DNA from: Membranipora membranacea
Lineage: Eukaryota > Bryozoa > Gymnolaemata > Cheilostomatida > Membraniporidae
Assembly: GCA_914767715.1 (NCBI GenBank)
Contig: OU612072.1
Location: 620,001-684,000, forward strand
Direction of reading: 5' to 3'
DNA length: 64,000 nucleotides
Notes under the pieces: model-generated
The model's database searches: none
Seen by the model: the letters and a program-made list of their open reading frames with translations, nothing else
What the model was told of the DNA's origin: nothing
Shown: in pieces, positions 1 to 64,000 of the stretch
How the letters are laid out: each line of letters opens with the position of its first letter
Numbering within the stretch: position 1 is the stretch's first letter
Program-made: the position numbers and the translations under genes

Positions 1-2696
1 GTAAGTAAGACACTGACTAGGGGGGGGTTAGTAGTGAGGCAGGACTGGGCTGGGCAACATTTACCTAATTATCAATGTGCTCAAGTTGTAACAGGAGGGG
101 CCATGCTAGGCAGATGATTCCGATAAACCTAAAGCTAAGATGGTATTGTGAAAAACCTGTTTGTAGATGACCTTTTTTGATGTTTTTCCGAACCTGCTAC
201 TTAAAGTGAAGCAATGTGTTTGACATTTAAGCCAACATACCAAGAGCAAGGAAAGTACATAACCAGTGATGATGAAAGGCCATTGCTACCCACCAGTATT
301 TAACTTTTTTGTAAGTTGCAACACTGGTTAGTGGTTGTGGTTATGTTGCATCTCTTACTTAGTTGTATTTTTTGCTTTTGTTGCTTGTATCATCATAGAA
401 ATGTGCTCACTACCAAGGTTATCTCGATCCGAATTCCGTCATCTGAGTAGTTTTTGCGTTTGAGCATTGTCCCTAGGTTTGCTATTCTGCTCACAAATTA
501 GTCACAAACATAATTTGCCTCAGAATACTGAGATTACTAAAACTGTGACATCTGGCCTAGATTAGATTTAAGGGGGAGTCTGCGTGTATTATTGACCTAG
601 ATGTACATTTCATTACTTGGGTCAGTGTCCGAGCGATATTCACAGTCAATAGAAGTTTCCTTGTCCCCACTGTGCAGCCCCTGACCTACCTGTAAGCTAG
701 CTCTTGTTGAGCAATGCCTCTTAACCTAAAAATCTGATAGTTCAGGCTAAACCCTTACCCTCCCCCACTACAGGGCTGGCTGAAACTTGACGTTATAATT
801 AGGAATCATCTCCTTCCCCATGTGAGCATTGAGAATCTGATAGATTTAATCCCTAGTATTTTATGTTGACATGATGGGCTATGATTCATAATGTTCATGT
901 TTTTGTTTCTTGGCACTCGTTATTCATATGATACAAAATAAGAATTGCCTCATCATCGCTATGATGTCAGGCTATGAGTAATACGTTGGAGTTATAAAAT
1001 TGTAGATATTCTGAGAATTCGGAGCCAATATCTACTCTACCGATATGATTTATTACCAGAGAGAGTAGCCCTATTCTGAACGCATTCTGCGGTCCCTGGG
1101 GGGGGGGTTGTAATTACTCCCCATGTATTAGGTACAGGTACAGGGCCAGGGCTGCGACACTACGTCATGAATTAATGTTTTAGTACCTCCATGTGTTAGT
1201 GTGACATGACAGCATGAGGACATGACTAAACTCAAAGAGACACTCTAATTTATCTAACTCCACAAACACAATACCCTGACTAATACCCTGACTGATACCC
1301 TTACAATAAGAGCCTAAGTTTGATGTCTGAGTACACATTGAAATGATTTTATTAGATAACAAGAGTATTTAGAACATGTGGATTACTTTGATTAAGTATT
1401 TGGGCTGAATAAATGAAAGTGTTGTAAGCTTGAGCTGATTACACATACAGGTGTGTGGATAGGCTGTAATTGTGCTCATCTACAGTATGAGCAGTTTGTA
1501 TAATTCACACCTGGATATTGTTTTGCAATGTGAAATACAAGCCTAACAATATTGGGATATTTTAATCGGAAAGCTGATTCTTTCACTGGAGGCTGGAGCA
1601 TTAGAAAATTGGCTCTTGGTCTTTATACATAGGCTTCACACGATGTGTTGAATCTCGCTGGTGTGATGCAAACATTTTTTGCCCTTTTTATGACTAACTT
1701 TATTATTGCACAAGTAGGAATTTAAATTCTGTTCCTGGCGTGATTCGCCTCCAAGGAGCAAATAGCAATTTAGAAATAATAACAGGTTTGCCAAAATATA
1801 CCGGTACACACTGTTGCAACACAGACTACCAGTAGAATTGTTGATGTGCCTCTCGAGGAAGCCAATTATATCACAGTAAGCAAACTGTACAACTAGTACA
1901 CACGTACTTCCTTCTATAACAGTGACTCATAAGATGGATGTTCTAATAATAGTTACTCAAAAAAGTGAGCAGTGTAAACAAGATAATAAAAAGGCTGAGT
2001 GAGAATCGATAACACCAGCTGTAATAGGTTTTGTAAGAGTGACTTGACATTTGTAGTATGTGGACAAAAGATTCCTTGGGGAGTTTATCGCTTGGCTGTT
2101 TTTGTCATTGTGCTTGATTGATTGTTTGATTCAAATGTTTGAAAAGGCGCAATTTGAAATTTTGAGCTGCCTACATAGACTATAGGAGCGTGGGCGGGGG
2201 GGGGGGGGAGGATGTAAGTTTGATATGAACCGTGAAATCCAGCCTGATGTTCGGATTAAGCATCAAGTGATGCTTTCAAAAATATGTATATATTAAGGCG
2301 TAACGTCACACTGAGCATCGAACTGCCTGATACCCCCCCCTCCCGAGCTCGATAGGTACAGGGAACTATGATCGGCCATATAGTGGTGACAATCAAGGTC
2401 CTAATATGACATATAAGACTATCAGGGTTATTCTGATACTACCCCTGTGCCTGACTATCCCCTTGGAGATAGAATATTTAGTAATAAATACTTCCTGAGA
2501 CTATAGGAAGTTCTTAGTAACTCTTAATCCTCTCCTTCTATAATAAAATAGGGATTACAAGAATATTCAGGTCTCAGAAGCGGCAACTTTGTCCGACTGA
2601 GTCATAGAATTCTATACTCTCTATCCCGACTTCAAACAGTAGATGAAGGTGAAGTTAGTCATAGAGTGTCATGTAGCAGAATAAACACGAGCTAAC
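1..2696. other. No gene seen; probably intron of the golgin gene
   Basis: I see no convincing coding exon here. The window opens with GTAAGTAAG, a strong splice-donor match, and the next supported exon is the GRIP exon whose acceptor AG ends at 3150. Inference: positions 1-3150 may be one intron of that gene, with the preceding exon just outside the window. A poly-G run lies near 2199. Confidence 0.35.
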
Positions 2697-2699
2697 CTA

Positions 2700-2772
2700 A
2701 CCCTGATACCCAGATACCCAGATACCCTGATACCCAGAGACCCAGATACCTAGATACCCTGATACCCAGAGT
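2700..2772. repeat. Short minisatellite of CCCAGATA/CCCTGATA units
   Basis: Tandem units of about 8 to 9 bases, alternating CCCTGATA and CCCAGATA with a few variants. Read on the minus strand they give a GYQGIW-type peptide, which is a repeat artefact and not a gene. Diverged CCCTGACTAATA units also occur near 1270-1300. Confidence 0.7.
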
Positions 2773-3150
2773 ATGAGTGCCTGGTCCATACCAGGATCGG
2801 TCCTGGTTAACCACATACTCGCCTTATCTGAATATTTAAGGTACCAAGGAATGACAATAATGACACTATTTCGACAAAATAGTTGCCAGATTTCAGTGAT
2901 ATAATATATTATATATAATATACAGCCTACCCCCATCCTGAGTAATTTAACCTAATAACCAGACAGCATATCTATGGAATTCCCAGGCAGATCAACCTGC
3001 TGTGTATGAAATTATTGGTCTGATCATACAGACATTCCAGGCAGATTGTTTTATGGGTACTCCTTACCACACCCCACTAGCCTAGCGACTATTATCCCTC
3101 TTACTTCTCCTTGCAATATTCTAACATGACTATTATCTTATATTCTGCAG

Positions 3151-3366
3151 GTTAACGGGTTCTGCGGACATAAGGATATTAACTTTGAGTATCTGAAAAA
3201 TGTGGTGTTCAGTTTCCTGGTCAGTAAGGACAGAGAGTGTATACACTTAGTCAAAGCTCTCGCCGTCATACTCGAGTTTACTAAAGCTGAGGAGAAACTG
3301 CTAAAGGAGACTCTACAGTGGAAAATGTCCTGGTGGCCGGCCGTCAAGAAACCCTCACAAAAATGA
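3151..3366 (+). CDS. Terminal exon of a GRIP-domain golgin (GCC2/GCC185-like)
   Basis: The exon starts after a tattctgcag acceptor and ends at TGA 3364-3366, giving 71 residues in phase 0. Residues 11-60 match a GRIP domain: FEYLKNVVFSFL, then IHLVKALAVILEFT, then EEKLLKETLQWKMSWW, with the conserved tyrosine and KMSW end. GRIP domains bind Arl1 or Arl-type GTPases and anchor coiled-coil golgins to trans-Golgi membranes. The KETLxxKMSW ending resembles GCC2 (GCC185) more than golgin-97 or golgin-245, but one exon cannot settle the paralogue. The coiled-coil exons must lie upstream, probably beyond the left edge. The gene converges with receptor A on the other strand. The minus-strand reading frame over this exon is a shadow. 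Confidence 0.85.
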   Translation, partial: VNGFCGHKDINFEYLKNVVFSFLVSKDRECIHLVKALAVILEFTKAEEKLLKETLQWKMSWWPAVKKPSQK

Positions 3367-3817
3367 GGCAGGAAAAGTTGACCACTGCTAGATAGGGCTA
3401 CAAACTAAAACCGTGGCCATGCAGCAGTTGACTTGTGTGCTGTGACCGTGGTGACTGTACTCAGCCTTGATACCTCACTCAGGAGTGCAATGTTACTATA
3501 TAGGGACCACATAACCAGTTTCAACTTGAGCCTGTCTGAGATAAGTGAATAATGACTTCACTTTTCCTTTTTGTTACACTGCCTATGTTTGAGAATTGTG
3601 GTGGTGAGAAGGAGAGGTTTGTGATGATTGACAGTGATACACAATCCCTCTCCTCTCACAACTCTCACTACACATATTACCACATCAGTGCATTGATATC
3701 ATCACAGGACCATTTATTTCCTCTTAGATCACTCTAACTTTTTTAATTTTAGGCTGATGATTTTATGAATAATTAATTTCATAGTATTACTTTGTTATTA
3801 GTATTATTGTGTAAGGT

Positions 3818-3844
3818 TATATATATATATATATATATATATAT
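3818..3844. repeat. (TA)n microsatellite
   Basis: An uninterrupted TA dinucleotide run in the presumed 3' UTR of the golgin gene. Confidence 0.9.
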
Positions 3845-4127
3845 CTAACTATGGATCCTCTGGGATGGCTGGTGATCTATCCAGACTCAGGCTATATCTG
3901 TTTCAGACTGCTGTTCACTTTACATTGGTCATATTAATCATATTATCATTTTTCTGGGATTTGGCTGATGATTGGAGTCTTGTATTTAGGGTCGGGTATG
4001 GTGGTTTATTTTTTATACAACTTAATGACTGATTCACAGAAACTACTACCTCTGGTAGATGTGATTTGTTTTTCACTTGATTTGAATTGTTGCAATGATA
4101 AAATCAGATTATTGAGACTTCTGTGGC

Positions 4128-4133
4128 AATAAA
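4128..4133 (+). promoter_or_regulatory. Candidate polyadenylation signal AATAAA
   Basis: Canonical hexamer about 760 bases after the golgin stop codon, on the coding strand. No closer canonical AATAAA was noticed. Confidence 0.4.
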
Positions 4134-5187
4134 TGATTGCAAATTAAAAAATTACTATGTCTACTTAGTGACTGTAACCAGCTTGAACGGCTTTTGAAGA
4201 TTTCTGCCGAACATGGAAAGTCAGAAACCAGACAACAACAGGGTAGAGAAATATATGAGCCAAGTATTTTTGGAATTATCATAAATTATAAAAAATCTAA
4301 ATAAACCCATTCAATAAGTATATACAGCAATTAAAATTATGTAGTGAAGAAAAGTTTTTGAAGATGGCAGTTTTAAAAAGTCAAATTAAAAGAGGAACTA
4401 AGCATAGAAGGCATATTTCTGCATAACGCATAAAAGCAAGCAAAGCTACAAAGAAAGACTAAAATGACCAGAACCTGCTGTTATTTATATCTTTGATTAG
4501 ATGATAAAATTGTCCGTCCCCATCAGAGAAAACAGCAGGGGAGATAACTAAATGTTACCAGTTTTAGCGTGGAATGGTTTAATTGATTAGGTATACTAAA
4601 TTATATAAGTCTAGAAAATTAACTGATGGGCGAACTGTGTAATATGCTGAAAGTACTAGAGAAGGCTGCTGTGGATTATGATTACCATATACTACCCTCG
4701 ACTGCCTCTCAACTCTGAGGAACTCTGAGGATACATGAGATCCTAACTATGAAAAGTCCGCTGTAGATATGCAGCTTTAATGTCATGTATTTACATATAC
4801 CTAGACTGGGAGCCACAGCGGAGTGCTCCTCAGATATAACTCAAGGCTATTTTGATGATTCTGCGATAGTTAAACTCAGTTCGACTTTTCCAGCAGCCGG
4901 CAACATGTTGAAGCTAGAAGATCATTTCTACCTAATTTGCATAAAAAAGCTGCGAGCAGTGTATAAATATAACAACCAATGGTAAGTTCTCTAATTGTGA
5001 GGTAACAGCTGTGTCATAATGTCCACTACACGAAGAGGCCTCATGAGGTCTCATACAGAAGCAGCTTCGGGTTACATCTGCTAGCTGGAGAGCCTATCAG
5101 GTTATAATAAGACAGATGAGTCTAACCTTGTCTCCTGATATGATGAGCGAGGTGTATCGTTAGTCCGAGTCCTTAGGTGGAGGATGT

Positions 5188-5484
5188 TTAGTCCGAGTCG
5201 GTAGGTGGAGGGTTGACGGGCGGTTTAGGTGCTCGTCTAGCTGCTGGTTGTGGTTGTGACGGTCTGTAGTCTCCATGTATACCTCTCTCCACTGACTCGT
5301 ACTCCATACCTACGGGCTGGCGGCCGGGATTAGGGGCGGGGTTACCCTTCTGTTTGTCTGTCTTGAGGAAGTCTATAGATGTATATTCCACCTCCGGTGG
5401 TCGGTCAGCTCTCTGTGTCGGACGTACCATAGCAGTGTTAGGGTGTGGCTGATTAATCGCGTGTACCTCGGAGTAAATAATCTC
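5188..5484 (-). CDS. Receptor A last exon: ITIM-like motifs and Pro-rich C-terminus
   Basis: The acceptor is gattgtag, phase 0, with 98 codons to a TAA at 5188-5190. Tyrosine motifs by exon residue: IIYSEV (Tyr4) and VEYTSI (Tyr34) fit the ITIM consensus [IVLS]xYxx[ILV]. MEYESV (Tyr62) has Met at the -2 position and is only ITIM-like. A run rich in Pro and Arg after residue 74 offers PxxP sites for SH3 domains, and the protein ends TDSD. In known receptors such motifs recruit SHP-type phosphatases, which is the basis for calling A a candidate inhibitory receptor. The visible ATG inside the exon is not the start; the frame is open back to the acceptor. Confidence 0.75.
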   Translation of the reverse strand, partial: EIIYSEVHAINQPHPNTAMVRPTQRADRPPEVEYTSIDFLKTDKQKGNPAPNPGRQPVGMEYESVERGIHGDYRPSQPQPAARRAPKPPVNPPPTDSD

Positions 5485-8400
5485 CTACAATCACAAGAGT
5501 CATCAAAATAAGAGGTTTTCTTTACTGATCGCCTTGGTTAGAACGTTGATCAGAACATTCAAAGGGCCTGGTTCACATCATATGAGTAAAGTTTTGCCCT
5601 CCCCCAAACTGAATCTTACAGGTATTGGGCCTAGGCCCTCCTAGGTTTCAGCAATGCTTGAGGCTAGCCAGCAAGCAGTAAGTTTGTCACAGGAAATAAA
5701 GTGGTAGCTATTTATATAATACAAGCTGGCATTGAATGCTTCACACTTGTCAGCCCAAAAACTCAGGTCTAACCTCACTCTACACAACATCAACATATTG
5801 GGGCTCAGACAAAGGATGGTATTACTTACATCATTCAGAGGCTTCTTATCATTTGTAGGTGCTCTCCCTGAAACGGAATAAAAATACACTACAGAGACAT
5901 ATAAGAACGAGAGGCAACTATATAACACTCACCTTTAGTCGGGCGACTGTAAAATAAAATAAAACACAAAATTGTGAGATCATGGACAAAGTTAAGATTA
6001 AAAAAGCTTTGATAACTTAGCATTGATTACTGCTTTGCTTTCTACATTATAACCTCAAGTAGTGAGTAATTATGAATTATTCAGAGCTATTATCAGAGTT
6101 GTCAGTTGTAAGATTTGTGCATATATTTACTTTGGTGGTCTGGAGTCTCCGTTCTCATTAAGAGGTAGATCTGCTCCCTTCTCTCCAGATTCCTGAGAAG
6201 CTGAAAAAAGAAAATAAACATGAAGCCGCATATTGTGGTGTCTCTAACAAACGGGGACAAAAAGTGAGGATTTGAGACTCTGTAAAACTAAAACACAAGA
6301 TATCATTTATGAGTACTTATGCAATACTACAAAAATCGATTTGTGCAATCATCAAGATACACTGAAATCAGCCCATCCGTCTGATATGTGGTGGTTAGGA
6401 AATTGGAGACAACTTGCTTAAACACCACATCTAAGCCTGGAAATATAGATAGATATAAGCTTATATAATGTAGTAATCACAACTCTAGCTACCATCTTAG
6501 CCCCAGAAGGCCAAGTATCAATTCTAGGTAACTCATTATTTATGTTGAATCGAATATGAACAATTGTTTGAAGTTATGTGAGTGACAACTCAACTCAATA
6601 ATGATGGTTTTCAGTTGGTCAGTTCTATGTTTCAGATAAACACATGGCTCACTATTTCTTGGGGGGCTTTAGTTAATTGTCCCACATATTGTAAGCAATG
6701 AGGTAAGCTAACATTTCCAAAACCAGCTCTGTGCTTTGCTATTGTAACAGCCATCACCTATTGGGCTTTTTTGACAAACAGGTGTCACTAGTAGAGAGGA
6801 CATTGAGCTCAAGAAAGTTATTAATCAATGACCAGTTTTCCTCTACTTCTCTAATTGATCGTGATTTTTGGGGGGCATCATCTCAATCACCCATCAAATT
6901 TACTGAAACCCTAACTAAGAGACATAGAATCTTAAGGAAGAACATTCTGGCCACAGAAAAATTGCACATGCAACATTGGATTACCGGTAATGGTATTTTG
7001 CCGACCTGGAACAAATTCAGAAGATAGGTATGGCAAACCAGCATTAATATGGAGGGTAAATATATTAAAATAAATAAGATGAAATCAAAACCATTTGTGT
7101 CCACTATCCTCATCTACCTTGTATTACTTCTGGTTCAAAGCAAGGTCCAAGACTTTACCTTTGTGCTTCTTCCAGCAGCAGAATCCAATGATAGCGATGA
7201 TAATAATGAGGACTATGACCCCTCCCACTGCTCCGCCTACTGCTGCTCCAACTGGTGAGGCATTCTGTCTCTCAGTTGTACCTGGGCTTGGCGGAGGGTT
7301 AGTCGGTGCTTCATCATCCCATGTGACTATCCATGTAATGAGAAGCTGCAGGGCTGAAAGAGAGAAATCACTCAGTATGGAGGAGGAAAAATATACCCGA
7401 GGGAACACTTACATACAGCAGACAAGCAAAATGGACCACTGACTGATTTAAGACAGTGTGTTTTGTAAGAAAACAAACTCAAAAACAAACTTACAGACTC
7501 CATCAACAGATGATGTACATCTTATCACCTCCACATCTCCATTCTCTCTAGAGTTCATTGAGACTAAAAAGGTGTTTCCAGTCACACTAGTTAGATCAGT
7601 TCCATTAGAAGTCCAGGTATAAGTAGGTGTTGGATTACCCTCAATATCACAAGCAATCGGTTTTGGGCTGGCTGGATTGAGCTTCATATCACGGGACTCT
7701 TGAAGATTCCAGTCTCTTGTTATATCTACACCAAATGATCAATCACTTGTTTGTCGTAAATACTATGATGAAACAGCTGATGCAATAAAATTATGCATAT
7801 TACAATTAGATTCATTCATAAGTACCCCCAACATTGAAAGATATATACTTACATCTTGGTAAAACGCCTGTTGTAGATACTACGTCTCCGACAACTGTCC
7901 AGTCAGGATTACCAGTATCTGTACACTTAATCTGGAAACCATTCCTGTCTTCTGTTGAGGGAGTGTACTCTCCATTAGGCAGTATAGTTGATGTCTCATC
8001 TTTCACCAATTCTGTGATATGGAAGCATAGATTTGAATATCCCTTAAGTTTAGCACAGGGGCGTATATTCAAAAAAATTTCACTCACTGACTTTTCAGAG
8101 ATGAGCATAATAATCGGGCGCAGCCCGATCCACACGCCGTAGGCGTGGCGGGGAGGGTGTGGGAGGGGCGCTTAAGCGCCCTCCCACCACGGAAATTTTT
8201 GCATATCGGTAGCAAAATAGTGCAAGCAGAGAGGTATTTCAATAGCTCACTGAGCTGTTGGGTAGAAGATTACGGTAAAAATGCTCCAGTTATAAAGCAC
8301 CCATTTGAAAAAAAAACTGACCTTGATGGGATTCGAACCCACAACAATCTTATTATCAGTGATTATAAAGCGGACGGTCTACACACTGAGCTATTCAGCC

Positions 8401-9534
8401 ACTCACGGAACTCCGTGGGCCGTGAGTGCTAATATACGCCACTGGTTTAGCATATGATGACATTTTTCTCGACTTGATGAGCAATCTTTGAATATATCTA
8501 GGCAAAATGTTACAGTACACTCACGTAGCTATTTTCTGAAATTAATCTTATTAATATTCTTCCATAACAAAATTTGCAGCAATGGCAAATGATCAGCACA
8601 GGCAATGAAAGCTATAATAAAAAGCTCATTTGTAGCCACCTTAATCAATGTCTGTCTTGGCAGCATTTGTGATCGAGTATTCCATTTTTGCTGTAGGACT
8701 TTTAATTTGGACAATGTTCATGCATCCAGCACAGCCTTTTACTGGTATATCAATACAACACAGAACTTGACTCATTGAGAGTCTTAGATACTTGACAATT
8801 GCACACAGTTTTTACCATATTTATAGACACTCTGTGATGAAGAGGAAGAACAACTCGCTGTTAGTGTCTGATTTTCTATGATCAGTTCAGAATCAAAGGC
8901 CATCGCAAGATTTTGGGGTGGTTCTAAAACATGAAGAAAATGAATGTTTTTCATGGGCAATGCGCAAAGTTTCTCCTGTGAAATGATATTCTCAACATTG
9001 CCTTTCATATTTTTAGGATATCTTAAACAAATCAAACAGCTTAATCCAGTAATACTTACAAATACTACATAGTTGTACAAAGGGTATGTCTATGTATCAT
9101 CATCTGTAATTGGAACTACCTTTGATCTCTGTATCAATGCTGTTTGCTAAATTACTCACCTTTAACATTCCTGACTGTGAGAGATGACTCGGAGATCTTA
9201 CCAGAGATGGCGTCAAAGCACTTGAACTTGAGCAAGGACATCTCCTGAGTAATATTGAACACTACAGTGACAGCATTATCATTAGCTGGTACATCACAGT
9301 CGATTGGAAGATTAGGATTGAACGTACCAGAGTGTGAGACAACCCACGTGCTCTGACCGGGTGGCAGTTGACAACCAACATAATTATAATTGGTATTACC
9401 ATCCTCGTCCATTTTAACACCAAAACTGTAGCTTGTTTGTGCTGGGAGTTCAGAATATTTACATGTTACTGTGATGGTCTGGCCGATGTAGAAACTATCT
9501 CCAGTAGTAGTCTCAGCATTGAAGGTCAGGGTTG
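5188..9534 (-). CDS. Receptor A: three-Ig-domain transmembrane receptor with ITIM-like tail
   Basis: Rebuilt from nine exons with consistent GT-AG borders and phases: 9160-9534, 8816-8923, 7853-8011, 7495-7725, 7159-7353, 6131-6200, 5933-5946, 5830-5867 and 5188-5484. They sum to 1487 nt, which is exactly 495 residues plus stop after one upstream phase base. Order: Ig1, Ig2 (two exons), Ig3, Pro-rich stalk, transmembrane helix, cytoplasmic tail with three YxxV/I motifs and a Pro-rich end. Such a layout is typical of cell-surface immune or adhesion receptors that signal through SH2 phosphatases when tyrosines are phosphorylated; that role is inferred. The signal-peptide exon was not found upstream. 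A hAT MITE sits in the Ig2 intron. Receptor C at 52876 is a close inverted paralogue with another tail. Ligand unknown; an allorecognition or immune role is only a possibility. Confidence 0.8.
5830..5867 (-). CDS. Receptor A small cytoplasmic exon (38 nt)
   Basis: Acceptor tccgtttcag, donor GTAAGT. It enters in phase 1 and leaves in phase 0, matching the neighbours on both sides. It encodes RAPTNDKKPLND, a short basic linker before the ITIM exon. Confidence 0.65.
5933..5946 (-). CDS. Receptor A 14-nt microexon
   Basis: Flanked by acceptor attttacag and donor GTGAGT. It enters in phase 2 and leaves in phase 1. Without it the 70-nt exon before (ending phase 2) and the 38-nt exon after (starting phase 1) cannot join in frame. 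With it the frame stays open to the ITIM exon. It encodes four whole codons (RPTK) plus split codons at each end. Confidence 0.6.
6131..6200 (-). CDS. Receptor A juxtamembrane cytoplasmic exon (70 nt)
   Basis: Acceptor cttttttcag, donor GTAAAT. It encodes an acidic, polar segment with GADLPLNENGDSRPP. The spacing of Gly, Asn and Arg resembles the equivalent exon in receptor C (GGINLTDGRNTN) and the candidate one in B (GFTFNENRNT), which supports homology of all three tails at this point. It joins the transmembrane exon in phase 1. Confidence 0.65.
7159..7353 (-). CDS. Receptor A stalk and transmembrane exon
   Basis: Phase 1 to phase 1. The order is a short ITWIVTWDDE segment, a Pro/Thr stalk (APTNPPPSPGTTE), then a helix starting VGAAVGGAVGG and running through a Val/Ile-rich core to GFCCWKKHK. 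The positive charges after the helix mark the cytoplasmic side, so the ITIM exon is intracellular. The same exon is about 90 percent identical by eye in receptor C, which has two extra codons near the start. Confidence 0.85.
7495..7725 (-). CDS. Receptor A Ig3 exon
   Basis: One whole Ig domain in a phase 1-1 exon, the usual mobile Ig exon type. The B-strand cysteine is in IACDIEGNP, the core tryptophan in TYTWTS, and the F-strand cysteine in VIRCTSS, fitting an I-set or C2-type fold. It is the least conserved part of the A/C pair outside the tail. Confidence 0.85.
7853..8011 (-). CDS. Receptor A Ig2 second-half exon
   Basis: Phase 1-1. It carries the F-strand cysteine in GFQIKCTDT. The first half of this Ig domain is the exon at 8816-8923. 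An intron inside Ig2 is shared by receptors A, B and C at the same position. Confidence 0.8.
8056..8444. mobile_element. hAT-type MITE with exact 8-bp target duplication
   Basis: A 389-bp insertion in the Ig2 intron of receptor A. The left end begins CAGGGGCGTATATTC and the right end inverts to CAGTGGCGTATATTA, 13 of 15 matching. It is flanked on both sides by GTTTAGCA (8048-8055 and 8445-8452). CAG termini and 8-bp duplications are the hallmark of the hAT superfamily. There is no transposase, so it is non-autonomous. The equivalent intron of receptor C (about 53960-53975) has a single, slightly diverged copy of the target and no insert. The element also holds GC-rich hairpins at about 8115-8185 and 8401-8428. 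Confidence 0.9.
8308..8402 (-). ncRNA. tRNA-like Pol III unit inside the hAT MITE
   Basis: On the minus strand an A-box-like TAGCTCAG (8386-8393) is followed by a perfect B box GGTTCGAATCC (8329-8339) and a run of nine T (8308-8316), the Pol III stop signal. The T-arm stem and loop are well formed. The acceptor stem pairs poorly and the anticodon region is degenerate, so this is a tRNA relic or tRNA-like promoter and probably not a working tRNA. Confidence 0.6.
8816..8923 (-). CDS. Receptor A Ig2 first-half exon
   Basis: 108 nt, phase 1-1. It encodes PPQNLAMAFDSELII and the B-strand cysteine in LTASCSSSSS. Its protein sequence is identical in receptor C. Confidence 0.8.
9160..9534 (-). CDS. 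Receptor A Ig1 (membrane-distal) exon
   Basis: 375 nt, phase 1-1, acceptor tttcttgtag, donor GTGAGT. This is an Ig-like domain with four cysteines: TVTCKY (B strand), YVGCQL, IDCDVP and LKFKCFD (F strand). It has two extra cysteines that could form a second bridge. N-glycosylation sequon NIT is near residue 94. No core tryptophan is evident, so the fold call is less certain than for Ig3. The open frame running upstream of 9534 is intron read-through; the true start (signal peptide exon) is not identified. Confidence 0.8.
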
Positions 9535-9699
9535 CTACAAGAAAAATACACCACCATGTATGAAGAGCTTTACTTGCCCGAAACGCTTGGTCAGGTATAG
9601 TGCGCTGACTCAGTCTGAATCTTCCAGGCAGTTTATTCTCTTGCGGTGCATCAAAAACAATGGACATAAATTGAACGTCATCCAAATTAATTTGATATT

Positions 9700-11199
9700 G
9701 AATACGAACCCTGGGCTCTGACTTGCTGAACCAGAGTTAATGTGATGATCACTTCCATTATCACCGACAGTGTTGTTATACCACAACTAATTGCCATTCC
9801 CGTTTAGATGGGAAAGCCTCCTTCTGAATAACTGAATAATAGGGAAAATCCATCAACTAGAAACAACAATCAAAATCAACAACAAACCTGGACAAGACAA
9901 TGTGTGGAGCATTATTATCTCATTGTGGGTGACATTTCGACATAGAATTGTGTATTAGCATTGTTGTTATCATTGACTTGTGGTCAACATACCAGGCTTG
10001 TTATTGATATCACGATCATGTCTGAGTCTAAAAGGTATAAGCGGCCCAGTCAACACTAAGCCATCAATCAACCATATCAAATGCATATATAGTTGATACC
10101 ATTAAACAGTTTTTTGTCCGTATTAATATGAAGAGCAGTAGTGACCATTTATATGAAGATGGAATGTGCTGATTAAATTGTGGGATACAATACCCGGTTC
10201 AATAATCTGCTCAGAAATTTCACTCAATAACTGCCCATTTTCAGTGATATTTGGGTGGGAGTTCAAATCATCCATGAAAATAATATATGCTCATCATATG
10301 CTGACGCTGTCTTTCCAGCTGATCAGCTTTGAAACAAACCCGAAACTGACTCTCTGGGACCACTAGAAACTGTGTAACAAAGCATTGAAGTTTATTCTTA
10401 CAGTATTTACTTGCTTGAACGAAGAGTCCTGGTCTGAGGTCACATCAGGCTTTTTTTTTATATATGAACTGTGTTAAACCAAATTCTTTCCATTTCAGAA
10501 TATCGGGTAATCTGTGTTTTATTTGCGCTTGATTAATAGCTTTGATGGCAAAGGCTGGTTTCATTAAACTATGATGAAAGTACTGTTCAGTACAAATCCG
10601 AAAACTATGTGCTGATTTGATAAATGCAGAAATTCTCTGTTTTGTTGGCCCACTACTTGTAGGCATACATATAGTAGGCCTAGGAACTACTGACTAGTAC
10701 CAGTGCAGGGCACACTGCATATGGCCTACAGTTGAACCAGCAGGCCCTAGATCTAGGCCACTATACTTTCATAACATAGACCTTCCTGCATCATTGCAGC
10801 TACTTTGGTCAGTACTTCCTTACATCAATGATCAATTAGCTGTTAGTTTGATTGATGATGGACCAATAATTTTCCAAAATACAGTAGGCCTATGTTGGTC
10901 AAAAGTTTTCAGAAGAGGCTTTTGCTAACTAACAATCAATCACAATAAGGTACACAGGTCGATTCAATCCCCTGTTTCTCCATAGTAGTGGCCATAGCAT
11001 AGTCACTCATTCGATCACCAATAACAGTTACATCAATGAACTGGAAGTGGAACACCACAGGTTACAATTCCACGGCAATGAGTAATAACCTACAATCAAT
11101 CTAGTATGTACTTTATTGAGTCGGTGGTTTTGGTAGCAGTGCAGCTGCCCATACCATGCCTTGTTACTGTCCACCACTATCTATTAATTAGTATTATTA
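9700..11199. other. No supported gene upstream of receptor A
   Basis: The signal-peptide exon and promoter of receptor A should lie here or further right, but I could not pick a convincing ATG-plus-hydrophobic exon ending in phase 1. Short open frames are present without motif support. Confidence 0.4.
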
Positions 11200-11203
11200 T
11201 TAA

Positions 11204-11542
11204 AGGGCAACCAAGGTTTCGCAGCAATGCATTAATGGGTAGTAAATAATGTGCTAGGCAGCATCAGCTTTGTGCATTACGCGATGCAAAACTCAAAGTA
11301 GTTGCTGACTCTAAGCTGGGTAACACTTCAGTTTAGGGGAGGTTACAAGACATTGCTGTAATGATGATAGAGCGCAGGCTAAATATATTCTATTTTAGCT
11401 GAGTTTGAGTACCTGATGGGTGGTACGTTTTACAAGAATTCTGGCTGAATAATCATCCCAATTAGATTTTGTCTTTTTCCCTATGCAGATGGTGCAATCT
11501 GCTATTGATCAATGAGAAGTTGTTTGAAACCTTGGTTGCCCT
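11204..11542. mobile_element. TTAA-flanked MITE with 17-bp perfect terminal inverted repeats
   Basis: Left end AGGGCAACCAAGGTTTC at 11204-11220, right end GAAACCTTGGTTGCCCT at 11526-11542, with TTAA on both sides (11200-11203 and 11543-11546). TTAA targets point to the piggyBac or Kolobok superfamilies. There is no transposase. A diverged piece of the same family lies at about 35641-35745. Confidence 0.8.
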
Positions 11543-12130
11543 TTAATCAATACGTATAATAATTCATTATTATTCAACAAATATTTTACAAACAATCCAC
11601 TCCGAAACATGGGTTTCTGGCAATGTTTGACAGCCCCTGGGCCCGCCCCTTGTGCATTTGTACAACAAAAACTAAAGGAGGCAGCCAAACATTGCCATAG
11701 ACCCAGGTTTTGTAGTAGATAGACCTGTCTGTGTGTTACAACAAACGACACATTCATTCAACGACAACTGAACCCACCCTGTCACACTAACAGCTGAGAC
11801 TGAGCTTTATCCTTGCTCCCAGTCAGCGTGTCACTCAGTTTGTAATCCGGTAGTCACGGGAACACAATAGTTGTTGTAATTTTAGCACACACTGGGATCA
11901 ATCATTATCAGTCTGTGTATGATTCTTCACCTAACTAAGTCCAAGTCTGACTGAGAGTGTGTTCGTTGTTGGAAACTTGCTGTGACCTTGCTACAATTGG
12001 TGAATTTTAACTTCCTGTTTACTCCGCACAGACACAAGCTGATGCGGCGCAGTTCATAAAAAGACAGGAGGCTTGCTGACCAATGAGAAAGGGGAATTCT
12101 GAGCCTCCTGATTGGTCTGCCATACATATA

Positions 12131-12190
12131 CACGAGAGTTGCCTACCTCCATGTTGAGGTGGGATAACTCATATTCCTATCTTAGTATTC
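12131..12190. repeat. Dispersed repeat fragment (copy near 35583)
   Basis: A block containing GAGTTGCC, TACCTCCATGTTGAGG and TGGGATAACTCA recurs with changes at about 35583-35640. Both copies are near TTAA-MITE pieces, so they may be parts of one longer element. Confidence 0.5.
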
Positions 12191-12899
12191 ATTTTAAACC
12201 ACAGAATTTTACTAAGTCAATGATTGTGAAACGTAACAGAATTGAGTTCAGGAGGGTTTTTTTCAGGCAGGTATACTATACTTTGGTCCAAACCCCCCTT
12301 AACCAAACATGTCTCAGACTGACCATACACATACATACCATGGTGGGCTAGCAGAAAATGATAATGATCACTCCGAATTAGTCTCGCTCTCTGCGACGGG
12401 CTTACTGATTAGTTTTTTTGTCTTTTCCTTTATGTCATTAAGATATGATTGTTCTTCTATGTAACCTGATAACTGATCACCAGCTCCATGGAGGAACAAT
12501 TACCTCACATTACCACAGGCAACACTTACTTGCTAGGGCAACAGACGTAACATTTATTCAGCATAACACATATAGATGCCAGTAAAGTATTGAAAAAAAT
12601 ATATATATCCGCACTTAAAGCCATGACTGAAATTCATGTATTCTTTATGCCTGTTGCCACAGGCTAGGCCAATAGGAATAATGGAGTGTATGTATGTATG
12701 TAAGAAACAGAAAGAATATTAGATCACCTCTCCCGCTAACATGTTAATTTTAGACTGAATATCGCTTCTTCTGGTAAAGGTTCCAGCAATGTTTCAGGCC
12801 CATCTATTGGTAATCATTCTGTGTCATAAATCGTATAACCAGATTTTCAACATTGGCAGGAACCTTAACCTGCCACAGGAAGATAGATCTACAAGTGTC

Positions 12900-14170
12900 A
12901 AAAGGTACTGGTATTGAGGATGTTAATTCTAGTTGTTCGATCAGCTGCGAGTGACTAGTTTTGTGGTCTGACCACGGGATTTTATTATAAAATAATGCAC
13001 GCGGCCTTGCGTTGGACGGCTTTGAGCTTTGATGTTTGTGACTGCGTCAGGCTACCATCCCATACTGATGATGTGTATTCTAGCATGGGCCAGATAAGTA
13101 TGGAGTAAGCATTTGCTCTGAGATGTTTCAGAGACTAGTGTATTGATCTTCTTATATGAACTCTAAACAGCTTGATGTTTTGTAAGAAATATACTTTGAG
13201 TTTTCCTTTCATTTAAGAGAGCTCTCCAGCTTTAATCCAAAGTATTTTACGCCGTTTGATTTATGCATGTTTGTTTCATCAATGAACTAAACCCTTTAGT
13301 TCATGGGGAATGGAGAATGGGGATGGGGAATGGTAGCTATTGTTAGTTCTCTTTCTGGTAAATTAAACATGTTTGCACTTGAAAGGATTGAACTCTATCT
13401 TCCAGCTACTCTCCCATAATTCGAGGGTCTCTAAATCTTTTTGGAGCTGATGGAGGTTTCCATTAGTCAAATAGATGACAATATCGTTTGCTATCTTGCG
13501 GGTTTTGGATATTACTGAGTCAGGTAAGTCGTTTATCCGTACTCCAGGAACAGGAATGGGCCAATTACAGAGCCCTGGGAGACACCAGATGATATTTGGC
13601 ATGGGCTAGAACTTTGACCATCAACTGTGACTCCCTGGGATCGACTTTTTAGTAGACTCTGTACCCAGGAATTAATTTGAGGAGTAACTTCAATATTAGC
13701 GAGTTTCTGAATAAACTTATTGTGATCGATTTCGTCAAAAGCTTCACTGAAGTCGAGGAAAAAGGCATTCACTTCCTTACCTTGGTAAAGCTGCCGTGAT
13801 ATGTCTCAGTTCTGTCAGCTGGCTTGCACAACATCTGAATTTTGGGAGCTTTTTTGTCAATTGACTAGTTACAATGTGTTCCATGATTTTGCAGCTTACA
13901 CAGGTGAGACTGATGGGCCGGTAGTTTGATTGAGATATTTATCACTCTTTTTGTAAAGTGGAGTGACGCAAGCTTTTTTCCAATCTCCAGGGACAGCAGC
14001 TTGTTGAGTGAACTTTGTATGGGCATTACTAGTGGTGAAACAAGCACGTCTGCATGTTCTTTAAGCAAGCGGAGGCTTACATCATCATGCCCTGTGGCTT
14101 TGTATGGATTACGCTGTTGAAGTCTTGCTTTGATGCCTTCAGCATTGATGGTGCTTTGTAGCATTTCGCT
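12900..14170 (-). pseudogene. LINE reverse transcriptase remnant
   Basis: Fragments in several frames read in order down the minus strand: a pre-RT block with NPYKATGHDDVSLRLLK, then FFLDFSEAFDEIDH, then SSGVSQGSVIGPFLF, then INDLPDSV and an ADDT-box relic (ANDIVIY), then the FNPFKCKHV thumb region, and further C-terminal pieces down to about 12900. These are the ordered motifs of a jockey/CR1-type non-LTR polymerase. Frameshifts, stops and loss of the catalytic aspartates show it is dead. Confidence 0.8.
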
Positions 14171-14708
14171 CGATTGTGATGGATTTTCTTGTTCTAACCA
14201 TGTGAAAATTAAAATGGATCACGGGGTGTTCTGGGTTAAAATGGTACTTAAAATCATAAAAAATAAAGAAGCTGCGGCATTTTTTCTAAGTATAGCATCG
14301 TTTTAGTCTGATACTGCTGATTGTTTGTGTGGAGTCATTTAAATATTTCTTTTGTGCTGTGGATGAATGACGATTTAAGGACCACAGCAATATATTGTCT
14401 GGCAGCTATTCTTTGCAGTAATTATGCAATATTTTCACATTTAGAAAATTCAGAGCACTTCTGGGTAAGCATTCTGTATAGTGTTAGGAATTGTCCTACT
14501 TTCACATCTATGAACTATGAGGCCTAGTGCTGTGTCAACCTAATATGCTAATGTTGTAATTTCAGATTCGAGCTTGTGGTTCAGCTCGGGGTTGCCTGCG
14601 AGCCTTAATAAAAGCTGTTGTATGGTACTTGTTCTAGGCTAGCATCTAGTTACATCATCTTAATTTCAATTGAAGCAGAGAAAACAGAAATTAAATAATT
14701 AACAACAT

Positions 14709-14829
14709 TTTATTGTGGAGCAACAGCGAGATAACAATATAATATTATATATATATGTATGAACGCAACGGTAATCTGCATCGTCCGATTCTTTGTGGCA
14801 GGTTCTCTGGTCTTCTTGGCCCTCTTCAA
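14709..14829 (-). other. Candidate 3'-terminal exon with polyadenylation signal
   Basis: A good acceptor (ctctttttcag, exon from 14829) is followed by a 120-base stretch ending near AATAAA on the minus strand (14709-14714). Two frames stay open through most of it, one Lys/Arg-rich (LKRAKKTREPATKNR) and one acidic. I do not recognise either, and the upstream exons were not found. It could be a real last exon or chance. Confidence 0.25.
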
Positions 14830-15039
14830 CTGAAAAAGAGAAGCAATCGCTTAATATATAAATAGGAGTCAACTGGACATTCAATCATATTCGAACAATA
14901 TTATGTGCACATAGATTCCAGTTTATGTCTGGCATGGGACCAAAGGAAAGAGATTGCAATCTCACCTGCTGATATCCTAGAGTGACAACTCTGGCTAGCG
15001 TAGAGTTGGTGCTGAACTGCTGCTATGAGCTAATGTAAT

Positions 15040-15250
15040 GTTAGTTTTAGACTCTCCAATATATTTGGAGGCGGTTTACTCAACCACCCATAAGTCAAAT
15101 AGTCGAAATAGGAGGATTGCTCGAATTTTTCTAGATGATACAAGCCTAAAAAGACCTCGTGCTGCAAGGTTTATTTCAGACTTTCCAATAGATATGAAGT
15201 AGCTTTATTCAACTAGCCATAAGTCAAATTGATTTTGAGGATAACATGAG
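15040..15250. repeat. Diverged tandem duplication, about 128-bp unit
   Basis: Two copies of a block containing a CTCCAATA or TTCCAATA start and an AACNNNCCATAAGTCAAAT end occur at about 15052-15101 and 15180-15229. No coding content is seen from 14830 to about 16400. Confidence 0.5.
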
Positions 15251-16409
15251 TTATCTATGAGTTACTCGACAGAAATCAGATCTCTGCTATAAGGTAGAAC
15301 TAGATCTGCCACTTAGATTTGAAGAAAGATTTGATAGAAATTCACTTGACTAATAAAGATTAGAAGTCTTTTATTGGTCTGAAAATTTCTCAAGCTCATT
15401 CTGCGCATGCTCAGCTCTGGGCATGAGCTGATCTCTGCAAAATTGAGTCTCGGAATTCCGAAGCCATCTGATTGGCTACCTGCTATGGTGGCACACTCCC
15501 CAATGCATGCGGAATTGTCAGCAAGAGTTATCTTCTACTGTCACCATTAGCTGAATTCGATTGGCAGTTCATGCAGGGGGTGTCTCATTTTCCCTGACCA
15601 AAATTGCAATCAGAACCCAAACTAAACTCATTGTTCTTGCACATGTGCAAATTAAAGTCACGCAGGATGCATACTTAGCCTTACGACATCTGTTTTGTGG
15701 TAATGATAGCCTAGTTAATCAGTGATCTACATGCCCAGTCAGATCACGAGAGTCAGCATGTCTCAAGCTATCAACAGGTAATTTATTATTGGATGTGAAA
15801 GTGTAGTAAGCTCAATCCCTGTTAAGGAGGAGTTGTTTGTGTGTAAAAGGTATCAAGGTTCATGAGAAATCCAAGCCAAAATTTGTAATAAATTAATAAA
15901 TAATTTTCATTTAGGACGATTGTGGTGAAATTGGTAATAATTATAAAGATTCTTTGCGAAAGAAATTAGTATGTAATTCACCATCGAAAGATACAGCAAA
16001 TTTCACATTGTGGCCGATTTTGCCTTGTTCACAATAAAATATGCTTTTCCGAGAATAAATATTGAAGTGCCACCATAATTGATGGTCATAAAAAAACAAT
16101 GCTACAACAATATAATAATCTTAAAATGGAAATCTGTCTAATGCACATATTCTAGATCACCCTGTAAGACCTATAACAATAACCCGTAGATTCGGTAAGA
16201 TAAAGATCCTGGCAAAGTTATATCATCGCTAATGTTAGACGAACTAGCTGCAACAACACGACAACATGCGATCTAATATACCTACAGATGATGGCCGCTG
16301 GCTCTCTGGCTTAGTTGAATACAAAAAAAAAACTTATTCAAAATAGATTCCTGACAAAATTCTGTCAATTTTACATAAGAAGTCTTGTTTATAAAAAAGA
16401 TGCCTGCTT

Positions 16410-16809
16410 TTGAACTGTTTTTATCACAGCTTATTTCTATCTTGCATTGCCACTTCTGAAACCTGGTTTTCATGTTTTAAAGTCTTACCAAAATATTTTT
16501 TAAAAGGCTACCATCTACATTGTAGTACTCTACCTCAGGGTGTTGGCAGAGGTGTGTGTATGTATATGTCAGAGAAGTTGGACGCTGGTATGACAGACGT
16601 ACGATAGACTGGAGCGGAGGCTATTATTGTCCCGATCGGGTGCTCTGGTAGGTTAATCACTACTGTACTGGCGATGTATAGGACCCCATCTGTACAGCCA
16701 TCGGTCTTTCTGGATGAATTTTTGGTTTTGTTGCCTACCCTCCAATAAAACCCTGTAGTTGTTGGCGATCTCAATTTTGACTTAAATATGGAAAATACCT
16801 TAGGCAATA
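16410..16809 (+). pseudogene. LINE endonuclease remnant, 5' part
   Basis: The plus-strand frames read CIATSETWFS, then GVGRGVCMYMSEKLDAG, then a frame break, then PIGCSGRLITTVLAMYR and PVVVGDLNFDLN. These are the ordered motifs of an APE-type LINE endonuclease (ETWF, GGVxxYxS, GDFN). It stops abruptly at the Gypsy element and resumes at 23889. Confidence 0.75.
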
Positions 16810-16962
16810 TTACAAGTCTCTTATATTGCTGAGAGTTAATAATTGTATTCTTGTACAATAAGATAGAATAACCAAGATGGCTGACAAAATATATAACATG
16901 TGCTTGACTTTTGGAGTTGTCTTCCAAAAGATCAAGATGACACAACTCTTAACTATATAACA
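16810..16962 (-). repeat. Gypsy 3' LTR
   Basis: On the minus strand it begins TGTTATATAGTTAAGAG directly after a purine tract and ends near GAGACTTGTAA. Only a few differences separate it from the 5' copy at 23736-23888. Confidence 0.75.
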
Positions 16963-17309
16963 TCTTCTCTTTTCTCCATACAATGCAAAAGTTTTATGAG
17001 GAACTCAAAATAAGAAAACAATGGTATCTGGAATAGCATTGTAACTGTGTATGGGGTAGTAGCTACAGTCCAGCACAGTCAATATAATAAGCTTTGGATT
17101 TTCCATTCCGGCTTTGTAATAATGTTGTGGTGCGGCAGATAGCTGTATTCTCTGCTAATGTTACGGTGTCATATTTTCTTTATACTCTGCGTCACTAGGT
17201 TTCTTCAAAGTTTAATGATGATAAGTTTCACCGAATCGTGTAGGTTGTCTTCTCTCCCTTCTCGGACGACTTTTATAAGATTCGGCCTGTTCAACATCAT
17301 GTGGTTCAC

Positions 17310-18374
17310 TCACTCCAATTCAGTATTCACTTGGCCTCGAGGAGCATCAGTACTGTTTGCACTGTAACCACTTGCTGCACCCGATTCTGTAACAGAAACA
17401 TTCACAGAAGGTAGCGCCTGTTTCAGTTTACTAGCATTTCTATCAAAAACTCTACCGTCAGGTCTTCTCAGGGTTATGTTGGAACCACTTACATTTGTAA
17501 CTTGTCCTGGGACTGGATTGTAACGTGAGTCAGACTTATTTTGGACAACATTTTCTACAAAAACAGCATCCCCTGCTTTTATACCATGATCTATTTCCAT
17601 TTGATATGCGCCCTCGTACTCTGCATCTCTGTCGCGCACCTGCTGATCTGCTCTTGGTGCTAACACTGCATCAGGTAACAAAACCCTGACTTTGCGTCCA
17701 AATGTCAACTCATTTGGAGATTTCCCTGTTCCTGGATGTTCTAAATTATGGTAGGCCTGAAGATACTTCCTAATTTCACTCTTGTAGCTGCCGCTATCTT
17801 TAGAATAAGCGATCTCTATGCGCTTCCCAAATGACCTATTTTGTCACTCTATTTCACCATTAGCCTGTGGCCACCTTGGAGTGACATTAAATACATCTAT
17901 CCCTCTGACCTTACAATAATCATGGAACTTCTCACGAAATTGGCCCCCGCTGTCGGCGCAGATACTATAGGGACACCCATGAGTGAAAAATATATCATCG
18001 AGGGCATTGGCTGTTTTCTCAACTGTGATCATCCTTAAGTACCTAATCTCAACATATCTAGAATAGTAATCAACTACAGCAAGAATATATTCACCACTTG
18101 GAAGGGGACCATGAAAATCAACTGCAACCGCTTGCCATGGACCACTAGGGAGCTCTGTTGGCTTGATTTCGACTAGTGTCCTGGAGCTATCGGTTATTTG
18201 ACAATCTATGCAGCCCTTAACATACCGCTCTATTGTTTGATCCATGCGTGGCCAGTAAACTCTTGACCTTAGAGCAGCCTTGGTTCCAACAATTCCTAAA
18301 TGACCTTCATGTGCAAGCTCTATGGCTCTCAATCTCAGTGATTCTGGAAGGACAATCCTATTGCCCCGTAGCAC
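17310..18374 (-). pseudogene. Gypsy integrase and C-terminal pol region
   Basis: The frame at 17844-18374 carries an HHCC-type start (HEGHLG, then CIDCQ), and the core residues of the D,D,E triad in AVDFHGPL, CADSGGQF and PQANGEIE. A stop follows the last motif. Pol resumes at 17310-17708 with a C-terminal domain (VRVLLPDAVLAPRA, NPVPGQV, ITLRRPDGRVFDRNASKL). The element could not make full-length pol without repairing these breaks. Confidence 0.8.
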
Positions 18375-19766
18375 TAACTTACCGAGACTCTCTCGATCTC
18401 ATGAGCAGTCAATGCTTTCAGCTGATTATGTTCTACGACTGTTCTTACCTGGAGAAACACATCATCCTGGCACTTGGTGACACCTGACCTGAATGTCTTA
18501 CAACTCACCAGTCGAGATAGAGGGTCAGCTATGTTAGCTTCACCTTTTATGTACTTCACCTCAAACAAGAATGGTTGGAGTCTTAGAGCCCAGCGGTCAA
18601 CCCTTGCACTAGTTGGCTTTTGTGCCTTATCACCATATATAGTCAATAATGGTTCATGGTCTGTCATGAGGGTGAACTTTGTACCTACCAGATAATCGCT
18701 GAAATGTTCACACCCCCACACCAAAGCTAGGGCTTCCTTTTCATTCTGACTGTATCTTATCTCAACATCACTCAGACTCCTGTTTCCAAATGCTATAACA
18801 ACTTCTCCCTCCCCTTGAGTCTGGAGCAAAACAGCACCCAAACCCACAGGCCCGGCATCGCATATTAACTGGGTTGGACACTGAGGATCAAAGAATGCTA
18901 GTTTAACATGTTCCACAGCCAACTGCTTCAGTTTCTCAAAAGCCTCAATTGCCGCAGGACCCATGTGGAAATCTATACCTCTGCATTGATCTTTTATCAA
19001 CTGTCTCAAGGGAGCAGAAATTACAGCCACATTTGGCAGGAACCGATTCATGTACATTATTAAACCGAGGAAGCTACGTACCTCTCCCACCTCTTTGGGC
19101 AGTCTGAAGTTTTGGGCAGCTTCAACCTTCTTCTTTGAAGGACTAACACCTGATGCATCAATTTCATGACCTAGGAACTCCAAATGAGAAACACCGAATA
19201 CACACTCAATCAACATTGACATTGAGACCCTTTTGTTTTAGTCTCTCCAACAACAACAACAGGCTTCTGTCATGGAGCTCTTTGTCATCTCCTGACACAA
19301 TGATATCATCCAGATAAGCTTCCACACAGGGAATATCTCCAACCAGTCTTTGCATTACTGATTGATAAATCTCAGGGGCCGTTGTGACCCCAAAATTCAA
19401 CCTCTTATACCTCCAGAGACCATCAAGAACAGCGAATGTGGTTATCTCACAGGATGACTCCTCAAGTTTGAGCTGATGGAAACCATGTTTCAAATCAACC
19501 TTTGAAAACACCTTTTTTCCATTTAATCTAGTCAACACATCCTCAATAGTAGGCATAGGATGTTTTTCTTTCACAATAGCTTTATTTGCCATCCTCATGT
19601 CAACGCATATTCTCACATCACTACCCTTCGGAGCTATAACTACAGCAGATACCCATTTACTAGGCTTATGGAGCTTCTCAATCACATCAAGGTCCTGGAG
19701 CTCAATAAGCTTTTGCTCAACCTTAGCACGAAGGCCATATGGAACATGACGGGCCTTTTGAACCAC
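18374..19766 (-). pseudogene. Gypsy reverse transcriptase and RNase H
   Basis: RT motifs: FSKVDLKHGFHQLKL and the active-site YLDDIIVSG (frame 19206-19766). RNase H acidic residues are in CDAGPVGLGAVLLQ, NEKEALALVW, MTDHEPL and EANIADPLSR (frame 18374-19222). The RT and RNase H frames overlap out of register at about 19206-19222, which indicates a frameshift inside pol. Confidence 0.85.
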
Positions 19767-19817
19767 TGGTTTAACAGCTGGATCAACACTTAAATGGACA
19801 TCTGAATCGGTTAAGCA

Positions 19818-20505
19818 TCAAAACCCAGTAAACACCTCAGGGAACTGTGAGCTCAACTTTGTATAGCCTGCATCCAAACTTCCATCACCCATCTTGGTAC
19901 CACTTACTTGCCTGACATTAAACACTATCAATCCTAGTGCTTCTGCTACATCACGACTTAGTAAAGACTCTGCATTCTCATCTTCCATTACTACAAACTC
20001 TGCATTACTCACCTTGGTACTTGGATCACTGCAAAGTGAAATATTGGCCAAGAAAACACCTCTTACTGCCAATGGTTTATCTGAACAGTATGACTTTACA
20101 TTTCTAGTCTCTTTCTTGCTCATGCACCTAATACTTTGCTTTTTCATGGCTTCCCAAGTACCCGCACTGACAGAGTTACAGCCACTACCACTATCAATAA
20201 TCATGCTGGTTCCAACACCACCAACTGAGAGTTCACACCATGGGGCATTTTTTTTTCGCCTTACCATGTAGCCATACTTAACATCCCCGTCATATTCTGC
20301 ATTTGCAGACTGTTGCTCATCAGCCACAGACCTGACCTTACGGGAGTTATCACGACCTGACCTGCATACGGCAGCAAAATGATCCTTCTTTTTGCAAATA
20401 TGGCAGGTTGCTCCCCATGCTGGACACATTTTATCACTAGCCTTGTGACCTTTCCTAGCACATCATCTACAGACCCCTGAATCATGTAACCTATTTATCT
20501 CAGCA
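19818..20505 (-). pseudogene. Gypsy gag zinc knuckle and aspartic protease
   Basis: A CHICKKKDHFAAVC knuckle (CX2CX4HX4C) is followed by the protease signature MIIDSGSGCNSVS and the flap-side sequence LLSRDVAEALGLI. The start is cut by the nested TIR element at 20517. A diverged stray copy of part of this region lies at 33488-33720. Confidence 0.8.
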
Positions 20506-20516
20506 GTGCTTTCATG

Positions 20517-22827
20517 GGTAGGTACGAAAAACCGAACCACGAACTCACGAACTACGAACCCTCTAAAAACCGAACTCAGGATTATCCTCTCCTGCTTAAA
20601 TCAATTTGCTCAAAGTTTAAATTGTCAGTAGCCAATGAAATGTCATATTTTTGATAAGTGACCAATAATATAACAGACATCAAATTTTGACTTTTAACAG
20701 AGCTCATTGCATCCTAACGAGGTGCACTAGCTCAAGGTCACTTGATGAAAAATTATGGAGAGCAAGATGGCACAATTTGGTACACACCAAGTAGATGTCA
20801 TTGTCAAATTAGTCATCATGAATCCAAATGAGCTTTTGCATTGGAGAGAGGAATGGTTTGACTATTGGGAGTATGTGGAGCTACTACAGAAGGCTGTAAT
20901 GGAGGACACACCACACTTATTTATTAGAAATGGTCACAGTTTAGTAAATTGGAGCCCCTTTGACTCGTCCCAGGAGGAGCAGAAGGCTGCCTCCTGAATC
21001 ATCACCTCTCAACAGAGTTAACAAGTATGTACTCTGGGTGTTGGTCTTTCTTGAAATATTGTTTTGAAAGTTCATGGCTGTTCTTTGGTTTCAAACAAAG
21101 CATGAGGGGGAAAGTAGGACCTCTAATATACATTAAAATTCTTCTATAAAAAATTGAGCTTATTTACTATATATATAACTATAACTGTTAACTGTTAGGT
21201 CTTACATACACCATTTTGTGCTACTCTAAGAGATATCAGATCAGTGTTGCCTCTCTGAAATTTACATTAGCTTGATCAGGCTTCATCATCTATGAAATGA
21301 TCCTACTAGTATGAAAGTGGTTAGGCAAATACTATATATTAACTGCATATTCTGTAATAACTAACATAAGAAATCTTGTGTTTGTAGATATCCATGCGGG
21401 CCCTTACTCATTACAACCTCAGCTATTGATTTCTCTGACTCGTACCACAGAATTCAAAATCATTTTGGTCTGATGGTCAGACTAACATGCTGTACTATAG
21501 CTGTGTAACGAAGTCAGGTTCAAGCTGTGGTGGCCCGGACTAAATTGATAATGATAATATCCTAGTCTTCTGAAAAGGCCTCATGTAAAACAACTACATA
21601 GTATGTATGTATGTATGTATGTATATATTTGTATCAATTCTCATGATAAAATCAATGTTTCTCTTGTGCTCTGTGTAATTAAGCTGCAAGTTGGGTCAGG
21701 TATGTACCAAAATTGATTGGTGTATTATTCATTTTATCCCAGTCGAGCATGATTGATAATGTAATGTGGTGTGAGCTTCACCAGTCACCATCTAGCCATA
21801 AAAAAGCAAATAATATTAACCGGCAATGAAGAAACGGGGAGCTTGCCTCATTCTGCCCTAAAGCTATGAGTAGAGCGCAGTGAGCAAAAAGTGAGTTTTA
21901 GATTTTAACTGATAATATCATGACATATGATATCAAACACCTCTCTTTGAATTTGATATTTTCTGTTTTTTTAGTTACGCAGTACCAGAAGTCACAGCAC
22001 AATCCTAGTGATAGCTGTTATGCAACAGTGATGGCTTGATAGTTAGCTTACTGTCATTAACAACGTACATTGCCACTATGATTGGATAGGAACTGCTTTA
22101 TGTCCCCGATGGTCTACCATCACATGTGTATTCACAGCCATGAATGCTCACACTTCAGTATTAATCCACCTGAGCCATTACTATTCTCTCAGGCCTTTTT
22201 TCCTGCCTCTAATTTTGCCGCTTTTTCAGGCACCATAATATACAAATAAGTTCATTGAATACACGTGCAAACACCATCAACAGTCTCTTCTCTGAACCAT
22301 TACCTTTATTTGAATGCGCATAAAATATGTTTTCTGATTGGATCACCTTATCACTCAAACAGTGCAATGATCACATAAACAGTATATTTGCAAGCATCAT
22401 TTAGTAAGTAAAAGCATCACTGCGTGCATTTGTGCATAATCACTCAATTATCCAGGATCAGTCGCACCACCATGGTAATAATCACTAAGTTTGAACTTGG
22501 TGGCTCCCAGCTCTCCGGAACCTCTGTCTCAATCTGGAAATCGTTCAGGCCATGATCTAGCCTGGTGTCTCTTCTTTGTTCAGTCGGGGACAAACTCCCT
22601 GTTCCCTTCCCACTCTCCCTGCTCATATGTCCCAAACTCTCTGCTGGGATTGGAGTTGTCCTCTACCATTTGCCAAAGTGCAATAGAGGATAACTGTTCA
22701 TCAAAGTTTTGACTTTTTGTTACAAAGAACATCATTGGCCGAAATTATGTTATCAGACACATTGAAGGTTCGGTTTTTTACAGGTTCGTAGCTTGTGAGT
22801 TCGTGGTTCGGTTTTTCGTACCTACCG
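20517..22827. mobile_element. 2.3-kb TIR DNA transposon nested in Gypsy gag
   Basis: Ends are inverted repeats of about 58 bp: GGTAGGTACGAAAAACCG at the left (from 20517) and its complement at the right (22768-22826), with only a few mismatches. The TIRs carry internal CGAAC repeats. An 11-bp direct repeat GTGCTTTCATG (20506-20516 and 22828-22838) flanks it, and removing the insert joins the gag pieces. The long duplication suggests a Mutator-like element, but no DDE transposase is recognisable. Open frames at 20755-20997 (plus, 80 codons, Trp- and Glu-rich) and 22444-22635 (minus) are not recognised. Confidence 0.75.
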
Positions 22828-22838
22828 GTGCTTTCATG

Positions 22839-23418
22839 TGCCATGCTTCTAGCTTGCAACAGTACTGACTCATAGTTGGTAACTAGCTCGCAAAGCTTAT
22901 CAAGAGTAAGCCCAGAACCTTTATCTAAGAATTTATATCTAAGCTTCTCATCATGACATCCACTCACTATTTGATCTCTCAATTCATCATTGAGATAATG
23001 GTATTCACAACCATCGGACATGACTCTCAACCTTGTACAAAATTGGGCAATGGTCTCATCTTTGTTTTTGTAGGCCTTTCTGAACATGTGTCTTTGATAC
23101 ACCACATTTGTTTGCGCAATGAACTGTTTGTGCAGTGCAACTACAGCACTGTGGTAATAATCATTTTCCCCGGTATTTTCCAGCTGTTTAAAATGTCCCG
23201 CTCTTGCTGCCCAATATGAAACAAGATAAGGCCCTCCTTTGTTTTCTGTGGTTTCTCCTTGCCTGTTTTTCAGCTTTGGTTCCACCCTCCCATTCATCGT
23301 TGAAGAATCCCTTGGTATCTGCGTATAACTCAAATTCCTCAATCCAAGATCTCCATCTGAGGGAGACTGATGAGGCATTACCATCTTGGACAAATTTTTC
23401 AGGCCCTCTGAATTCCAT
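22839..23418 (-). pseudogene. Gypsy gag N-terminal and capsid region
   Basis: Two overlapping minus frames: 23188-23418 (MEFRGPEKFVQDG, then SLRWRSWIEEFELYA) and one ending at the insertion, containing QLENTGENDYYHSAVVALH, MFRKAYKNKDETIAQFCTRLR and DKLCELVTNYES. This is a capsid-like gag of the retrotransposon_gag type. The switch between frames near 23190-23390 is a frameshift. The residues that continue after 22839 belong to the nested element. Confidence 0.7.
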
Positions 23419-23735
23419 GATGACTGATTACCAGAGCTGAGTTTCCTAACTAATATATTAATTCTGACAATTCACCCGGTTATGTTTGTTGTCTAGCAGG
23501 TCTTCATAGATATATTCACTCTTAGTCTTTGCTGAATGAATGAACAATAGACTTGTATTCCTGTTAGCATTGTTGTTGTCTGATCAGTCTCAATCAACAC
23601 AACAGTCACAGTGATCATCACTTGATTCACTCAGAGAGAGTGTTTAGATGAAGTTTACCTTTCTAAAAAGCTATTCTCTTCTCTCTGCTCTTTGGTTATC
23701 TCTTAGATCCCATCCTCGTCGCCATTAGTATGTTC

Positions 23736-23888
23736 TTACAAGTCTCTTATATTGCTGAGAGTTAATAATTGTATTCTTGTACAATAAGATAGAATAACCA
23801 AGATGGCTGACAAAATATATAACATGTGCTTGACTTTTGGAGTTGTCTTCCAAAAGATCAAGTTGACAAAACTCTTAACTATATAACA
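23736..23888 (-). repeat. Gypsy 5' LTR
   Basis: Matches 16810-16962 over 153 bp with a few substitutions. The primer-site-like block lies just inside at 23708-23724. Confidence 0.75.
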
Positions 23889-24330
23889 CATGATAACTTA
23901 AGAATTTTGAGCTGCAATGGTTTCTTTAATATTATATAATCATCTAAAAGACTAGCCAATTCAAAATTTAGTTTGTTAGATCATTTTTATTATAAATGAC
24001 ACTGGGTGTAAAGTTTCCTCATGTACCATTTTAACAAATATGTAAGCTAACCAATATTGCCCATTGCTGGGTGCATTCATATGCCAAAATTGCAAGGCAA
24101 ACCTAGCTCATCACCAATGACAGTCACTAAACTAGACCATTGCTTGTTAGCCAACATAGTAAAAGAGCCAGAAAATTGGAACGAAATTTATGACAGTGAA
24201 AACCCTGAGCAAGCCTTTGCTCTCTTTGAAAATACGATGGAAAAGCTGGTAGTCCAGTCTTCATACTCCAAACAGATAAGGCAGGGCAGATTTTGTTTGT
24301 CACAAATGTAACAAAAGTTCATGTTACCTT
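23889..24330 (+). pseudogene. LINE endonuclease remnant, continuation after the Gypsy insertion
   Basis: Frames read LRILSCNGFFNII, then LANSKFSLLDHF, then LDHCLLANIVKEPENWNEIY and ENPEQAFALFENTMEKLV. These continue the endonuclease and linker of the LINE that stops at 16809. The LINE predates the Gypsy insertion. Confidence 0.7.
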
Positions 24331-24456
24331 GGCTCATGATGAGAGAGTAAGGAATGATAGATTTGGATTGTTTTGATGAGTCGTGACTCGCGTTGGGTTT
24401 ATTACATCAAATCTACAACAAAAGAAAATAAACACCCACATTATATGCGTAACAGT

Positions 24457-25740
24457 TTAATGTCTCACCATTGGGAAATTGGGATCTTCATATGGTTTAC
24501 TCGATGTACCAGAGCAGGTCATTGTTGGTGGTTTGCTAACGATAACAGGTGACTCTGGGCTATCAATATTAACAGCAGTCGGGTTTTCATTAGCAACTAC
24601 TTCGACATTACCATCACCACTAGCATCAGTGTTAGTTTTGGAAAATAAATCATCAGTTTCATCAATTAAATCAGGTAAAGCATGGTCTAACACCGAATCA
24701 GATAGATCTAAATCTAAAGAACTATCACCACCGGCCTCAAGTCGCTCTGAACCGCTACTTCTGCCAGGGCTACTTGCCTGTGACTAATGGCTCAGGGTTA
24801 AAGCGCACACCAGGGTTAGCATCATTAGCACACTCATTACCATTTGCAGGCTTACTTAAGGATTCCAATGCAAGTGGCATAATAGAATCATCCTCACTTT
24901 GATCAACAGGGCTCTGCAAAGAAAATAAATGCTTCCTATTACGGCGTAACACACTATCACCGACTTTAACCCAATAACTTTGTGGATGTAACTCATCTTT
25001 TCTAACTACAACTCCTTCACTACCACAATCTGTAGGAGCTTTCATCCAAACTAACTGGCCAGGCAACAATTCAGGCAGATGTTTGGCACAGTGTTTTTTA
25101 TTCCACTTAAGAAATGCATCTTCCTTCATTTGCAAGCAAACATCTTCAAACTGTTGGTAGTTAACCTGTGTATCTTTGGGATGACCTAAGGGTGTTTTCA
25201 TAGGTCTACCATACATCAACTCGCCTGAGGAATAGCCTTCAGACAATGGGGTAGCTCTCTATGCTAACAAAGCAGCATAGATATCACCAGACTTTTTTAA
25301 CAAGCCTTTAAAAGTACCTACAGCTAAGCCATTGCTTTGTAGGTAACCATGCTAGTAAATCTATGGTCAAACCCCCAGGTATTTGAAAAGTTCCTGAAAC
25401 TTTCACTAGCATAACAACCTGCATTGTCAGATCTTAACAACACTGGAACACCAAAGCATGAAAATATAGCTTTGAACTGGTCAATTACACTCTGGGATGA
25501 TAAGGACAGCAGTGGCTTAACTTCTATCCACTTAGTGTAATAATCCACTACTAGTAGACACCACTGACCTTTAAACTCTAATGTATCTGAACCTAATTCT
25601 AGCCATGGGCCATCAGGTAACTTATGGTCTTCTATTGGTTGATGTTAAACTTTGGAAAACTTGGTACAGATGTTACACTTAGTTACATAATCATCAACGT
25701 CTCGGTTACAACCTGGCCACCAAAATAACTTTTTAAAAAC
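24457..25740 (-). pseudogene. Second Gypsy-family pol fragment (integrase)
   Basis: From right to left on the minus strand: an HHCC-zinc relic near 25640-25740, DYYTKWIEVKPL and SDNAGCYASESFRNF (core), then a C-terminal block with MYGRPMKTPLG, LLPGQLVWMKAP and SYWVKVGDSVLRRNRKHL. This is a different Gypsy lineage from the 17-23 kb element, closer to those with the GxVVxRxD and RRNRxHL chromo-like end. Truncated at about 25740 with no RT, and broken by stops. Confidence 0.75.
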
Positions 25741-25869
25741 TTGAATGACGAAAAAATTACACAATTCAATCAATTCATGATCAATCTAATAACAAAAATC
25801 TTGAAAATAACATAGGAAACATAGGAATGTGGCAGCAGAGAGAACCAAAGTCACGCCGCGTGAATTTTA

Positions 25870-27780
25870 TCCATGCTGAGCACCTTAATCCACAATCCAC
25901 GATCCACAATCTCTAATAACCAAAATCCCTGGTTCAAACACCTAGCTTCTAGGTTTGGAAATAATCAGCTCCCTGACCTACCCCCACATCGTCATCTCCA
26001 AATGAACCCTAGATTTCCTCCTCCTAACAGATTTCATGATAATCCTGTGATGCCTCCACAACAGTCCCCTGACCAACATACTGAAATACTGAATGCTGAG
26101 AGAATGCCAGGTCAACCAAATCGTAATCCACCGATTGTCAATAAATATGTCACAAAACAAGCTAAATGGATGTTTATAAAAGAGATCGACCGTCACAGAT
26201 CCTCTGATGAGTTTAACTTTGTCTCTGCGTGATCATATTTGGATGACGCAGGTCTATATCAGGACAGGATGCTCTTCAGGGAGCTAAATCATCTAAGATC
26301 CGCCAATGACCCAGCCGGGTAAAGTTCGCCTTAATGAGATCTGTCAGGTTATAAGTGGTGAATATTTTAGTTTGAACAACACCCCAGAAGAGTGCATGCC
26401 TATGAATGTTAAAAAAAAACCGCATTCAATTGCCAACCCGCACACTGAATCATCCCCACAGGTCAACCATGGCTAAGCTACAAATCATGTCAATGAACGC
26501 AAATTCCATTACCGGTAAACTTAACCTAATACAGGCGTATGTGCACTATGATGAGGTGGTGTACTTCTCGCTACAGTTAACAATTCTAAACGACTATCTT
26601 AGATAATAAAAATGAGAAATTTGAAACAAGTTCTGACCCTAACAAAAAATGGGAGATTGTCAACACAGTTTTAAGCAGAAAGCTTTGTCATGATGATACA
26701 TCTGGCTGTTTGAAATTTTACGACCAAAAAATAATAGAAAATCATGAAATTGCTGGGAAATTCAATGAGTTTTTTTACCAAAGTTGGAAGCACTCTCGCC
26801 GCCGAACTTCCTTTTTCTATTATTGACCCACTAAAATAGATTTCTGAGTATGCACAAGACCTATCACCCCCTCCTTTTGATGAAATTACATTGAACATTC
26901 TTAATCAGTCGTCTATGAAAACATCTGTAGGGTACGACAGAATTTCAATGAAGCATTTTAAAGAAAACAGTACTTCCTTTGGTCCTTTTTGTGACATTAA
27001 TGATTAATTTAGTAATACAGCATTCAGTATTCCCTGACTGTGAGAAAGTTGCCCTTTTTCGCCCATTACACAACCAGGGTGACAAGGCTGAAGTGCATAG
27101 CTATCGTCCTCTCTTGATTCTAATGACCATCCTGGGGAATCGGTTATTTTACATTATAAACTTATATCAAAATTCTACATGATCAATGTTCGGGACAATT
27201 TTGGCCTCCTCACCCCCAAAACAATTTGAGAAAACTGAAAACTGGGTTTTTTAATGAAAAAGCAATGCAGAATAAATGTTGAACAGTCACTATACAGTTC
27301 GAATAAATGGTGACCTGCATCATGTTGTGAAATAAATCAGAAGCTAAACTGTTTTCTTTCCTTGTGGCTTTATTTTTGGCAAAAGATATTGCTTTACAAT
27401 TTGGGAAACGCAATCAGCTATTATACCTATTAACCACCGGTGAACAAATCTGTCAAATAAAGCTATGTAAAATTATCAAATTTCATCTTTTCACAACAGT
27501 TTATCAAAAAAGGATGAACACCAATAGCCAGAGCGTCAACAAATCATGACATATCGTTCATAGGTTTCTCACTGGGCTGATTTCCAAATCCTTAAAGCTA
27601 AAAAAACTGAAAGATGCGATGTTCTACCCATTTTCAAGGCCAACCTTTTTATTTTAAACAATTCTTGTCAACCAAAACTCTGTAACTATGTCTACAAAAT
27701 GTGGTCGAAAACCTTGCATCGCTAATCATTTTTGAAAATTCTATTGATTGGTCATTCTGTATCTGAATCTGGCAATCACA
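25870..27780 (+). pseudogene. LINE remnant: ORF1-like, endonuclease start and RT fragments
   Basis: A Pro/Asn-rich open frame at 25873-26232 sits before an endonuclease start, MAKLQIMSMNANSITGKLN (from 26469). After a deletion come pre-RT pieces (WEIVNTVLSRKL, IAGKFNEFF), then SVGYDRISMKHF and HSYRPLLIL near 27100. Many stops and frame changes. Order and strand are consistent with one decayed LINE. Confidence 0.65.
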
Positions 27781-27826
27781 TCCCAGGCACCCAAACCCAA
27801 AAAACTAAAAACCTAGAATCTACGTT

Positions 27827-28616
27827 TAGGGGTGGGACAGCCTCTTGTGGCGGGAGTTGATTTTCGGATATTTGATCTCGGATCAATCCACAAACCGATC
27901 TGATATGTTTTATGTCTGATCCAAGATGATGATGATGATAACTGTTTTAATCAACACTTACTTAGCATCATTTATCTCACTTAAAATGACAAAGAAGGAA
28001 GTATGCACAGACAATAATTTGGAGTCCAGTTAAGATAATTGAGTTTGGCTAAAAACACTCAGTAGTGATTCAGCAGGCATTCAATACCTATCTCATTTTC
28101 ATAGCTATCTGTATTGTTGCTGATTGAATCTGCTTCTTATTCAAAGTAGTGGGACAATTCCTATTCCTATCACAGCACAGAGTTTGGGACATAGGAGCAT
28201 GGAATTTGTTCAAACTTTAGTGATTATTAACACCGGGGTTTGAGTGATCCTGGCAAATTGAGTAACTACGTACAAATGCTTGTAATCAAATTATCCTTGC
28301 ACATACACTGATTATGTGATTCTTGCGGTGTTTGAATGATAATGTGATCCTTGCTTTTATTTTAAATGAACCGAGTATTATATCCGAGCAGTTATCTGCA
28401 CATTTAAATTAAAGTGATGGCTCAGAGAAGAGATTGTTGACGGTGTTTATCCATGTATGCAATGACCTTAATCATATATTATGGTACTTATGTAAAACTG
28501 ATGTGACTGGTGAATCTAGCGTCTTACACGTAATCCGAATCCGATTCGACGTTGAATTCATAGACCAATCTGAGATTCAATCCAAGATTGTCTAACTCTG
28601 ATCCGTTCCATCCCTA
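27827..28616. mobile_element. Possible hAT-like non-autonomous element
   Basis: Left end TAGGGGTGGGACAGCC and inverted right end TAGGGATGGAACGGAT are similar, and hAT-like ends of this type are common. No matching 8-bp target duplication could be found and there is no coding region, so this is tentative. Confidence 0.3.
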
Positions 28617-29126
28617 CCTATTTCCTTGATATGAGAAAACATTAGGGGGCTGGTCTACTGTATTATTTTTAAAACAATTATAGTGATGCTCGTATATACA
28701 TAACATACTTGCCTTGTTGCCATAGTGTTCCTGTTTTCATTAAAGGTAAAACCTGTTTTTTTACTGGCTGATGCTAGATAATCTGAAATAAAGAGATCAA
28801 TGAGTTTGAGCTTTAGTGCTATTAATAAAGAGGAGATGTTTAACCTTCTGCAAGGATTATAAGATGAAGTCAAACTAAGATCACTAGATTTGTATCATCA
28901 TTTATAATCATAGTTTCAATAATAAACCTAGACAGGACACTCTACATAGCTAAGTGAGGCACTTAATTGTAGGCCTTGTTACATTGGTTTTTGTAGTAGC
29001 AATGATGCGATTCAAGTCGTAACACTGCAATCAAATTAATGCAACAGTGGCCTAATACTAACGCTGCGTAGTGCTCTGTCTAGGTTTACACGCCTGACTG
29101 ATATTTCTTCGGTAAACAAACTTAAC

Positions 29127-29326
29127 TTTGCGCTTTTTCCAGCAGCAGAAACTGATGACAGCGATGACAACAATGAGGACTATAACTCCGCTTACTGCTC
29201 CGCCTACAGCTGCTCCGACTGGAGAACCTTTCGGACCCTCAGTAGTACCTGAGCTTTGTGGAGGGTTAGTAGGCGCCTCATCATCCCATATGATTATCCA
29301 AGTGATCAGAAGCGGCTGCTTCAGGG
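29127..29326 (-). pseudogene. Receptor B stalk and transmembrane exon
   Basis: It encodes LLITWIIIWDDEAPTN, a GTTEGPKGSPVGAAVGG stalk and a Val/Ile helix ending FCCWKKRK, colinear with receptors A and C. The downstream donor is altered (see the receptor B entry). The plus-strand open frame over this exon is a shadow. Confidence 0.75.
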
Positions 29327-30599
29327 CTGAAAAAGCGAAACAAAAAAGTTACTCAGAATGGTGGACAAAAGCTGAAAAATAGAAATCAAAATGGTGGCAA
29401 AGTCATACCTGAGGGAACATTTAGAGATTGGAGACAAGCAAAATAATATCTTTTAGTTTGTTCAGCATTGAAGGAAACTCAGTAAATCAAACTTACAGAC
29501 TTCATCTACATATGCTGTACATGAGACTTCCTCGACATCCTCATTCTCTCTAGATCTCATCTCGAATAATAAAGTTTTCCTAGCCACACCAGTAGGATCA
29601 GTTCTGTTGGAGCTCCAAGTGTAAGTAGGTGATGGATTACCTTCAATATCCAGGTCTGTTGTTATGTCTACAATGAATGAATGAGAGTAAGGTAAGGGCG
29701 ACTGAAAATGATAAACCCTTTTGTAATGTGAACACTTAGATTAATACTTACATCTCGGGAAGTCCTCAGTCGTTACTTCTACATCACAAACAGATAAAAG
29801 TCTCCAGTCTTCATAAGCAGTATCTGAACATTTAACTATGAAACTGTTACTCCTGTCTTCAGATGTGGGTGTATATTCCCTACTTTGAATTTCTGTAGTT
29901 GCACCATTTTTGATTAATTCTGTAACATGAAAGCGAATATTACACTAAATCTGAGCTTGATGAGAAAATCATCACAAGTGTAGTTTTTTCCCAAACTGTA
30001 TTCTGATAACTGCGCCTCCTGTCCTCTAGTGAGGTAGTAGGTTAGGGATTTTGTGGCACAATTCTGTGATAGAAGAGGAATAATTATTATATATTCCAGC
30101 TTGGAGTATACAATATGCAATAAACACAAAATGGAACAAAAATATGAATTTTTTGGGTGAAAATGATATTGCTAAATTGTGTTTATACAATTCGATATAT
30201 TCTGAATGCCAGGCATTAAGCAAAAATCCAGAAGTGACTAATAGCAATAAGGGTCATTAGCATACCATATTTATAAGAGCTTTCTGAGGAAGATGAAGAA
30301 CAAATGACTGTGAGTGTCTGATTCTCTATGATTGGTTCAGGACTGACGCTCATCACAAGGTTTTGTGGGGGTTCTGTAACATTGAGCAAAGAATTAGAAG
30401 ATAAATTCGAACATTGATTAGAATACAGTGTAGGCCTATAGGTTATTGGTTATTGGCATGGGTCTATTTATTAAAGAGATGAAAGGGTTTAATAACTTAT
30501 ACTAAATATTTTACCCAACAGATATTTCAATGATATATGACAATGATTTAGTGAAGTGGCATTGTGCTGTTGACTCTATATTACATTTAATATAATTAC

Positions 30600-30931
30600 C
30601 TTTTACAGAATCAGTTCCGATGAGGGAAGCACCTTAAATTGATTGGTGGCAACTCCTGGGTAATATTAAGTACTATGGTAACAGTGTCATCGTTAGCAAT
30701 CTCCTCGGTACTCAAATCCATCCGGAAGTGCAGCGTCCTGCGGCTCTCCCCATTCCAAAGATTCAAATGACCGAGCACAAAGGACATTGCTAGCTGCATT
30801 ATTAAAAGATATGCCGAATCTATAAAGACCTGCAGCTGGGATACTAGAATTTTTACAGGTAACTGTAAGTGGCTGACCAATCATATAGTAACTATCTCCT
30901 GTAGTGGTATCAGAATTGAATGTCAAAGTCG
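30600..30931 (-). pseudogene. Receptor B Ig1 exon, frame-disrupted
   Basis: It starts at an attattgcag acceptor with ATLTFNSDTTTGDSYY and LTVTCKNSS, matching A and C. The frame then shifts so that the second half (TVTIVLNITQELPPINLRCF) is read in another frame, and the last codons need a third. Borders align with the intact exons. Confidence 0.75.
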
Positions 30932-31210
30932 CTGCAATAATCAACGTACAGTTTGTACTCCCTATCATCAATGGGGAGAAAGGAGATGAGTTGGTCAGTT
31001 ATAAAATTGATCATATGGTTAGGCTTTTGTTTTGTTTCTGCTGAAATAGTCAGTGCAGCCAATTCTAAATCTTAAACAAATAAGTCTACTTTGTACAGTA
31101 TAAGTCTCAATACATCAAACTCATAAGGATGAAAATTTGATTTTAAGATCCAGGTAAGCCAAATTGAATGAAATGGATCCTATTGTCATCAGTATCATGT
31201 CATCACAAAC

Positions 31211-31309
31211 CTTCTGCCTCCACTTGTAAAGTAAGAGCTGTTAGCAGTCCAAATATCAATGACATTCACCAAATCCATGCCAAACCAATTATTCAATGTT
31301 GCGATAGTT
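31211..31309 (-). CDS. Candidate isolated exon, unrecognised
   Basis: Strong acceptor (attttgtttgcag) and donor (AAG/GTTTGT) bracket 99 nt open in phase 2-2, encoding TLNNWFGMDLVNVIDIW and a YFTSGGRR end. The pattern resembles secreted-domain exons such as lectins, but I cannot name it. Its phase does not fit receptor B Ig1, so it is probably not part of that gene. No partner exon was found. Confidence 0.3.
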
Positions 31310-31759
31310 CTGCAAACAAAATTAGAATATTGGCTGTGTAAGCATGGGTTTATTTGATGCTGGTGAACCTGAAGAAGTACCACAAAGCACCTCAATTCAA
31401 GATGTAAAAATATATTAGGTGAAAGTGTCATTTTGCATTTATCAAGCTGTTGGGTGAAAATCGACTATTAAAATGTCACATATATAGGGAAAATGAATTT
31501 TGCCTGTTTTTTCGGGATTTACATAGTTAAGTTATAAAATGGTCAGAAGCAAGAAGTTCTTCTATTATCATCTCTGAATAATATATGATCATAAAATTTT
31601 ACAAAATGCCTCATGCGCCGATTCAAAATAAAATAATATAACGAGGATAGCTTTAAAGCTCTAGCCTTACGTTATTGCAAAGATCTCGTAAAATTATTTT
31701 TATGATTTCATGATTTCACCCGACTCATAATGTTACAGTCATTTATATTATCGGTAAAT

Positions 31760-33170
31760 TAAGAGAGGAGGAGGTGTGGGGGTCTATTTGCGTGACAGGT
31801 TTGCTTTCAATGTCGAGAAGCGAAATGTGACAATGTCTGGATGTTAAGTACTGGACTTGAAGCTAGGGGGTGGTGAGTGTGAGGATCTGAAGATGACCTG
31901 GCTCTGAGGGTGGTCTATATGTCTCCTAGTGCTGACAAGGATGGATTCCTTCGTGACATTGAATAATTTCTCCTCCACACTCAACCCAAATCCCCTCACA
32001 TCATAACAGGTGATATAAATACTAACATACTAATTGAGACTTTGCTTTCTGCCTCACAAACCACATGATCATATCAACTCATGTTGGAAACTGTCTTGAT
32101 CATATCAACAATAACAATGTCAAATAAGTTATTTTCATCTGGCACAATTTTGTCACATATCTCAGATCATCTCCCCACATTCATTTCTGTTGAAAAGCCT
32201 TCAACTAATTTTGATGACAAATCTATTGCCCTACGAGCTTGTAGGTATGAAGAATTTAAGACTGAAGACTTTATTTCACCTACCACCACCGTCCACAGAC
32301 CAGCTAGAAAACCTGAGCTAGTAAACATAAAATAGAGCATGAAATTCTAGCTTTGCTTATTATCTCCTCATTTTTCACTGCAGACACAAAGAGTGTTTAC
32401 AAGCAGCAAGATAATCAAAAGGTTAGTTATCAGCCAATGATATTCTATAACAAAGCCTTTTAATGATTCCCGTCATAAATGTCATGAAAAATACAAATGG
32501 TAACTGTTAATTAACCAATGAGACTATTCTCTCGCTGGCCTAATAATGGCCCAGTATAATCTGCTGCGAGAAGTGTTGTAGCGTGTAATTATAAGCCGCT
32601 TACTATAAAAGGGGCGGAACTTAGACCACTAAACAAACAGTTTTCCCTTGCGAAGCTGTAAACAATCGCATGTGTGCAGTCCCTCTAATGTGAGGGACGA
32701 TCCCAGTCCAGAGGAGTTATCTCTAAGTGGTGTTGTCATCGAACAAGTCAAGGAACATAAATATCTAGGAACCACAATAACAAACATGGTAAAATTCTTC
32801 AAAAACACCTGAAATCTCGTCAAAAAAGCTCGTAAGAAGCTGCATGTGGTAAAACAAACTATGTTTTATGGGAACGTCAGATAAACTCGCTACCAAATGC
32901 TATAAAACATTCATTGAAAGCGGACTAGTGCACAATATACTAACCATATACCATAATCTCTCCGCCCAAGATCGTTGTCCAAAGCTTCCCCCCCCCCCCA
33001 AACTAGCAGACACAGTCAAACACCAATTTAAAACCAAATCCCTCAGAATATTGGCCACCAACGCATCTAACCCTCTATTCTCCTTCGACACGCTACAATC
33101 TGGTCGTTTTAAGCCTCTACGGTACAACATTAACCTCCGCAAAGACTGTTTTAGAACTCTTTAGATCTTT
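31760..33170 (+). pseudogene. LINE remnant: endonuclease and RT C-terminus
   Basis: Endonuclease pieces at about 31765-32335 (GGVGVYLRDRFAFN, ILSHISDHLPTFISVEK) are followed, after a large internal loss, by the 3' part of the polymerase (KEHKYLGTTITN near 32755, KLHVVKQTMFYGN, and TLQSGRFKPLRYNINLR near 33090 to a stop). The catalytic RT core is missing. Minus-strand frames here are shadows. Confidence 0.7.
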
Positions 33171-33282
33171 TCATTTAGTTTCTTCCCTTTCTTTATTTAG
33201 TATTATATGTAAACTACAAAACGTTTTGATGCAATTTGAGCGAATAAAGGTACATACATACAGCAAGTTTTCTACTGCTACC

Positions 33283-33299
33283 CGGGGGGGGGGGGGGGT
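33283..33299. repeat. Poly-G run after the LINE 3' end
   Basis: CCC followed by about 14 G residues. Similar long G or C runs occur near 2199 and 35210. Confidence 0.8.
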
Positions 33300-33487
33300 T
33301 AAAAATCACTTCCTACAGCCACAGGATACAACAAAAATCTACGCTACAGTGATTCATGGAGAGCTAATACTAGGCCACTTTTTCCTAGTCCAAGTATTAT
33401 TGGTACAAATGATTTATTACTCATATGTCAGATATGTGTTATAGGATACCTCCTGGTTTAGCTCATGCAAACATGCATAAAAAATGC

Positions 33488-33720
33488 ATTCTCATCTTCC
33501 ATTACTACAAACTCTGCATTACTCACCTTGGTAATTTGATCACTGCAAAGTGAAATTTCAGCCCAGAAAACGCCCTTTACTGCCAATGGTTAGTTTGAAA
33601 AACATGACTTTACATATCTAGTCTGTTCCTTGCTCAGCACCTAATACTAATTGTTTTTTTCAGGCTTCCCAAGTGTCCCCACTGACAGAATTAGAGTCAC
33701 CACCACTATCAGTATCAGAC
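33488..33720 (-). pseudogene. Stray Gypsy protease/gag fragment
   Basis: A diverged copy of about 19973-20210 in the large Gypsy element, including the stretches CATCTTCCATTACTACAAAC and TACTGCCAATGGTTA. It has no LTRs or flanking pol. Confidence 0.7.
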
Positions 33721-34839
33721 AACTCCTAATGATTCCCTGCATATGCATTGATGACGGAGAGAAGCCAACCCTGGGAGTCAGGTAGACTTATTTTTATGTT
33801 GTTGACATGCGCTCCGTGTATAATCCTTTAGAGAGTGTTATTCCTTCTCTTTGCTTTGATAACACCATATTCACATCCATGTTCTGAGTTCCTTGTCCGT
33901 CTCTGCAATCTATATGGTGTACATGAAAGGAATAACTGGCAGGTGAGGTTCTGAGGGAGAGAGGAATGGGGCTGGCAACAGAGGTGCTCAACTCTAAACA
34001 ATGTGATGCAGATTAACAATCGGCAAGAGTAACTGTCTATCTCTAGCCTTTAGTTTATCATTATATCTTAAATATTAGTCAATATGACAAAACAATAGTG
34101 AATATGATGCAAATATATTTGACCGTGCAAAACCGATGAATTTCATGACACTGCTTGTTACAATCATTGTACTTGCACAGGCCCAAATCAAATGTGCACA
34201 TGATGTATGATTACACTTACAGCAATCAGTATGAGGTATCGGCAGTCTTATTCATCAGTGATCTACGGGCTCAGTCAAGATTACAAGAGTCAGTATGATC
34301 TAGCACAAAATCAGTGCAAGATAAAATTAGTAATGGATGGATTTCCCTTTGGTTATATTGGAGTGATTGTGTCTTTTTGAGTAGTTTCAGGGTCTACTCT
34401 GTTATTGCAGTCTGCAGCTTTGATTCTGTCGATTATATCTTAACAATTTTGCATTCTAGTGATCATGTAGGGCCTACTGGTCAAAAATAACCATTTTCAC
34501 ACTGTTATAAGCGCAGAATTTAATGGGAAATGTGTTCTTAGAGTTCCACTTAAATATTTCCTTGTGGGAACTCCGTTCCCACCAGTTCCCACTTATTTCT
34601 AACACTGAAAATATATGGTAACCTAGCTTAATTTGACTATTCATCGCACTCTGCACTCAAATATCGTGGTACTTGATCTTGTTGATAAATAATGTCACTG
34701 TACCACATATTTGGCTTGATGGATGCGGCGTTCGTTAATTGCTTTTTGCTTATTTCTGAATACCTGAGGGACATTTTGCAATGTTTCAAATAATATCATT
34801 AAAGAATTACCTAAAAGTCACAGTTTCTAGACTGAGCGA
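33721..34839. other. No gene seen
   Basis: Short overlapping open frames only. A block at about 34255-34330 (GATCTACGGGCTCAGTCA, then CAAGAGTCAGTATG) repeats, with changes, the sequence at about 15722-15775, so at least part of this stretch is dispersed repeat. Confidence 0.4.
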
Positions 34840-35060
34840 AGATGTGGATGCGTGACCTATTTCGCTAAATTTGTTAAGGAATTTCTTTCAATACGGAGCA
34901 CTAACAGAACATTGACGCCGAATATCACACAAACTTCAAGGTTGACATTATGTGAGCGTTTTTGGAAAAGCCTCCAGTTTGAGTGGATCAGTTTTTAAAG
35001 AAACTCATCATTGCGGAGGCAAAGAATCAGAGAATAATGTGAAACATAAATGATATTGGG
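34840..35060 (+). repeat. Dispersed repeat family, copy 1
   Basis: Shares the ordered blocks ATGCGTGACCTATTT, GAGGCAAAGAATCAG and AGAGAATAATGTGA with 38235-38475, and is present inverted at 36590-36750. It has no coding content and is likely a non-autonomous element. Confidence 0.65.
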
Positions 35061-35257
35061 TAACGGTTACATAGTGGTTTAACAATAGATTACAATGTGT
35101 TGTGCTTTTAATTTGCTATTGTCACACATTTAAAGCTTAGCAACAGAAAGCTCTATTCATTGGGACATTTTTAGTCTGACCCCCTCCAGACTTTTGCCTC
35201 TCGTCCTTACGCCCCCCCCCCCCCGCCGGGGCGAGAGAAAGTCTGAGAACAATGCAT

Positions 35258-35921
35258 ACTTGCCAACCTGTACGCATAAAGCGTTTATAAACGATTATTT
35301 GACGCTAATTGAGTTTTACACGCAAAACGCTAGCTGTACGCATTTATGGTTTTTCAAACACTTGTTCATCTAATTAGGTTATCAAAAACGCATCTTTAGT
35401 GTTTGCTTCAGCTTACTTGCATAATCTTGACATTGTTGATTAATAGTCAAAACAATGACTAACTCCTTGGTCTAAAACTCTGGTCTTGCCTTCAGAAAAC
35501 CATTGTGTTGATGTTATGTGGACTTTTTACCTGCTCAAGTCTTAAATGAGTCAACTTACAACTTTTATTTAATGAGAGTAACAAAGTTGCCCACCTCCTT
35601 GTTGGGGTGGGATAACTCAGATTTCCTGCCCCAGTGTTTCAAGGGCAACCAGGGTTTCAAATAGCCTGTCTTGCCAAGGCAGGCTAGGTTTCAAACAACT
35701 TTTCATTGATTATTAGCAGATTGCACCTTACACATAGGGACAAAGACAAGTGTTGAGCGAACCACATTCCCACGCTACTATAGTCTGTGTTCTGTGAAAG
35801 AAGCACTTTTCGCATTTTTTTGGGCAATTTCAGGTCATTTAAGGCACCCTGGAGTTTTGTCAGCATTTTTAAGCATTTTGCAAATTTTTGTAAGCATTTT
35901 GGAAAAATTAGGTTGGCAAGT
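35258..35921. mobile_element. TIR-bounded repeat with 12-bp perfect inverted ends
   Basis: Left ACTTGCCAACCT (35258-35269), right AGGTTGGCAAGT (35910-35921). Inside are pieces of the TTAA MITE family and of the 12131-12190 repeat. Both flanks contain GTCTGA and ACAATGCA blocks, which hints at a target duplication, but a clean one could not be fixed. Confidence 0.45.
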
Positions 35922-36589
35922 CTGACAATGCAGGATCTTGCTGGAGTTGTCTGCCCTTGAGTGTTAGAAGTTAATCAAGGGGAGCACTAAAACTGCAATA
36001 TCTATTGATTTCTATTCATGCCACCTACTATATTGCTCCAGGTATGAGAGTTTTCCAGTCAGACTCCGGGAAAAGTAGCCTCATGTTTGGGAAATACCCA
36101 TGAGCAGAGATATTCACTGCCAAGTAGTGAAGAAAATGTCAGCCAGAATTTCTTTCATTTTGAATAAGGGCGGTCATTCATGACATTGACAAAAGGTCAT
36201 ACAATGTGTATTATTGGACCCTGGGCTATACGAAGTAAGATTAATGTAGATGTAATAAGAGGAAAAATACAAGCATATCCTGCAAAGTGCATAGACTAGG
36301 ACATTTTAAATACAGTCACAATTTCGTACATACATTCATCATCTAGCCAATGAGGAAGTGTCATACACTTCAAAGTTACTGAAGCAATAAATTAAATTTG
36401 TGACTAAACTATTTATACTGATAACATATTAAAGAGGAAGTAGTGGGCTGGTAAGAGTAGTAGCTGACTGTGTATCACATAGATTGTCTGCTGGGTGACG
36501 GTAAGCTGAATCTCTAAGTAGTAAGTAGCAGAAAACTCATCGCGTAAAACAGAGTGAGTTAAACAACTATGGATCAATTTTATTCATGT

Positions 36590-36750
36590 ATCAAATTATT
36601 CTCTGATTCTTCAGCTTCGTAATGATGTGCTTCTTTAGAAAATTGGCCCACTCTTAGTGAATTTTATACCTATCGCAGTAGAGGCCTTCCCGAAAACGCT
36701 CACATCAAGCCAGGCTAACGTTTTGTGACGTCAGAGAGCTGTTTGAGTGA
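36590..36750 (-). repeat. Dispersed repeat family, inverted copy 2
   Basis: On the minus strand it carries the same ordered blocks as the copies at 34840 and 38235: a TGACGTCA-type block, the GAAGGCCTC stretch and AGAATCAGAGAATA. Confidence 0.55.
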
Positions 36751-37097
36751 TCAGCCTATTGTAAAATCAAAACAAACAGAGCTATCTTGTATTCAATACA
36801 GCAGAAAATCCATGGTGCTGATTTTCATTTTCCACTATGAGCCTATGCACCCACATCTCAATTGCAACCTCATGGAAGGGCACTGGCATCCCCATCCCCA
36901 AATTTGAGATATGATGGTCTAAAAAGTCAGCTTATTTGTGTGATTTCTGCAAATGTAGGTCAACACAGAGCACCAAACTAAGGCTATATTGTGTAGTAAG
37001 GTATTTTATGAAAGGCCCCCATTTAATACAATACTCCACTGAGATCCACTGGCTAAGTATACAAACTTGGAATTTTATATTACAACGAGCATGGCAG

Positions 37098-37113
37098 TGT
37101 GTGTGTGTGTGTG
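37098..37113. repeat. (GT)n microsatellite
   Basis: A short GT dinucleotide run. No gene is seen from about 36750 to 38030. Confidence 0.8.
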
Positions 37114-38033
37114 TTCGATTGAGAATAAATGACACATACTATAAACTGAGGTAAGACGCAGGTCAGATAATAAAATAATCCAGCGATAGCTGAGTCATTG
37201 GCTGCACAAAGTTAGTGAAAATAAGGCGAAGGGAAAGGAGATCAAGAATTTTTAGACTTTAGCATTCCAATATGTTATAGCTTTAGACTTTAGACAAAGC
37301 TTTAGACATTAACTGTGTTACTGTTCTCATATTCTTGAAACTGACCAGCTTATAGTATGCCTTATGTATAATTATGTGAACTGGACTAAAAACTTTTGGT
37401 GAGGACCTGCTGTTTGCCATCCATTGTATATTTATAATTGAAGATTTTTAATTGATAAAACTTTATCAGCAGACAAAAATTCTATGTGATGATAAAATTT
37501 TAAATAATGTGCTGGGTAGATGGCGAGCCGAGGTATATCCGAAAAATACTGTGCTGCGGCTAACTGTGACAAAGATTCTTGATTTTTTGTAAAAAATGGC
37601 CAGAACACAAAACATCAACCAAGACACAAATTTTTGCTGGTTATGTAAATCAAAATCTATTTGTCATCAATTATTGTAATGTCCATTGAAATATTATTGT
37701 TATTCCGCTTGAGAAACAAGCCTACCTCTGCATGCATATCCTCCATGGTCAGTTCTTGTGAAAAAAACATAATCCTTCACCATCAATTGCCTGCCCTATT
37801 CCCCTAAAATGGACCCAGAAGCTTCATTTTCTGAATCAACAGATTCGTCACTTAGATAACATCAGTTATCTCGCGACATTATTGCCATCAAAATATTTTG
37901 CCCAAAACTAAGGATCGTAAATTTAATAACAAATGTTGAATAATGTTAGACAACTTGATCGTCGCTAATAAACTAACTCTGGCTTTGTGAATTCGGGCTT
38001 GTATCATTCTATGGTCATGTATGTTTATACGAT

Positions 38034-38078
38034 GAGCATATCACAGAGTAAGGATATATCCTTACTCTGTGAGCATAT
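38034..38078. repeat. Perfect 30-bp palindrome flanked by 8-bp direct repeats
   Basis: CACAGAGTAAGGATA meets its exact complement at 38042-38071, and GAGCATAT stands on each side (38034-38041 and 38071-38078, sharing one base). It looks like a transposon reduced to its two terminal repeats with a hAT-sized target duplication. Confidence 0.6.
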
Positions 38079-38234
38079 TTTGCAGTCATCGATGAGGTAA
38101 TTTATATGAGCCGCAATAATGTTTGTTTTGACAGCGATGTGATCATTTATGTGGGGCCAGCCTTGTCAAAGATTATAAAACATTGGCCATGTAGACATAA
38201 CCGCATCCACTAGGATACTGAGTGTAGTCAACAA

Positions 38235-38475
38235 AGATGTTGATGCGTGACCTATTTAGCTAAAGTTGTTGAGGAATTTCTATCAACGCAGCGCACTTAC
38301 AGCTCTGTGACGTCAAATATCACACCCTTTTCAGGGTTAATTTTATGCGAGCATTTTTAGGAAGGCCTCTACTGCAATAACTATATAATGCACTTACAGT
38401 GGACCAATTTTTTAAAAAAACATATCATTACTGAGGTGAAGAATCAGAGAATAATGTGATGCATAAGTAATATTG
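38235..38475 (+). repeat. Dispersed repeat family, copy 3
   Basis: Colinear with 34840-35060 at visibly lower identity, with an insertion of about 25 bp (around CTGCAATAACTATATAATGC). Confidence 0.65.
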
Positions 38476-39305
38476 AACCACCTAGTGGTTTAACCTTATA
38501 TTTATGGCTATGAACTTATTGACAAAATTTGGCGAGTAACTGCTCGCTGCGCCAGTTTGACAATGTTATATTTGGGGCTTTTGTCGAAGCGAGGCTTTAT
38601 TGGCTTTTTTGAACTTGATATTAATACCACCATTGGACAATGCACTAGCAGAGGGGAAAACAGTCTTATATATTTCTGTATGTACATAACCTGCTGTCCT
38701 GATTGTGGAGTTCAAGGCAGCTGCTCTTTCTCACAACTGTATGTTACGAAAATATGGAACCTTAGACCCTCAGACTACTGTAATGATCTTCCGATGGCAT
38801 CACAATTGTTTTAAGATCAGCCATAACTGACTTGCTAACCAAAAACTGCAATGAGAGTTACATGAATGAATCTGAAACAGGAGAAACAAGGGGTTTCCTG
38901 TCCTCATAGAGGGGTGGTTGAGGGCCTACATGCCAATTGGAAGAGTGTGGGAGCAGGCTCCTGTGAGGGGATGTGGGCTTCCTTCACTCAGGGAGGCCTG
39001 AGGGACATGGTTGGAAGGGTGCACCAGGGCATCAATGCACCCTACGAGCCAGTCCGGAAAAGTTTCTGTAGCCCTGAGCCTTTAAACTACACTACTTTCA
39101 TATTTCGATAGCCAAATGTGATCTTGTTCTCTAGCCTGACAAAGAAAAGTAGCACCAAAACATTCCTCATGCATGGATACTCTAAGGGAAGGACATTTTA
39201 CAGTCAATTAAATTATTTTAGATGAAAGATGACTTTCTATTTCTAAAAGATGACAACAAACAACTAACCAATCCTATTTAACTGGCTTTATTATTGATTA
39301 AGGAT

Positions 39306-40630
39306 TTAGACAACAATTAAAAAAATACATTGCTGATCTTTCTTATAAGGTTGAAAGTGTTCAATAAATGAGAGAGCTGAGAAAAACGCATGGTGTATAA
39401 AAATGTATCTCAGTGATAAAAACAACAGAGCAACAATAGAAATATTGGGCAGTATTATTGAAGTCGCGCCAGAATAGAAGATGGGAAATTTCGACCTGAG
39501 CACTGTTCTTGATGTTGGTTTGGTGACTGTTTTCAGGCGGGTTGATCGACGTGTGGTATTTGCCGGTGTGTAACTCATGAATAGATCACGCAGGCAGTGT
39601 TTGTGTTTATCATTTGGTGCCATTTGGTCTTGTGTTGCCTATGTACTGTTTGCTGGTATGGTCCGGTAGCTCGAGGATTTGTGTCATTTTGTTACGGCTG
39701 ACACTCTCCTCATAATGTGTGCTTTGAAGGTCTAACACTTTGAGGTCTAGATTTTCTATCCTCTCTAATTGTTGCTGCTGTTCGTTGGATAGCATGGAAA
39801 ACCATGATGGACCGGCGTACATGATGATAGGTTGGATACACGATATACAAAACTGTTTCATGGCATTCATAGGAAGCCTAGAGCGTTTAAAATCGATCAG
39901 CGTATAAATTAATGGGCATGTTTTTTTTTACTATGTGTTCGATATGGGTTTTGAAATCATATTACAATTGTCTATAACCAAACCTAGAAACCTCGCATCC
40001 TGAACATTCTGAATTGTCTTCCTGTTCATGGTGAATGAGCTAGGGGGAAGGAGCGCAACAATAAGAAATGTTTAAGAGGTGCATGATCATTGATTTCTTT
40101 GCATTAGCTAGCATATTGTGATTATCACACCAGTTGGTAATGTCTTCTATAGCACATAGCAGATCTGAGTCAGCAGTATTGGCGACCTTGGGTGAGGTCA
40201 TCCGCATATTTCACAATGGTCCCTTGACAGTGAGTCGATGTACAGTTACAGCCAGAAAATTGGCCCAAGGAGGGTGACCTGAGGTGTTCCGTTTGTTTTG
40301 GAGGTTCGGCTGATGGAGTTGCCTAACCTTACTTTGTGCTCTCTGCCATTCAGGAAGTTATGCACAATAAACATTAGTTTTTTGAAAACTCTTCTCGATG
40401 CAAGAATCTCTTTTACTTCCGTTTTGTCCATTCTGTCAAAAACCTTCGATATGTCCAGGAAAGCTGTAGGAACAGTGTGACAGTTCTTTTCATCTAGCAT
40501 TTCTGTCCATTTGTTTATCGAGGCCAAAATAGCATCTGTTGTGCATTTTCCTTTGTGATACGCATGCTGACGGTCACCTATTGTAGGGAGAACACTTTTT
40601 GCAAGGGAAACATTTGGTATGAGGTTATTT
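39306..40630 (-). pseudogene. LINE reverse transcriptase remnant
   Basis: Minus-strand motifs in order: AFLDISKVFDRMDKTEV, FLNGREHKVRLG, TNGTPQVTLLGPIF (40246-40527), then after stops the thumb and C-terminus CISCIQPIIMYAGPSW (39610-39870) and CLRDLFMSYTPANTTRRS (39306-39623). The YADD box is degraded (the region at about 40195-40245 still suggests VKYADDLT). A typical 5'-truncated, frame-broken LINE. Confidence 0.75.
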
Positions 40631-41440
40631 TAGAATGATGCATCTTTCATACCACCTCTTCAGGCTTCAGCATAGTAAAACTGTAATGCAATACTGTGGA
40701 ATATTCTATAGCAGAATTTTAGTCTCAAAAGTTGTTGAAGAATAGTGAGGTTAGCATAGTTAGAGGTGAGTGGGTCCAGGACAGGTGAAAACTGAAGTAG
40801 GTACCCAAAAAAATTATTCAGAGGGGGAGTTAATAGAACTTGGTTCCGAGTGGATTCTAGTGTAAAATCTGTGTGAAAATGTCTCATTTGCTATTCCCTG
40901 CAGGCTGCATTGCGGCAACCAAAAGAAGTCTTTAGCTTAAGTTTAGGTTGAAAACCTTTTGAGTTCAAAATGTACATTACACAGGGCCGTAGTTTAGAAA
41001 AAAATGCTAGGGGAGACAAAAGTGAGAGGCTTATCCGAATCAGCACCAGGAGGGGTGCTGTAAGCTCCACTCAAAGCAATTTAAGGCATATAATTAGCAA
41101 ATGGAATTTCCAGAGGAGCTGATTCTGACATAGATTACTCAATTATTGTGTTTTTATGTCACTATATTTAGCTTTCTAGGGGAGGCAGTGCCTCTCTGCC
41201 TCCCCTAGAACTACTGATCTGTTACACCTCACTGAATGTTAACAAACAAATTTTGATGAAATTAGGATTTACTTTTGCTCAATTGTATTTGGTGTTTTCT
41301 TCAATTTTGTAGTAGCATTGGTGTTATCATCAATTGTGTAGTAGTAGAAGAACTCCCATGAATATGACATTGTTAAACCAGTGAATACCAAAACTTTTTT
41401 TCAATTGACACGCTTTACTCCAGAAATTTGTTTCAAATAT
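40631..41440. other. No gene; includes a 15-bp-stem hairpin
   Basis: A perfect inverted repeat, TTCTAGGGGAGGCAG at 41174-41188 and its complement at 41196-41210 with a 7-base loop, lies near one end of a stretch that opens with CAGGGCCGTAG (40983). That start resembles the hAT terminus at 49040, so a decayed hAT element is possible. No 8-bp target duplication was found. Confidence 0.4.
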
Positions 41441-42330
41441 CTATAAAATAATTCTGACAGTAAGGCAACTGGTCATGATGGTTTATATGTTCGGGTTTTG
41501 AAGAAACAAGGCCTTACATGCGAAATTGTAACAAATTAACATCCATCTAATTATCGCCCTATATCAAAACTCTCTGTGCTATCTAAAATTTTTAGGCTAT
41601 CAAAATCTGATAACTTTGATACACTTAATGATTTATGTGATACTGATCTTCACTTGATAGAAAGTTGGTGTAGAAATATTAGAACTTGGTTAAACATAAA
41701 CAAATCTCACTTATGCTTGTACAACCCTCTCACAGAGCCACATCTCAAGATTTAGATCTAGAAATTAACAAGAAAAACTTAATTGAAATGTTAAGACCAA
41801 ACCCCTTGGTTTTACTTTGAATGACTCATTGACATGGGATGATCATGTAGACCAGATTTGTAGGTCATTCTTAGACGGTAAATTATCTCTTAACTTTTAT
41901 TTCCAGTATGTATTTTATCATACGATATAATGGCTATGTATATAGCAACCTATCACCAGGAAATATATTTGTAAGAGTATACTTGCTCCAAAAGAGGACT
42001 TTCCGCATAATAGCAAATGTCATCAACACCCTGTATCATCTAATCCATACAAGAGATTACATACATCTCTTGGTCTGATTCCTTTTCTTCTCCTTGCTAA
42101 CCATTTCACATGTAGTTGTGATTTTCAAATTTTGCATTGGATGATACCTGGTTTCCTTCTTGAAGGATTTCTTACACCTAGCTTACAAACTTTTTTAAGA
42201 GACAAACATCTATCATCATCACAGCGATTAAATTAGACAAAAATTTACTGCAACTTTTAACACCTTACCAATACAGATATGGTCAGCATAGTTAATTGAT
42301 CTCTCAACTCACATATTAATTCATGGCACT
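41440..42330 (+). pseudogene. LINE reverse transcriptase remnant
   Basis: KATGHDGLYVRVLKK and HPSNYRPISKLSVLSKIF, then a jump past the catalytic core to CRNIRTWLNINKSHLCLYNP and C-terminal scraps. An internal deletion removed the YADD region. Confidence 0.7.
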
Positions 42331-42403
42331 TTATATTTCAATGAACAATCTGTAATTAATAATCTTCCAGCCTTACAGTATTAAAAGAAGCAAAACAAAT
42401 ACA

Positions 42404-42985
42404 ATAAAGTATAGTAAGTACAGCGAAGTACAGTAAGTGCAGTAAGTACAGTAAGTGCAGTAACTACAGTAAGTACAGTAAGTACAGCAAAGTACAGTTA
42501 CTACAGTAAGTAAAGTAAGTACAGCAAAGTACAGTAAGTGCAGTTAGTACAGTAAGTACAGTAAGTACAGTAACTACAGTAAGTACAGTAAGTACAGTAA
42601 GTACAGTAACTACAGTAACTGCAGTAAGTACAGTAACTACAGTAAGTACAGTAAGTACAGTAACTAAAGTAAGTACAGTAAGTACAGTAACTACAGTAAC
42701 TGCAGTAAGTACAGTAACTACAGTAAGTACAGTAAGTACAGTAACTAAAGTAAGTACAGTAAATACAGTAACTTAAGTAAGTACAGTAAGTACAGTGACT
42801 ACAGTAAGCGCAGTATATACAGCAACTAAAGTAAGTACAGTAACTACAGTAAGTACAGTAAGTACAGTAACTACAATAGCTACAATAGCTACAGTAAGTA
42901 CAGTGACTACAGTAAGCACAGTAAGTACAGTAACTACAGTTAGGGAAAGTATTGTAAGTACAGTAAAGGAACTAATTGCAGTATT
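42404..42985. repeat. Minisatellite of AGTACAGTA / ACTACAGTA units
   Basis: About 580 bp of 9-base units varying between AGTACAGTA, ACTACAGTA and AGTGCAGTA, with some higher-order alternation. Because 9 is a multiple of 3, open frames such as TVSTVSTV arise by repetition alone and are not genes. Confidence 0.9.
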
Positions 42986-45175
42986 GCACAAGTTATTCCG
43001 TAGCTTTGGGTATTCCAGGTTGGAGCCAGAATATTGCACTGGGAGACTTTATTGTAATGAAACTTAAGCGCTTTGATTTATTAATAGAATAGCCTAAAAA
43101 ACAAAACCGATTGCCTCAGAGAGTGCGTTTGACATATAGTTTGAGTTAGAGAAGCTAATCGATTTCAAACATGCAATATGTGTGGACAGCCCTGGAAATC
43201 AAATATAAATTGAATGACATTGATGGAAATTGATAAACTTGCATGTACGTTGCTAAAAAATAGACGGACATAGGAAGGATAGCAAAAATATGGACAGTAA
43301 CGAACAAAAAAACTTGTCCAATGTTGCCCGATGGATGGACAGAAATGGATTGACAAAATCAACAGATGGACAGGAATGGGCATGGAATGCCCAAGTTTGC
43401 CTAATGGACAGACAAGGACGGTCTAGATATAAAGATGGACGGGAACGGGCATGATTGATTTGTCCGCCATACATCTCTGGTGCCAGGGCTCTTAAACCTT
43501 TGGGCAATACATGACAACCTGGTTGATATTAGAATCTTTCTGTGCTAACAAGGTTTGGATTTCCCGAATGACTGTGTTATAGAAGAATAGAGTAGTGTGT
43601 AATTCACCTGTCAGTCAGAGCCTTATAAACTCGTTATGCAGTATTTAGGGGCAAGAACTTTTTTCCCTTTAAATGTAACAAATGGGCTTTCACAATATTT
43701 ATTACGTTGAAGAAGTAATATGTGCAAGTTATGGCTGTCACATCGGCAACAAATATAGCAGATTAGGTCTATCAATTTCAAATTCATCTCAGAATAAATG
43801 CTTACTCAGAATTTTAATTCTATCAATGATTGACAGATGTGTGTTCGAGCCCCTAGCAGGTAGCACATAGCGTCATTTCTATAGTTTGGTATATTTCACC
43901 AAAATAATATGTTGAGCCACCTATAAATTTTGTGGCGTCTTCACAAACCAGATACTGTGATGATACATTAATCTATAAAGGATTTGCCAGTTAACTGATA
44001 AGGGATGATAACTCCTACAATTATTTACCAAGTTTAGTGGACAATTATTACCATCATTCATTTACCTATGTATTCCTTGAACAATGTTTGCTCATTCATG
44101 TTACATTGAGCCTTCTCTGTATTAATGGCAACCCTCACAACTAACGAAAGCTTTGCAGTTACTAATTTATGGATAAAATTTCATTGGTTTAATATTATAA
44201 TTAATCTTCGCTTTTCAACAAGTTCATTATGGTTATGATACCATGGTTGTCCGACATAATACAATTATAAGCATTCTGACAGAGGGGGCAACTCCTAATA
44301 TGTTTGGTACCGATGTTATGTATTAGTCATAACATGTAGCATAGGGTCTTCCCACAGTAAAAACCTGTCTTTTCTGAGTGTGGTCTGCATAACATTGGTG
44401 CCTCATCCATTAAACCAATGCGCCAAAAAAAAAGCTAATAACCAATTCATAAAAAGATCAAATTTCCTTTGGTGCACAACGCCACAGGATCCAGGAATTG
44501 TCCCTCATGGGTGCTCCTGAGGTGTCTTGTAAACATTATTCAGTTGACAGTCCAATATGAACCATTGTATCTGCGCCTCATCAATCTAAAAAGTCCTCCT
44601 GAAAGACTCTTATCCTGCCCTTTATTTAAATAGCACAACGGCATGACATGACATCATGCTGAAGCCAATTTTTCCGGAATCAGTAGTTGATTAGGATTCC
44701 AACGATGTATGAAATGTCCAAATTGGACAACGTTGGTATCATAACTTTATGCTGATGACAGATATAAGCGGCAGTAATTAAGTCCATTTCTACAAACTAC
44801 CGGTTTTGTCGAAGGGGGGGAGGGAGCAAGGGTTTTGGGGGCTCAAACCAATGAAATTTGCAACCTTTTTTTGATATTTTGTAGCAGGACATTGTAATTT
44901 GGTGCGGTATGAGGTCTTTGTCGCTGATATTTGGAGTTATTGTTGCATTAACTGTGACACAAAAGGTTCTGTCACAAGGTTTGTATTCTAATCTGATGCT
45001 ACGATACTGCAAATAATTTAAAATCCACAGATCTGTTGAGCATAAATTAGGCGTTTTAACTATATTATTTGGCGCTTGTAAGAATAAATTTAGAATTTTT
45101 AGAATTAGCTGATACATGCTATTTTATTCAATGCTTGTCTATAAGGAAGTTTTCCGGGCTGCCCTACAAGGATTC
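42986..45175. other. No gene seen
   Basis: Short open frames only. The stretch at 43260-43460 contains several imperfect GATGGACAG-type units, a weak tandem repeat. Confidence 0.4.
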
Positions 45176-45840
45176 TCACTTATCTTTGCTCTGTCCTGTA
45201 CAGGAAGCGGATGCCTGCTGGAGGCTCAGTCCAATACAATTTCTTGATCTAATCCTGTCCTGAGTATCCTCTTCACTGAGGGAACAGTATTGGAGATCCT
45301 TCCTTATTGTGTCCTCCAACCTATACTTCGGACATCCTCGATTTCTCATTTTCATGACTGACATATCATGTACTCTTCTGATCTCAGCATCTCTTTCCCT
45401 CTTCTGCACACATGACCACTGCGACCTTCTTCTTCTCATTTGCCTTATGCTAGGTTTGTTTTGTGTTATTCAAGACTGATTCGAAAGGAGTGTTGCAACT
45501 ATCTCATTCACAGACACTTTGTCTTCCCCGTCGCTGGGCCTGGATGTGGCCCAAATTCCACTATAACCTTCTCTGTCTCTTCTGCATTTGTTGTGGAGTG
45601 TTAATGTTCATATCCTTGATGATATCAATGAAGTCCTCTCACATGGTGCTTCATCAGGCTCTGATCTGCTTTTTGAACTCGTCATAATCTCTCTCTCCCC
45701 AAGTCTGAGGGATTGACTGAGGGGGCCTTCTACCTCAGAAGCTGAGAAAATCACCTTTCTGCCTGCTGGAAAATTTTGCTTTTTCCGCTGAAACATGATG
45801 TTATCCATTCTGTATTCTGTATCCTTCAATTTTATGAATC
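45176..45840 (-). pseudogene. RTE-type LINE 3' remnant
   Basis: The frame 45176-45439 carries the RTE C-terminal pattern RGCPKYRLEDTIRKDL and EEDTQDRIRSRN. 45608-45829 is an upstream piece out of register. Only the 3' end is present. Confidence 0.6.
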
Positions 45841-46004
45841 ATGAAGATAGTAGTGCTCAAAATTCATTCTCTTAGAAGTTTGTCTACTTTTTGGTCAAAT
45901 CCTTTTTTTCTCAGATTCGGCATCTGCATTGTTGACAACTTGAAGACACAAGTTTTTGAAAGCATTTAAGGTTCAGAAAGTCCCAACTTTATGTATGTGT
46001 GTGT

Positions 46005-46550
46005 GTATGTATGTATGTATGTATGTATGTATGTATGTATGTATGTATGTATGTATGTATGTATGTATGTATGTATGTATGTATGTATGTATGTATGTAT
46101 GTATGTATGTATGTATGTATGTATGTATGTATGTATGTATGTATGTATGTATGTATGTATGTATGTATGTATGTATGTATGTATGTATGTATGTATGTAT
46201 GTATGTATGTATGTATGTATGTATGTATGTATGTATGTATGTATGTATGTATGTATGTATGTATGTATGTATGTATGTATGTATGTATGTATGTATGTAT
46301 GTATGTATGTATGTATGTATGTATGTATGTATGTATGTATGTATGTATGTATGTATGTATGTATGTATGTATGTATGTATGTATGTATGTATGTATGTAT
46401 GTATGTATGTATGTATGTATGTATGTATGTATGTATGTATGTATGTATGTATGTATGTATGTATGTATGTATGTATGTATGTATGTATGTATGTATGTAT
46501 GTATGTATGTATGTATGTATGTATGTATGTATGTATGTATGTATGTATGT
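46005..46550. repeat. Long uninterrupted (GTAT)n microsatellite
   Basis: About 136 perfect copies of GTAT with a short GT-rich lead-in. All three plus-strand frames are open as repeating MYVC, an artefact of a 4-base unit without stop codons on that strand. The exact copy number is a likely assembly uncertainty. Confidence 0.95.
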
Positions 46551-46673
46551 TTAGTTTATTTTTGGTCTCAATCTCTGAGAAATAAAACTGTCTCTGTAGG
46601 GTGCTCTGTAAAAATTATTAAAACTGTTGATTCTGTAAAAATAAATAGAATGATAAGACCATAAAAAATACTA

Positions 46674-47306
46674 TTACTTTTTGAAGACACTATTTAGGTA
46701 TTTGATACATTCTGCTCTAAAACATTTGGCACGGATCTGCACGCGGAACTTGACTGATTGATATCTGCTTGACGGCAGCTGGTTAAGACGGAGTAGTGGT
46801 TCATCTTCGGTGGCAATCATACGGAGGCTCTTTACTTTCAGTATATTAGAGTAAAGGTCGTCTACGGGTGTGAACGTAAGTTCGCCTGATAGGTAACCTG
46901 CAGTTCTTATCACAGATTGTAACTTTTTCTTAGAGTCTGCGCTCAGATGACTATATAGCACAACCAGGTGGTAGGTGATTACTGACTCTATGAAGGACTT
47001 GTAGCAGGTCGTTATTAGTTTCTCAGTGACACCGAGATGGTATAGCTTGGCGATTATATGTAGCCTTTGGCGAGCTTTCGCTGTAGTTTTCAAGGTGTTC
47101 AGAGTAAAATACAGTTTGTTGGTAATAATGGTGCCTAAGTATGTAAATTGTTCTACCTGCTCAATTGAAGTATCGTTTACAAGCAGTTGTGGGTAGCTTG
47201 GATTATCCCTTGCATTGCACATGACCATTTCTTTTGTTTTCTTTGCATTGAGTATTAGGTCATTATCCGTGCACCATGAGTTGATGGTATTTAGTCATTG
47301 TTTGAA
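46674..47306 (-). pseudogene. LINE polymerase C-terminus, split by an LTR element
   Basis: The frame 46674-47228 carries thumb and C-terminal motifs (IEQVEQFTYLGTIITN, CYKSFIESVITYH, RIRAK-type end) of a CR1/Rex-type LINE, preceded by TDNDLILNAKKTKEM. The upstream part, with the GSPQGCVVS and KYADDTV motifs, is at 51572-51738 on the other side of the LTR element. A frameshift also separates the halves. Confidence 0.8.
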
Positions 47307-47311
47307 GTTCA

Positions 47312-47558
47312 TGTTGCGAAGTTGGGTTCTATCAGGATGGCAAGATATAAAGCAGTCCACTCACCATGAAAGTCAGTAGACAAGTGCTCATGTGTGTCTC
47401 TTCAATCAAGGTCACGGTCAAGTCAGTCTCTGTCATATATAGGCCAGGGCAGCTGATGATAACTCCTTAGTATGTACAGAGAGGACAACTCCAAGATACA
47501 TGTAGAAAGTACATGTATGACAACATGACAACAAACCTTATGATAGGACTACTCCACA
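47312..47558 (-). repeat. LTR (3') of the gag-only element
   Basis: Starts TGTTGCGAAG and ends CTCCACA on the plus strand. 247 bp, same length as the copy at 51320. Confidence 0.9.
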
Positions 47559-47827
47559 TGCCCATACTATTATAAGGGTTTTTTGACACATACTCTATAA
47601 CCCTAACAGGGTTGAGAGACTTCACATGCCCTTTCGTTGAGAAAGGGTGGTTTACTCATACTCTGTGGCCCACCATCAGGGTTATCACACAACTACGGGG
47701 ACTACCGACAACTGTCAGCAATCACACAAGCAATAACGAAAAGCGGATAGGATGTCAACTTAAAACAAGTATGTTTACATAAAAGGTGACAACAGCTCTT
47801 CACTAGATTAGAATTTACAGAGGGAAG

Positions 47828-49039
47828 TTATCTCCGCCAATTACTATCACTACTACCTGAGCTCTGCCTAGGTGGAGAGCGATCATCACATGACTTTCTT
47901 TTAGTTCGCTCTTTGTACCTCTGGTCTGAGCTCCCATTTACTCTACAACTGCAATCTCTTGCCGAGACGCCTTCACGCAAACAAAACCTACATCTATAAA
48001 CATCAGTACAATCCTGCTGGTGATGTGACATCCTTTGACATCTGAAACACCCGCCTTCAGGACAGTAACGCGCAATATGATCATTTTTATGACATATATA
48101 ACAGCCAGAATGCTGACTACTACTATGACTTACATACCTCCTTTCACGGTCAGGTGAAGGGTAATCATCATGATCACTCCCACCATCACCATTATAACGA
48201 TGGTTGTCACTACAAAATCTCTTGTTGTCAGAACCTCGATTAGAATGGTTATAAGCATCATGATAAGTATTACTTACACTACTCTCATCACTTCTCTCTC
48301 GGTGAGGACAGCACTTCACTTCACCAACATGCACCTGTATAACAGTAACATTTGGTACAACATTGATTGGATCACAAACTACACTAGACTCAGCGTGTAC
48401 TTCAACTTTAACAGGTATTTTAGCAGGGACCTGTTTACTCTCTGACAGCGCATAAGTCGGGTCTGATCTATTTAAGGCGTTCAAACACTCTTGCGCAGCT
48501 AGTCTTGCCCTTAAAACTTTGTTGATCTTGACCCAGTTCAACTCATCATCAGCCATCATCTCAAACTTCAATTTTGAGTTACGCAAACCTCTTACTGTGA
48601 TCAACAATGCAAATCTCTCTCTGACATTGCCACCGGAGAAATCACATTGCCTACTCAGTCCTTCAACACGCAGAAGATAAGCGCGTTCATCTTCATTGTC
48701 AAGTTGTTGGCAGGTAACAAACTTGTCCAACTTAACATACTCAGACTCGTCATGCTCAAAGTGTTCTCTCAACAAGTTCCACACATCTATGAACTCCAAA
48801 GATGTGGAAAACAAGTCAACACCAAGCGATGACACTACTTCACGAGCATCACTGCCCATACACCAGAGGAAAGACGCCGGCTTTGCATCTTCACCGAAGC
48901 GAGGCACCCTCACTTTTTCGGTAACTCTAGAACCACCAGTGCCAGTAGTCACTTTTTCGATGTCATAGCCAAGTTCAATCGACTTCATTCTTAAAGCCAG
49001 ATTAAACTCAACAAACCACTGCTTAAATGACCCATGGAC
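47828..49039 (-). CDS. Gag of the LTR element, main part
   Basis: Open for 386 codons from an internal Met at 48988, and open in the same frame back to the hAT junction at 49039. A capsid-like helical region (FLWCMGSDAREVVSSLG, YVKLDKFVTCQQLDNEDERA) is followed by a Ser/Asp/His-rich linker, then zinc knuckles CYICHKNDHIARYC and CFRCQRMSHHQQDC, both CX2CX4HX4C, and a basic end. Gag packages RNA into particles. The N-terminal codons lie on the far side of the hAT insertion (50872-50946). Removing the insertion and one target copy keeps the frame, so gag was intact when hAT entered. Confidence 0.8.
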   Translation of the reverse strand, partial: VHGSFKQWFVEFNLALRMKSIELGYDIEKVTTGTGGSRVTEKVRVPRFGEDAKPASFLWCMGSDAREVVSSLGVDLFSTSLEFIDVWNLLREHFEHDESEYVKLDKFVTCQQLDNEDERAYLLRVEGLSRQCDFSGGNVRERFALLITVRGLRNSKLKFEMMADDELNWVKINKVLRARLAAQECLNALNRSDPTYALSESKQVPAKIPVKVEVHAESSVVCDPINVVPNVTVIQVHVGEVKCCPHRERSDESSVSNTYHDAYNHSNRGSDNKRFCSDNHRYNGDGGSDHDDYPSPDRERRYVSHSSSQHSGCYICHKNDHIARYCPEGGCFRCQRMSHHQQDCTDVYRCRFCLREGVSARDCSCRVNGSSDQRYKERTKRKSCDDRSPPRQSSGSSDSNWRR

Positions 49040-50863
49040 CAGGGCCGTATCCTACTGCACGGCTGCTAGGGCCTGGCCCTACCAATAATAGATAATTATC
49101 AAAGTTGAGAAAAGGTCGAAAATGGTAATAAACCAATATAACATATGACCCCCTTACACAATTTTTCATAATCACTCAGTTTAATGACAACATGACAATA
49201 ACATTAGCTTATTTCATCTCACTGATCAGACATGATCATTTTGCTTAGAGTGAAGTACAACCCATCACCCAGTTAATTTATCCAACTGCTAGGTATTTAG
49301 GGCTAACTTTGGATTTCCCAAAGCCCTCAATGATAGCTAATGAATTTCATCAGTCTATTATCAACATTGTTATGTAAAGAGCTCATGGTCAGGTTAAGGT
49401 CATATAAAGGCATTCTTATAAAGTTGTGGCAAGAACGTAGGATACATCCAGCTTATTTAAAGCAACTTCTGCAAGTTCTGCAAGGAAAAAGCTTCAAGCA
49501 TTCATCTACAGGTGAGCTGGTACATGCAAAGCAAATATTTCATGGCTAAACTGGCAGTTCCTTCCTATTCCTACCAAATTATGCCCACACTGAGACTGAG
49601 TTCATTTTCCACATCTTCTCTAGACTAACCAACCAAAGTGAGGTTGAGAGTTTACTGTTGGCAGATCCATTGGACAATAGATTCAAATGTAAGTGGAAAG
49701 TTACCCTCCCTGTCCAAGGGAGCAGAAGTGCCCCGGCATCAAGGATGTAACTATCCATGCTGCCTCATGGGATTCAGCTCATAGCACAAATTGATAGACA
49801 TGTCAATGCTTAGGAGAGGAGTTGTAAAGATAGCCAGAATTTGGTGTCATTGTTCAACTTCATGTGGCGTAATCAATAAATTGCTCCCAAGCTAATGCTA
49901 TATGGCATTGTTTCATCAACCTCACAATAAAAGCTGTGCATATTTGTCAGATGTTGATCCGCCAAAGGAAGGCCGAGTGAGAAGGACACCTGTCCGGTTA
50001 GACGACTGTAATGGGACTGGTGTGATGTTATCCATAAAAGAGAAAAGTCACCAGCTTTATATGGAGGTTTTTGACCTGGCCATAAACGGCATCGAAGCCA
50101 GGTTCGAGCAGAAGGGCATCAAATTGCTCTTGCAGATCGAGTTGCTCCTTTGCCCTGGTGCAACTGCTGTCACATCCACAATATGTGATGCTTATGGCTT
50201 TGATAGCTTTGATCTTGAGGCCGAATTGAGGGTTTATAAGAAGGATGACGACATTGTGAAAGACGATATCACAACTGTGATAGCGTCTTATAAAAATAAC
50301 CTAATAATAAACAAGTCATTATATCCTATCATATTCAAAATTTTGAAACTGATTGTAGTGTTACCCGCCACAAATGCCTCTAGTGAGCGCTCATTCTTTG
50401 CTCTCAGTAGGCTCAAGACAGCTGGGTGTACATCAATGATGCAGGATAGATTTAATCATCTATTACTGCTACATGTTTACAAGAACAAAACGGATACACT
50501 GGACATTCAATCTGTCATCAGAGATTTTGTTCAGTGTCATCCAAGTAGAGAAAGTTCCATTGCGGTGTATAAGTAAGGCTTGGTCAATTCGATAGTTATG
50601 GATATATCAATATTTTTGTTGGCATAATATAAAGAATAATTGGTATAGACAGTTACAATAAAACTCACACATAAACCCAAACCAGAAGATAGCCTTGTAA
50701 TGCAAATAATAGTGTTCTTGTGCGATGATTTCGCCTAAAAAGCTCTGGCGTCCGGGACTCCGCCCGGACCCTGTTGGGGGGGCTTACAGCGCCCCCCAAA
50801 CCCCCCAGCTGGGTTGTGTGGCCGCTTGGCCCTACCAACCAAAAGTTGAAGGATACCCCCCTG
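49040..50863 (+). mobile_element. hAT transposon nested in the gag gene
   Basis: 1824 bp. Ends CAGGGCCGTATCCT (left) and, inverted, CAGGGGGGTATCCT (right). The 8-bp duplication CCATGGAC is perfect on both sides (49032-49039 and 50864-50871). It carries a partial transposase on the plus strand, so it is probably non-autonomous. GC-rich hairpins at about 50740-50815 precede the right end. Confidence 0.9.
49902..50576 (+). pseudogene. hAT transposase C-terminal half
   Basis: 224 codons. The C-terminal dimerisation (hATC) domain is clear: LIVVLPATNASSERSFFALS, then a DRFNHLLLLHVYKN helix. Upstream PVRLDD and CDAYGFDSFDLEAEL fit the region before it in ZMYM/KIAA-type hATs. The BED zinc finger and first catalytic segment are not found in the 860 bp before it, which is full of stops. 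Confidence 0.8.
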
Positions 50864-50871
50864 CCATGGAC

Positions 50872-50946
50872 ATTGGATGAGTCTGCAACAAACACAGGTA
50901 GACTAGCAAAGATACTAGCCATGGCACCAGTGTACACCCTATACAA
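50872..50946 (-). CDS. Gag N-terminal codons cut off by hAT
   Basis: 25 codons from the first Met at 50946 (a second Met is at 50922) up to the hAT target duplication. The frame matches the open frame that resumes at 49039. The rest of the open frame to 50665 reads into the transposon. Confidence 0.7.
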
Positions 50947-51319
50947 TAGTAAGCTAGGGTATACTCAAGCGACACAAGTTCAAATTGTATTCAAGAACAC
51001 AAAGAAAACTTTTACTCAAATTTCCAGCCAAAATTTGTGAACAAAGATGGAGGAAAATATCTTTTGTTGTTTGATTTTTGGATGTTTCACTTTTCATACA
51101 CCTTGGCAGCACTTCCTCCTCACCTAAACTAGGGCTTTCCACTCCTAGTTAGTTACTCACCTAAACACCTTTTCTACACACCTTTTTCTCCTTACTCCTC
51201 TCCTCAATAACACCTTATCTCCTACTCATCCACCTCTCCTATACACCTCTCTTTCTCCTCTACACCTCTCCTAGCACTTCACCTTCACCTCTCCTAAGTA
51301 TATCTCACAACTGACACCA

Positions 51320-51566
51320 TGTTGCGAAGTTGGGTTCTATCAGGATGGCAAGATATAAAGCAGTCCGCTCACCATGAAAGTCAGTATACAAGTGCTCATG
51401 TGTGTCTCTTCAATCAAGGTCACGGTCAAGTCAGTCTCTGTCATATATAGGCCAGGGCAGCTGATGATAACTCCTTAGTATGTACAGAGAGGACAACTCC
51501 AAGATACATGTACAAAGTACATGTATGACAACATGACAACAAACCTTATGATATGACTACTCCACA
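51320..51566 (-). repeat. LTR (5') of the gag-only element
   Basis: 247 bp, about 98 percent identical by eye to 47312-47558. Followed on the minus strand by TGGTGTCAGTTGTGAG as a primer-binding-site candidate. Confidence 0.9.
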
Positions 51567-51571
51567 GTTCA

Positions 51572-51750
51572 GTTGGCTGGTTTTCTGTCAACAATTCAAT
51601 GATCACAGTGTCGTCGGCATATTTTACTAGTGTGATGTTGCTTGTTGATGGCATATCGACAACATTAAAGGAGAATAGCAGTCGGCTGACGACGCATCCC
51701 TGAGGGCTTCCAGCTGAAGTGCTCAATGATTTTGACATGTTGAGTGATGT
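51572..51750 (-). pseudogene. LINE RT core fragment, upstream of the LTR insertion
   Basis: It carries AGSPQGCVVSRLLFS and the catalytic box LVKYADDTVII, then stops at the LTR target site and continues at 47306. Confidence 0.8.
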
Positions 51751-52029
51751 AATAACTCGCTGTGTTTAGTGTCAAAATTGATGGATAAGACAAAAAATGG
51801 AAAGCAAAACAGCCAGAGGTCATTAAGAAATGATCACCTTTGATCACCTTTCATCGCCGTGGTCTTGCGCGGATGGCGGGTTTCTGCTTGATCCCAAGTT
51901 CTACCAAACTCCTCCATCACACTCGGTCTTCAGCATCTGAACCATATAGATCAAGCCATCCAAAGTCCAAGTTCACTGTATCGCACCATCTTTGTTTTGG
52001 TCTACCCCTAGGTCACACTCCTTCGACTG

Positions 52030-52750
52030 TCAACTCTGGCACTCTAAGGATGCCGTCCTCACTTTCTCTTCATCTAACCCGCCATACCACTGCATTCTTT
52101 TTCTCCTCATCAGATCATTAATTGGCATCACTCGGGCCTCTGCTGTAATTTCCTCATATCCCTTGTGGTCCTCTAGAGATATACCCATGCAATATTGCAA
52201 CATATGCAACTTGCAGGATGACATCTTATCTGCTAAAGATCCTGTGATTGGCCATGTCTCATTTCGATATAGCAGAGCTGGTCTGATAGTTGTTTTATAC
52301 ATCAGCACTTTCAGTTTAATAGGCATTCTTGTCACAGAGCACACCAGTCAGTTCTCTCCTCTCATTCCATGCCTTGGATGTTCTCAGCAATATCTCCTTG
52401 CGGCAACCTCCATCTTAGTGGATTGTTGTGCACATGTACATGAACTGAGAACATTTAGGCAGGCTTTCTGCTTCATGACTACAATAGTTCTTCATCCTGA
52501 TGTTTTCTTGATCCCTAACTGCTAGCAAATGCTCTGTTTTCTTTCGGCTTATCTTCAATCCAGCTGCCTCCAACTTCTCTCTCCATAACTCTAACCTACT
52601 CTCTAGTCTCTCTCTCTCTGTAATAGTTTTAGAAATGCTGTGAACGGTTTTTAAAAGCAACAGGTGAAAAAGTAAAGCACACAACTTGCTCAAGTTTGAT
52701 CCAATCGCACTCCGAGTCATTACCATCCTATTGGCGAATGCAACTTTCAA
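52030..52750 (-). pseudogene. RTE-like LINE reverse transcriptase remnant
   Basis: 52415-52750 has RLESRLELWREKLEAAGLKI and SRKKTEHLL (palm/thumb border). 52030-52344 has YKTTIRPALLYRNETWP and LMRRKRMQWYGGL. These are the ordered C-terminal motifs of RTE-type LINE polymerases, with a frame break between. It ends close to where A/C receptor homology begins. Confidence 0.75.
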
Positions 52751-52875
52751 AGCAGGTAAATTGGATCATACTTGATCCGGCAGATTGAATTTTAGCCTGA
52801 TTCAGCAGGAATTATAATCCCAAGAGTTTCGGGCAAGTAAAGCTCTTCATACATGGTGGTGTATTTATATTGTAG

Positions 52876-53250
52876 CAACCCTGACCTTCAATGCTGAGAC
52901 CACTACAGGAGATAGTTTCTACATCGGCCAGACCATCACAGTAACATGCAAATATTCTGAACTCCCAGCACAAACAAGCTACAGTTTTGGTGTTAGAATG
53001 GACGAGGATGGTAATACCAATTATAATTATGTTAGTTGTCAACTGCCACCCGGGTGGAGCACGTGGGTTCTCTCAAGCTCTGGTACGTTCACTCCTAATC
53101 TTCCAATCGACTGTGATGTACCAGCTAATGATAATGCTGTCACTGTAGTGTTCAATATTACTCAGGAGATGTCCTTGCTCAAGTTCAAGTGCTTTGACGC
53201 CATCTTTGGTAAGATCTCCGAGTCATCTCTCACAGTCAGGAATGTTAAAG
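52876..53250 (+). CDS. Receptor C Ig1 exon
   Basis: 375 nt, same borders as 9160-9534. It differs from receptor A at seven residues, six of them between residues 41 and 73 (for example Gln to Trp at 61, His to Ser at 68). All four cysteines are kept. Confidence 0.85.
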
Positions 53251-56200
53251 GTGAGTAATTTAGCAAACAGCATTGATACAGAGATCAAAGGTAGTTCCAA
53301 TTACAGATGATGATACATAGACATACCCTTTGTACAACTATGTAGTATTTGTAAGTATTACTGGATTAAGCTGTTTGATTTGTTTAAGATATCCTAAAAA
53401 TATGGAAGGCAATGTTAAGAATATCATTTCACAGGAGAAACTTTGCGCATTGCCCATGAAAAACATTCATTTTCTTCATGTTTTAGAACCACCCCAAAAT
53501 CTTGCGATGGCCTTTGATTCTGAACTGATCATAGAAAATCAGACACTAACAGCGAGTTGTTCTTCCTCTTCATCACAGAGTGTCTATAAATATGGTAAAT
53601 ACTGTGTGCAATTGTCAAGTATCTAAAACTCTCAATGAGTCAAGTTCTGTGTTGTATTGATATACCAGTAAAAGGCTGTGCTGGATGCATGAACATTGTC
53701 CAATTTAAAAATCCTACAGCAAAAATGGAATACTCGATCACAAATGCTGCCAAGACAGACATTGATTAAGGTGGCTACAAATGAGCCTATTATTATAGCT
53801 TTCATTGCCTGTGCTGATCATTTGCCATTGCTGCAAATTTTATTATGGAAGAATATTAGTAAGATTAACTTCAGAAAATAGCTATGTGAGAGTACTGTAA
53901 TATTTTGCCTCGAGATATTCAAAGATTGCTCATCAAGTCGAGAAAAATGTCATTATCTACTAAACTAAAGTGATATTCAAAGCTATGCTTCCCTATCACA
54001 GAATTGGTGAGAGATGGGAATTCAACTGTATTGCCTAATGGAGAGTATACTCCCTCAACAGAAGACAGGAATGGTTTCCAGATTAAGTGTACAGATACTG
54101 ATAATCCTGACTGGGTAGTCTTTGGAGACATAGTATCAACAACAGAAGTGGTACCAAGATGTAAGTGATTATCTTACGGCGTCGGGGAAACATTTTAATC
54201 CTTAGAAGGATTTGATAAGATCTGCTGTTTTATCATAACATTTACCAAATCCAAGTGATTGAATATTTTTTGTAGACATAACACGAAACTGGGGTCTTCT
54301 GGAGACCCGTAATACTAAGCTCAATCCAACCATCCCAACAACGTTATCTTGTGATATTGACGGTAATCCAACACCTACTTACACCTGGACTTCTCATGAT
54401 ACTGTGCTTACTGGTGAGACAGGAAGCACCTTGAGACTCAACATGAACTCCAGAGAGAATGGAGACACGGAGGAGATCACTTGTACAGCATCCGTAGATG
54501 GAGTCAGTAAGTGTTGTTTATTGAGTTTCCTTCAATGCTGCATAAATTAAAAAAAAATCTTTTGCTTGTTTCCAGTCTGTGAGGGTTCCCTCATATGTGT
54601 TTTTTTTCCTCCATTCTGAGTGATTTATCTTTTTCAGCCCTGCCACAGCCGCTTCTCATAACTTGGATAATCACATGGGATGATGAGGCACCGACTAACC
54701 CTCCGCCAAGTTCAGGTACTACTGAGAGACAAAATGCCTCACCAGTCGGAGCAGCTGTAGGCGGAGCAGTGGGCGGGGTTATAGTTCTCATCGTTATCAT
54801 CGCTATCATCGGATTCTGCTGCTGGAATAAACGCAAAGGTAAATGGACATATTTGCCCTAAAATATGAGTTGATACATGAGAGAGGGAATTACAGGAAAC
54901 CAAACCAAACATTATCCTGCCTTCGACAAATAACAAGTTTTAGACTCGATCTTACAACGACAACCCTTTGTTCTTTTTGCAGATAAAAATATATTAGTAA
55001 GACAAGCAGGAGGTATTAATCTGACTGACGGCAGAAATACTAACAGGTGTGTAGATACAACATACAGTAGTGCGCGTACCACTGCACAACACACAGGTCT
55101 TCAGCTAGAAACCATGAGTCAAGCGCTGTTTCGAGGCCTTCTCTAGTACAACCTCCTCATGGCCGGCCCCAGCAGCATGAAGCCACCCCTGTGTGTTGAT
55201 GAGCATCTCAATCAATATCATCGATCCCTCAGTGCATTTTGCCAGCTTCGGTGGTTTGACATAATTGGTGTGTTTACGCTGTTGCGCAACCAGGGAGGCT
55301 GCCAACTCGTCATCGTTTCAGTGTAACAATGTTCGCTCCATCACTCTCATGCTTATACTCTAAGCCAAACCAGTGCAGGGAGGTTTGCTTTCCTTCAACT
55401 CATCGGCGCAACATTGCTAATCGTCAAGGCATAGTTCACTACTCAAATTCACATTGAGCATAGTACAACTCATACACAAATCAGAGAGATGACTGGGCTG
55501 ACTGTGATCTCCTGTCTCGCTCTGCCTGCCTTTTATGCGATGGCCAAGCTTTTAATCCTATGTTTGTAATGCCTTAGATCTAACTCAGACTCACTTTGGT
55601 TTTTCACCCTGCAGAGATTTGATTTGAGTATTAAAGGCATAATCCCGCCTAGCCTTCTACCCCGATCAGTTTGCTAATCATCACCTAATCCCCTCAATCT
55701 AATCCTTACAAGGATTATAAACAAAGGAATTAAATGCTGGCAAACTCCACAAAACAAAGTGAGTGTGTTAAACCCCAGCTTACAAGCAATAGGATTACTT
55801 AGCTTTTGTCTTCACACAGTGCTGTTGCCAAATCCATGCAGATGCGCTTTCTGCCTCATGTACTATGCTTTTTGTGGCTTGTTCGAGTTCTCTGCCCGAC
55901 AGCCCAACTCTAGTCAGAAATTTGGTAGCTGATCTAGCCATGAATCCACGGCAGCCAACTTCCACTGCGAATAATTCGCAATTCCAACCTTTGTCTTGGC
56001 ATTGTGTCACCAGATCTTCGTATCTTGTCAGTTTTCTCTCATGCGCGTTTGAGAGATTTTCTTCCCAAGGCACCGTCAATTCCATCAGTATTAGTGCTTT
56101 TTCTTTGTCAGACCAGACAATTAAGTCTGGTCTTTGGTTCGTGATCACAATATGCTGTGGCATGCTGAGCTGCTCTGTGAGGTCGCATCTCACCTGCAAT

Positions 56201-57936
56201 TCTCCGCTGTTTATCAATCCCTTTTTGCAGAAAATCATTTCACGCGCTTCACCACCAGCATTAGCATATTCACACTTCTCCGTGACATATTTACACAACA
56301 CTTTCAGGACTCGATTATGCCTATATGTGTATCTTCCAAGGCTCTGCGGGCAATTCGACAGAATATGTCGATGTGTGCCCTTGGCCGAGCACCCGGCGCA
56401 CGTCGAGTTATCGGTCAACTTCCAGCGTTCCAGGTTCGCCGGGGTCGGTAGTTGATCATAAGCTGCACCAACCAGAAAGCTGATCCTTTGTGGCTCCATC
56501 GACCACATTTCTGTCCATTTGAGCTGACGCTGCTCAACAGCCTCCCAACAAGTCCACCTGCCTTGTTGGGCTTTGCCTACAGCTTGTGTCTGGCGGCGCT
56601 CCTCTTCCATCTTGCGCACCTCATCAACTACCATCTCCCGTCTAACCTTTGGGCTTTCCTTTGAGAACCACCGGTTTGCTTCCCAGCTGATGCCATGACA
56701 TGCAGTTGTCACAGCACCCACAATCTCACTTATCTCCAGTGTGTATACAATATTATCACTGTTTTTAGATTTTTTTGAAATAATTTACTTTGTAACAATG
56801 TTGTTCCAACTGTGTCAATTTAGAATATAATAGTAGGAACTAATAATAATAAAACAATAAGGAAAAGCACAAGGATTTACGGGTTTAGGCAAGTGTATAT
56901 AGCTACCGAATCACCAAAGGTAAATAGTCATACAAAAATTTGATTCAAATCAAGGAAATTTACAAGCATTCAATACCAAGAGACAAACATCCACTAAATA
57001 CAACAGTGAGCAAACATCATTAATCTGACCAGACTTGGCCAACACAGCTGCGTTTATTAGCGAACAATTATCAACAAAGTAAGTTTGAAACTTTTCGCTT
57101 GCTGTTTGATCGCACAGTTATGTTCGATTTTAGTTTTCTCGGATAACACTTCGATTCATTATGAACTAAGACTGTCTCAAAGCTAACTTTTTATTCATTG
57201 CTACATTTATAGATCCGAGAACAGAACACATATTAGGGGTAAATATAATTCACTGTCTTTCTTTGTTGTTGACATATCAGATGATATTAGGTCATCCAGT
57301 CATGGCCTTGATTTAGTCAATATATCAGTAAATCAATTGGGAATTGGATTGGAAGGGTCATAGTAATGATTAATAGATGGGAGGACTGTTTTTCTTTTAT
57401 AATTTGTTGAACATATAGATAGTAATAACCCTTTGTGTGTCATCTATACAATCAGGCATATAATCGCTCCTGTTAGCTATTCTGGTTGATATTCATTGGA
57501 ATGACATGAGGTTGTAAAAATTGTCATAACTCAAAAACTAAGGGGTTTAGAAGGAAAGCTTAGGAAATAAACCTCATCTGCATAAGATCCTTGATCTATC
57601 TTTCTAATTTCTAGCCTGCTAACAATACCAAAAATAATTTTATTGATATTGAAACACACAACAAGGTGTATAAATAGACTTATTTTGTGTTTAGCTTCAA
57701 TAATTTCAGCAGAGAACGCAGCAGCTGGTGAGTATGAGGAGGTGGCTGCTGTACCAAACTCAACCACATCACCAGATTATGTGAATGGCGGTATTATAAT
57801 GAGCTCTAATATAAAAACATACGAGAATCTATCTGAGGTCACCAGAAAACTTGATAATGAGTACGAGCGGATAAACATACAGAAACGGAAGGATGATGTA
57901 CATAACTACACTCATGTTGGTGATTGGAGGAAATGA
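52876..57936 (+). CDS. Receptor C: three-Ig-domain transmembrane receptor with ITAM-like tail
   Basis: Exons: Ig1 52876-53250, Ig2a 53487-53594, Ig2b 54002-54160, Ig3 54276-54506, stalk/TM 54638-54838, juxtamembrane 54983-55048, tail 57710-57936. Phases agree and give 455 residues plus stop after one upstream phase base. The ectodomain matches receptor A closely at the distal end, less in Ig3. The tail is unrelated to that of A: YEEV, YVNG (a Grb2-type YxN site), YENL, YERI and YTHV, with YENL and YERI ten residues apart as in an ITAM (YxxL/I-x6-12-YxxL/I). In known receptors ITAMs recruit tandem-SH2 kinases and activate; that is the basis for calling C a candidate activating partner of A. 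The signal-peptide exon was not found, and the last intron holds an R2-like LINE fragment. Confidence 0.8.
53487..53594 (+). CDS. Receptor C Ig2 first-half exon
   Basis: 108 nt, protein identical to the receptor A exon. Donor TATG/GTAAAT. Confidence 0.8.
54002..54160 (+). CDS. Receptor C Ig2 second-half exon
   Basis: 159 nt. The middle (YTPSTEDRNGFQIKCTDT) is identical to A, but both ends differ, with about nine changes in 53 residues. Confidence 0.8.
54276..54506 (+). CDS. Receptor C Ig3 exon
   Basis: 231 nt. Cys in LSCDIDGNP, Trp in TYTWTS, Cys in EITCTAS. Only about two thirds identical to A by eye. Confidence 0.85.
54638..54838 (+). CDS. Receptor C stalk and transmembrane exon
   Basis: It encodes ITWIITWDDE, the stalk APTNPPPSSGTTE, then VGAAVGGAVGG and an Ile/Val helix ending GFCCWNKRK. 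It leaves in phase 1, so it could join either the 54983 exon or, by skipping, the tail exon directly. Confidence 0.85.
54983..55048 (+). CDS. Receptor C juxtamembrane exon with two possible donors
   Basis: Acceptor ttctttttgcag. The sequence AACAGGTGTGTAG offers donors after 55046 and 55048. Only the second leaves in phase 1 and keeps the tail frame. It encodes a VRQAGGINLTDGRNTN stretch, related to the 6131-6200 exon of receptor A. Confidence 0.55.
55795..56721 (-). pseudogene. R2-like LINE C-terminus with restriction-like endonuclease
   Basis: 308 open codons. The order is an RT thumb/linker with WKLTDNSTCAGC, a zinc motif CAGCSAKGTHRHILSNC (CX2CX7HX4C), the GRYTYRHNRVL segment, then a restriction-like endonuclease core RPDLIVWSDKEKAL and ELTVPWE, and ERKLTRYEDLV plus VEVGCRGF. 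This architecture belongs to R2/R4/NeSL-type non-LTR elements, which cut their target with a PD-(D/E)XK nuclease. The RT itself is missing upstream, so it is a 5'-truncated insertion in the last intron of receptor C, in antisense. Confidence 0.75.
56722..57709 (+). other. Rest of the last receptor C intron
   Basis: AT-rich with no supported exon. It ends at a tandem acceptor TTTCAGCAG (57705-57712). Confidence 0.5.
57710..57936 (+). CDS. Receptor C tail exon with ITAM-like motif
   Basis: Acceptor taatttcag, phase 1, with stop TGA at 57934-57936. It encodes about 75 residues. Tyrosine motifs by exon residue: EYEEV (9), DYVNG (24), TYENL (38), EYERI (52), NYTHV (67). YENL-x10-YERI fits the wide ITAM definition. 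There is no transmembrane or basic-patch feature. A NAGNAG acceptor lets splicing shift by one codon without changing frame. Confidence 0.75.
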
Positions 57937-58780
57937 ACTATCAAAATCAACCACTCATCTGAATATACAGGAACTGAGTTCTTCAAGGATCAGCAGGACA
58001 ACACGTTGATGATGTAATACCAATTGTTTAAATATACAGTATAGGCAAAGATATATTTAAGTAAACAATCAGAACCATGCTGTCGAAACCTGGGTTCATT
58101 TATTATCCTGTCTGATCAACAATGTTATATAGGACATTAACAATATTGAATTTTTAACTTTACTTATTCTTTTTGGTCATCCTGATTTGACTTATCTCAA
58201 TATATTTATTCACAATATATGGTTGTAGGTCACGTTGAACCAAGTTCACTGAACTGAATGTCAATACTTTTTACCAATTTAGGGGATTTTTCTTTTCATA
58301 GTTACCTCCTTTGATAATTGATAATAAGGTCAAACTTTTGTAAGTTATTTAAGTCATAAAGGGAAACTTTTGCTGTACAAGTGTCTTGGTTTCTGCTAAG
58401 TGAAATTTGTCGGTTTTCTCAGTAATAGACAAAATTGACCAATATGCTTAAAGAATAACTATACAAAGTATTAATCTTCATTTCGATTAAAACAAAAAGG
58501 ACAATAAACCAAATAAAAAAAACCTCATCAGTTGCAACTAAATTCACTGTGAATGGGGTGTGACTAAAGATGAGTATTTTATGCAGCAGTTTTAGATTAT
58601 TTCATTTGCCAGTCAAATCTTTATGTCATTGAAAACCCTGATTGATTGATTGATTGGTTTATTTGTCACTCACATACAAGTATGTTGCGAAATTCGGTGT
58701 TTGATACACTGCTGTTCAAATGGAGCAAAGAGAAAAAAAAAGTACATGAAGAAAAACTGACATCTAATCGTGGGTTGGGT
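57937..58780. other. Receptor C 3' untranslated and intergenic stretch
   Basis: No coding signal. The first AATAAA noted on the plus strand is near 58503, with a second at about 58512. A short GATT repeat is at 58641-58660. Confidence 0.4.
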
Positions 58781-59060
58781 TTAAATAATATTATTGAGGG
58801 ATAAAATCATGTTGAGTAAAAAACTGTCTCTCCCCCATGAAGACCTATATTTTATTGCCCTAGATCTTGCTGATGGAAGCTTTTGTAAACAGTCATTTAT
58901 GAAATGATCATCGTCAAGAATGTAGTTCAGTGTCAGGTTTTTGGTTCTATTATCTATAGTGTCATCAAGGTCACTTATGTTTGGAATATTCAGATTATTA
59001 GCGTCTTTGAAAAACTTTCTCAGTTGTTTCTTATCTTTAGCATAAATGGAGGTGTACAAA
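58781..59060 (-). pseudogene. LINE C-terminal scrap
   Basis: NYILDDDHFINDCLQKLPSA and YRSSWGRDSFLLNMI resemble the extreme C-terminus of L2/CR1-type polymerases. Confidence 0.5.
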
Positions 59061-59109
59061 ACAGGCAGACAGTATGTAAGAATAGAAACAATAAAACTTT
59101 TAACTCCTC

Positions 59110-60350
59110 TGAGAAGCTTTGATAACTCCTACCAAATCTTATCAGTTCACTTCGAGCAATGGTCGTTGCGGAGCGACCCTTCTGGCTACCTAGATATATC
59201 ACTAGTATGTTCTTCATCACAATCTACTGTCCAATATTCAGTGCGCCATCTACATAGAAAGTCAAGGAAGTGGTTGCTAGGTTACATGAAGAGGCAGAAC
59301 GACTAAACCCAGATGCTGCAATCATAGCTTTAGGGGATTTTAATATTGCAAGCATCAAGCTCAGAAGATACAAACAGCACGTAACTTCACCCACTCAAAA
59401 TAGTTAAATCCCTGATAAGTGCTACACTCAACAAAAATTCCATTACAATGACTATAAGTAACAGCACGCTCATGATCGAGAAGCTGAAAGATAAAAACGT
59501 CAACTCTAACATCACTTTCCAGCTTTTTCACACACAAAACACGAGCCGTAACCTCTGGTGGCGATGTATCAACATCAGAAGAAACATCAACTGGTACACC
59601 ACAGGGCTGCATGCTCTCTCCAATTATGTTTACTATGTATGTTGAGACAATGAATGAATCTCAAACCAACTTCTCCATACTGAAATTTGCTGATGATACC
59701 ACCATCCTAGAACATATAAATAGAGGGGAAGACTCAAACATGCATGTCGAAGTCAACAACATCGCCTCCTGGTGTGATAACAAATATATTATTATCAACT
59801 CTAGCAAAACCATAGAACTGCTCTTCACAAATCAACAGCATCAACCCAGACCCACTCACCCTCAAAGAGATTAGCATTGAACGAGTCAAGAAATATAAAT
59901 ACCACCATAGTCACCTCAAACTTAAATTCACAGAGAGTACTAATCTAGTAACAGGTAAACTTAGCAAACGTTTTTATCAAATCTAGATGTAAGCCCTTAG
60001 ACCATCAAGCGAGCCTATGAGGCGTTCATTGAAAGCGTCATCACTTTCCATCTGGCAGTGACCTTCAAACACCTATCAGCATGCCGATGATATTAAAGAT
60101 CTAAATAGTCAAGTCCGTATACCCTCAACTTTAGCGGCGAAAAACTAGCATCCAAATCAATAAATGAACTTTACAAATCTTGACTGAAAAAAAATGCCTT
60201 CGGATGATTCATCTGAATAATCCACCTATGAATTTAGATAATTACCCCTCTGGAGCTTCATTTTACCCAAGCATAGAACAAACCTGAGGAAGTTCTGTTT
60301 TAGACACCAAGCTGTACCTTTTAAACAGATTATTTAAGTAGACATTTTAG
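59110..60350 (+). pseudogene. LINE remnant: endonuclease piece and RT
   Basis: An endonuclease part (FWLPRYITS, RLNPDAAIIALGDFNIA near 59280-59345) is followed by the RT core TPQGCMLSPIMFTMYVE and ILKFADDTTILEH (59611-59874), then AFIESVITFHLAV and C-terminal scraps. An intact FADD box remains, but stops and a deletion between endonuclease and RT make it non-functional. Confidence 0.75.
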
Positions 60351-60761
60351 ATGTTTATTTATATCTTCTTTTTTTTTACCAAGGCGCTCAACCAACGAAT
60401 TATTTTATCAGCAATGACACATTACAACATACATGCATAAAACAACATATTTCTGCTTACTTTCACATTGTTGTCACGGAATGATATGAGAAAATTTAAG
60501 ACCCTGTGGCTTCCTATCCCAGTGTGCAGTATATATTATTTAAAATCTTACTATATAAGTGAAAGAAAAGTGTTACAAATGCAGTAAGAGGTATGTTACA
60601 AATAGAGTAAGACAATTTCAGAGTAAATGATAGTATAGAAACAGTAATATATTCCTATAAATAGTATCCTCTACATTCTCTTAAAAGCCAACAAGCAGTG
60701 TGTACCAGTATCCTTTGAATAATTATGAGATGAAGGGGCGAAAGGAAGTAAATGATGATCA

Positions 60762-61300
60762 TCAACAAAACGTTATCATTTGTTTAGCCATTAATTTGTT
60801 GTTCCAACTGTTTCCACTTGCATCTGCGTCCCTGTCGTTACAAAATTGATCGTAGCCCTCCAATTCAGTTTTACTTATAGCAATTTCAGGTTTTAACCAG
60901 GATTCAGTTATACAGATGATCTGAGATTGATTGTACAGCTGTTTTGTTTTCAATAGTCCATGCAGTTTGTCTAGTTTAGTATAGATTGAGCATTTGTGAG
61001 TTTTATTGCTGGTAGGGGGACTTTACTGTTGCATGTTGAATGACGAACACGAACCCCGGCTCTTTTGCCCCGCTTCCTAGATCATAATAATCCAGGCTCT
61101 ATTTATTTTATCAGCTGTTTATACTGTGAGTTCCATATATTTCTAATATAGTCCTGACTCAGAGAATTTTTTATATCCACGATAGAGTTGTAGTCAGCGT
61201 ATTTTAAGCTCTTCACGCCTTTTGGGTGGCAAATAAGGGTGATTATGAGCAGCAGTAGAATAAACAAAGGCTGCAATACCTGCGCCATTATGTTGACAAT
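60762..61300 (-). pseudogene. LINE endonuclease N-terminal fragment
   Basis: Minus-strand reading gives KCSIYTKLDKLHGL, then IICITESWLKPEIAISKTEL and a QFCNDRD end. The ITESW box is the metal-binding start of the APE endonuclease. Nothing downstream of it remains. Confidence 0.65.
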
Positions 61301-61309
61301 TATGTACAA

Positions 61310-62582
61310 TTACAGACAAAACTCAATCCAATTTAAGGGTTAACAGAGAGCTGAATGAAAGTACAACTGAGAGCCAACTGCCCACTTTATTAAAAGATCT
61401 CAAGAGATTTTTTATACCAAGCTACTAGTTTGGAGAGGTTAATCGTTTTAGGGAAAAATGTAAACAATTGCTTAAAATCTTATTTCCACTACATTAAATC
61501 TTAAAATCAGCCACAGACCAAAGATCTTAAATCCAAGCGATTAATCCTGCTATAGGGAATAATTGGCATGGTCATTAAAGTGAGGCTCTTCAATTTTCAA
61601 ATCCGAGGTAAGTAGTTGAAAAAAAGGTCAGGTAACCACTTTACGACCTGCACAGGTGGAATTTCTGAATATTTATCAAATATTTTATTTCAACTTAAAC
61701 ATATTAATATGTTTGCAACAAATAATGGCGTGATTTTAAACGGAAAAGTCTGATCAGTGGGTAACCTGTCGCTAATTGATCAGTATATCTATCCATGAAA
61801 TAGTCTGCCTGCTGCTTTGAAGACATAAGGACATATACATAAGGTAGTTGCTCACAATGTAGTTATTCTCTTCTACAGACAACAGTGAACCACTTGAACC
61901 TAGGCTCAGGTTCGGTGGCAATGATTCCTTCAATTAAAAAGTTTGGTGCTTCCTGCCCTCAGTCTGTTTGATTTACATAGCAAGATACACCATCGATATT
62001 ATAAAGTTTCGTATTATGAGATCTGACTATGAAATATTTATATCTGCATTGTTACTTTGCAGTAACACTTAAATTACCATATTTCCGAGTTTGTAAGAAG
62101 TCTGAGCTACTTGTCAGTCGCAAAAATGAGTGCTCTGCCCCTGATGGCCCTCTCACATCTCCAACCAGGAATCCGGGGGAGTTAGGCAACTGAAAGATAA
62201 TATTGTAAGATGAATATCTGTGCAGAATTAGATATGATTCTTTCATATAGAAATCTTTCATATGTTGAAGGAAACCAAGTTGAACATAAACGTGTGGTTT
62301 GTGAGCCGCTTGTTATAATTGTTGGAAAAAGGATTTTCAAACATTGTTTATCAACATGTTAACACCCACAGACACAGCCATGCTAAAATTTGGTAAACAA
62401 CTTAATTTGTAATTGAATTCTGTTTAGTCCTACAATCAAATGATTTGCTATGTAGTGCTCGCATATTTACAGGTAGGCATACCAGGAGTCGTTGCTGGCA
62501 TTGGGCTTACAAAACAATGGCTAATAATTTAGGCTAGCGCAATATAATTTTGAATATAATCATGGGCTAAGACCCCTGTAAC
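61310..62582. other. No gene seen
   Basis: AT-rich, short open frames only. Confidence 0.4.
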
Positions 62583-62783
62583 TAGTGCTGTCACTAAGGT
62601 GACAGCTGAAGTCGATTGCACAGCGGTAAATTCATTGTCACATTTACTATAGTCGAAAATCGAAATTGGGACAAGGGTTGGTTGAAAGGGAAGGTGTAAA
62701 TTCGAAAAATCGAAATCGGGAAAATCGATGCCACAATCAGAATCGAGGCAGTCCCAGCCAAATACAAAATCGTGACAGCGCTA
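62583..62783. mobile_element. Candidate hAT-like MITE
   Basis: Left end TAGTGCTGTCAC, inverted right end TAGCGCTGTCAC, 11 of 12 matching. Flanks CCTGTAAC and CCTGTGGG share five of eight bases, an imperfect target duplication. The interior is rich in AATCGAAA repeats, as is common in such elements. Confidence 0.5.
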
Positions 62784-64000
62784 CCTGTGGGTCCTTGCTC
62801 TCTGTATGGCATCACAGCCCTCAACACGGTGAACAATAATATCCTCATGACAGGTAGGTACCATAGTAAATACCTTTCATACTGTGATTTATCTGGATAC
62901 CCAACTAACCATATTGACTTCAAGCTGTTGATGGCATATGGCCAAGGAGCTATTGGTGACTGCATTTGGGAATATTCTAGCTCAAATTAAGCTGCAAAAT
63001 GAAATCCCTCTCATGCCTTCTCTGGTGTTTACCTGATCATAATCGTATATTTTATATCTGATATAATATGCCTCTATAATATCAATACTACTACTATTAG
63101 GGCTTCTTTGAGGGAAGGATTTGGGATTTGAATGTGACATTTATTTTTGCTCAAATCAGAAGCACTGCCCAATCAACTCTTAAACATTTTTCTTGTAAGA
63201 AAGTATGAAAAATTGGTTAAAGTTGGATAACTTCTAGTTCATAATAAGAACAAAATTGTATGAAAATGAGAAGATAACTCTACAGCAACTTAAAGCCAAA
63301 TTACTTTTAATTAACTGAGTTATTGACGCCAAATGAATGGTCTTAATTTTTGGCATATTAACGCATATTCGAAATAATTTTAACTTTAATAAGAAATTTA
63401 GAAAAAGTGTTTTACCATGAATTTTAATATTATTTGCAGAGAGCCCATTTTTGCCCGTGACAACCGCGACATGCATAGTTCTGTACCAACTCTTTTGATG
63501 CACCATGTGCCTTGAAACTTAAGCTGACCGGCTGTGACTGTACCGTGGTAACCTTTCTCCTTTGTATCAAACGGGCAAGTTTCTGTGATTTGCAGATTGA
63601 GGTATACCTGCAGTTTCTTGATAAAGCTTCTTAACAGCCCTATCAATAATTGTTACTGTCGGGGCAAAGGTATCCGCATTGACTAAATTCTCTGCCTGGT
63701 AGAATCAATAAACACTTTCTGTCAAGAGATCAGGATAGTATACAGTAGTAATGTCAAGCCAACAGACAATTTCAGTACGATTCATGGTTTTATTATTGTG
63801 TTTGTCAGTTGCTATTTATTGGCAGATTTTTCCAAAATCAGGAAAATTGTTAATGTCCAGTAGTCGGATGTTGCTAAAGTAGCTATTAATCCCTGTTCTT
63901 CTTAACATAGCGATGTCCTAGATGTCGATCGATTAAGCAGTCCCCTTTGCGCTGGGTCGCTGCTCTCACCAACGCAAACCTCGGACCAACGATAGCTGTA
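62784..64000. other. No firm gene; one weak exon candidate
   Basis: 62818-62853 has an acceptor-like CATCACAG and a good donor ACAG/GTAGGT and reads LNTVNNNILMTG, which recalls a WD-repeat strand. It is too short to name. The rest shows nothing. Confidence 0.2.

Follow-up and report, generated by a model that had tools for sequence, protein, structure and literature searches.

The analysed stretch of DNA (64,000 nucleotides, referred to below as the window) contains two multi-exon genes, designated A and C, whose putative products share the same layout: a signal peptide, three Ig domains, a transmembrane (TM) segment and a tail. Gene A is located on the minus strand (9797-5188; 10 exons, 524 aa) and gene C on the plus strand (44909-57936; 9 exons, 486 aa), and in these DNA-derived gene models both exon chains are in-frame through GT-AG introns. 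The ectodomain of each consists of Ig1, Ig2 (spread over two exons) and Ig3. The initial annotation had described two intact receptors in inverted orientation, and both of its exon chains were retained; it had missed the signal exon of gene C, located 7.9 kb upstream, and the third domain, Ig3. The predicted features are presented in Table 1. Exons cyt1 and cyt2 of gene C are jointly skippable without loss of the reading frame.

Table 1. Predicted features of genes A and C, the tract shared by them, and the related unit B (positions within the window).
Feature	Position	Strand	Basis or remark
A exon 1, signal peptide MAISCGITTLSVIMEVIITLTLVQQVRAQ, phase-1 donor	9710..9797	-	spliced model; alike signal exons with phase-1 donors precede other units
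A exon 2, Ig1 (V-like, 125 aa)	9160..9534	-	spliced model; AF2 and Foldseek
A exon 3, first half of Ig2	8816..8923	-	spliced model
A exon 4, second half of Ig2	7853..8011	-	spliced model
A exon 5, Ig3	7495..7725	-	spliced model; Pfam Ig_2 (E 2.8e-7), strongest over Ig3
A exon 6, stalk and TM segment	7159..7353	-	spliced model
A cytoplasmic exon cyt1, phase 1 to 2	6131..6200	-	position as cyt1 of other units; likeness by eye only
A cytoplasmic micro-exon cyt2, 14 nt, phase 2 to 1	5933..5946	-	frame and GT-AG only
A cytoplasmic exon cyt3	5830..5867	-	spliced model
A tail: ITIMs IIYSEV and VEYTSI, MEYESV, proline-rich end, stop	5188..5484	-	3 further genome copies, 91-97% aa identity
C exon 1, signal peptide MRSLSLIFGVIVALTVTQKVLSQ	44909..44978	+	unit F has a related signal exon (85% nt)
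C exon 2, Ig1	52876..53250	+	94% aa identity with the A Ig1
C exon 3, first half of Ig2	53487..53594	+	DNA identical to A
C exon 4, second half of Ig2	54002..54160	+	spliced model
C exon 5, Ig3	54276..54506	+	spliced model; Pfam
C exon 6, stalk and TM segment	54638..54838	+	spliced model
C cytoplasmic exon cyt1, phase 1 to 2	54983..55046	+	also in F, 66.7% aa identity
C cytoplasmic exon cyt2, 26 nt, phase 2 to 1	57213..57238	+	frame and GT-AG only
C tail: YEEV, YVNG, YENL, YERI, YTHV, stop	57710..57936	+	7 further genome copies
Conversion-like tract, A side (Ig1, intron 1, Ig2a, part of intron 2)	8445..9590		1,146 bp
Conversion-like tract, C side	52820..53965		pairs with A 9590-8445
Unit B, related decayed receptor	28712..31265	-	neither of two tails found
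Unit B, signal exon candidate	31265	-	
Unit B, frameshifted Ig1	30932-30626	-	
Unit B, Ig2a, Ig2b, Ig3		-	
Unit B, TM	29312-29127	-	
Unit B, cyt1	28783-28712	-	

Membership of the Ig superfamily is indicated by Pfam for Ig3, by AF2 and Foldseek (with low confidence) for Ig1, and by two cysteines and position only for Ig2. The AF2 model of the A Ig1 (pLDDT 65) matched antibody V domains in Foldseek. Both products are predicted to be spliced and expressed at the cell surface as type I membrane receptors, with a V-like Ig1, Ig2, an I-set-like Ig3 and one TM helix. A single gene alternatively spliced to two tails was ruled out, as the two tails are separated by 52 kb, are encoded on different strands and each follow their own Ig exons.

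The last exons of A and C had been reported as unrelated, and they are indeed two distinct tail exons, each recurring elsewhere in the genome; a single tail common to both genes, named beforehand as a refuting condition, was ruled out by the tail searches. The ITIM consensus is [ILVS]xYxx[ILV]. All three motifs previously assigned to the A tail were read: IIYSEV and VEYTSI match this consensus, and MEYESV lies outside it, failing at position -2. Hydrophobic residues at -2 occur in the A-type tail only. The five tyrosine motifs claimed for the C tail (YEEV, YVNG, YENL, YERI and YTHV) are likewise present, and all five are retained in six of six stop-free ITAM-like tails. The canonical ITAM is YxxL/I-x6-8-YxxL/I; the spacing attributed to YENL and YERI had to be corrected, since it is 10, longer than the 6-8 of an ITAM, while that of YERI and YTHV is 11, and these spacings of 10 and 11 were found in C and in five other stop-free copies. 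In 20,000 composition-preserving shuffles, the two ITIMs of A were reached in 0.19% of cases and the two spaced YxxI/L/V pairs of C (gap 6-12) in 0.24%.

The family to which A and C belong comprises at least 29 Ig1 exons across the 339-Mb genome, 28 of which lie on one contig. At E<=0.01, and with those of the window counted, the A (ITIM-type) tail was found at 4 places and the C (ITAM-like) tail at 8, all within one 0.7-Mb cluster (C8:0.25-0.76 Mb); this census covers the two tails searched for, and the assignment of tails to units beyond the fully read stretch is inferred. Neither of these tails accompanies 17 or more of the 29 Ig1 exons. Three Ig1 classes, with 86-98% nt identity within a class, each occur on both tails: (i) A/C and K, (ii) D/F, and (iii) u262/E and others. 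Across the two tails, the Ig1 nt identity is 97% for A/C, 96% for D/F and 96% for u262 (ITIM tail) and E (ITAM-like tail); the Ig1 of K is 98% identical to that of C and 96% to that of A. The members of the A/C and D/F pairs lie in opposite orientation; in the third pair, the part of u262 that was read comprises its Ig1 and tail. Complete in-frame chains were read for A, C and E only, the last without a cyt1-like exon. Several units are apparently damaged: B (Table 1), D (which lacks cyt1-3, so that only a cryptic exon could bring its tail into frame with the TM exon), F (a frameshift in Ig1 and a stop in the tail), G (stops), K (a frame change in Ig1 near residue 90) and u432 (a tail that stops early). 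The D/F pair (II) is therefore damaged on both sides. Transposable elements occur in the window and its flanks.

Analysis of substitution rates revealed that the ITIM tail is under constraint (dN/dS 0.08-0.17 across four comparisons; for A-D, dN 0.018 and dS 0.215) and that the constraint on the ITAM-like tails is only mild (for E-u275, dS 0.110 and dN 0.046).

No homologue of A was detected at E<=0.001 in a set of 5.8 billion proteins (scored over the 7,987 candidates with the most shared words), and an A/C/E alignment retrieved none from the same set at E<=0.01 (7,993 scored). This is weak evidence that the family is rare. Among the open-access titles and abstracts listed by our literature searches, we found no report of the locus or of conversion-linked opposite-tail pairs outside vertebrates.

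The earlier proposal presupposed tandem-SH2 kinase and phosphatase partners, and proteins of both types are encoded in the genome, which rules out an absence of signalling partners. They comprise (i) an SHP-2-type tandem SH2 sequence (two SH2 domains only; best PDB match PTPN11, E 3.8e-38 and 5.3e-29), and (ii) a Syk/ZAP-70-type sequence, of which the N-SH2 and one kinase piece were recovered by the PDB search and the start of the second SH2 by eye. The outer domains of one Ig1 class are mounted on two alternative tails. The ITIMs of the A-type tail would most likely recruit the SHP-2-type phosphatase, by which signalling would be damped, and the tandem YxxL/I/V motifs of the C-type tail would most likely recruit the Syk/ZAP-70-type kinase or Grb2/Src-type SH2 proteins, by which signalling would be triggered.

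The two tails might instead give similar, not opposed, outputs, with the C tail serving for adaptor docking (YEEV for Src-type, and YVNG/YENG and YENL for Grb2-type proteins) and the A tail recruiting SHP-2 positively, so that the family would have diversified signalling and not its sign. The Grb2 SH2 domain prefers YxN, which is present in two of the five C-tail motifs and could recruit Grb2-type adaptors instead of mediating activation; the non-canonical spacing of the C tail would suit such a role, the single SHP found is nearest to SHP-2, and SHP-2 is often a positive transducer. This explanation nevertheless appears unlikely, given the tandem YxxL/I/V spacing preserved in the 6 stop-free copies, the confinement of a hydrophobic -2 residue to the A-type tail, and the Syk/ZAP-70-type kinase in the genome.

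Comparison of the two genes revealed an A/C tract of 97% nt identity (35 mismatches, no gaps; 99.2% in intron 1), which starts 56 bp before Ig1 and ends within intron 2. Beyond it, the identity is 88% in Ig2b, 79% in Ig3, 90% in the TM exon and about 55% in the 5′ stretch; the near-identity that had been claimed for the outer ectodomains is thus confined to Ig1 and the first of the two Ig2 exons. Because the tract is sharply bounded and unlike both of its flanks, it is best described as a conversion-like footprint; gene conversion is the process we infer from the alignment, and unequal exchange would look alike. A simple recent duplication was ruled out, since at either end of the tract the identity falls steeply, and the modules group differently. 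In quartet analyses, the signal exon (99.9% bootstrap) and the TM exon (94.7%) grouped as AD|CF, and Ig1, intron 1 and Ig2a as AC|DF (100%). A 96-column piece of Ig3 gave the third grouping, AF|CD (97.4%), which counts against the paired-receptor reading set out below. The outer regions of D and F are 90-95% identical, and their tract extends from just before Ig1 to just past the TM exon, leaving out the tail. The cytoplasmic backbones of C and F are 84-89% identical, and A and D are 96% identical from Ig2b to TM.

It is conceivable that a repeat-rich, unstable cluster homogenises its neighbours at random, in which case the match between outer domains would have no selected function and most members would be dying. 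Such passive concerted evolution, for which the numerous damaged units, the transposable elements and the A-D sharing (same tail type, as strong as that of A-C) would speak, is in our view improbable when set against the limits of the exchanged segments (A/C from 56 bp before Ig1 to intron 2; D/F from Ig1 to the TM exon, short of the tail), the presence of each of three Ig1 classes on both tails, and the low dN/dS of the ITIM tail in all four comparisons. If A and C are paired receptors, the exchange of outer exons within the cluster would keep the recognition surface matched between the two arms, while other positions drift.

Within the A/C tract, the Ig1 exon has diverged further than intron 1 and Ig2a taken together (Fisher P 0.008) and as far as the intron 2 part (13/375 and 17/371 mismatches, respectively); its dN (0.032) and dS (0.049) give a ratio without a sign of positive selection. 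All seven residue changes in Ig1 fall in the modelled C-C′-C′′/FG region (nominal P 0.0003), which was drawn on the pLDDT-65 model after the positions were known, so their concentration there is suggestive. The seven Ig1 changes between D and F (29, 38, 47, 50, 73, 98 and 107) fit this region less well. It is probable that the outer domain of A and C is ligand-binding.

Receptors that carry the same outer domain on opposite tails are known above all from vertebrate immune cells. A and C combine near-identical outer ectodomains with separate genes and different tails, and we estimate at roughly 0.68 the probability that they are members of a clustered multigene family working as a paired-receptor system with opposite tails. 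The pair would be expected to share a ligand and to be expressed together, with phosphorylated tails that recruit the partners and give opposite outputs. The paired-receptor system suggested in the initial annotation is partly supported, by the architecture with three Ig1 classes on two tails, the conversion-like exchange, the ITIM-tail constraint and the candidate partners; an activating role of the C tail is less secure, as its spacing is not that of a canonical ITAM. We would give even odds to the broader proposition that a non-vertebrate animal independently evolved a full system of this kind, with at least three specificities, each on an inhibitory and an activating tail, matched by outer-exon exchange: a cis-encoded counterpart of CEACAM/Siglec, possibly with a self/non-self or anti-microbe decoy role. 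If the arms are opposed and the animal is not a vertebrate, paired-receptor logic with conversion-driven matching arose more than once. The locus, with three outer-domain classes, two tails, and SHP-2-type and Syk/ZAP-70-type candidates in one genome, would then offer a concrete, testable case for the question of how germline receptors are used to set thresholds of activation in animals that lack adaptive immunity.

The closest likeness is to CEACAM1/CEACAM3-type pairs, which, as described in a report on Xenopus ceacam genes (PMC5112662), have a V-like N domain, ITIM versus ITAM-like tails and near-identical outer domains, and which in Xenopus also lie in opposite orientation. In the same report, recent conversion is limited to the ligand-binding exon(s) and is followed by amino acid changes in C-C′-C′′/FG, a feature that is suggestive in A/C; unlike these pairs, A and C have a tract that takes in half of Ig2 and introns, and a different exon layout of the tail. 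Among 40 PDB sequences matched at E<=1, none was a CEACAM chain, and for 37 of the 40 the best stretch lay over Ig3. The activating partner of the Siglec-11/Siglec-16 pair couples through DAP12, whereas the signalling motifs of A and C lie within the receptor's own tail. Siglec-11 and Siglec-16, as reported in PMC5701461, resemble A and C in being inhibitory and activating partners whose ectodomains are kept alike via repeated gene conversion, and differ in belonging to a lectin family.

A and C could also serve chiefly in homophilic adhesion or in allorecognition, as Hydractinia Alr proteins do, with tails of different sign tuning fusion and rejection; such a role would be compatible with a paired-receptor system and would compete with other roles for it. 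An IgSF cluster on one contig, near-identical Ig1 domains and ITIM/ITAM-type tails recall both Hydractinia Alr, which in the pertinent section of PMC12065747 is described as a non-bilaterian cluster of IgSF genes carrying ITIM/ITAM-type motifs, and Botryllus FcoR, a non-vertebrate multigene IgSF with ITIM and hemITAM/YxxI/L/V tails. According to that section, FcoR has alleles and splice forms swapping ITIM for hemITAM, adjoins its partner gene FF, and is a protein of 520-610 aa composed of a V-type Ig, sushi, two C2-type Ig, TM and a long tail, whereas Pfam detected no sushi domain in A or C (524 and 486 aa); conversion-matched ectodomains are not described there for FcoR, nor are opposite-tail pairs linked by conversion for Alr (PMC12065747). 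With this domain order not seen in either gene, a mainly adhesive function is possible, if doubtful, and an allorecognition role is speculation. If the paired-receptor reading is true, the locus would extend the ITIM/ITAM link of Botryllus and Hydractinia by an evolutionary mechanism that keeps the two arms matched.

Genes A and C, two receptor genes in opposite orientation, were each predicted as an exon chain with one open frame. Their putative products share the order signal peptide, Ig1, Ig2 (two exons, Ig2a and Ig2b), Ig3, a stalk with a transmembrane (TM) helix, short cytoplasmic exons and a tail, which is of ITIM type in A and ITAM-like in C. The signal exon of C (phase-1 donor) was located by its similarity to that of A, and lies 7.9 kb 5′ of Ig1, with transposable-element sequence between them. 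A scan for such exons gave plausible candidates upstream of A, C and the related units B, D, E, F and G; two more units, at 579k and 768k of contig C8, had no convincing candidate. Pfam Ig_2 matched Ig3 in both proteins, with E 2.8e-7 for A and 3.7e-9 for C. The structure predicted for the A Ig1 exon, with C Ig1 as the sole other alignment row, was all-beta at low confidence (pLDDT 65), and eight antibody V domains at E<=0.001 headed the Foldseek matches of this model. When the ectodomain was compared with the PDB, 40 sequences were matched at E<=1, the strongest stretch lying over Ig3 in 37 of them; these Ig3-based matches include contactin, neurofascin, Robo and DCC.

Features of the window (C8 620001-684000; C8 is 27.2 Mb long, in a genome of 339 Mb in 18 contigs) and related loci; positions without a contig name are those of the window
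Feature	Position	Strand	Content
Gene A	9797-5188	minus	10 exons, GT-AG borders, single open frame, 524 aa (predicted from DNA)
Gene C	44909-57936	plus	9 exons, single open frame, 486 aa (predicted from DNA)
A/C tract	9590-8445 vs 52820-53965		1,146 bp, gap-free
Insert, intron 2 of A	8040-8440	minus	about 400 bp, no counterpart in C
Unit B	28712-31265		TM and Ig exons kept
Retroelement pieces	17313-20462	minus	Pfam RT and RNase H at 18377-19817
Further RT pieces	13.5k; 40.2k		
Repeat array	42.4-43.0k		9-bp repeats
Tandem repeat	45990-46550		first intron of C; long, near-perfect, short unit
hAT-transposase end	49896-50573		first intron of C
zf-RVT fragment	55798-56784		cyt1-cyt2 intron of C; zinc-binding RT fragment
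Unit K	C8 472.5-477.6k		near copy of C, 200 kb off
Unit D	C8 731.6-735.5k	minus	
Unit F	C8 743.9-755.5k	plus	
Second related Ig cluster	C8 2301944-2510866		6 Ig1 exons
SHP-2-type SH2 pieces	C9 12.128-12.132 Mb		N-SH2 and C-SH2
Syk/ZAP-70-type pieces	C4 24.387-24.392 Mb		N-SH2, second SH2 start, kinase
Distinct Ig-domain cluster	C4 20268594-20349224		Pfam ig

The sharply bounded tract shared by A and C is 97% identical, with 3 differences in 56 positions at its 5′ end, 13/375 in Ig1, 2/236 in intron 1, 0/108 in Ig2a and 17/371 in intron 2. The 263 bp 5′ of Ig1 show 55% identity when aligned, and the values 3′ of the tract are 88% (Ig2b), 69% (intron 3), 79% (Ig3), 72% (intron 4) and 90% (TM exon). 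The near-identity of the outer ectodomains claimed in the initial annotation therefore holds for Ig1 and Ig2a, but not for Ig2b and Ig3, and the TM exon said to be common to both genes is similar at a level below that of the tract. Since the tract edges fall in non-coding DNA, they point to exchange between the two oppositely oriented genes, rather than plain duplication, as the source of the likeness. The insert in intron 2 of A, which carries a stretch resembling the B box of a tRNA gene (GGGTTCGAATCCC) and a T run, is perhaps a tRNA-derived SINE.

Within the 100 kb examined on either side of the window, unit D has a tail 96% identical (aa) to that of A and an Ig1 only 43% identical to that of A, while unit F combines a tail (77%) and signal exon of C type with an Ig1 of D type (96% nt). 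In a quartet analysis of A, C, D and F, the signal exon (99.9% bootstrap) and TM exon (94.7%) supported AD|CF; Ig1, intron 1 and Ig2a supported AC|DF (100% each). An Ig3 piece of 96 columns gave AF|CD (97.4%), in agreement with neither, which we read as another exchange or noise. Because the groupings conflict by module, at least two transfers of outer exons from one backbone to another seem to have taken place.

A genome search with the ectodomain and TM of A (E<=0.001) revealed at least 117 exon matches (114 of 164 candidates scored), including at least 29 Ig1 exons and at least 15 TM exons, 14 of the latter in the main cluster (C8 0.12-0.82 Mb). Among the matches listed, 22 Ig1 exons (10 plus, 12 minus) lie in this cluster, 6 at C8 2.3-2.51 Mb and 1 on C10. 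A and C were found to have distinct tails rather than a single common one: the A type occurs at 4 places (A, D, 256k, 438k) and the C type at 8 (C, K at 472k, F, 288k, 345k, E, 309k, G), and all 12 copies are in the main cluster. Judged by strand, order and, outside the fetched stretch, nearness, one of the two tails would be carried by 12 of the 14 TM units that the matches listed place in the main cluster. Neither tail search found a copy for unit B or the unit at 332k. The census covers the A and C types, and other kinds may exist, chiefly in the 2.3-2.51 Mb cluster, where both searches found none and which possibly carries a third type.

Twelve of the at least 29 Ig1 exons were compared, six of them, together with six tails, retrieved in addition. 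Class I comprises A (ITIM) with C and K (ITAM-like), at 96-98% nt identity; class II, D (ITIM) and F (ITAM-like), at 96%; and class III, u262 (ITIM) with E, u357, u275 and u299 (ITAM-like), at 86-97% (u262-E, 96%). By these assignments, each of the three outer classes sits on both kinds of tail. The Ig1 exons of u432, the fourth ITIM-tail unit (63% to D), and of G (at most 63% to the others compared) belong to no class. Unit K matches C at 99% aa in the tail and 98% nt in Ig1.

The A tail contains IIYSEV, VEYTSI and MEYESV, and that of C YEEV, YVNG, YENL, YERI and YTHV; by the ITIM consensus, A has two ITIMs and C none. Canonical ITAMs have a gap of 6-8. The ITAM spacing of YENL and YERI proposed in the initial annotation was not borne out: three YxxI/L/V do follow in succession, but their gaps are 10 and 11, so that "ITAM-like" is the apt term. 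The YxN motifs of C leave room for Grb2-type adaptors. In 20,000 shuffles, two ITIMs as in A arose in 0.19%, and the two spaced pairs of C (gap 6-12) in 0.24%. The ITIM tails show constraint: silent and replacement changes between them number 13 and 4 for A-D (dS 0.215, dN 0.018), 7 and 4 for A-u262, 13 and 5 for D-u262, and 5 and 2 for A-u432 (64 codons compared). All five tyrosine motifs are retained in the six stop-free ITAM-like tails (6/6), whose ratios are milder: dS 0.110 and dN 0.046 for E-u275, 0.434 and 0.194 for C-E, and 0.039 and 0.043 for u275-u299.

Complete in-frame chains were followed for A, C and E only, the last with its cyt1-like exon left out. D has lost the stretch corresponding to cyt1-3 of A, which under simple joining places its tail out of frame with the TM exon. 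In F, Ig1 is frameshifted and the tail is interrupted by a stop; G contains stops, B has a broken Ig1, the Ig1 reading frame of K changes near residue 90, the 579k unit has a stop in Ig1, and the short tail of u432 ends early. Such damage would be expected of a young family undergoing birth and death, and also of one in decay.

Candidates for the tandem-SH2 partners on which the initial annotation made its reading depend are present in the genome, where an SH2 family profile gave 44 exon matches. The two SH2 pieces on C9 best match PTPN11/SHP-2 (E 3.8e-38 and 5.3e-29). The N-SH2 piece on C4 best matches ZAP-70 (E 2.2e-16), then SYK (E 1.2e-14), and is followed 3′ by a second SH2 start and kinase pieces, recognised by eye. 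Per domain, ZAP-70 (43.0 bits) and SYK (42.7 bits) are the best matches of one kinase piece, an EGFR entry topping its list only because that entry contains two copies; another kinase piece had no match at 1e-6. Together with the spliced Ig receptors, genes of these two types mark the genome as that of an animal.

The layout and history of A and C closely resemble those described for Siglec-11/16 (PMC5701461) and for the Xenopus ceacam pairs, which show opposite orientation, recent conversion limited to the ligand-binding exon and later changes of the C-C′-C″/FG face (PMC5112662). ITIMs and hemITAMs are described for Botryllus FcoR, and such ITIM/ITAM-type motifs for Hydractinia Alr (PMC12065747), so the signalling idea is not new outside vertebrates. 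FcoR has a sushi domain, whereas a Pfam search found none in A and C, and by the tests made here the family belongs to neither CEACAM nor FcoR. No invertebrate description of opposite tails on one outer class, kept similar through exchange between genes, was found in the portions of the literature searched. There is a good probability that the A/C family acts as a paired-receptor system.

Mobile elements are also present in the window. The retroelement on the minus strand is Gypsy-like in our reading, and the long introns of C are enlarged by such elements, as the hAT end and zf-RVT fragment show. The tandem repeat in the first intron of C is open in several frames; its unit was judged from translations to be TGTA, and the repeat listing gives a spacing of 8.
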